Shown piece by piece: positions 1-29,111 of a stretch of DNA of 29,111 nucleotides. Numbering within the stretch: position 1 is the stretch's first letter; the number at the start of each line of letters is the position of its first letter. The notes beneath the pieces were generated by a model that saw nothing but the letters and a program-made list of their open reading frames with translations, made no database searches and had not been told where the DNA came from. This DNA is from a virus. The DNA lies in IMG/VR virus record IMGVR_UViG_3300031524_000062, positions 1 through 29,111 of that record. One strand, written 5' to 3'. The translations under genes were made by a program, and so were the position numbers.

Positions 1-14
1 CATGCAGGTCGTGC

Positions 15-233
15 ATGCACCGGCGCATGGCAGGCCAGGAGACGTTCTGCTACCGCTACCCGCCCACTGTATTGCTCGTGCCGATGCCCGGCCCGAAGGG
101 TCAGGTGGCTCCTGGCTTCCAGTCGGTCTATCCAGCCGTCAATCCCGACATGCCGTGTGGCGAGTACGCTCGGTCCGAGGTTTTCGCGTCCGAGGAAGTT
201 CAGACGTCGGTGCTCGGGGAGACGCGGCAGTGA
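15..233 (+). CDS. Small phage protein, possibly 5'-truncated by window edge
   Basis: This short reading frame ends at a TGA that overlaps the next start (TGATG), the same junction style as the rest of the operon. The frame is open back to base 3, so the gene may begin outside the window. ATGs at 15 and 27 are both possible, and neither has a clear ribosome binding site. The product is Pro/Gly-rich with no recognisable domain or membrane segment. Third codon positions are mostly G or C, as in the neighbours, which supports coding. Function is unknown. Confidence 0.5.
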   Translation: MHRRMAGQETFCYRYPPTVLLVPMPGPKGQVAPGFQSVYPAVNPDMPCGEYARSEVFASEEVQTSVLGETRQ

Positions 234-349
234 TGTTTGGTCTCGGCGTCGTTGCCGGATTTCTCGCTGGCTGGATCGCCGCGGCGCAAGTCATGCGCTG
301 GCTACATAACCGGTCGCGGCCGCGGGCGTTTGGAGTACGGAAGCGATGA
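233..349 (+). CDS. 38-residue membrane protein
   Basis: The start ATG overlaps the stop of the preceding frame (TGATG) and the stop overlaps the next ATG (ATGA), so translation is probably coupled on both sides. Residues 3-21 form one hydrophobic helix beginning FGLGVVAGFLAGW. A strongly basic tail follows, with many Arg and one Lys, which predicts a cytoplasmic C-terminus by the positive-inside rule. Tandem tiny membrane genes near phage packaging modules are often lysis or unknown membrane factors. No specific family is recognised. Confidence 0.55.
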   Translation: MFGLGVVAGFLAGWIAAAQVMRWLHNRSRPRAFGVRKR

Positions 350-462
350 GCCTTGTCATAGCTTTCGTTGCGGTCGGCGTAGTCGTTTCGCTCGATTTCG
401 GACTGGGGCTAGGCGCATTGTTTACGATTTGTTTTTTCTGGGGCGCAGGAGCTTTCGGATGA
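346..462 (+). CDS. 38-residue hydrophobic membrane protein
   Basis: The ATG at 346 overlaps the previous TGA, and the TGA at 460-462 overlaps the next ATG at 459. Nearly the whole product is hydrophobic, with a Val/Gly-rich segment (VIAFVAVGVVV) followed by a Phe/Cys/Trp-rich segment (LFTICFFWGAGAFG). One or two membrane spans are possible. It sits directly after another 38-residue membrane gene, so the two may act together. No family is recognised; the existence of the gene is inferred from coupling and composition. Confidence 0.5.
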   Translation: MSLVIAFVAVGVVVSLDFGLGLGALFTICFFWGAGAFG

Positions 463-755
463 GCGAACTTGATGATCTCGAGCGCGAGTTGCTCGAAGCA
501 GCGGACACGTGGTTCGCACAGAGCCTGCACCTGAAGCTGCAGCATTTGATCGCGATTGCGCGGGCGGGCGAAGCGGCGCTTCGTGCGCAGCAGGCGTCAG
601 CGGCGACAAAAACTCCGCCAGGCTTTAAGATGCCGCCGAGCGATCCGGTCGATCAGCCGGCCGCGCCGCGTTCGTCGCCGGGCGGCGGAGCGGCCGCTTC
701 GGTTTCGCCGTCGAAGTTCTGCGAACCGGCGGACATGCATGGGAACGGCGAATGA
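459..755 (+). CDS. Hypothetical acidic-helical phage protein
   Basis: This is a 98-residue product. Its N-terminal half (residues 1-48) is predicted helical and charged, starting MSELDDLERELLEAAD. The C-terminal half is Pro/Ala/Ser-rich and probably disordered. The ATG was chosen because it overlaps the upstream stop in the ATGA arrangement used throughout this operon; longer in-frame extensions would run through the two tiny membrane genes. The stop overlaps the next ATG. No catalytic motif or known family is recognised. Confidence 0.6.
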   Translation: MSELDDLERELLEAADTWFAQSLHLKLQHLIAIARAGEAALRAQQASAATKTPPGFKMPPSDPVDQPAAPRSSPGGGAAASVSPSKFCEPADMHGNGE

Positions 756-946
756 CGCGGCATTGGCGCGACAAGGGCGACGACGCCAAGCGCTACCACG
801 TCACGATCGCCGTCTCGTCCAAGCTGCGCGATCGGCTGTGGGCGTTCGCCGAGTTGCTCGGTCGGCCGCCGACTGTCGTGGCCCATGACCTGATCGACAA
901 AGGCGTCCCGGCGGCGGTCGACGAGAAGCATGGAGCGGCAGGATGA
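752..946 (+). CDS. Ribbon-helix-helix-like small DNA-binding protein
   Basis: This 64-residue basic protein has the layout of a CopG/Arc-type ribbon-helix-helix domain. A short alternating strand (YHVTIAV, about residues 15-21) is followed by helix A (SSKLRDRLWAFAELLG), a turn at GRPP and helix B (TVVAHDLIDKGV). Such domains dimerise, pair their strands and read palindromic operators. If the reading is right, this is the only regulator candidate in the window. It might bind the recurring ATACCATGGTAT sites, but that link is speculation. Start and stop are coupled by ATGA overlaps to both neighbours. It could instead be an unrelated helical phage protein. Confidence 0.5.
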   Translation: MTRHWRDKGDDAKRYHVTIAVSSKLRDRLWAFAELLGRPPTVVAHDLIDKGVPAAVDEKHGAAG

Positions 947-1443
947 CGATTATCTGCATCAAGGACGGCGTTGTCGCTGCCGACGGGTCCACTTGGCAGG
1001 CGAACGGCGCGATTCTTGTGTCGAAGACGACGCGTAAGTTGTGTCGTGCGCAGGATGGCGCTGTTGCGGGTTGCGCCGGCGGGTCGATGAACACACAGCG
1101 GTTTCGTGATTGGTTCGTCGGCTCCCGGTCTTACGATCGTCAGCAGACGCCGCCGGTGTTCAATAAGGACGCGGGGTTGTCAGCGGTGTGGCTGGAGCCG
1201 AATGGTGAGATGTGGCGTCTTGATGGGGCAGGCCAAGCTTATCGGCTTGAGGGCCAGGACGTCGCCGTGGTCGGCGCTGCGGGGGAGATGGCGTTGGGCG
1301 CTATGTACGCCGGAGCTTCGGCTGAGCAGGCTGTTCGAATCTGTGTCGAGCGCAGCGACGCTGCTGGCGGCGAGGTATTCGTTGAGCAGCTTGCGCCTGT
1401 CGGCAAAGAGCCGGCGGCGGGCGAGAAACATGAGACGCTATGA
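943..1443 (+). CDS. Proteasome/HslV-like Ntn-hydrolase (phage peptidase)
   Basis: The 166-residue product begins MTIICIKDGVVAADGS, the N-terminal pattern of proteasome beta and HslV subunits. After Met removal Thr2 would be the catalytic nucleophile. Asp14 matches the conserved Asp of the (A/G)AD motif, Lys28 lies where the catalytic Lys is expected, and AGCAGGS at residues 42-48 matches the AGFAGG segment of HslV. A later stretch, ASAEQAVRICVE, resembles the C-terminal helix of these proteins. Known relatives self-compartmentalise and cleave proteins. Lying just before the terminase, it could serve head maturation or host-protein turnover; no other prohead protease gene is seen in the window. 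No ATPase partner is visible. The fold call is good; the role is inferred. Confidence 0.75.
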   Translation: MTIICIKDGVVAADGSTWQANGAILVSKTTRKLCRAQDGAVAGCAGGSMNTQRFRDWFVGSRSYDRQQTPPVFNKDAGLSAVWLEPNGEMWRLDGAGQAYRLEGQDVAVVGAAGEMALGAMYAGASAEQAVRICVERSDAAGGEVFVEQLAPVGKEPAAGEKHETL

Positions 1444-1640
1444 TGAGCCCGGAATTGGAAGACCTACTGCGCCGATTGAAGGCCAAGGTTGAGGCGATGA
1501 CGCCAGAGCAGCGCGCGGAGATGCTGCGTGCGCAAGGCGAGTCGTGGGCGCGCTCTGAAGCGGCGTGGCCAAAGCCGAAGTACGAGTGGCGCAACGGCGT
1601 CAAGGTCTACGCGTCCTACGAAGATTACTGCAACGACTGA
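1440..1640 (+). CDS. Small conserved-type phage protein
   Basis: The 66-residue product has an N-terminal amphipathic helix (LEDLLRRLKAKVEAMTPEQR) and an aromatic C-terminal half ending YASYEDYCND. Two consecutive ATGs, at 1440 and 1443, are possible starts, and both overlap or abut the TGA of the upstream gene. Short phage proteins with a TPEQRAEM segment are common near packaging genes, but no function is assigned to them. Nothing catalytic is visible. Confidence 0.65.
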   Translation: MMSPELEDLLRRLKAKVEAMTPEQRAEMLRAQGESWARSEAAWPKPKYEWRNGVKVYASYEDYCND

Positions 1641-1648
1641 GGCGACAA

Positions 1649-2011
1649 ATGGCTGACAAAGTCGAGAAGCTGGCACGGATCATCGCTCGAGCCGTCACCG
1701 GGCTTGACGCTGATACGCGTGTCTACCCGTCCGAGCCTTATCGAGTCGTTGGCATACACGGCTACGCTTTGCCGGCCGAGGAATTTACGCGGTCACTGTG
1801 GTTCTCGTTCTCCCGGGTGGCACAGGCTGTGCTCGACGCTGGCTTCGACTGCGCCGACGAGTCGGCAGCCGAGCAGGTCCCGAACGACAAACCGGCTACC
1901 GATACACCGGACAGCTTGCCAGTCACCGAGGCCGTCGCGTGGAGCGAGATCGATCGCGACGCGAAGCAGACGGTGAACGACGCGTGGCGCGAGAAGATGG
2001 GGTTGGCATGA
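1649..2011 (+). CDS. Hypothetical phage protein, 120 residues
   Basis: The ATG at 1649 was chosen over an upstream in-frame ATG at 1565 because the latter would overlap the previous gene deeply and give a basic shadow-like extension. A GAGGCGACAA stretch precedes 1649. The product has an N-terminal helix (MADKVEKLARIIARAVTGLD), a middle with aromatic residues and an acidic C-terminal part. The stop overlaps the next ATG (ATGA). No family is recognised. Confidence 0.65.
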   Translation: MADKVEKLARIIARAVTGLDADTRVYPSEPYRVVGIHGYALPAEEFTRSLWFSFSRVAQAVLDAGFDCADESAAEQVPNDKPATDTPDSLPVTEAVAWSEIDRDAKQTVNDAWREKMGLA

Positions 2012-2316
2012 AGAAGTACATTGTCGAGATCGCGAAGATCGCGTGGCTGATGTGGACAAGCCGGCACGACGGTTTCACCGATGAGCGTGTCAAGGCTTTG
2101 CGGCTGAAGAGCCGCAGCCTCGGCGATCGTCTCAAGTTGGTGCGCATGTGGGCCGACGTCGGGAAGTGGGCGGCGAAGGACGTCGTGATGATTGGACCGT
2201 GTTACCCAGTCGATGAGTCGAAGGGGCCATACCTCACGTCGGAATTTGTCGACTGGGCCAAGGTCGGAGAGATGCATAAATCTGCGCTCTACTTTATGTC
2301 GAAGAGAACTGACTGA
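2008..2316 (+). CDS. Hypothetical phage protein upstream of terminase
   Basis: The 102-residue product is basic and Trp-rich. Its start overlaps the upstream stop (ATGA) and its stop overlaps the terminase start (TGATG), so the three genes are probably translated in series. The position directly before the large terminase is where many phages place a small terminase. However, no clear helix-turn-helix can be seen, and the sequence (KALRLKSRSLGDRLKLV and an aromatic C-terminus) is not diagnostic. A small-terminase role is possible but unsupported beyond position. Confidence 0.6.
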   Translation: MKKYIVEIAKIAWLMWTSRHDGFTDERVKALRLKSRSLGDRLKLVRMWADVGKWAAKDVVMIGPCYPVDESKGPYLTSEFVDWAKVGEMHKSALYFMSKRTD

Positions 2317-4202
2317 TGGCGCCACGCGCAAGGAAATGGCTCAAGCTGCTCGAGGAGTTCGTCGCCGAGCTCCGCATCAAGTCGAAGGAAATTGTCTCCA
2401 CCGACGAGCGCGGCGCGAAGCTGGAATTGTGGGAGAGCCAGCATCGTTTTCTCCGGGTAATCGGCCAAGGCCTCGACGATGACGTCCATTCATTCAACAT
2501 ATTGAAGTCACGACAACTCGGCATAACCACCATTTCGTTGGCGATCGATGTCTTCTGGTTGGCGGTTCACGCTAACCTGATTGGCTGTCTTGTCACTGAC
2601 ACCGAGAAGAATCGTGAGGTTGATCGCAGCATCATCGAGGGCTACGTCGCTTCGTTCCCGGAGGGGTACTTTGGCGAAGCGTTCAGCATCGTTCGATCGA
2701 ACCGGCAGATGCTGCAATTCTCGAATGGCTCGCGGCTCGACTTGCTGGTGGCCGGCACCAAGAAGAAATCGATCAGTTGGGGCGAGGGCCAAGGCTACGC
2801 GCTGATGCACGCTACTGAGGTTGCGGCGTTTGGTGATGTTGAAGGTTTCAAGTCGCTCGAAGAAGGTCTTGCACAGAACAATCCGAACAGGCTGTTCATG
2901 CGTGAGTCGACCGCCAAGGGCATGAACCATTGGCGTACGCGCTGGATGGCGGGGCTCAATGATCTGACCGAGCGCTCGTTCTTCATCGGCTGGTGGGCCG
3001 GCGACAATAACCGCATCACGCGCGGCGATCCGCGCTTCTCGGCCTACGGGCTTTCGCCGCCGACCGGCGCCGAAGCGAAGATGCTCAAGGACGTGGAGAA
3101 GCTTTATCAGCACCGCGTCACGACCGAGCAATTGGCATGGTTCCGTTGGAAGCAGACCAAGGCCGGCGCTGAGCAGAATCTCCTCGAGCAAAATCAGCCG
3201 AGCACCTTTGAGGACGCGTTCGTCCAGACCGGCTACAGCTTTTTTCAGGTCGCGGTGATCGGCCAGGACATGAAGCGGATGCAGGACGATCAGCCGATCT
3301 TCGATGGCTATCGCTATGAGGTCGACGGTGACTTCTTCCACTTCAAGATGATCACAATGGACTCGAACGTCGACGATGTCGACGACGTCGAGCTCAAGGT
3401 GTGGGAAGAGCCGGTCGACGGCGCGCAATATGTGATCGGTTTCGATCCGGCCTACGGCCGAAACGACCACAAGGATCATCATGCAATTCTGGTGTTCCGC
3501 TGCTTCGCCGATAAGATGGTGCAGGTCGCCGAGTACATCACGGCTGACGTCGAAACCAAGCACGCGTCGTGGGTGCTGTTCCATCTCTGCGCCGCCTATC
3601 GCAACTCAATGTGCAATGTCGAGCTCGGCGGGCCGGGTCGGCTGGTGATGAGCGAGTTCGAGCATCTGCGCCAGTTGATCGGCGCTGAGATGAACGTCGC
3701 CAAGACGGCGGCGCGCGGCTGGGAAGACGCCGGCGCGCAGGCGCGCTGGTATCTCTACCACAAGGCCGACAGCCCCGGCGCCGGCTACATGGCCAATTTC
3801 GAGACCAATTGGCGCACTAAGATGGAGCTGCTGCACGGCTACCGCGGCGTCTACTCCAGCCGCGAGATCGAGATCCGGTCGTTCGGCCTGCTGCGCGAGA
3901 TGTCGATCGTCGTCGTCAACGACGGCGAGATCGGCGCGCCGGAGTCGACCGACGAGAACATGAAGGATGACCGGGTGTTCGCCGCCGCGCTGGCGGCGCG
4001 CGCCTGGACAGATTGGGTTCGACGCGGCATGATAGCCCAAGGCTTGACCTACGACGTGGTGATGAAGGCCGAGTCGGGTCAAGAGACGAAGCAAGAGACG
4101 GCGGTCAATTCGATTGTTCGAAACTTCTTGCGGACGCAAGAGGAGCGGGCGAACACCGAGCCGGAGCCGCCGAAGTGGCTCCATGACCAGGGCCTTGCTT
4201 GA
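2316..4202 (+). CDS. terL: Terminase large subunit (DNA-packaging ATPase/nuclease)
   Basis: The 628-residue product drives ATP-powered DNA translocation into the prohead through the portal and cuts the concatemer. Visible motifs: a Walker A-like KSRQLGITT at residues 64-72, a Walker B-like segment ending in acidic residues (YALMHATEVAAF, 161-172), and an RNase H-like nuclease domain. The nuclease starts with GFDPAYG (Asp377), followed by NVELGG (Glu436) and a late DDRVFAAALA (Asp551/552), the usual three acidic clusters. Length is typical or slightly long for the family. The start overlaps the previous stop. The portal it must dock with lies 4 kb away on the opposite strand, which is unusual. 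Confidence in function is high. Confidence 0.95.
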   Translation: MAPRARKWLKLLEEFVAELRIKSKEIVSTDERGAKLELWESQHRFLRVIGQGLDDDVHSFNILKSRQLGITTISLAIDVFWLAVHANLIGCLVTDTEKNREVDRSIIEGYVASFPEGYFGEAFSIVRSNRQMLQFSNGSRLDLLVAGTKKKSISWGEGQGYALMHATEVAAFGDVEGFKSLEEGLAQNNPNRLFMRESTAKGMNHWRTRWMAGLNDLTERSFFIGWWAGDNNRITRGDPRFSAYGLSPPTGAEAKMLKDVEKLYQHRVTTEQLAWFRWKQTKAGAEQNLLEQNQPSTFEDAFVQTGYSFFQVAVIGQDMKRMQDDQPIFDGYRYEVDGDFFHFKMITMDSNVDDVDDVELKVWEEPVDGAQYVIGFDPAYGRNDHKDHHAILVFRCFADKMVQVAEYITADVETKHASWVLFHLCAAYRNSMCNVELGGPGRLVMSEFEHLRQLIGAEMNVAKTAARGWEDAGAQARWYLYHKADSPGAGYMANFETNWRTKMELLHGYRGVYSSREIEIRSFGLLREMSIVVVNDGEIGAPESTDENMKDDRVFAAALAARAWTDWVRRGMIAQGLTYDVVMKAESGQETKQETAVNSIVRNFLRTQEERANTEPEPPKWLHDQGLA

Positions 4203-4212
4203 GGAGCGAGAG

Positions 4213-4467
4213 ATGGTGACGGCGGTTATCAAACTTATTGCGCCGACACTGGCTGGAGTAGCTCAGACTATGTGCCGAGCGCAGGCCGGGCATGGTGGTT
4301 ACGCTCCTGAAAAAGTTGTGCTGAACCCCAGTAACTGGGCGGAGTTGGCATGCGACATGACCAGTAAGGACTTGGATATATCTCAGGGCGTCACAATTTT
4401 AGATGTTCCTGTTAAGGCAGGCCCCGAGGCTTGGTTGGGGTTTGCTGTTTTTTCATGGAGCGAGTGA
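4213..4467 (+). CDS. Small protein resembling a C-terminal capsid fragment
   Basis: The start at 4213 is set by GAGGAG at 4201-4206, six bases upstream. An earlier in-frame ATG at 4183 would overlap the terminase. The 84-residue product contains VLNPSNWAEL (residues 36-45) and, further on, GVTILDVPV and GFAVF. The major capsid protein of this window has VMNPANWAEL at residues 224-233, then GIKVLDTPI and GSAFF. Order and spacing suggest shared ancestry with the capsid C-terminal region. It may be a decoration or minor head protein, or a decayed duplicate. Its stop overlaps the next ATG (TGATG). Confidence 0.7.
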   Translation: MVTAVIKLIAPTLAGVAQTMCRAQAGHGGYAPEKVVLNPSNWAELACDMTSKDLDISQGVTILDVPVKAGPEAWLGFAVFSWSE

Positions 4468-4859
4468 TGGCAAAGCAGTCGAGAGACTACAAATTTGCAG
4501 CGCCTGATGAGGGCGTTAAAATGTCGCAGCCGGAAGACGACGCGCTGTTCGGCGACGACTCGCCGGTCGAAGCGCCGCCGACTGTGCCGGAGCCCGAAGA
4601 TCCGATGCGTGATTGGCATGCGATGCCGGAGCCGCCGGAAGTCGGTGGGCGCTACGGCGCGCCGCCCCACGACCACGCGTTGGTGCAGTTGACGCTCGAC
4701 GGCGAGCAGAGCGTTGTGGCGCAGTGGCAGACGTCGCGGCGTTGGGCCGGGACCAGCGCGGGCAAGCGCTGGGAAGCCTATGGTTTCTGGGCGCAGCGCA
4801 ACACCGGCGGCAAGCCGGTGGCGTTCGAGCCGAAGGGCTGGCGGGAGTGGCGGGGATGA
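4467..4859 (+). CDS. Hypothetical Pro/acid-rich phage protein
   Basis: The 130-residue product has an acidic, proline-rich and probably disordered N-terminal half (residues 10-65). The C-terminal half is Trp/Arg-rich and possibly folded, with segments such as AQWQTSRRWAG and AYGFWAQRN. The ATG at 4467 was chosen because it overlaps the upstream stop (TGATG); an in-frame ATG at 4431 lies inside the previous gene. The stop overlaps the next ATG. No known family is recognised. Its location between terminase and zinc-ribbon genes suggests a virion or packaging accessory. Confidence 0.65.
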   Translation: MAKQSRDYKFAAPDEGVKMSQPEDDALFGDDSPVEAPPTVPEPEDPMRDWHAMPEPPEVGGRYGAPPHDHALVQLTLDGEQSVVAQWQTSRRWAGTSAGKRWEAYGFWAQRNTGGKPVAFEPKGWREWRG

Positions 4860-5491
4860 CGACGACATCCGTCGATTCTGAGTGGGTTGATTCAGATCAG
4901 TATTTAGGCCCTCGCATGAAGCGAATCACTTTCGAGTGTGGAAAGTGCGGGCATAGGTGGATTCGGACCTTGAAGGCCGAGCCCAAGAAGGACCCGCCTT
5001 GTCCAAATCGTCGCTGCGTTGAAACGTCGCAAATGACCGATCTGAAGCGCGAGAATGAGAACCTGCGGCAGATGCTCGAAGAGGGCCGCGCGCCGGCGAC
5101 GATCGGCCAGAACATTCGCGTCAAGGCGGTCGACGAGACGGCGCGCATCGTCATGGAGGACGGCCACTACACCGACTTGCGCGACAACATCCGCGAGGGC
5201 GAGGCGATGGCGCCGAAGCTGCCACAGGCTCAGCAGGCGTTGGCCGACGCGATGTTCTCCAACAAGCCCGACAAGGTGACGCCGGTGATCTCGACCGACG
5301 GTCGGCGCGGCATGACGATTCCCTCGGCGCGGCTGCGCGCTGTCGGCGAGCGGGCGATCCGCGGGGCCTACGCGCGCAACTCGGTCAAGCCGACGGCAAT
5401 CATTCCGACCTCGCGTCCGGCGCCTGTGGCGATCAAGAATGACCGCTATAATCCTGGTCGGCCAAGCGCCGAGGGCTACAAGAAAGGGTGA
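4856..5491 (+). CDS. Zinc-ribbon protein with coiled coil
   Basis: The start at 4856 overlaps the previous stop (ATGA). Residues 25-54 form a zinc ribbon: Cys28 and Cys31 in CGKCGHRW, then Cys49 and Cys54 in CPNRRC. A short coiled coil follows at about residues 60-77 (DLKRENENLRQMLEEG). The remaining ~130 residues are basic, Pro/Ala-rich and probably extended. Zinc-ribbon proteins with this Cys spacing recur next to terminase and portal genes in short-tailed phages of proteobacteria, usually with unknown role. DNA or protein binding is inferred. Confidence 0.75.
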   Translation: MTTTSVDSEWVDSDQYLGPRMKRITFECGKCGHRWIRTLKAEPKKDPPCPNRRCVETSQMTDLKRENENLRQMLEEGRAPATIGQNIRVKAVDETARIVMEDGHYTDLRDNIREGEAMAPKLPQAQQALADAMFSNKPDKVTPVISTDGRRGMTIPSARLRAVGERAIRGAYARNSVKPTAIIPTSRPAPVAIKNDRYNPGRPSAEGYKKG

Positions 5492-5495
5492 CAAA

Positions 5496-5666
5496 ATGCC
5501 GCAGACCACGAAAACCAAAGGCGCTGGCGCGTTCTCCAAGTCGATTGCTCCGGTCAAGACGTCGTCGGCCGCCAAGCCCGCGACGACCGCCAAGCCGGCA
5601 GGCCGAATCGGCAATCTCGGCGCCTTCGCGCATGCGCCGAAGAAGAAATCGTCGCGGAAGGCTTGA
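5496..5666 (+). CDS. Small basic Lys/Ala/Pro-rich protein
   Basis: The 56-residue product is highly basic and low-complexity (KSIAPVKTSSAAKPATTAKP and a KKKSSRKA tail), like small nucleic-acid-binding or disordered packaging-associated peptides. The ATG at 5496 is preceded by AGAAAGGGTG, which gives a usable ribosome binding site and fits better than the ATG at 5439 inside the previous gene. It is the last gene of the rightward operon and is followed by a terminator about 90 bases on. No family is recognised. Confidence 0.65.
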   Translation: MPQTTKTKGAGAFSKSIAPVKTSSAAKPATTAKPAGRIGNLGAFAHAPKKKSSRKA

Positions 5667-5753
5667 CGGTTCGGCTGAGCGCGCGCACTATCATTTCCGA
5701 TCCGCAGGTTCCCCAATCTGCTGGTCCGTTTGTTGACCCTCCCAGACTCCCGC

Positions 5754-5785
5754 AGCCCGGCGCCTCCCCTAGCGCCGGGCTTTTT
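5754..5785 (+). terminator. Rho-independent terminator, end of terminase operon
   Basis: A perfect 10-bp stem, AGCCCGGCGC (5754-5763) with GCGCCGGGCT (5772-5781), encloses an 8-base loop and is followed by TTTTT. It lies between converging genes: the rightward operon ends at 5666 and the leftward fibre gene ends at 5788. The T-run is on the plus strand only, so it should chiefly stop rightward transcription. The remaining bases of the 5667-5787 gap show nothing else. Confidence 0.85.
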
Positions 5786-5787
5786 CG

Positions 5788-7245
5788 TCAGTTCAGCAGC
5801 GGCCGGGCGAAGCGACCGAAGATGTTGATCGCGCCGCGCGCGGCGACATCGGCGCCCTTGTAGATCGTCCACGTCGCAATCGACACTTCGATGGCGTTGG
5901 CCGGCACGGTCCATGCGGCGAAGCGCTGGTAGCCGGTCGCGCTCAACGGCAGAACCGCGGTTGCCGGTCCGGCGTTGGTCTGGTAGCTGATCGTCACGTT
6001 GGCGGCGATCGGCGTCAGCACGATCGAGCGGTTGACGTAGAACGACACCGCCCAGGTGAGCGTGTCGCCGAGCTTGGCGTAGCGCGAGATTGCGCGCATC
6101 ATCTGCGGCGCCGTGAAGTTCGGCGTCAGCGAGTAGATGCACGTCATGGTGACGATCGGCGGGACCGGCGGCGTGACCGGCGCGACGTAGGACGCCGATT
6201 GGTCCCACATTGTCGGCGGCTTGAGTAGCGTCCAGCGCCCGAGGCCGCTCTCCTCCATCCAGAAGATCGACGGCGTCGGCGGCGTCGGCGGCGGGGGCGG
6301 CGCGATTGACAACGAGGCGCTGTCAGGCGGTTTTGGCGGTGGGAGGCGTGATGTGTCGCTCTGACCGAGCCACTGCGACACGAAGTTCGGTAGGAACTCG
6401 CCCTTCGGCGCGCCGGGTGGGAGGGCGAGATCGTCGATTCGACGGTTCGGTGGCAGACGCGGCGTGTCGCTCTGTCCGAGCCATTGCGAAACGAACGTCG
6501 TTGGCGTCGCGCTCGCGATGACGCCGATCGGCGCTGCGAGGTCGGCCATGCCCGTCTTCGGCGGTGGCGGGCGAACGTCACTCTGCCCCATCCACTGCAA
6601 GACGAGGACCGATGCGATGTAGAATGTGTAGGCGATCTGGCCCGCGGCGCCCTTGCCGGCGCCGCTGCCCCCGCCGCCCCCGCCGCCCCCGCCCGGCTGG
6701 ACGCCCGGCGCCCCAGCGCCGCCATAGTTAGAATTGCCGCCAGCGCCCCCGTCTGGAGTTCCCCCGGCCCCCCCAGAGCTGCTTCCCCCGTTAGATCCAT
6801 TGCCAGCCGATCCGGCGCCCCCGCCGCCCCCGCCGACACTAATACCCGCAGTGCCCCCGGTAAAACCGGACGCGCCGCTCGGTCCAAAACCACCGCCCGG
6901 AGGCGGCGTCGTCGTGTCATCTGCGGTGCCGCCGACCGCAAAGACGCCGTTAGCGATGACCGCCGGCTGAGAATTGGCGGATACGTTAAGCCACGAATTG
7001 TTTCCGTTTGCGCCGGCCCCGATTGTGCCGGTTTTTACCGCACCGACATTCCAAAAAAGCGTGCTGCCGCCCGAGATGGGGCAGGTGGCTTTTGCATAAC
7101 CGCCGCCGCCGCCGCCGTTGGCGTAGCTGGACGTTGCGCCGCCGCCGCCGCCGCCCCCGCCCCACGCCTCGACGAGAACTTGATAGGTCCCCGCTGGGGC
7201 GACGACGCTCCCCGCGCCTGCTGCGGTGATGATGACGCGGGTCAT
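5788..7245 (-). CDS. Gly-rich fibre-like protein with 37-residue QW(L/M)GQSD repeats
   Basis: The 485-residue product begins with a short strand-rich segment and AWGGGGGGGG (from residue 28), the glycine-rich signature of many phage tail-fibre and receptor-binding proteins. Gly-rich stretches continue to about residue 200. Then QWMGQSD (217), QWLGQSD (254) and QWLGQSD (291) recur at an exact 37-residue spacing, each followed by a proline-rich segment. Residues 340-485 look like a beta-sandwich or carbohydrate-binding-like domain (LTWAVSFYVN, WTVPANAIEVSIATWTIY). It is the last gene of the leftward block and abuts the terminator. Surface adhesion or host recognition is inferred. Confidence 0.7.
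   Translation of the reverse strand: MTRVIITAAGAGSVVAPAGTYQVLVEAWGGGGGGGGATSSYANGGGGGGYAKATCPISGGSTLFWNVGAVKTGTIGAGANGNNSWLNVSANSQPAVIANGVFAVGGTADDTTTPPPGGGFGPSGASGFTGGTAGISVGGGGGGAGSAGNGSNGGSSSGGAGGTPDGGAGGNSNYGGAGAPGVQPGGGGGGGGGSGAGKGAAGQIAYTFYIASVLVLQWMGQSDVRPPPPKTGMADLAAPIGVIASATPTTFVSQWLGQSDTPRLPPNRRIDDLALPPGAPKGEFLPNFVSQWLGQSDTSRLPPPKPPDSASLSIAPPPPPTPPTPSIFWMEESGLGRWTLLKPPTMWDQSASYVAPVTPPVPPIVTMTCIYSLTPNFTAPQMMRAISRYAKLGDTLTWAVSFYVNRSIVLTPIAANVTISYQTNAGPATAVLPLSATGYQRFAAWTVPANAIEVSIATWTIYKGADVAARGAINIFGRFARPLLN
6331..6597 (-). repeat. Three protein repeats with 37-residue period inside the Gly-rich gene
   Basis: The motifs QWMGQSD, QWLGQSD and QWLGQSD start at residues 217, 254 and 291, so the unit is exactly 37 codons (111 bases). 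Each motif is followed by a Pro-rich stretch (RPPPPK, PRLPPNRR, SRLPPPKP). A DLAAP/DLALP segment is shared by the first two units. The DNA copies have diverged more than the protein, which suggests selection on the motif. Confidence 0.75.
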
Positions 7246-7248
7246 GCG

Positions 7249-7530
7249 CTATGACGACGCACATTCAAACATGCTGCGGCGCGACTCCATGCGGTCAAGC
7301 CACTTCTCAATCGGCCGGCAACCTTTGCCGACACAGCGCAGGCAGATCGGTCCGTTGCAGCAATGGCACCACGCGCCGATTGCGTCGTCGGTTGCCGACT
7401 TGAACGGCGGCTTGTCCATGACCTTTGAACAATGGAGGCATGTGAACGTGTCCGTTTCGGTCGGGTGCGCAAACGCCGGATCGGTGATGATGCTGTATCC
7501 GCGAGATTTTCTTTGTCGGCTAGGCCCCAT
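7249..7530 (-). CDS. Cys-rich zinc-binding-type small phage protein
   Basis: The ATG at 7530 gives a 93-residue protein starting MGPSRQRKSRGYSIITDP. A longer in-frame form from 7599 would overlap the upstream gene by 80 bases and is less likely; the chosen start overlaps it by 11. Cysteines fall in pairs: Cys31/Cys34 (CLHC), Cys55/57/58 (CHCC), Cys63/Cys66 (CLRC) and Cys71. This arrangement suggests one or two zinc knuckles. Proteins with the same N-terminal 'R(R/K)xxGYSIITDP' plan and paired cysteines are common in phage structural clusters, without an assigned role. Confidence 0.7.
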   Translation of the reverse strand: MGPSRQRKSRGYSIITDPAFAHPTETDTFTCLHCSKVMDKPPFKSATDDAIGAWCHCCNGPICLRCVGKGCRPIEKWLDRMESRRSMFECASS

Positions 7531-7864
7531 GGTCTCGGTCCCAGATGAATCGCGTGTAGTCGGAGAATTCGGCTTTGTTCCATCCGGTTTGGTTGTCACA
7601 CAGCGGAAAGACGAAGCCTTCGCCGTTGTAGGAGAAATTCCACGCCTTTGCGTCGGCCTCGATTACGACGGGAGCGCCGCCGGGGCCACGCATTGCCAGC
7701 TTCGTGTTGCTGCACACGACGCGCGTGTCCGTCGCATTCGCTGGGTTGTTCGAGTTCGCTTCCGGGCCGACGCCGCGCGGCGCGACGTAGCCCTTGTCGT
7801 TTTCGGTGAGATGGCCTCGCACCTGTTCGAGCGCAGGCGCGCCGCAGACCTTGCAGGCTTTCAC
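7520..7864 (-). CDS. Hypothetical protein with CxxC N-terminus
   Basis: The start is GTG at 7864, overlapping the TGA of the upstream gene (GTGA), so translation is probably coupled. The 114-residue product begins MKACKVCGAP, with Cys4 and Cys7 forming a CxxC pair. Two further cysteines follow (VVCSN, PLCDN) and could complete a metal site. The rest looks beta-rich with aromatic residues near the C-terminus. No family is recognised. It belongs to the portal operon. Confidence 0.6.
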   Translation of the reverse strand: MKACKVCGAPALEQVRGHLTENDKGYVAPRGVGPEANSNNPANATDTRVVCSNTKLAMRGPGGAPVVIEADAKAWNFSYNGEGFVFPLCDNQTGWNKAEFSDYTRFIWDRDHGA

Positions 7865-8334
7865 AGGTCGTCATACTCCATGCCGAACAGGACGTTCGAC
7901 GCATAGGTCGGCGACAGCGCAATCAGCGCCAGACCAACGAGGTTGGTCGCCGCCCAGGTCAGCATGGCGTCGGTGTCCTGCGCTGCCCATTGCATCGACG
8001 CGCGTTGGTTGAGCGAGCGCGAGAAGATGTCGAGCGTGTAGGTGCCCTCAGCGGTGTAGGCGTTGTGGGCGACCATGCGTGAAGCGACATCCGCCGGGTT
8101 CAGCGGGTCGGGCGTGAACACAGTCGAGGTGCCGTCGGCGGTGGCGCGCTGCACCTCGTAGACGATCTGACAGTCGGTGGCGTTGGGGGCGCCGTCGGGG
8201 CCCATCTGTAGCGCCACGGCGCGGCCGCGGCAGAGCGTGGCGGTTGCTGACCACACTTGAACTTGGGTTTTGAATGTCGTGGTGATCGCCTGTTGGGCGT
8301 TGGTCATGCGGTTGTCGACATGATAGCGAGACAT
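7861..8334 (-). CDS. Phage structural-type hypothetical protein
   Basis: The 157-residue product has a strong ribosome binding site: the leftward strand reads GGAG six bases before the ATG at 8334. The sequence is beta-strand and Ala/Thr-rich, with no signal peptide or catalytic motif. It follows the portal gene directly, so a head, connector or decoration role is plausible. Its stop overlaps the next GTG start. Family unknown. Confidence 0.65.
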   Translation of the reverse strand: MSRYHVDNRMTNAQQAITTTFKTQVQVWSATATLCRGRAVALQMGPDGAPNATDCQIVYEVQRATADGTSTVFTPDPLNPADVASRMVAHNAYTAEGTYTLDIFSRSLNQRASMQWAAQDTDAMLTWAATNLVGLALIALSPTYASNVLFGMEYDDL

Positions 8335-8349
8335 GGTTTTCTCCTTCGG

Positions 8350-10137
8350 TTACTTCTTGCCGCCTTGGTGGATGGCGAGTTTCATTTGCGATTCTTTTTC
8401 GGCCGCTTCGGCTTTTGCAATTTCGCGGCGCATGATGTTGGCCTGAACGCTTTCGGGATCGGTGACGTCGAGATGCTCGACCGCCTCGATCGGCGACAGC
8501 AGGCCGGTCTTCAGCATGTCGAAGATCAGCGCTTTGCCGTCGGCCGAGAATGCCGGCGATGAGCTGTGTTCGTCGACCGTTAGCGTCACGTCGTCGGGTA
8601 AATCGCCGAAGCTGAAGTAGACCGGAACCAGCCCTTTGGCTGGCGGCGTCAGCAGCAGGTTTTCTTCCGGCGTTGACACGTTCTGCAGCGACGCTTCGGC
8701 TTCGGGAACCCAAGCGACCAACTTTTTGGCGACGTGGACGCGCGCCATGTCGAGCGTCAGCGCGCCGCTGCGCTCGATGTCGCGTTCGATCAGCAGCGCC
8801 CTATCCTTGAAGCGTGGCGAGAACATGCGAACCAGCGTGTCGGCATGTGCGCCGGAGCGCACACCCTTTTCGCCGTGGCCTTTGGCGATCGGCGGCACGC
8901 CCATCATCTCGTCGAACATGCGCTCGTATTCGTGCAACGAGGCCCACAGGTCCTGCGGAATTTCGATGCGATCTTTTTCGATCTTGGCGTTGGCGTTCAT
9001 CTCGACGTAGTGGCCGCCTGGCTTCTTGTATTTCGACAGCGCCAGCTGGTTGACGCCAGTCGAGCCGACGAACTTGGTCGTCGGGTCTTCCTGCATGCGC
9101 AGCATCTTGTTCGTGCCGACGAGTCGCGCGTTGATCGCCTCTTGCAGGAAGATCAGCCGCTGCACCTCGGACGCGCCCCAGAAGTAGGTTGGCACAGGGT
9201 TCGGGCAGAATGTCGAATAGGGGTGATCACCCTTCAGACACGGCGCCGAAGTTTGTGACGACGGGTCGAACGCTAGCGCGTTCTGAATCGTGTATTTTCC
9301 CATCACCAAGAGGTCGTCGCCGACGATCTGGAATGTCGCCCAATCCTCGCGCTGGTCGTCCCAAATCCACGTTTCGTTGAGCTCGATCAGTGTTTGCTCG
9401 ACAGCCGGATCGAGCTGCGGTTGCGGTCGGCCCATCCAGTCGACGCGCCCGTTTATCTGGGGGCCGCCTTGTCCCGCCGCCTGCATCGGGTAGAGCCCGC
9501 CGACGGTGATGTTCATCGCCGTGCCGCCGCGCGTGTCGGTCAGACCAGCGCTGTCGCGTGTATAGGCTTTGACCTTTTTCAGCATCTCGTTCTTGTCGGG
9601 GTGGTTCTTCACCAGGCCGACGAATTGGTCGAACGTGACCAGCATCGAATGATTGAAGGCGCCCATGTTCTCGTCGAGGCGGTCGTAGTTCTCGCGCAGC
9701 ACGCCGAAATCTTCAGGCTGCACCAGCCATGTCGACAACCGTCCGCTGGCGAAGCTCTGTTTGATGATTCCTTTGCCGCGCACCAGACCGATGTTGACCG
9801 CCTGGCTGAACATCGAATCGCCGTCGCAGCGCCGGTATTGGTTTCGGATGTGCGCGGCTGCGGCACGGCCTTTGGCTTCGTTGATCACCGAGGGATAGTC
9901 GGGGTCGCCGATGTGGAAGCGCAGCGATACGGGGGAAAACAGAAGGGATTCGAGGTCGTCGAGCGACACCCACAGCTTGTTGTACATCGCCGGCGTCGTT
10001 GCGTCTGACGAGCCGGTGTCGATGTAGCCCTGATAGAAGGCGCCACGGTTCATTCGCGCCTGACGGGACGACATGCAGTGCGACGCGGTCTCGCGGACGA
10101 ACTGGGTCAGCTGCTTGGCGTCACGGGGTATCCTCAT
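8350..10137 (-). CDS. Portal protein
   Basis: The 595-residue product has the size and pattern of podovirus-type portals, which form the dodecameric ring at the head vertex through which the terminase pumps DNA. Supporting segments include an N-terminal helical region with repeated references to a 'FYQGY' type wing, LLFSPVSLRF, a long middle with the N-R-V-type stem helices (IFLQEAINARLVGTNKMLRM), and PPIAKGHGEKGVRSGAHADTL before the C-terminal helices. The C-terminal ~70 residues are charged and helical (REIAKAEAAEKESQMK), as in barrel-bearing portals. It is encoded on the strand opposite to terminase and capsid. Its leader carries a palindrome immediately before the start. Confidence 0.8.
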   Translation of the reverse strand: MRIPRDAKQLTQFVRETASHCMSSRQARMNRGAFYQGYIDTGSSDATTPAMYNKLWVSLDDLESLLFSPVSLRFHIGDPDYPSVINEAKGRAAAAHIRNQYRRCDGDSMFSQAVNIGLVRGKGIIKQSFASGRLSTWLVQPEDFGVLRENYDRLDENMGAFNHSMLVTFDQFVGLVKNHPDKNEMLKKVKAYTRDSAGLTDTRGGTAMNITVGGLYPMQAAGQGGPQINGRVDWMGRPQPQLDPAVEQTLIELNETWIWDDQREDWATFQIVGDDLLVMGKYTIQNALAFDPSSQTSAPCLKGDHPYSTFCPNPVPTYFWGASEVQRLIFLQEAINARLVGTNKMLRMQEDPTTKFVGSTGVNQLALSKYKKPGGHYVEMNANAKIEKDRIEIPQDLWASLHEYERMFDEMMGVPPIAKGHGEKGVRSGAHADTLVRMFSPRFKDRALLIERDIERSGALTLDMARVHVAKKLVAWVPEAEASLQNVSTPEENLLLTPPAKGLVPVYFSFGDLPDDVTLTVDEHSSSPAFSADGKALIFDMLKTGLLSPIEAVEHLDVTDPESVQANIMRREIAKAEAAEKESQMKLAIHQGGKK

Positions 10138-10141
10138 TTTG

Positions 10142-10158
10142 ATACCATCCTATGGTAT
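10142..10158. promoter_or_regulatory. Interrupted palindrome ATACCAT-CCT-ATGGTAT at portal leader
   Basis: Two perfect 7-base arms flank a 3-base spacer, ending four bases before the portal start codon. The element is a variant of the palindrome found at 23958, 24130 and 27611. On the portal mRNA it would read ATACCAT-AGG-ATGGTAT, a hairpin whose loop contains the only Shine-Dalgarno-like bases (AGGA). It could act as a DNA operator or as an RNA translational switch. No TTGACA box faces it on the leftward strand, unlike the other sites. Confidence 0.55.
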
Positions 10159-10188
10159 TGATAAGCTTCGCCTTTTTCGCACGTTATA

Positions 10189-10218
10189 TTGACACGCGCT
10201 TCTGGTCCAGCGTAGTCT
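10189..10218 (+). promoter_or_regulatory. Candidate rightward promoter for head operon
   Basis: TTGACA at 10189-10194 is followed after 18 bases by TAGTCT at 10213-10218. The -35 is perfect and the -10 is weak for sigma-70, but alphaproteobacterial promoters tolerate weak -10 boxes. It lies about 55 bases before the strong ribosome binding site of the 12-codon mini-gene and upstream of the whole capsid operon. The block TAGTCTCT occurs again at 10240-10247, which could be an alternative or regulatory copy. Confidence 0.4.
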
Positions 10219-10273
10219 CTCGGCTCGTAGGGGTGAGGCTAGTCTCTTCCCTCTCGTCAACAAGGAGACTCCC

Positions 10274-10312
10274 ATGGCGCGTCACAAGGGTCGTAAGGGC
10301 CGCCGGAAGTAA
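10274..10312 (+). CDS. 12-residue basic mini-protein MARHKGRKGRRK
   Basis: AAGGAG lies six bases before the ATG, one of the best ribosome binding sites in the window, and the frame closes after 12 codons with TAA. Eight of the 12 residues are Lys, Arg or His. It is the first translated element after the candidate promoter and is followed by a GC-rich hairpin and then the head operon. It may be a real nucleic-acid-binding peptide, as very short basic proteins do occur in phage heads, or a leader peptide whose translation affects the downstream hairpin. Standard gene finders would skip it because of length. Confidence 0.6.
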   Translation: MARHKGRKGRRK

Positions 10313-10333
10313 TTCCGGGTCGTCCGTGAACAA

Positions 10334-10361
10334 TGGGCGAGGTGTTCGCGCGCCTCGCCCA
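10334..10361 (+). other. GC-rich hairpin between mini-gene and head operon
   Basis: TGGGCGAGG (10334-10342) pairs perfectly with CCTCGCCCA (10353-10361) around a 10-base loop. A TTTTT run occurs only about 11 bases later (10373-10377), so it is a poor intrinsic terminator. It could be an attenuator coupled to the mini-gene, or an mRNA-stabilising 5' structure. Confidence 0.5.
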
Positions 10362-10381
10362 ACACACTGAGGTTTTTCAGA

Positions 10382-10783
10382 ATGCCTATGCCGATGATGC
10401 CCGGCGCTCCGCCCTCCCCGCCACAGGCGGGTGTGGCTGGCCCAGCGTCAGCGCCCGGTCCGATGAAGGGCGCGGCGGCGAGCGGCATGGAGAAGCTGAA
10501 GCTGGGGCTGAAGACTCTTCAGGAAGCGCTTCCCGCGCTGCCGATGGGTTCAGCCATCCACACCGCCTGTCTCAAGGCTTTGACCGAAATCGGCAAGGCC
10601 GTTGAGAAAGAGGGCGGCGCGAAGGGCGATCCCGGCGCGATGATCCAGCAACTCGTCGAGATGGCGCGAAACGCCAAGCAGGCCGGCGCGCCGGCCCCGC
10701 AGATGCCCGGAGCGGGCGCTGCTCCTCCGCCTTCGCCTGACGGCGGCGGCGGGCCCCCGATGCCACCGATGCCAGGAGCTTGA
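10382..10783 (+). CDS. Pro/Gly/Ala-rich head-module protein
   Basis: The 133-residue product has disordered Pro/Met/Gly-rich ends (MPMPMMPGAPPSPP and PPMPPMPGA). A helical core sits at about residues 35-100 (KLKLGLKTLQEALPALP, IGKAVEKEG, MIQQLVEMARNAKQ). A GAGG sits nine bases before the ATG. Small proteins of this composition are common between portal and scaffold genes of podoviruses, where they are called hypothetical or head-assembly proteins. No catalytic motif is visible. Confidence 0.65.
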   Translation: MPMPMMPGAPPSPPQAGVAGPASAPGPMKGAAASGMEKLKLGLKTLQEALPALPMGSAIHTACLKALTEIGKAVEKEGGAKGDPGAMIQQLVEMARNAKQAGAPAPQMPGAGAAPPPSPDGGGGPPMPPMPGA

Positions 10784-10784
10784 G

Positions 10785-10985
10785 ATGACGAGCGGAAAAT
10801 TCCCCAAGCCGTATGACGGCGACGTCAAGATCGATCGCAGTCTGATGGAATATGTCGCTGATTTCGAGGCGATGGACATCGGCGCTCGCCCGTCGGCTCA
10901 GCCGAAGGGCAGTCTCAGCGGGATCAAGTCGATCGACCACGTCGGCAAGGACGGGTCGCGCGGCTCGGCGCCGAGGGCCAAGTAA
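10785..10985 (+). CDS. Small hypothetical head-module protein
   Basis: AGGAG at 10774-10778 precedes the ATG by six bases, and the gene begins one base after the previous stop. The 66-residue product is polar, with an acidic middle (SLMEYVADFEAMDIG) and a basic, Ser/Gly-rich tail (GKDGSRGSAPRAK). It lies between the Pro-rich protein and the scaffold-like gene. No family is recognised. Confidence 0.6.
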   Translation: MTSGKFPKPYDGDVKIDRSLMEYVADFEAMDIGARPSAQPKGSLSGIKSIDHVGKDGSRGSAPRAK

Positions 10986-10986
10986 A

Positions 10987-11577
10987 ATGGCCGAGGCCAC
11001 CCAAGCTCAGATTCGCGCCGCCGAGCTGCTCGAGCAGTTGTGGAGCGATGGTGAGATCGGCGAGAAGGTTCGCCGCGCCGCCAAGGCGAAGTTCCCCGAC
11101 GCCAAGATCATCGACGACACCGTGGCGCCGTTTGTTGCGCCGCTTCGGGCCGAGAATGTCATGCTCAGGGAGCGTCTCGATAAGATCGAGAAAGCACGCG
11201 CTGAAGAGCGCATGGCATGGGAAGAGCACAGCGCCAAAACAATGATCGAACAGGCGATTGACAAGGCGCGCCGCGATTACAGCTTGACCGAAGATGGTAT
11301 CGACAAGGCTGTCGCTCGCGTCAAGGAGATGGGCGTGTCTGGCGACGTCGGCGTCGCGGTTGACGCCGCTGCGGCTTGGGTCGCTTCCAAGACGCCGCCG
11401 ACCGCGCCGGCCGGACCGACTTGGCGATCTCAGGATCTTGATTTGTTCGGCACGAAGAACGCGGACGAGGCTCGGGCTGAGCTGCACCGCAATCCGGTCA
11501 AGTACCAGGACGACCAGATCGAGGCGTTCTTGCGCGACCCGGACGGTTTCACGCGGGAGACATTGGGAACCCAATGA
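10987..11577 (+). CDS. Scaffold-like head assembly protein
   Basis: The 196-residue product is mostly helical and charged, with a coiled-coil-prone stretch at about residues 58-90 (LRERLDKIEKARAEERMA). A more structured C-terminal part ends NPVKYQDDQIEAFLRDPDGF. This composition and the position right before the major capsid gene are typical of scaffolding proteins, which template procapsid growth and then leave. The start was set at 10987, directly after the upstream stop; an in-frame extension to 10852 would overlap the previous gene. The role is inferred from composition and position. Confidence 0.65.
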   Translation: MAEATQAQIRAAELLEQLWSDGEIGEKVRRAAKAKFPDAKIIDDTVAPFVAPLRAENVMLRERLDKIEKARAEERMAWEEHSAKTMIEQAIDKARRDYSLTEDGIDKAVARVKEMGVSGDVGVAVDAAAAWVASKTPPTAPAGPTWRSQDLDLFGTKNADEARAELHRNPVKYQDDQIEAFLRDPDGFTRETLGTQ

Positions 11578-11744
11578 AGTATCTCCGCACATACGTTGAG
11601 CTGTGGATCGTGCAGCAGCCGAGCGGCCAGAGGTTGGAAGACAGGATCGCGGCGGCGCGGGCTCTTCTTACCGAGCATGGCCTTAGCCACGAGGTAGTCA
11701 ACCAGTCGAGCGCAGTCTTAGGCGCGCTGTCGTTCGGTATGTGA
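11574..11744 (+). CDS. 56-residue hypothetical protein between scaffold and capsid genes
   Basis: The ATG at 11574 overlaps the scaffold-like stop (ATGA), and the TGA at 11742-11744 precedes the capsid start by eight bases. The product begins MKYLRTYVELWIVQQ and continues as a helical segment (QRLEDRIAAARALLTEHGL). It is short, but coupling on one side, tight spacing on the other and plausible codon use support it. Function unknown. Confidence 0.6.
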   Translation: MKYLRTYVELWIVQQPSGQRLEDRIAAARALLTEHGLSHEVVNQSSAVLGALSFGM

Positions 11745-11752
11745 GGTAGATC

Positions 11753-12823
11753 ATGGCCTATCCCAATTCTCCGGTAAGCACTCTCACGGGCTCTGGCATT
11801 ACTCCCGGAGGTAGTTTGGGGGCGCAGATGGCTGCCCTCACGCGGAGAGCCTTTTTACCGAGTTGCTATGTTCAAATATACCAATCTCACCCACTTTTGT
11901 CGTTGTTCATGTCGAACAGCAAGGCGGCGCGCGGCGGCGTTTCCCAGATCACCGTTCCGGTGCAGGGCAACTCCTTCGTCCAGTTCTCGTGGGGTGGCTT
12001 CGACGGCAACTTCCCGATGCCGACCGATCAGGCGGCAATCCAGAACGCGCAGTTCAGTCTCAAGCTCGGCATGGTGCCGATTGGCTTCTTCGGCATGGAG
12101 TCGATTCTCCAGAGTTCCGAAGTTGTCATTCCCAAGCTGCGCGCCGTCATGTCGGACGCCGCGGTCGTCATCAAGCAGGCCTACGCGCAGGCGCTCTATT
12201 CGAACAACTACGCCAATGCGCAGATGTGGGATAGCCTGTCGCAGGCCTATGATGACGGCACCAACGTCCCGTCCTATGGCGGCATCGCACGTACCCCCGG
12301 CTCGTTCTGGTCCGGCCAGTTGATCAACAACACCGGCGCCGCGGTCACGACGCGCGTCGGCGCGGCGCAGATTCTGACGCGCATCCAGTCCGGCGCCGGC
12401 GGCGAAGCTCCCGACTTCGGCGTCATGAACCCGGCCAATTGGGCCGAGCTGATGACCGACTTCATGAGCCTCGAGATGTACCAGACTCGTCCGCGCTCGA
12501 TCTACGAGAAGGACGACGTGGTCAACGCGGGCTTCCGCGGCATCAAGGTGCTCGACACGCCGATCTTCCCCGATCCGTTCTGCCCGCTCGGCTCGGCGTT
12601 CTTCATCAACAGCCGCTACACCGGCATGTACATGTCCGAATACGCGCCGATGACCTTCTCGGGGTTCGAGCCGTTGATCAACGTCGGCCAGATCGCCGAT
12701 GTCGGCGTTCTCATCTCGTGCGCCGATCTCGTCTGCGCCAAGCCGTCCTCGGGCGCGCAGGTCACGGGCATCACTGGCGCGGCGTGGCAGGCCGTTCCGG
12801 GCACGCAGCCCGCCGTCATCTGA
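11753..12823 (+). CDS. Major capsid protein (HK97-like fold expected)
   Basis: The 356-residue product is the likely shell subunit. It follows the scaffold-like gene and has a GAGG ribosome binding site five bases before the start region. The layout fits the HK97 family: an N-terminal arm (residues 1-45), an E-loop-like beta segment (about 62-105), a long helix in the P-domain (LRAVMSDAAVVIKQAYAQAL, 129-148), and an A-domain. The A-domain includes VMNPANWAELMTDFM (224-238) and GIKVLDTPIFPDPFCPLGSAFF (in two parts, about 263-284). Strong GC-rich codon bias suits high expression. A small protein at 4213 shares the C-terminal motifs. Confidence 0.85.
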   Translation: MAYPNSPVSTLTGSGITPGGSLGAQMAALTRRAFLPSCYVQIYQSHPLLSLFMSNSKAARGGVSQITVPVQGNSFVQFSWGGFDGNFPMPTDQAAIQNAQFSLKLGMVPIGFFGMESILQSSEVVIPKLRAVMSDAAVVIKQAYAQALYSNNYANAQMWDSLSQAYDDGTNVPSYGGIARTPGSFWSGQLINNTGAAVTTRVGAAQILTRIQSGAGGEAPDFGVMNPANWAELMTDFMSLEMYQTRPRSIYEKDDVVNAGFRGIKVLDTPIFPDPFCPLGSAFFINSRYTGMYMSEYAPMTFSGFEPLINVGQIADVGVLISCADLVCAKPSSGAQVTGITGAAWQAVPGTQPAVI

Positions 12824-12836
12824 ATAGGAGCTTGAA

Positions 12837-13958
12837 ATGCCGCTTTTCGCAGGTCCTGGCGTCCTTCCGTCTCTCGGCGGCTTGGCGACCAACGTCGTTA
12901 CTCTGAAGGCCGGGCAGGTTCAGCTCATTCCGGCGGGCCGCATGATGATTCGAACCGGGCCTTACACGACGGTTCAGCAATACGATCCGATTGTCGGTAT
13001 CTGGCGCAACATTGGCGGCGGCCTCATGGCTGGCGGCCTCGACTTCCTTTGGTCGGACGGCGTCAACTATCGGCTCGCTAACCAGAACGGTTGCGTCGTC
13101 GGCGCGGTGATCACCAACGTCGGTTCGGGATACACCACGGCGCCGACGATCACGGCTGCTGCGGGCGGCGCGATCTTCAAGACGATCATTGGTGGCGCGG
13201 TGGCGACGCCGACGATCACCAACGCCGGCACGAACTACACCTACCCGCCCATCGTGCTGTTTGCTGCGCCGCCTCCCGGCGGCGTTCAGGCGACGGGCTT
13301 TGCGACGCTGTCGGGCTCGACTGTCGCTTCGATCACCATGGTGGATCAGGGCGCCGGCTATCTCTCGGCGCCGACGATCGTTTTCCAAAACGATCCGCGT
13401 GAAGGCGTCAACGGCACGACTGTCGGCTACAGCGCTGCGGCTGTGGCGACGTTGACCGGCTCGGGCACGATCACTGCGGCTCTCTGCCTCGACCACGGCA
13501 ATCCGATCGCCTTCACTGCCGGTTCGGCGACGTCGATTCCGGCGCTGACCCTGTCGTCGGCGCTTGGTTCGGCGGCTGTCACGGCGATCATGGATTGGTC
13601 GATCGTCGGTCTGCAGTCCGGCACCTACGGCAACGGTACGTCGGGCATCGGCGGCTCCAACGCCACGCAGGTTACTGCGACCGGCGTCGATCAGCCGACC
13701 GCTGCCAACTCCACCGTGCTCAACACCGCAATCCAGGCCAATTTGGTCAGGACGCGTCAGGCTTTCCTGACGGCGACGGAGTCGGGCGGCACGTTGCCGG
13801 CGTATGGTTCGTGGGTGGTTCGCGACGGCGGTATCTACACCGGCACGCCGCTGATGATCGTCAACGCCCCCGCTGGCCCGGCGGCGGGTGCGCTGGTTAC
13901 GGCGCTGGCGACGATGGGCTATTTTGCATCCGACGACACGTATATGATGCAGTTCTGA
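12837..13958 (+). CDS. Structural protein with GSGYT-type beta repeats
   Basis: GGAG at 12827-12830 sets the start six bases on. The 373-residue product has an N-terminal domain (residues 1-90), then three repeats marked by NVGSGYTTAP (95-104), NAGTNYTYPP (129-138) and QGAGYLSAP (171-179). Each repeat is preceded by an I-T-(N/M) strand and followed by a hydrophobic strand. The remaining ~180 residues are beta-rich and end in a Gly/Ala-rich helix region. The same repeat is present eight times in the nozzle protein and twice in the 27666 protein. The position after the capsid gene suggests a capsid decoration protein or spike; this is inference. Confidence 0.7.
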   Translation: MPLFAGPGVLPSLGGLATNVVTLKAGQVQLIPAGRMMIRTGPYTTVQQYDPIVGIWRNIGGGLMAGGLDFLWSDGVNYRLANQNGCVVGAVITNVGSGYTTAPTITAAAGGAIFKTIIGGAVATPTITNAGTNYTYPPIVLFAAPPPGGVQATGFATLSGSTVASITMVDQGAGYLSAPTIVFQNDPREGVNGTTVGYSAAAVATLTGSGTITAALCLDHGNPIAFTAGSATSIPALTLSSALGSAAVTAIMDWSIVGLQSGTYGNGTSGIGGSNATQVTATGVDQPTAANSTVLNTAIQANLVRTRQAFLTATESGGTLPAYGSWVVRDGGIYTGTPLMIVNAPAGPAAGALVTALATMGYFASDDTYMMQF

Positions 13959-14001
13959 TCGGCGGCCGGCCGAGGTGGTTAGTTCAACAGGAGTTACGCA
14001 C

Positions 14002-14277
14002 ATGACCCAGATTGTCACGAAGTTCAAAGCAGTTTCGATTGGCGACGTCGTCAATCTCAAGTCGGGGAGCCCGGACTTCACGGTCATTGGCTTCGCGGCG
14101 GCCGATTCTCTGGGCGTGATTTCGCCGATGACGCCGGGCGCCACTTTCGTCGAAGAGTCTCTCGTCGCCGTCTGCTACGGCTTCAGCACGGCTGGCGCAC
14201 CGGTCACGGCCAAGTTCCCGGTCGAGGTTTTGAACATCAAGACGCCGGTCGCTCCGGTCGATCCGCTCAAGGACTAA
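14002..14277 (+). CDS. Small structural-type hypothetical protein
   Basis: AGGAG nine bases upstream selects the ATG at 14002 over an in-frame start at 13975. The 91-residue product is beta-rich (MTQIVTKFKAVSIGDVVNL, FTVIGFAAADSLGVIS) without cysteine clusters or membrane segments. It ends the capsid operon just before a terminator, where head decoration or minor structural proteins often lie. Family unknown. Confidence 0.65.
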   Translation: MTQIVTKFKAVSIGDVVNLKSGSPDFTVIGFAAADSLGVISPMTPGATFVEESLVAVCYGFSTAGAPVTAKFPVEVLNIKTPVAPVDPLKD

Positions 14278-14299
14278 TACGACGCTGACGGTGTTTCAG

Positions 14300-14333
14300 A
14301 GCCCGCGCCTGCGAACAGCGGGCGCGGGCTTTT
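14300..14333 (+). terminator. Rho-independent terminator after capsid operon
   Basis: A 10-bp stem, AGCCCGCGCC (14300-14309) with GGCGCGGGCT (14321-14330), has an 11-base loop and ends in a TTTT run. It separates the highly expressed capsid genes from the adaptor gene that starts 13 bases later, probably as a partial or leaky stop. Confidence 0.8.
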
Positions 14334-14345
14334 CATTGGTGTGCC

Positions 14346-15146
14346 ATGCCGCTATCCCAGATCATCAATGACGCATCTCAACTGTTGAATGACCCTAATT
14401 TTTCATTCACGTCGAGAAGTCAGCTAGTTAGGTGGTGCAATCAAGCGAGGCGTGATTGCGCCAAGCGCACGGCGTGCATTCGCCGGCTGGTGACGGGTCA
14501 ATCGGCGTTCGGCGCGAGCGCACAGCCGGGTTACGCGATCCCCGGCGCGATGCAGCCCGGCGCGCTGCCCGGCGCTTTTCCGCAGGCCCTGTCGGGGTCA
14601 TATGGCGCGGTGCAGAATGCGATGATGACGATTCCCGGCGTCGAGCGCTATCCATTCGTCGGCTTCTTCAATCCTGCTCTTCAGGCTCAGTATGCCGGCT
14701 GCGACGAGGTGATCGACGCTGTCGCGCTGGCGGTCAACTGGGGTGGCACGACGCGACCGCAACTCGACTGGATGCCTTGGGACGACCTTCAGGCCTACGC
14801 GCGCGCCTATTCGGTGCTGAACACGTCATGGCCGGTGCTGTGGTCGGTCTACAATGACGGGCCTCAGGGCGAGATCTGGGTGTACCCTGCGCCGTCTCAG
14901 GCGACCGAGATGGAGCTCGACGCGATTTGCACGCCGAAGAACCTGAACACTGACGACGACTTCGACGTCATCCCTAGCGGGTTTCAGGACGCGTTGATGT
15001 TCGGCGCCGCCAAGTTTTCGTTCATGTCGCGCGGCCGTTACGCTCAGGCGCAGGCGATGGAGGATCAGTTCGCCAGCGGCATAGGCGTCGCGCGTGTCGC
15101 CGTGGACGGCGGCAAGGTCAAGTCATACTATAGTTCTTATCTGTAG
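14346..15146 (+). CDS. Head-tail adaptor/connector protein
   Basis: The 266-residue product begins with a helical segment (SQIINDASQLLNDPNF, SQLVRWCNQARRDCAKR). It contains an interior domain with LDWMPWDDLQAYARAYSVL, GEIWVYPAPSQATEMELDAIC and PSGFQDALMFGAAKFSF. That order (a WYP-type strand pair, then a helix near 'P..fqDAL..ga..') is typical of podovirus adaptor proteins that sit under the portal. Residues 50-85 are a Pro/Gly/Ala-rich loop. The C-terminal nine codons overlap the antisense end of the homing endonuclease, so the native C-terminus may have been altered by that insertion. Confidence 0.65.
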   Translation: MPLSQIINDASQLLNDPNFSFTSRSQLVRWCNQARRDCAKRTACIRRLVTGQSAFGASAQPGYAIPGAMQPGALPGAFPQALSGSYGAVQNAMMTIPGVERYPFVGFFNPALQAQYAGCDEVIDAVALAVNWGGTTRPQLDWMPWDDLQAYARAYSVLNTSWPVLWSVYNDGPQGEIWVYPAPSQATEMELDAICTPKNLNTDDDFDVIPSGFQDALMFGAAKFSFMSRGRYAQAQAMEDQFASGIGVARVAVDGGKVKSYYSSYL

Positions 15147-16050
15147 AATATATGTGTTTGCAGTACAGAGCGGTAGCAGCACGTGATTTTCTAGCCAAGC
15201 ACGGTGTCTTATCATGGTACAGGCTGTAGAGAATTATGGATGCGGATTTGCCGTTTATATTGGCGCCCCATATATTTCCTCGTTCAAACAGCCTTATGTG
15301 GATCTGAGGGCACAGATTTTTACAGAAATCATTAAATTGATATATTATAGCCTTTGTTCCTATAAGTGTGAAACTATTCTCCCCAATATGCCCGTCGCCG
15401 TCTATCATACCTCTCCAAAAGTCAGGGTGGTTATGTATATGTGCGGCGCAAGCATTTTTAGACTTATTAGGAATTATACCAAATTTAGAAAGCACATATC
15501 CGAGTCGTTTGGATACAATAGATATTCTTGCTCTTGGTCTTTGCGTGAGGCCTTGGGAGGTAATTTTTTGAGGAAGATACGATACTTTGTGTTTGCTTTT
15601 AAGAAACGATTTGAATGCTTCAATTTGGTACTCGTCAGGAGTAGTAAGTTGAAGAACTATGTTTGGCGACGGTATGTGCAGAACCGAGCCATCCGACATG
15701 AGAAGGCCGAGCCAATAAGCGGCTTCTGGCGTAATCGTGTCAAAAGCGCGTTCGTCGACATTTTTAGATTTACCATTGCGTATGAAAGAGGGGTCTTCTA
15801 TTACGCTTACCACTATAGAGAGTTTACGCTGTTTTTCGCAGAAATCTTCTGCGTATCTGATGTCATTTTCTGCGACAACAAGCCGGTTAAACGGGAGTTT
15901 AGCGCGATAAATTATACTGGATATAGCGGAGTCGCTGACGCTGTACTTAACTGCCAAGTTTTTATATTTAACTCCGTCGTAGTAGTCCCTTATCATGTTT
16001 TCTCTTTGCAATTTCGTGAGCTTGCTTCTAGGCTCGCCGCGTTTGGACAT
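15118..16050 (-). CDS. LAGLIDADG homing endonuclease with N-terminal HTH
   Basis: The product is about 310 residues and AT-rich, unlike its neighbours. Two LAGLIDADG helices are visible: YWLGLLMSDGSV and FWRGMIDGDGHIG, each ending in the catalytic acidic residue. An N-terminal helix-turn-helix-like segment (YKNLAVKYSVSDSAISSII) suggests target binding. Such enzymes cut a specific site in copies lacking them and spread by repair. ATG 16050 is favoured, with GAAGG eight bases upstream; a GTG start at 16065 is possible. It is a free-standing gene in an intergenic position, not inside an evident intron or intein. Its 3' end overlaps the adaptor gene by 29 bases. Confidence 0.85.
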   Translation of the reverse strand: MSKRGEPRSKLTKLQRENMIRDYYDGVKYKNLAVKYSVSDSAISSIIYRAKLPFNRLVVAENDIRYAEDFCEKQRKLSIVVSVIEDPSFIRNGKSKNVDERAFDTITPEAAYWLGLLMSDGSVLHIPSPNIVLQLTTPDEYQIEAFKSFLKSKHKVSYLPQKITSQGLTQRPRARISIVSKRLGYVLSKFGIIPNKSKNACAAHIHNHPDFWRGMIDGDGHIGENSFTLIGTKAIIYQFNDFCKNLCPQIHIRLFERGNIWGANINGKSASIILYSLYHDKTPCLARKSRAATALYCKHIYSTDKNYSMT

Positions 16051-16103
16051 CTCTATGGCCTTCACAGTGGTAAGATTTACACCCCTATACTAGCTCTGGC
16101 GTA

Positions 16104-16385
16104 GTGTCAATGCCGCAGGATCACACTGCTTCGACGATCGCTCAGGCCCGCGTGATTCGCGACGGGCTCGATCCGGCGCGCGTCGAGACGCCGGTGCGCA
16201 CGGCGACGCTGGCGCTGTTGCTCGACACACTGATCGATCTCGGCTCGCAGCCCGGAACTGAGAAGATTCGTGAGGCGCAGCGCGCCGCGATTGCCGCCAG
16301 TACGATGACGATCGCACGCACGCGAGAGGCATTCCAGAAGGTGCTCGACGCCGAGCGCGCCGCCGCGGAGGCGCGCAATGCCTGA
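16104..16385 (+). CDS. Small helical hypothetical protein
   Basis: The product is 93 residues from GTG 16104, or 91 from ATG 16110; no ribosome binding site supports either. It is Ala-rich and helical throughout (TASTIAQARVIRDGLD, REAQRAAIAASTMTIA, VLDAERAAAEARNA). The stop overlaps the nozzle start by 8 bases, so it belongs to that transcript. The missing ribosome binding site may reflect the endonuclease insertion just upstream, which separated it from the adaptor gene. Confidence 0.6.
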   Translation: MSMPQDHTASTIAQARVIRDGLDPARVETPVRTATLALLLDTLIDLGSQPGTEKIREAQRAAIAASTMTIARTREAFQKVLDAERAAAEARNA

Positions 16386-18933
16386 TCCGCGCGGCCAGCT
16401 TTCGTCGAAGGCTCAGCAGTCGCTCGGCCTGCCGGATGGATTCAAAACCTATAGCCCATTCCCGTTCGGTGGAATGAACGTTCAGGCGTCGCCAGTGGCG
16501 ATCGCTGACAACGAGTTCCTGTGGCTGGAGAACTTCGTTCGACTGGGTGACGGCAACCTGCGCACGGTGTGGGACAAAGGCACGCCGATTTTCACGGCGC
16601 CGGGCGGCCTGACAATCGTTTGGAAGTGCTTCTTCAACATTGGAATCGTTTATTACTGTGCTGTTTTCCTTTCCGACGGCTCGGCTATCCAAGTCAGCAT
16701 GTCGTCGCTGGCGCAGACGAAGATCGGCCCGCCCGGTATGTTTTACCAGGCTTCGACCGGCTATCTGCCCTACGCGCGGCAGTGGGGCACGCAGTATCTG
16801 CTCATCAGCAATCGCAACACGCAGGACGACTACTGGGCATGGGACGGCGTGCTGCTCTATTCGGCCGGAACAGTCGCGCCAGCTGGCGTCAACCTCACTT
16901 CGGGAGGCGCAGCCTATTCGTCACTGCCGAACCTGACGGTTTATGGCGGTTTCGGCTCGGGTATCACGATTACACCAGTCATTATCGGCGGTCAGATCGT
17001 CGAGATGAACATCACCAATCCAGGCTCGAACTATGAGCCGGGTGATGTCGTCCAGGTAGCGTTCAGTGGCGGCGGGACCGACACATCGCCGGTTCTCGTT
17101 GCCGCGCTCACTGCGACGTCTGTCGCCGGCGTGACGGTCACGGTTCCCGGTTCGGGCTACACATTCGCTAGCGTTCAATTCACGGGTGGTGGCGGCGGAG
17201 TGAACGCTGCGGCGGCGGCGACGATCGTCGGTGGGGCCATTACGGCAGTCACGATGACCAACGCCGGTTCCGGCTACACGACAGCGCCAGGCGTGCTCAT
17301 CGTTGGTGGTGGCGTCGGCGCTCAGGCGAGTGCCGTTCTGGTTCCGATAGGCGTTGGTGGAATAGCAGTCGCTAATGGCGGTAGCGGTTTCACGTCAGTT
17401 CCGCTGCTGGAGCTCATCGGCGGCGCAGGCGCAGGCGCTGTTGCGATTGCGGTGCTCACTGCAACGAGAGTTGCCTCGGTGAATCTGACGGCAGGCGGCT
17501 CTGGTTACACTTCAGCGCCGACGATAGCGTTCGTTGGCGGTGGCAGTGGCAGCTCAAACGCCGCGGCGGCGGCGGTTCTTGACGGCGACGCGGTGGGCTA
17601 CATCACGTTGACGGACCCCGGCTTCGGCTACACAGATCCGGTCCAAGTTACGTTCACCGGCGGTGGCGGTTCAGGCGCCGGCGCCACGGTTTTGTATGCA
17701 CCAACGTCGATCGATTCGGTTGAAGTGTCGGCTGTCGGTCAGTACTACACGACGGCGCCTGCGGTTATCGTTCAGCCCGGCGCCAACAACGCCGCCGCGG
17801 CGACGCTGACGCTGATGCCGTTTGGCGTCAGCGGTTCGGTGATGGAGACCTATCTGTCGCGGATGTGGATTTTTGATCCAGCGCCGTCACCATATTCGAC
17901 GCTGCCGCCTGGCGGTAATTGGCAGGCGTCTGCACCAGGATCGTTTGTCGATTTCGCCACTTCGGATGGCGGCGTCAGCGCGGTCAACACCGACGCTTTT
18001 CTCGATCTCCAATACACGCAGGTCCGCCAATCGTCGGGCTATCTCTATGCGCTCGGCAACGGCTCGGTCAGCGTTATTTCCAACGTCAACACGTCGGGCA
18101 GTCCGTCGACCACGACGTTCAACTACCAGAACGTCGATCCGCAGGTGGGTTGCGCGTGGCGCGATTCGCTGCAGGATTTTAGTCGCTCGACGATTTTTGC
18201 TAATCGAGCCGGGATCTACGGTCTGTACGGCGGCGCGGCGACCAAGATCAGCGGCAAGCTTGACCAGTTGTTCACCAACGCGATCTTCCCGCCGACGGCG
18301 GGTGCGGTGACGCCGTGCTCGGCAATCGCGACGATCTTCAACATCAAGCACTATCTGCTGCTGATGACGGTCGTCGATCCCGACACGGGCGCGACGCGCA
18401 ACGTTATGGCGACGTGGAACGAGAAGGACTGGGCTGTCATGTCGCAAACAGTCAGTCTTCAATTCATTTCTACGCAGAAGACCGGCTCCATATACAATGC
18501 TTTTGGGACTGACGGGATTTCAATTTACCCGCTGTTCTCAGCGCCGTCGTCAAACCTTCAGTCGCGGTTTGACACGAAGCTCTACGGGTCCGACCGCATC
18601 TTCATCGAAAAGGCGGCGCAAGGCGTTTGGATGCAGGCGCAGGACAACTCCATCGGTGAGGTCGGAATTAGCGGCGCGCTGACGGCGACGATCTCCGGTA
18701 TGGGCGGCGGCGCGATCAACGGCTTCGCCGTCACCGTGCCAGAAGGCGTGTCGGCGCCGTTCCTCAACCAGGTCGCCATAGCGTCCCCGGCGCCGGCTTG
18801 GAACGTTTGGGGCACGTCGATCCAGGGCAACGCCTTCTTTTCGATGGGCTTACGCTTCGCCAGCAACAGTCCTGATTTCACCCTGGCCGATCTCGTGATA
18901 GGCTACATCGAGCAAGACGCGTTCTTCACGTGA
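16378..18933 (+). CDS. Tail nozzle / packaged-DNA stabilisation-like protein with inserted repeats
   Basis: The 851-residue product fits the nozzle type that closes short tails. Its N-terminus has YSPFPFGGMNVQASP and an 'N.LWLENF.R.GDGNLRTVWDKG' pattern, where phage stabilisation proteins list the beta-propeller start. Its C-terminal part has MWIFDPAP, YALGNGSVSVISN, IYGLYGG, HYLLLM and MATWNEKDWAVMS, which are propeller-blade-like. Between them, residues 171-480 hold eight ~39-residue beta repeats marked by G-(S/F)-G-Y-T-x-x-P. The repeat block looks inserted into a loop of the propeller. The start overlaps the previous gene by 8 bases. The nozzle role is an inference from pattern and position. 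Confidence 0.65.
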   Translation: MPDPRGQLSSKAQQSLGLPDGFKTYSPFPFGGMNVQASPVAIADNEFLWLENFVRLGDGNLRTVWDKGTPIFTAPGGLTIVWKCFFNIGIVYYCAVFLSDGSAIQVSMSSLAQTKIGPPGMFYQASTGYLPYARQWGTQYLLISNRNTQDDYWAWDGVLLYSAGTVAPAGVNLTSGGAAYSSLPNLTVYGGFGSGITITPVIIGGQIVEMNITNPGSNYEPGDVVQVAFSGGGTDTSPVLVAALTATSVAGVTVTVPGSGYTFASVQFTGGGGGVNAAAAATIVGGAITAVTMTNAGSGYTTAPGVLIVGGGVGAQASAVLVPIGVGGIAVANGGSGFTSVPLLELIGGAGAGAVAIAVLTATRVASVNLTAGGSGYTSAPTIAFVGGGSGSSNAAAAAVLDGDAVGYITLTDPGFGYTDPVQVTFTGGGGSGAGATVLYAPTSIDSVEVSAVGQYYTTAPAVIVQPGANNAAAATLTLMPFGVSGSVMETYLSRMWIFDPAPSPYSTLPPGGNWQASAPGSFVDFATSDGGVSAVNTDAFLDLQYTQVRQSSGYLYALGNGSVSVISNVNTSGSPSTTTFNYQNVDPQVGCAWRDSLQDFSRSTIFANRAGIYGLYGGAATKISGKLDQLFTNAIFPPTAGAVTPCSAIATIFNIKHYLLLMTVVDPDTGATRNVMATWNEKDWAVMSQTVSLQFISTQKTGSIYNAFGTDGISIYPLFSAPSSNLQSRFDTKLYGSDRIFIEKAAQGVWMQAQDNSIGEVGISGALTATISGMGGGAINGFAVTVPEGVSAPFLNQVAIASPAPAWNVWGTSIQGNAFFSMGLRFASNSPDFTLADLVIGYIEQDAFFT
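16888..17817 (+). repeat. Eight ~39-residue Gly-Tyr beta repeats inside the nozzle gene
   Basis: Markers occur at residues 177 (GAAYSSLP), 215 (PGSNYEPGD), 257 (PGSGYTFAS), 296 (AGSGYTTAP), 334 (GGSGFTSVP), 373 (GGSGYTSAP), 414 (PGFGYTDPV) and 453 (VGQYYTTAP). Spacing is 38 to 42 residues. Each unit also has a Gly-rich loop and an Ala-rich strand between markers. This is a solenoid-like or propeller-insert array. Confidence 0.8.
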
Positions 18934-18944
18934 GGAGAAACCCC

Positions 18945-19160
18945 ATGGCCATGCGCACCACCGGCGTCAAAATGGACTTTGAGAAGAACGTCGCTCGCGG
19001 CGAGAATCCGCGCGGCGCTGACGGTTTTTTAGCTCAGACTGTCAACGGGACCGCGTCGTGGCGGGGGATGGGGTGGAATCGCGATGAGCCGTGGACATCT
19101 CCGCAGGTTGAGCCAGGACCGACTCGCCCCGCTGGGCGCAGTAATCGAACTGGCGAATGA
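18945..19160 (+). CDS. Small hypothetical protein with long downstream overlap
   Basis: A GAGGAG ribosome binding site precedes the ATG at 18945, 12 bases after the nozzle stop. The 71-residue product has a polar start (MAMRTTGVKMDFEKNVARG) and a Trp/Pro/Arg-rich end. Its last 77 bases overlap the start of the next gene in another frame. The strong ribosome binding site supports translation, but the C-terminal third looks less natural than the overlapping frame. Confidence 0.5.
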   Translation: MAMRTTGVKMDFEKNVARGENPRGADGFLAQTVNGTASWRGMGWNRDEPWTSPQVEPGPTRPAGRSNRTGE

Positions 19161-19494
19161 TATGCTGGCAGCGCTCGAGAATCTCCCGCAAACGCCTGAC
19201 GGCTGGAATCGGTTTTCGTGGGACCATCGCAACAGCCACGACCGTATCCGTGCGGCGATCAAGACAAAATATGGCGCCGATCTGAGCGACTATCAGGTCG
19301 ACCCGATCGACTCTAACGCGATCGGCGATTTCTTGCAGAACAACTCGCAGCTTCACGGCGACATGAACGGTGTTCTCGGCTTGCAAAGCAGCGATTTGCA
19401 GGACGTCAATTTCGGCGACAAGCCACAGTTCGAGGCGTGGGTGCGTCTCCATTATCTCGAGCATCAGCAAGCCGAACTGAAATTGGAGATTTGA
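19084..19494 (+). CDS. Hypothetical phage protein, 136 residues
   Basis: The product is helical near its N-terminus (SQDRLAPLGAVIELANDMLAAL in part) and ends with an acidic helix (LEHQQAELKLEI). Residues about 45-110 are polar with several Asn/Asp. The ATG at 19084 is the first in frame and overlaps the preceding small gene by 77 bases; GGGGTGGA upstream could serve as a ribosome binding site. The following gene starts three bases after the stop. Family unknown. Confidence 0.6.
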   Translation: MSRGHLRRLSQDRLAPLGAVIELANDMLAALENLPQTPDGWNRFSWDHRNSHDRIRAAIKTKYGADLSDYQVDPIDSNAIGDFLQNNSQLHGDMNGVLGLQSSDLQDVNFGDKPQFEAWVRLHYLEHQQAELKLEI

Positions 19495-19496
19495 GT

Positions 19497-20069
19497 GTGA
19501 GGCCGTTCGTCGTTTTCGCTCTTCCTCGCAGCCGAACGGCGTGGCTTTCGAAGTATCTGTCGTACAGTGGCGAGTGTGTCGGCCACGACATCGCGGCGCG
19601 GAGCGCTTCGATAGACGACTTCTTTCACAACTTCGATAGCGGTATGATCGGCACGGTCGAGACCGGTGCGATGGCAGGCTGGCGTCTGCTGCGCGAGCGG
19701 TTTCCCGCAGCGGCGATCGCCGTCGTGCGGCGGCCGATTGAGGATGTGAAGTTGAGCCTGTCGCAGTTTGGGATCGTGCCGCGCGCCGGGGATCTGGAGG
19801 AGCGCGACGCTATTCTCGACGAGATCGAGCGCGAGCCAGGCGTGCTGTCGATGTCGTTTCGTGATCTGTACGAGCAGAAGAACCGTCGGCGCATGTTCGA
19901 GCATTGCCTTATCTATGGCTGGAAGCCGGAGTGGGACGCGCGATGGGCGCACGTCAATGTCCAGATCGATCTCGTAGCTGAGTTGCGGGAGGTTGCAGCG
20001 AATCAAGTCTCGATTGATGCGATGAAGCGGGAGGTTGCAGCGCACTGTTCGGCTGTCGGTCATGGATGA
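19497..20069 (+). CDS. Sulfotransferase-like P-loop protein
   Basis: The start is GTG 19497, with GGAG eight bases before it, directly after the previous stop. The 190-residue product has FALPRSRTAWLSKYL at residues 7-21, matching the 5'-phosphosulfate-binding loop of sulfotransferases (LPRSGT.WL). It also has VVRRPIEDVKLSL at 76-88, matching the 3'-phosphate-binding R-(D/R)-P segment. The protein is shorter than most full-length sulfotransferases (about 250 or more residues), so activity is uncertain. It is placed inside the virion operon next to an acetyltransferase. A role in modifying a virion or surface sugar is speculative. Confidence 0.6.
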   Translation: MRPFVVFALPRSRTAWLSKYLSYSGECVGHDIAARSASIDDFFHNFDSGMIGTVETGAMAGWRLLRERFPAAAIAVVRRPIEDVKLSLSQFGIVPRAGDLEERDAILDEIEREPGVLSMSFRDLYEQKNRRRMFEHCLIYGWKPEWDARWAHVNVQIDLVAELREVAANQVSIDAMKREVAAHCSAVGHG

Positions 20070-20532
20070 TCCCGTGGTTATTGCATGGGAGACGTGGGCG
20101 TCGGCGTGGCCTGAAGGCGAAGTGCTGGTGCGAGCACATTTCAACGAGGTCGAGGGCGTTCTCGCCAAGAAAAGGCCGTGCAAAATTGACGAGCAGGCGA
20201 TGATTGACGCGGAAAGGGCCGGGGTGCTTCGCGTGGTCGGGGCGCGGGTCGGCGGTCGTCTGGTCGGCTATTTCTCATGGAGCCTGATGCCTGACATCGA
20301 ATCGAAGGGGCTGATCGTGGCGAACCAGGGCGCGATCTACGTCGACCCTCGGTTCGCCGGCCTCGGCTATCGGATGCTGACTTTTTCGCTTCCCGGCCTC
20401 AAGGCGGCCGGCGCCGACTACGCGCTGATGCACCACCGAATGCTTGGCCGCGGGGCTCGTCTTGGAGTATGGTTCAGACGGCTCAAAGCGGTGCTGATCA
20501 AGCATGAGTACTATCTCTGGCTGAGAGACTGA
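20062..20532 (+). CDS. GNAT-type N-acetyltransferase
   Basis: The ATG at 20062 overlaps the previous stop region. The 156-residue product has the GNAT core: a strand 'GRLVGYFSWSL' (residues 65-75), AIYVDPRFAGLGYRML (91-106) with the acetyl-CoA pyrophosphate loop RFAGLG (R-x-x-G-x-G, 97-102), and a following helix with HHRML. Phage GNATs in structural operons are recurrent but their substrates are mostly unknown. Pairing with a sulfotransferase-like gene suggests modification of a shared target; this is inference. Confidence 0.7.
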   Translation: MDDPVVIAWETWASAWPEGEVLVRAHFNEVEGVLAKKRPCKIDEQAMIDAERAGVLRVVGARVGGRLVGYFSWSLMPDIESKGLIVANQGAIYVDPRFAGLGYRMLTFSLPGLKAAGADYALMHHRMLGRGARLGVWFRRLKAVLIKHEYYLWLRD

Positions 20533-20534
20533 CG

Positions 20535-21710
20535 ATGGGATGCGTTTCGATTCCGATTATTGCGGCCATCACGGACAGCATTGGCGCGGCTGGCGCGGCG
20601 CTTGGCGCTGGCGCGACCGTCGCGGCTGACGTTGGCGCACCATTGGCTTTGGCGGGCGCGACTGCGCCTTTGGATGTAGGGTCTGTCGTGACAGGTCTTG
20701 GGATGGCCGGCACTACAGATGCTGAATTGGCGGCTGGATTTGGGGCCGCTGATGCAACGGGGAGCGCTCTTAGCGGTTTAGGCTCGGCTCTTACTGGGGC
20801 TACTTCGGACATGCCCGCGCTTGGTTCTACGCCAGCAATGGGCGCTGGCGTACCTGGCTCCCTTGGTACGAGTCTCGACACCGCAACAGCGCCTGGAACT
20901 GCCGTGGCTTCTGGTGCTGCACCTGGCGTTGGTGCGCCGGCAGGGTCGGTTGTTGGCGCTGCTGCGCCTGCCAGCGCCGCGGCGGCGCCGAGCGCCACCG
21001 GCGAGTTTGGTCTCGGTGATTCATCGCTGACTGGCGCCGGCGGTGGCGCTGGCACGTCGTCAGGTCTGACCGGCGACACGGCCGCATCGGCGCTCGGGAC
21101 GTCGAGCGCGCCGACGGGCCTTGCCGCGGCGCCCGGCGCAGCTGCGCCAGCGACTACGGCCGCACCAGGAGCAGAAGTTGCAGGCGCTCTTGGCCCAGGC
21201 GCAAAGGCGGGGGCTGACGTGCTTGGTATGCTGAAGTCCTACGGGCCACTGGCGCTGAGCGCCGGTGGCTTGCTGTCGTCAGTTTTGCAAGGAGACAAGA
21301 AGCCAGCTTACCAGGGCCAAGTCAGCGCCGAGGCGGCGCAGATGTCGGCGCAGGGCCAGGAACTTCAGTCCTACTTGACTTCTGGCACGCTGCCGCCCGG
21401 TGTTTCGGCAGGGCTGTCGTCGGCGCATGATTCCGCTGCGGCGACGATCCGTTCGCAGTACGCTTCGCGCGGCCAGACGGGTTCGAGCGCGGAGGCTCAG
21501 GATCTCGCCAATCTTTCGCAGACGACAGTCAGCCAGGGCGCGCAGATCGCCACGAACCTACTTCAGCAGGGCGTCAGCGAGAGCGAGTTCTCGGCTCAGC
21601 TTTATCAGAGCCTGATGGACGCTTCGATCAAGCAGGACGCGGCGCTGTCGGCTTCGATCGCCAATTTCGCCGGCGGGATGGCCGGCATGGGCTTAAAGGC
21701 TGTGGGGTGA
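20535..21710 (+). CDS. Internal virion (ejection) protein, Ala/Gly-rich
   Basis: The 391-residue product has a long Ala/Gly/Thr/Pro-rich N-terminal region (residues 1-240), which is low-complexity and weakly hydrophobic. A helical C-terminal part (about 240-391) includes YGPLALSAGGLLSSVLQG, EAAQMSAQGQELQSYL and LYQSLMDASIKQDAALSAS. It is the first of three genes with the order typical of podovirus ejection proteins, ending in a transglycosylase. No catalytic motif. The role is inferred from composition and order. Confidence 0.6.
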   Translation: MGCVSIPIIAAITDSIGAAGAALGAGATVAADVGAPLALAGATAPLDVGSVVTGLGMAGTTDAELAAGFGAADATGSALSGLGSALTGATSDMPALGSTPAMGAGVPGSLGTSLDTATAPGTAVASGAAPGVGAPAGSVVGAAAPASAAAAPSATGEFGLGDSSLTGAGGGAGTSSGLTGDTAASALGTSSAPTGLAAAPGAAAPATTAAPGAEVAGALGPGAKAGADVLGMLKSYGPLALSAGGLLSSVLQGDKKPAYQGQVSAEAAQMSAQGQELQSYLTSGTLPPGVSAGLSSAHDSAAATIRSQYASRGQTGSSAEAQDLANLSQTTVSQGAQIATNLLQQGVSESEFSAQLYQSLMDASIKQDAALSASIANFAGGMAGMGLKAVG

Positions 21711-21713
21711 TCG

Positions 21714-23606
21714 ATGCCGACCGCTTTTCCGCTCGCCGCCGATCCGTTTTCTTCCGGTAGCGCCGCCGCGGCGCTCACGTCGCAGCCGAGCCCACTTGCC
21801 GATTCGGACGAGCGGTTGAAGGCGTTCGACGCCAAGGAGGCTGATTTAGCCGGCAAGATCGACACGGTGCGCGCCGACACGAGCAAGCGCAACGAGAAGC
21901 TCGAGGACTACTTCGACCAGAACAAGCCGCCGGTCTACAAGCCGCCCGCGCCTTACAAGGCGCCGGAGGCGTCGAACCCGATGCAGGTGTGGGGCTCGTT
22001 GGCGATGGGCTTCGCTATGCTGGCTTCGCATTTCACGCGCACGCCGATGACGACGGCGCTGAACGCCGGCGCGGCGGTCATGAAAGCGTTCAAAGAGAAG
22101 GACATCGAGGCCGCCACGTCCGCCTATCAGCAGTGGAAGGACGCCAACACGCAGGCGCTCGACATGGCGAAGTACCAGCAGGCCGCCTACGCGAACCTGA
22201 TGACGACGGTCGAGCGGCGCGAGAAGAACGATATTGATCTCTCCAAGGACCAGATGGCCGATGTGCGGGCGCAGATGACAGCGCTGGCCTCGGCGTTCAA
22301 GGACGAGACGATGCTGAAGCTCGGCGAGACGCACGACGACAACGCGCAGAAGCTCGAGTTCGATCGGCGTCAACACGAAATGGATATGCTCCAAACCCAA
22401 AGCGACAAATTGGCGCAGGGCTGGGAGAAGATACAGGGCCAAGTCCAGGGCGCACGCGACGAAGCCGAAGCGAAGCAGTCGCAGCCCTACAAGGACGCGA
22501 TCTCCAGCGGTGACACGACGGGCGCCTTCAAGCTGCTCGCCGAGGCGAATCCTGACAAATACTTGGAGAAATACCAAGCCGAAAAGGATCGCCAGACCAA
22601 GGAGCAGGACAGCTCCGCCGGTCAGGCGAAGCAGCAATACGACGCCTGGGCGGCGTCGCCCGAGGGCCAAGCGTCGCCGCCTGACGCTCGAATGAAGAAA
22701 GAGGCTCAGATTTACGGCTCGTTCAAGTCGCAGGGCGGCGCGCGGCTGCTGCCACCGTTGACCGACGAGAACAAGCATTGGCAGGCCCAGCAGCTCGCGA
22801 CTTATGAGCTGCCGGTTCCCGGTCAGTTCCAGATTGCTCGTGAGCCGGGCTGGGATGGGCCAGACGGCGCGATCGCCGAGGCGCAGAAGATTAATCCGGC
22901 TTTCAACCCGGCCAAGTACAAGGCCGTGATGGCGGCGCGGCAGAAGCTGACGAGCGGTAAGGATGCCGACGCGATTGCTTCCTACGTGCGACTCGATCAG
23001 CACTTGGACTTCTTCAAGGGCCTCGTCGACAAGCTGACCGACACGTCCGACATCAAGCTGGCCGACAAGATCGCGGCGGCGTGGGGCCGTGAGACCGGCG
23101 ACCCGAATGTCACGTCCTACGAAACCGCGCTGTCGCTGGTCGGCGACGAAATCGTCAAGGCGGCGACCGGCGCGGGCGTCGCGGGAGCGCTTGGCGATCG
23201 CGAGGAGATTAAGAAGAACTTCGACCCGTCGCTGTCCAAGGACCAGTTGCGCGCCAACGTCAACGCCGCGCAGGTGCTGGTCGGCGGCGCGATGGTGTCG
23301 ACGATCAACAAGTACCGCTCGACGCTGTCGCCGCAGGAAGTGACTGACGCGGTTGGCTCTCGCGAAGTGATGGAACATTTTCACGTCGATCCCGACACCG
23401 GCAGACCGCGTGTCGAAGGGGCCTATGACTTCGGCGGCCAGAAATACAAGGTCGGGCCGAACGGCGTCGCGGTCGAGGCAGGCGCGCCCGCGGCTGGCGG
23501 CGCGCCGCAGGGCGGCTTCAAGGCGCGTTGGACCGACAAGAGCGGCAAGCCGTTTGGCCTCGTGAACGGAAAATATGTCTATGAAGACGGGACACCGGTG
23601 CAATGA
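21714..23606 (+). CDS. Internal virion (ejection) protein, large helical
   Basis: The 630-residue product is mostly helical and charged. A Pro-rich segment lies near residues 65-85. A hydrophobic stretch (VWGSLAMGFAMLASHFTRTP) begins about residue 92, and long coiled-coil-like regions follow (about 120-260, with many Gln/Lys/Glu). It sits between the Ala-rich protein and the transglycosylase, the second position of the ejection trio. Its stop, TGA 23604-23606, overlaps an ATG that was probably the original start of the next virion gene. Confidence 0.65.
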   Translation: MPTAFPLAADPFSSGSAAAALTSQPSPLADSDERLKAFDAKEADLAGKIDTVRADTSKRNEKLEDYFDQNKPPVYKPPAPYKAPEASNPMQVWGSLAMGFAMLASHFTRTPMTTALNAGAAVMKAFKEKDIEAATSAYQQWKDANTQALDMAKYQQAAYANLMTTVERREKNDIDLSKDQMADVRAQMTALASAFKDETMLKLGETHDDNAQKLEFDRRQHEMDMLQTQSDKLAQGWEKIQGQVQGARDEAEAKQSQPYKDAISSGDTTGAFKLLAEANPDKYLEKYQAEKDRQTKEQDSSAGQAKQQYDAWAASPEGQASPPDARMKKEAQIYGSFKSQGGARLLPPLTDENKHWQAQQLATYELPVPGQFQIAREPGWDGPDGAIAEAQKINPAFNPAKYKAVMAARQKLTSGKDADAIASYVRLDQHLDFFKGLVDKLTDTSDIKLADKIAAAWGRETGDPNVTSYETALSLVGDEIVKAATGAGVAGALGDREEIKKNFDPSLSKDQLRANVNAAQVLVGGAMVSTINKYRSTLSPQEVTDAVGSREVMEHFHVDPDTGRPRVEGAYDFGGQKYKVGPNGVAVEAGAPAAGGAPQGGFKARWTDKSGKPFGLVNGKYVYEDGTPVQ

Positions 23607-23626
23607 GCCTGCTGGATGACAGCGCT
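23603..23626 (+). repeat. Repeat copy R1 of the virion-transglycosylase start
   Basis: ATGAGCCTGCTGGATGACAG (plus CGCT) matches the first 24 bases of the transglycosylase gene at 24172 in 21 of 24 positions. The ATG overlaps the previous gene's TGA, like other junctions here. The frame continues for only 47 codons to a TGA at 23744-23746. This looks like the original gene start, stranded when the moron cassette was inserted. Confidence 0.7.
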
Positions 23627-23632
23627 TTGTTT

Positions 23633-23926
23633 TTAAGAGGCGGCTCGGTGAGGTGCCCATTCGATGTCGTCAATAATAGCGATGTCGTCAGACCCGAAAC
23701 ATTCTTTGGAGAAAATCTTAACCATTTTTTCCACCCACTCTTTTGAATCGCGTAGGAGCTTGAACGATGTTCTGCTGCTACCAGCTACGTAGATACGCGC
23801 TTCATACCTGCCTTCTGAATTTTTCACTATCAGAGCTACGAGCGCGCTATCACCTTCAAAGCGTGTGTCCGAGACAAGTTGGTAGATTGTTATGCCGTGG
23901 CGAAATTTTTGCCAGCGTAGCGCCAT
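23633..23926 (-). CDS. Moron-type hypothetical protein, 97 residues
   Basis: The ATG at 23926 is preceded by GGGGGT five bases away; an upstream GTG at 24031 would run through the promoter and is rejected. The gene is lower in GC than its neighbours, runs against them and has its own promoter (TTGACA at 23978-23983, leftward). The product starts MALRWQKFRHGITIYQL. It has mixed strands and helices (ALVALIVKN, YEARIYVAG, WVEKMVKIFSKE) and an acidic stretch DDIAIIDDIEW. No signal or membrane segment is seen. These are the marks of a phage moron; its function is unknown. Confidence 0.7.
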   Translation of the reverse strand: MALRWQKFRHGITIYQLVSDTRFEGDSALVALIVKNSEGRYEARIYVAGSSRTSFKLLRDSKEWVEKMVKIFSKECFGSDDIAIIDDIEWAPHRAAS

Positions 23927-23954
23927 TTTAACCCCCGTGCTTGGTCGGGTTGAT

Positions 23955-23983
23955 TTGATACCATGGTATGGATTAAGTGTCAA
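23955..23983 (-). promoter_or_regulatory. Leftward promoter with ATACCATGGTAT operator (site B)
   Basis: Reading leftward: TTGACA (23983-23978), a 17-base spacer, then TATCAA (23960-23955) as the -10. The perfect palindrome ATACCATGGTAT (23958-23969) covers the -10 upstream edge and spacer, where a bound repressor would block polymerase. Initiation would fall about 20 bases before the moron ATG. Confidence 0.7.
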
Positions 23984-24016
23984 GGGCGGTGAACTAAAAT
24001 GAACCTCTTGGATGGC
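23978..24016 (+). repeat. Repeat copy R2 (promoter -35 through MNLLDG start)
   Basis: These 39 bases match 24151-24189 (R3) at 31 positions, including TGTCAA at the left and CTAAAATGA plus CCTCTTGGATG on the right. The ATG at 23999 opens a frame of 53 codons ending TAG 24158-24160. It is a second remnant of the transglycosylase start. Together with R1 and R3 it divides the inserted region into two segments of 396 and 173 bases. Confidence 0.7.
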
Positions 24017-24024
24017 GCGGTCGT

Positions 24025-24060
24025 CAGGCACGAGACTCCTGCAAAGGAATCTCGTGCCTG
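24025..24060 (+). ncRNA. Long hairpin with GCAA tetraloop inside the inserted segment
   Basis: An 11-bp perfect stem, CAGGCACGAGA (24025-24035) with TCTCGTGCCTG (24050-24060), is followed by a C-A mismatch, then TCCT/AGGA pairs and a GCAA loop. GCAA is a GNRA tetraloop only on the plus-strand RNA, which favours a rightward transcript. No T-run follows, so it is not an intrinsic terminator. It could be a small structured RNA, an mRNA barrier or a protein-binding site; the RNA label is tentative. The rest of the 23927-24171 gap holds only the promoters and repeats. Confidence 0.45.
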
Positions 24061-24126
24061 CTGGCGCTACGTGTCAGCCAGAACTGCCGTTCTTCGGATT
24101 TTGCACTCCTTCTCGGCCTCGGCTAT

Positions 24127-24156
24127 TACATACCATGGTATCAAGCTCGATGTCAA
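24127..24156 (-). promoter_or_regulatory. Leftward promoter with ATACCATGGTAT operator (site C)
   Basis: Reading leftward: TTGACA (24156-24151), an 18-base spacer, then TATGTA (24132-24127). The perfect palindrome lies at 24130-24141. The transcript would cross the hairpin at 24025-24060 and then enter the moron's promoter region. No good ORF lies directly downstream, so it may be the control region of a lost or RNA-only moron. Confidence 0.6.
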
Positions 24157-24171
24157 CTAGCGTGATCTAAA

Positions 24172-27018
24172 ATGAGCCTCTTGGATGACAGCACTGCGCT
24201 CGACCAAACGACGCCTTGGGCGCCGACGGTTCTTGCGCCGCCCCCGGAGGCCGCTCCCCAGCCTGCGGTGAAGCCCGGCAAGATCACGCCCGAGACCCAT
24301 CCGGGCTACTTCAACGCGCCCGCGCCGGCGGCCGGCGGCGCTCCCGCCGGTCCGCAGCTGGCAGCGAGCGCCTCGCCCGCCGCTCCGCAGCCGGCGGGCG
24401 GCGACTATATGGCGACCGTGCGCCGACGCGAGAGCGGCGGCAACGACATGGCGGCCAACGGCGCGGCGTTCGGCCGCTACCAGTTCACCCAGCGGACGTG
24501 GTTGGGCGTCGCTGCTTCGCACCCTGAGCTGGGGCTGCGGCCCGAGGACATCTGGAACGGCGACAAGCAGGATCAGGCGATGAAAGCGCTGACCGCCGAC
24601 AATACGCGCGTCCTGCAGAAAGAGGGCTTGGACGCCAGCGGCGGCAATCTCTACATGATGCACTTCCTCGGGACCGGGGGCGGTCCGAAGTTTCTGAAAG
24701 CGATGCAGGCCGAGCCAACGGCCAACGCCGCGGCGATGTTTCCGCTCGAAGCGAAATACAATCCGACGATCTTCTTTCACGGCGGCGACCCGAATCAGCC
24801 GAGAAATCTGAGCCAGATCTACGGAATGATGACCAAGGACTTCGGTGGAACGGCTGTCGAGGCCGCTCAGACGAAATCCGTCGAAAATTCTCAGCCCCAG
24901 ATCGCTTCCGACGCGATTTCAGACGCGACGAACGACGCTTCGCTGCCGCCGTTGCCGGCCGGCGCCAAGCCGATCGAAGCCGCGTCGGAAGTTGCCGAGC
25001 CGGGCGAGAACCTGCCGCCGCTGCCGGCCGGCGCCAAGCCGATCACGCCGCAAGAGGCTTATGAGCAGGACGTCAACAAAGGCGGCTACGAGTCGCAGAT
25101 CAAGGTCGAGAAGGATCAAGCGCCGGATTACGCGCATCGGCTGATGGCCAACCTCGCCGGCGACCCTGAGTTTCTAGCGCCGAAGTCGCCAGGCGAGTTC
25201 GCCAAGGACGAGGCGTCGGGCGCGGCGGGCGCTCTCGCGGGCGCGGCGCGCGCACCGTTCGAACTGTTCTCGGGCATCCCTGGCGACGTGGGCGAAGGCT
25301 CAGCCGAAGCCGCTCGTCTGCTGGGGAAAGTCGGCTCGCCGCAGGCGCAGACCTTCGGCAACGTGGCTGCGCAGTTGGTTCCGGTCGGCGCTGGGGCCAA
25401 GGCGGCAGGCACGGTCGGCAAGGAACTGGTCGAGGAAGGACCGACGCTGGCGCGGCTCGGGCGCGGCGTTTTCGAGGGCGCGCGGGGCGGCGCGGGCGCC
25501 GGGCTGATGACGCCGACCGACGAAACCGATCCTAAGAAGCGCGCTGATGAGAAGCTGAAGCAGGCGATGGTCGGCGGCGCAGTTGGCGGCGCGGCGGGCG
25601 GCGCCTTTCCGGCGATCGCCGGCGGCGCCAAGTGGGTCGGCAAGGAAGTCGGCGACGTTTGGGGCGGCGAGGCGCGCCGACTGTCCGAGGAGTTGCGCAA
25701 GGGCGTCAACGCCGAGACCGGCAAGGCGCTGACCGCCGAGGAGCGGACCGCCAAGCTGGCACAGATCGACAAGATGGGCGCCAAGAAGGAAGCAGCGGCC
25801 GGCGTGGCCGACACGGCGGCGCACCAGGAGAAGATCACCGCCGAGGCCGCCGAGGCCGCCAAACCGGTTTCGACGCCCGAGGCGTTGGGCGAGCAGGTTC
25901 ACCAGACAGCGGTCGCCGATATGGAGGCTTTGAAGGCCGAGCGCGCCACGAAGTCGGGCTTCGACAAGGCCGTCAAGTCAGATGGCGGCGCGCCGTCGGT
26001 GCCGACGGGTCGCTTCGCCGCTGAAGCCAAGGCGGCGGAAGCTGAGACCAAGAGCTCCGAACTCAAGGCGGCGCTCAGCCAATTCCGTAAGTCGTTGACC
26101 AACGCGCCGAGCGTCAAGGGGCAGCCGGCGATTCAAGCGGTGTCGATCCGCCAGGCGCGTGAAATCCTCGAGACGCTCAACAAGCACATCGACGAGATGT
26201 CGCCCAACGCCGCTCATCGGCTGACCGAAGTTCGCGACGATTTTCTGGCGAATTTGGAGAAAACACATCCGCAGATGAAGGCGGCACGCGAGGCCTACGC
26301 GCGGCTCAGCCGGCCGCTTGACGTCTATGAGCGAACCGGCGCGCTTAAGAAAGCTGCGATGGAAGATCCCTACTCCGGCGCCGGAACGATGGACCCGGTG
26401 GCGATCAAGCGCGCCGTCACCGGCAAGACGCAAGCCGGGGCCGAGGCGCTCCAACGTCTGATCCAGAAGAACCCGGCGATTCGCGAGTCGACGCGCAATG
26501 TCTTGCAGCACGAGCTTTACGGCTCGGGCGCGACGGCGCGCACGCCGACGGCGGCGCAACTGCGCTCGTTCCTCAGCAACAATCGGATGGTGCTGGAGAA
26601 GACGGGTCTCGACAAGGAGTTCTCCGCAATCAAGCCGAGCTTGGAGGCTGTCGAGGCAGCGCCGCGGCGCGCGGCGGAGACGCAGCGCAATATCGAGGAT
26701 CTCGCCAAAACAAAGACCAAAGCGGTCGCCGCGCGCAGCGACATCCGTCGTCTCGAGATCGAGATGAACGAACCGAAGAACACGCCGAAGCAAATCGTCT
26801 CGGCGGCGGAGTCGACGGCCAAGAAGCTGTACGATCGCGGCTCGATCAGTGAGGCCCAATACCAGAAGTTCTTCAGCGCTGTGCGTGAGGCCGAGACAAA
26901 GAACGCCGATCACGAACACGCGGTCAGGCTCGCCAAGATGGTCGGCGCCGCCGTCGCTGTCGGGCTCATGGGCGAAGAGGCCGGTCGGTACATCCAGCAC
27001 CGGGTCAATGTTCGATGA
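24172..27018 (+). CDS. Virion transglycosylase / internal ejection protein
   Basis: The 948-residue product is the third ejection-type protein. After a Pro/Ala-rich leader (10-78) comes a lysozyme-like transglycosylase domain: RRRESGGND with Glu87 as likely catalytic acid, AFGRYQFTQRTW (99-110) and YMMHFLGTGG (161-170). It would cut peptidoglycan during DNA entry. Two LPPLPAGAKPI repeats lie at 258-268 and 281-291. Gly/Ala-rich, membrane-active-like stretches (about 340-500) and long helices to the C-terminus follow, as in T7 gp16-like proteins. The start lacks a ribosome binding site and is the third copy (R3) of a repeated start sequence. Confidence 0.75.
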   Translation: MSLLDDSTALDQTTPWAPTVLAPPPEAAPQPAVKPGKITPETHPGYFNAPAPAAGGAPAGPQLAASASPAAPQPAGGDYMATVRRRESGGNDMAANGAAFGRYQFTQRTWLGVAASHPELGLRPEDIWNGDKQDQAMKALTADNTRVLQKEGLDASGGNLYMMHFLGTGGGPKFLKAMQAEPTANAAAMFPLEAKYNPTIFFHGGDPNQPRNLSQIYGMMTKDFGGTAVEAAQTKSVENSQPQIASDAISDATNDASLPPLPAGAKPIEAASEVAEPGENLPPLPAGAKPITPQEAYEQDVNKGGYESQIKVEKDQAPDYAHRLMANLAGDPEFLAPKSPGEFAKDEASGAAGALAGAARAPFELFSGIPGDVGEGSAEAARLLGKVGSPQAQTFGNVAAQLVPVGAGAKAAGTVGKELVEEGPTLARLGRGVFEGARGGAGAGLMTPTDETDPKKRADEKLKQAMVGGAVGGAAGGAFPAIAGGAKWVGKEVGDVWGGEARRLSEELRKGVNAETGKALTAEERTAKLAQIDKMGAKKEAAAGVADTAAHQEKITAEAAEAAKPVSTPEALGEQVHQTAVADMEALKAERATKSGFDKAVKSDGGAPSVPTGRFAAEAKAAEAETKSSELKAALSQFRKSLTNAPSVKGQPAIQAVSIRQAREILETLNKHIDEMSPNAAHRLTEVRDDFLANLEKTHPQMKAAREAYARLSRPLDVYERTGALKKAAMEDPYSGAGTMDPVAIKRAVTGKTQAGAEALQRLIQKNPAIRESTRNVLQHELYGSGATARTPTAAQLRSFLSNNRMVLEKTGLDKEFSAIKPSLEAVEAAPRRAAETQRNIEDLAKTKTKAVAARSDIRRLEIEMNEPKNTPKQIVSAAESTAKKLYDRGSISEAQYQKFFSAVREAETKNADHEHAVRLAKMVGAAVAVGLMGEEAGRYIQHRVNVR

Positions 27019-27341
27019 GCGACCTTCTCGACACGATCGACGAGGCCGCGGCAAGCCTGTTGGACGCCGCTGGGTTCGGTGCTAAGGTGGAGGGCGCCGA
27101 GCCGCCGAAGGTCGAATTGTCGGATCGCGTCAAGGCCTTTCAGGCGGTCGTCGATTGGGCCAAGACGCGCAACGTGCTGAAGCCGCCGGAGCGAGGGAAG
27201 ACCAAGTTCGATGACATCAAGCGACAGTTCAGTGAGACGCCTAAGCGTCGAGGACGTCCCCCAGCGGCCGAGAGCAGTTCCGAACCCGCCGAACCCGGCG
27301 CCCCAGACCCCGCCGGTGGAACCGGACTCTTCGACGCATGA
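27015..27341 (+). CDS. Small hypothetical protein after virion transglycosylase
   Basis: The ATG overlaps the transglycosylase stop (ATGA). The 108-residue product has an acidic helical N-terminus (MSDLLDTIDEAAASLLDAAG), a helical middle (VKAFQAVVDWAKTR) and a basic-to-acidic disordered tail (PKRRGRPPAAESSSEP), which includes an AT-hook-like RRGRPP. Its last 131 bases overlap the next gene in another frame. DNA binding by the RGRPP segment is possible but unproven. Confidence 0.65.
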   Translation: MSDLLDTIDEAAASLLDAAGFGAKVEGAEPPKVELSDRVKAFQAVVDWAKTRNVLKPPERGKTKFDDIKRQFSETPKRRGRPPAAESSSEPAEPGAPDPAGGTGLFDA

Positions 27342-27546
27342 CACGCTCGTCGCCACGCTCAGGGGAATTGGCTTTATTCTCGCCCCGAAAGCGCTGATGC
27401 TGGTGGCTGTTATCTTCGTTTTCACTTTGGCTCTTTACGCGATGCGAGAGCAAACACTCAACAGCCTCTTAATCCTGTGTGTGTTCACTGTTGGCGTGAT
27501 ACTTCCTCTCGTGCTTCTTGATCTTCGTCGTGGGAGAGGTCTATGA
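27211..27546 (+). CDS. Two-TM small membrane protein, holin candidate
   Basis: The 111-residue product has a Ser/Pro-rich N-terminal ~50 residues, then two clear membrane helices (PKALMLVAVIFVFTLALYAM and LNSLLILCVFTVGVILPLVL) joined by a short loop, and a basic tail DLRRGRGL. That is the layout of class II holins, which permeabilise the membrane for lysis. The start ATG at 27211 lies 131 bases inside the previous gene; a later GTG, around 27292, would lessen the overlap. No endolysin is adjacent, so the holin call rests only on topology. Confidence 0.55.
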   Translation: MTSSDSSVRRLSVEDVPQRPRAVPNPPNPAPQTPPVEPDSSTHDTLVATLRGIGFILAPKALMLVAVIFVFTLALYAMREQTLNSLLILCVFTVGVILPLVLLDLRRGRGL

Positions 27547-27607
27547 CCCCGCCAAACCGCACCCTACCGGAGCTAGCCGTAACCTAGCAGGCCGCGCCAG
27601 AGACGTA

Positions 27608-27635
27608 TCCATACCATAGTATTGAAAGCAGTCAA
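27608..27635 (-). promoter_or_regulatory. Leftward promoter-like site with ATACCATAGTAT palindrome (site D)
   Basis: Reading leftward: TTGACT (27635-27630), a 16-base spacer, then TATGGA (27613-27608). The near-palindrome ATACCATAGTAT (27611-27622) differs from the perfect sites by one base. It would transcribe antisense into the two-TM gene, with no leftward ORF of quality, so it is either a bare operator or the remnant of a lost moron. The remainder of 27547-27665 shows only the AAGGAC ribosome binding site of the next gene. Confidence 0.5.
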
Positions 27636-27665
27636 GCCCTCTAAAGGCGAAAAGGACAAAATCCG

Positions 27666-28307
27666 ATGCAACTTGTGGGCTCAGGCAATCAGGCCAAGCG
27701 CCATCCTCTCTTCACCGCGGACGGCTCAGTTACGACCGGCGGCACGCCGCAGCTAATCTTGCCGGAGACGCCGTCCCGCTCCTTTCTGATGCTGCAGAAT
27801 GTGTCGGCGGGGCCGCTGTGGTTTGAGTTCGGCTCGGCGCGCGCCACGGCGGCACTGACCAACGGCGCTATCAGTTCGATCACGGTGACGAACGCCGGCT
27901 TCAACTTCTCCAAGCCGCCGGTCGTGCGCTTCGCCGGCGGCGGCTATTCGGGAAACACGGCTTTCCTCGGTCTCAATCAGCCGGGCGGCAACGGGCCCAA
28001 CTCGTCGATCGTCGCCGGGAGAGTCGCGCGCGCCCACTGCGTGATGACCGGCTCGACGCCGAATCTGTCCATTTCGTCGATCGTCATCGATGATCCTGGC
28101 GCCGGCTACGTGATCGCACCCTACGTCTTCATCATGAATAGCGATCTCGACCCCTATGGCTGCGCCGTGCCGTCGGCGACGTCGGGCATGCTGCTGTCGG
28201 CGGCCAGCGCGCCGCTCATTCTCAACGGCACGTCGTGCCCCACGGATTCGATCGCGATGTTCGGCGGAACGACCGGCTGGGCTTTTCTCTGTCGATGGAT
28301 GACGTGA
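27666..28307 (+). CDS. Structural protein with two GxGY-type repeats
   Basis: AAGGAC precedes the ATG by about eight bases. The 213-residue product has an N-terminal beta domain (LMLQNVSAGPLWFEFG). Two units of the repeat seen in the nozzle follow: TNAGFNFSKPPVVRFAGGG (residues 75-93) and DDPGAGYVIAPYVFI (142-156). The C-terminus ends SIAMFGGTTGWAFLCRWMT. A virion surface or tail-accessory role is likely from the company it keeps. Confidence 0.65.
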   Translation: MQLVGSGNQAKRHPLFTADGSVTTGGTPQLILPETPSRSFLMLQNVSAGPLWFEFGSARATAALTNGAISSITVTNAGFNFSKPPVVRFAGGGYSGNTAFLGLNQPGGNGPNSSIVAGRVARAHCVMTGSTPNLSISSIVIDDPGAGYVIAPYVFIMNSDLDPYGCAVPSATSGMLLSAASAPLILNGTSCPTDSIAMFGGTTGWAFLCRWMT

Positions 28308-28308
28308 G

Positions 28309-28425
28309 ATGAAGAGAATTTTGTTCGCCGCACTTGCAGCGGCTTGGCTCTGCTCGCCGGCGCAAGCTGAGACGGCCTCGGCCTTCACCGTGTCGGCGTG
28401 CGGCGGTCAATCGCTGACGGCGTGA
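28309..28425 (+). CDS. Short secreted peptide, possibly frameshifted
   Basis: The frame starts two bases after the previous stop and gives 38 residues. A standard signal peptide (MKRILFAALAAAWLCSPAQA, cleavage after AQA) is followed by only 18 residues, including one Cys. Another frame continues coding-like (GVTPDPTYTQPAIGEIA) and ends with a TGA that overlaps the next GTG. This suggests the true protein was longer and that a one-base change truncated it. Phage tail-fibre clusters often carry short secreted Cys-containing proteins of this kind. Confidence 0.5.
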   Translation: MKRILFAALAAAWLCSPAQAETASAFTVSACGGQSLTA

Positions 28426-28468
28426 CGCCTGACCCGACCTACACGCAGCCGGCAATTGGCGAAATCGC

Positions 28469-28624
28469 GTGACTTGGCTCGCCATCTTCTGGCTCGCTTG
28501 TCTCGGCGGCTTTCTGACCCTTTGTGAGCGCGCGCCGCTCGTCGACTGGCCCAATCGAAAGGCTGAGCCATGCATGACCCCTGCTTGCCGCGGGGCGTTG
28601 GTGGAGAGAGTGAAATTATGGTAG
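28469..28624 (+). CDS. 51-residue membrane protein
   Basis: The start is GTG 28469, overlapping a TGA of the alternative frame upstream (GTGA). The product opens with one membrane helix (MTWLAIFWLACLGGFLTL), followed by a charged, Cys-containing tail (EPCMTPACRG). The stop is TAG at 28622-28624, ten bases before the next gene. There is no clear ribosome binding site. Spanin-like or unknown; weak. Confidence 0.4.
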   Translation: MTWLAIFWLACLGGFLTLCERAPLVDWPNRKAEPCMTPACRGALVERVKLW

Positions 28625-28634
28625 GCTCGTCGCT

Positions 28635-29111
28635 ATGACCGCACCGCTTCCCGCCGTCTTCGTTCAAGGTCTCGCTGTCGTCTCGAGCGACAACCTGAAC
28701 ACGTTCGTCCAGACGGTGACGAACTTCGCGCAGCTGCGAACCTTCACCGGCCTGACAAGTATGCTGGCGATCGTGCAGGGCGGCGCGTCGCCCGGCGATG
28801 GGCTGGGCGGCACGTTCTGGTACAGCGCCGCCAGCGTGGCGACTGACAATGGCGCGACGGTCATCGTGCCGACCGGCGCCGTCTCTGGCGCGTGGCTGAA
28901 GCTGGCGACGGTCTACTCCTACCAGACGCCGACGACCGGCTTCTCGATTCAGGTGGCGAACGGCGTCACGTCGCTGCTGCTCGACCCAGCCGGCACGCTC
29001 GCGACCGGCGCAGTCATCTTCCCTGTGACGCCGATCGATGGCCAGACACTCAGCATCTCGTCGAGCCAAACTATCACTGCGCTCACGCTAAGCGCGCCGA
29101 CGGGCCAAACG
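28635..29111 (+). CDS. Tail-fibre-like protein, 3'-truncated by window end
   Basis: The frame opens at ATG 28635 and runs without a stop for 159 codons to the window edge. The N-terminal part reads QLRTFTGLTSMLAIVQGG, then GDGLGGTFWYSAASVATDNG, then GAWLKL. This is the common 'LR...G......V.G....GDGGGG.F.W......DNG.....' module that starts many phage tail-fibre and tail-spike proteins. The later sequence is beta-rich and Thr/Ser-rich, as in fibres. It probably attaches to the tail and recognises the host. Confidence 0.7.
   Translation, partial: MTAPLPAVFVQGLAVVSSDNLNTFVQTVTNFAQLRTFTGLTSMLAIVQGGASPGDGLGGTFWYSAASVATDNGATVIVPTGAVSGAWLKLATVYSYQTPTTGFSIQVANGVTSLLLDPAGTLATGAVIFPVTPIDGQTLSISSSQTITALTLSAPTGQT

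Follow-up and report, generated by a model that had tools for sequence, protein, structure and literature searches.

Phased AT steps in the promoters of a tailed phage family: probable operators and a candidate ribbon-helix-helix regulator

In mycobacteriophages, the stoperators bound by L5-type repressors are asymmetric 13-mers, present in more than 20 copies per genome and bound by monomers; they are oriented with transcription and halt elongation (PMC9283540). In the DNA analyzed here (the window, a 29-kb virus record of 29,111 nucleotides in which all positions are given) a sequence-only reading had described a family of palindromes and likened its logic to that of stoperators. Dispersal in gaps, together with the single phage protein thought to bind, is indeed common to both systems. 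Unlike stoperators, however, the 12-mers lie in or on the -35/-10 region of promoters; they number only about 3–5 symmetric or repetitive sites per genome, and they are not asymmetric elements oriented with transcription, so the analogy was not sustained.

The system appears instead to work like an operator–repressor pair of the Arc/CopG type, a suggestion that rests on the predicted fold of a small protein and on the layout of its putative operators. CopG, AmrZ and the phage P22 repressors Arc and Mnt are small ribbon-helix-helix (RHH) proteins with a beta-alpha-alpha core, and the candidate regulator described below resembles them in that core and in its CopG-type strand. As with RHH repressors, a short two-fold symmetric or repeated operator lies inside the promoter, the repeated subsites being found between -35 and -10 at one site (B) and over the -10 at others (A and C), and self-regulation seems likely. 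Unlike known RHH operators, the sites described here consist of three to five AT steps at 5-bp intervals, separated by triplets that vary; and unlike known RHH systems, they occur at several dispersed promoters, including those of an accessory gene (moron) and of an antisense transcript. A literature search found no paper giving this sequence as an operator and none that combined all the terms for RHH control of late promoters.

Palindromes and predicted promoters in the window and close relatives

The window derives from a tailed phage, and its genes include terminase-, portal- and capsid-like ones (the portal is named from position and synteny, the 595-aa protein having no family match). The phage family is widespread but without a close cultured relative, and little is known of its gene control. 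At the DNA level nothing similar was found among the phage records of the collection, in which the nearest capsids are ~37% identical; capsid relatives are encoded on 67 viral contigs, some of 57–64 kb. The sole match among GTDB genomes was a 4.4-kb contig in a metagenome bin, and because only this one short contig matched, no prophage or host was identified. Rfam and tRNA scans were empty.

A motif scan of the window recovered all four palindromes of the sequence-only reading at exactly the same positions: two exact copies of ATACCATGGTAT (operators C1 and C2; Table 1), one copy with a single mismatch (operator A) and one split copy (array E). When up to two mismatches are allowed there are five matches (two of which overlap one another inside array E), far above the mean of 0.13 and the largest count of 2 obtained in 100 dinucleotide shuffles. 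The restriction of the palindromes to non-coding gaps, claimed earlier, holds for 4 of 4 sites in the window; a longer GTG-started open reading frame (ORF) over 23958 is unneeded, since the moron coding sequence starts at an internal ATG at 23926. Contigs that share the sequence of the window phage place a further site, B (TTGACATGATACTGTGGTATCGAATAGC), outside the window, 105 bp to the left of its first base; in contig L150 this fifth site of the phage is ATACTGTGGTAT at 6523–6534, behind TTGACA.

Each of the three 12-mers in the window is accompanied by a leftward TTGAC(A/T) box, as had been noted, at gaps of 8 (C1), 9 (C2) and 7 (A) bases, and the suspected overlap of palindrome and -10 element was found at all three, with spacers of 16–18 bp. 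Predicted promoter A reads antisense into the rightward structural genes; in five genomes no conserved leftward ORF with a ribosome-binding site was seen behind it. The position and direction of promoter A are kept in six records (the window, G002, G004, G005, G006 and G008). Array E, in addition to its position in the portal gap, extends across the region in which the ribosome would bind for the portal gene (minus-strand AGGA).

Table 1. Sites, predicted promoters and genes of the window, with portal-gap arrays of two relatives
Feature	Positions	Strand	Details
RHH1, 64-aa ribbon-helix-helix protein	752–946	+	In operon read from promoter B; identified by alignment, model and co-occurrence with arrays
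Portal-like gene, 595 aa	8350–10137	-	Start codon 4 bp from array E
Array E (window portal gap), AT-ACC-AT-CCT-AT-GGT-AT	10142–10158		Gap between leftward portal gene and rightward late genes
TTGACA of rightward late promoter	10189–10194	+	~30 bp to the right of array E; retained in most of the regions upstream of portal genes
Accessory (moron) gene, 97 aa	23633–23926	-	Read from P-C1 (predicted)
Promoter P-C1 (predicted)	23955–23983	-	TTGACA 23978–23983, 17-bp spacer, TATCAA 23955–23960; overlapped by operator C1
Operator C1 (putative), ATACCATGGTAT (AT-ACC-AT-GGT-AT)	23958–23969		Exact match; retained in relative G004 at 49899
Strong stem-loop	24027–24058	-	~70–100 nt downstream of P-C2; fold -35.6 kcal/mol, z -7.7
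Promoter P-C2 (predicted)	24127–24156	-	TTGACA 24151–24156, 18-bp spacer, TATGTA 24127–24132
Operator C2 (putative), ATACCATGGTAT	24130–24141		Exact match; retained in G004 at 49727
Promoter P-A (predicted)	27608–27635	-	TTGACT 27630–27635, 16-bp spacer, TATGGA 27608–27613
Operator A (putative), ATACCATAGTAT	27611–27622		1-mismatch copy; perfect palindrome ATACTATAGTAT in G004 and G005
Portal gap of G013			AT-CCG-AT-CCT-AT-CAT-AT
Portal gap of L035			AT-GCT-AT-CCC-AT-ACT-AT-CGT-AT

Conservation in relatives, a check proposed together with the original observation, was found for the promoter-linked copies in G004, G005, G006 and G008. In these four full-length close relatives and the window, 12-mers with no more than one mismatch have, without exception, a TTGAC box 0–10 bases upstream; the background is 2–5% among random 12-mers, or 3–5% among those of the same composition. 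The relatives carry 2–4 12-mers each, symmetric or near-symmetric, in genomes of 57–63 kb, and the sites fall into groups by location: A before gene 27666 (kept in the window phage, G002, G004, G005, G006 and G008), B between the late operon and a serine recombinase gene that ends just ahead of the site, C comprising the two moron sites that the window has in common with G004, D found in G006 alone, and E in the portal gap. At site A the palindrome survives changes on both sides (ATACCATAGTAT, ATACTATGGTAT in reverse reading, and ATACTATAGTAT). A wider scan of viral contigs for TTGAC-N8-10-ATACCATGGTAT returned 22 loci, a number estimated to be near chance and not used as evidence; one of these, L081, is a known relative, and the rest, some of which duplicate each other, belong to unrelated phages. 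In close relatives the position ahead of the late operon is filled by either of two unrelated types of serine recombinase, the one exchanged for the other (G004 10163–10717, G005 21120–21800; left of window base 1).

A period-5 AT array in distant relatives

The deepest conserved feature of these sites is a series of AT steps, one every 5 bp, (AT-N3)n, of which the palindrome is a special case. When the portal gaps of distant relatives are aligned, the triplets and the symmetry change and the AT steps stay 5 bp apart (Table 1). The dispersed operator set proposed in the sequence-only reading stands as to promoter linkage, restriction to gaps and conservation, but not as to the palindrome itself as the conserved unit, which is AT-N3-AT-N3-AT. 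Retention of 5-bp phasing while the other bases drift is unusual for a sequence-specific site.

The pattern came from inspecting these genomes, so the period-5 counts are a check on the same genome set: four ATs at period 5 form 34 runs in 17 related genomes (overlapping runs within one site being counted separately), compared with a mean of 3.75 and a maximum of 11 in 20 dinucleotide shuffles, and with 0–14 four-AT runs at periods 3–4 and 6–15 in the same 17 genomes. In the 60 bp before the portal start, an array of at least three ATs at period 5 is present in 19 of 27 representative phages (identity below 85%); the shuffles gave a mean of 0.8 and a largest value of 4, and AT runs at other periods were seen in 0–5 of the 27. 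With three ATs following a TTGAC within 12 bases, there are 18 cases at period 5 and 1–6 at other periods.

At site B of the late operon the array lies between -35 and -10 and has up to five ATs in independent sequences, some of which joined the data after the period-5 idea (one search was aimed at 12-mers with AT ends). Late-operon arrays stand upstream of the gene for RHH1, a 64-aa protein, in independent lineages (e.g., G011, G013, L032, L152, L161, L165, L168, L170 and L178), and the AT phasing is kept in phages of 48–66% G+C. Agreement between the triplets at E and B is only slightly closer within a phage than across phages (permutation fraction 0.05).

A candidate regulator and competing readings

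The palindrome is probably one form of a family-wide promoter switch made of phased AT steps and bound by a small phage-encoded protein. As read from the sequences, the putative operator consists of AT steps every 5 bp, or half a helical turn, in the form AT-N3-AT-N3-AT or longer (ATACCATGGTAT being the commonest form here), built into promoters of the sigma-70 type. Because the array lies between -35 and -10 at B and over the -10 at A, C1 and C2, a protein bound there would block polymerase.

Of four candidate DNA-binding proteins compared, RHH1 is the strongest candidate for the role of regulator. In its alignment a strand (xVTIxVS) is followed by two helices, and the structural model places helices at 23–36 and 40–62 after the strand, with a core pLDDT of 86–92. 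Compared by Foldseek with CopG, Arc and AmrZ, the model reaches a probability of ~0.9 with weak E-values (best 0.57, at probability 0.92), and an RHH fold is accordingly predicted for this phage-encoded protein; no Pfam or PHROG family was reached, the protein falling below the Pfam RHH cut-offs. All array-bearing phages in which the region ahead of the terminase is covered far enough encode RHH1 in the same place: a profile finds it in 16 of them, and two more, G017 and L056, encode divergent homologues that share its MPR(I/V)Y start and were spotted by eye after the profile had missed them. L051 has neither RHH1 nor an array; G015 has no array, and a pattern search found no MPR(I/V)Y protein there; in G018/L062, which lacks the array, the homologue is shortened and the basic arm is missing. 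The co-occurrence counts few independent events. A second protein, RHH2, encoded upstream of the recombinase, was set aside because it is only 27–38% identical between phages that have the same operators, and a third, RHH3, showed no link to the sites.

On balance we favor, with moderate confidence, the reading that the sites are operators of a phage-encoded transcription regulator, with RHH1 as the candidate, at which RNA polymerase would be blocked at B, C and A. RHH1 may bind the arrays as cooperating dimers and would then limit its own operon together with the accessory genes, the simplest model being negative self-control of the late operon; the moron promoter and the antisense promoter would come under the same control. 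At E, RHH1 could restrain the portal transcript or act from upstream on the late promoter. Against this assignment count the weak E-values, the small number of independent events and the marginal agreement of the triplets at E and B; in addition, RHH dimers are usually spaced by about one helical turn rather than by half of one, and at least one other DNA-binding protein, a Cro-like helix-turn-helix (HTH) protein, is conserved in the same phages. More tentatively, and somewhat short of an even chance in our judgment, the arrays may represent a new kind of operator, in which half-turn AT steps with free triplets are read by RHH dimers at 5-bp steps around the helix; such an operator would control the late and accessory promoters of a large family of uncultured tailed phages, and morons would join the circuit by carrying it. 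The 64-aa protein and the 17-bp site make a testable regulator–operator pair.

The Cro-like protein (79 aa, encoded in the early region at G004 31049–31288) is the likeliest other phage regulator for which the arrays might serve as operators in place of RHH1. It is conserved in G004, G005, G008, G011 and G013 and has a weak Pfam match to Phage_CI_repr, and binding of a Cro-like dimer to a 12-bp palindrome would be ordinary. This assignment is nevertheless unlikely: the recognition segment is near-identical in G013 (PRATVNQWFRRASVP) and G004 (PRPTINQWFRRGSVP) despite their different operators, and it differs in G011 though the G011 operator is nearer that of the window; moreover, no array lies beside the Cro-like gene, and period-5 arrays of four or five ATs are unlike a single Cro site.

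The sequence-only reading had allowed for either a phage-encoded or a host regulator, and of these the former is better supported, since the same AT phasing is found in phages of 48–66% G+C and the arrays co-occur with RHH1. Adoption by the phage of an operator bound by a host regulator would agree with the use of host sigma-70-type promoters; it is a rather improbable account, however, as phages with so wide a range of composition very likely have different hosts and yet keep the array while the triplets vary by lineage, and as presence of the array tracks a phage gene.

For site E alone the possibility has to be weighed that it is no operator and acts instead in RNA, as part of the ribosome-binding site of the portal gene, in the form of a hairpin, AUACCAU-AGG-AUGGUAU, with the Shine-Dalgarno sequence in its loop. 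The site begins 4 bp from the portal start codon with AGGA on the minus strand, its CCT is nearly invariant in relatives, and the fold does form; but the fold is weak (z -1.5), the pairing is lost in distant relatives that keep the period-5 ATs, and arrays of the same type are found at B, where no start codon is near, so that we regard this account with about as much doubt as that of a host operator. The notion that crossover takes place at the palindromes, brought about by the small serine recombinase whose gene lies immediately upstream of site B (that gene ends 4–119 bp before the site in G004, G005, G006 and G008, and the ACCATGGT core resembles the Hin/Gin invertase sites hix and gix, the hix core being ACC-AT-GGT) is very improbable, because a different and unrelated class of recombinase adjoins the same B operator in the window phage and G005, the operator, unlike hix and gix, being promoter-bound and unchanged by the swap, and because crossover would leave the TTGAC linkage and the -10 overlap unexplained and would give site E a 7-bp centre, and because the sites of distant relatives are not palindromic.

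Moron cassettes and neighboring features

Regulation by RHH1 would also extend to the accessory genes, which appear to be wired into the phage's own circuit. Morons are accessory genes that lie between late genes, each with a promoter and terminator of its own. Like other morons, the 97-aa gene has its own predicted promoter, is inserted against the direction of transcription and is present in few of the related phages: only the window and G004 carry it, the single homologue being 96% identical. No confident Pfam or PHROG family was found for it (the scanned ORF began at the upstream GTG). Unlike typical morons, its promoter carries the phage's own putative operator, and the start of the downstream gene is copied after each insert. 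Three copies of the start of gene 24172 (ATGAGCCTCTTGGATGACAGC) occur (23603–23626, 23999–24020 and 24172–24192), each leftward cassette being followed by a fresh copy of the start and ribosome-binding region of the downstream gene; these copies suggest how cassettes enter without breaking the gene.

Between P-C2 and the strong stem-loop there is no credible ORF, and the stem-loop, which has no T-run, is possibly a terminator, a small RNA or the remnant of a moron; no clear hairpin follows the 97-aa gene. At position 58164 of G013 an array promoter is likewise followed at once by a hairpin, as at C2, and both may produce small RNAs.

Elsewhere in the window, the segment 15214–16104 has 44% G+C in a genome of 62% G+C and contains a 296-aa open frame, with a 315-aa frame on the other strand; G004 has only a 68-aa relative, and the segment is probably a recent acquisition. 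The full-length relatives also conserve a GapR-like protein (PF10073, E 9e-32), encoded in G004 at 24505–24777.
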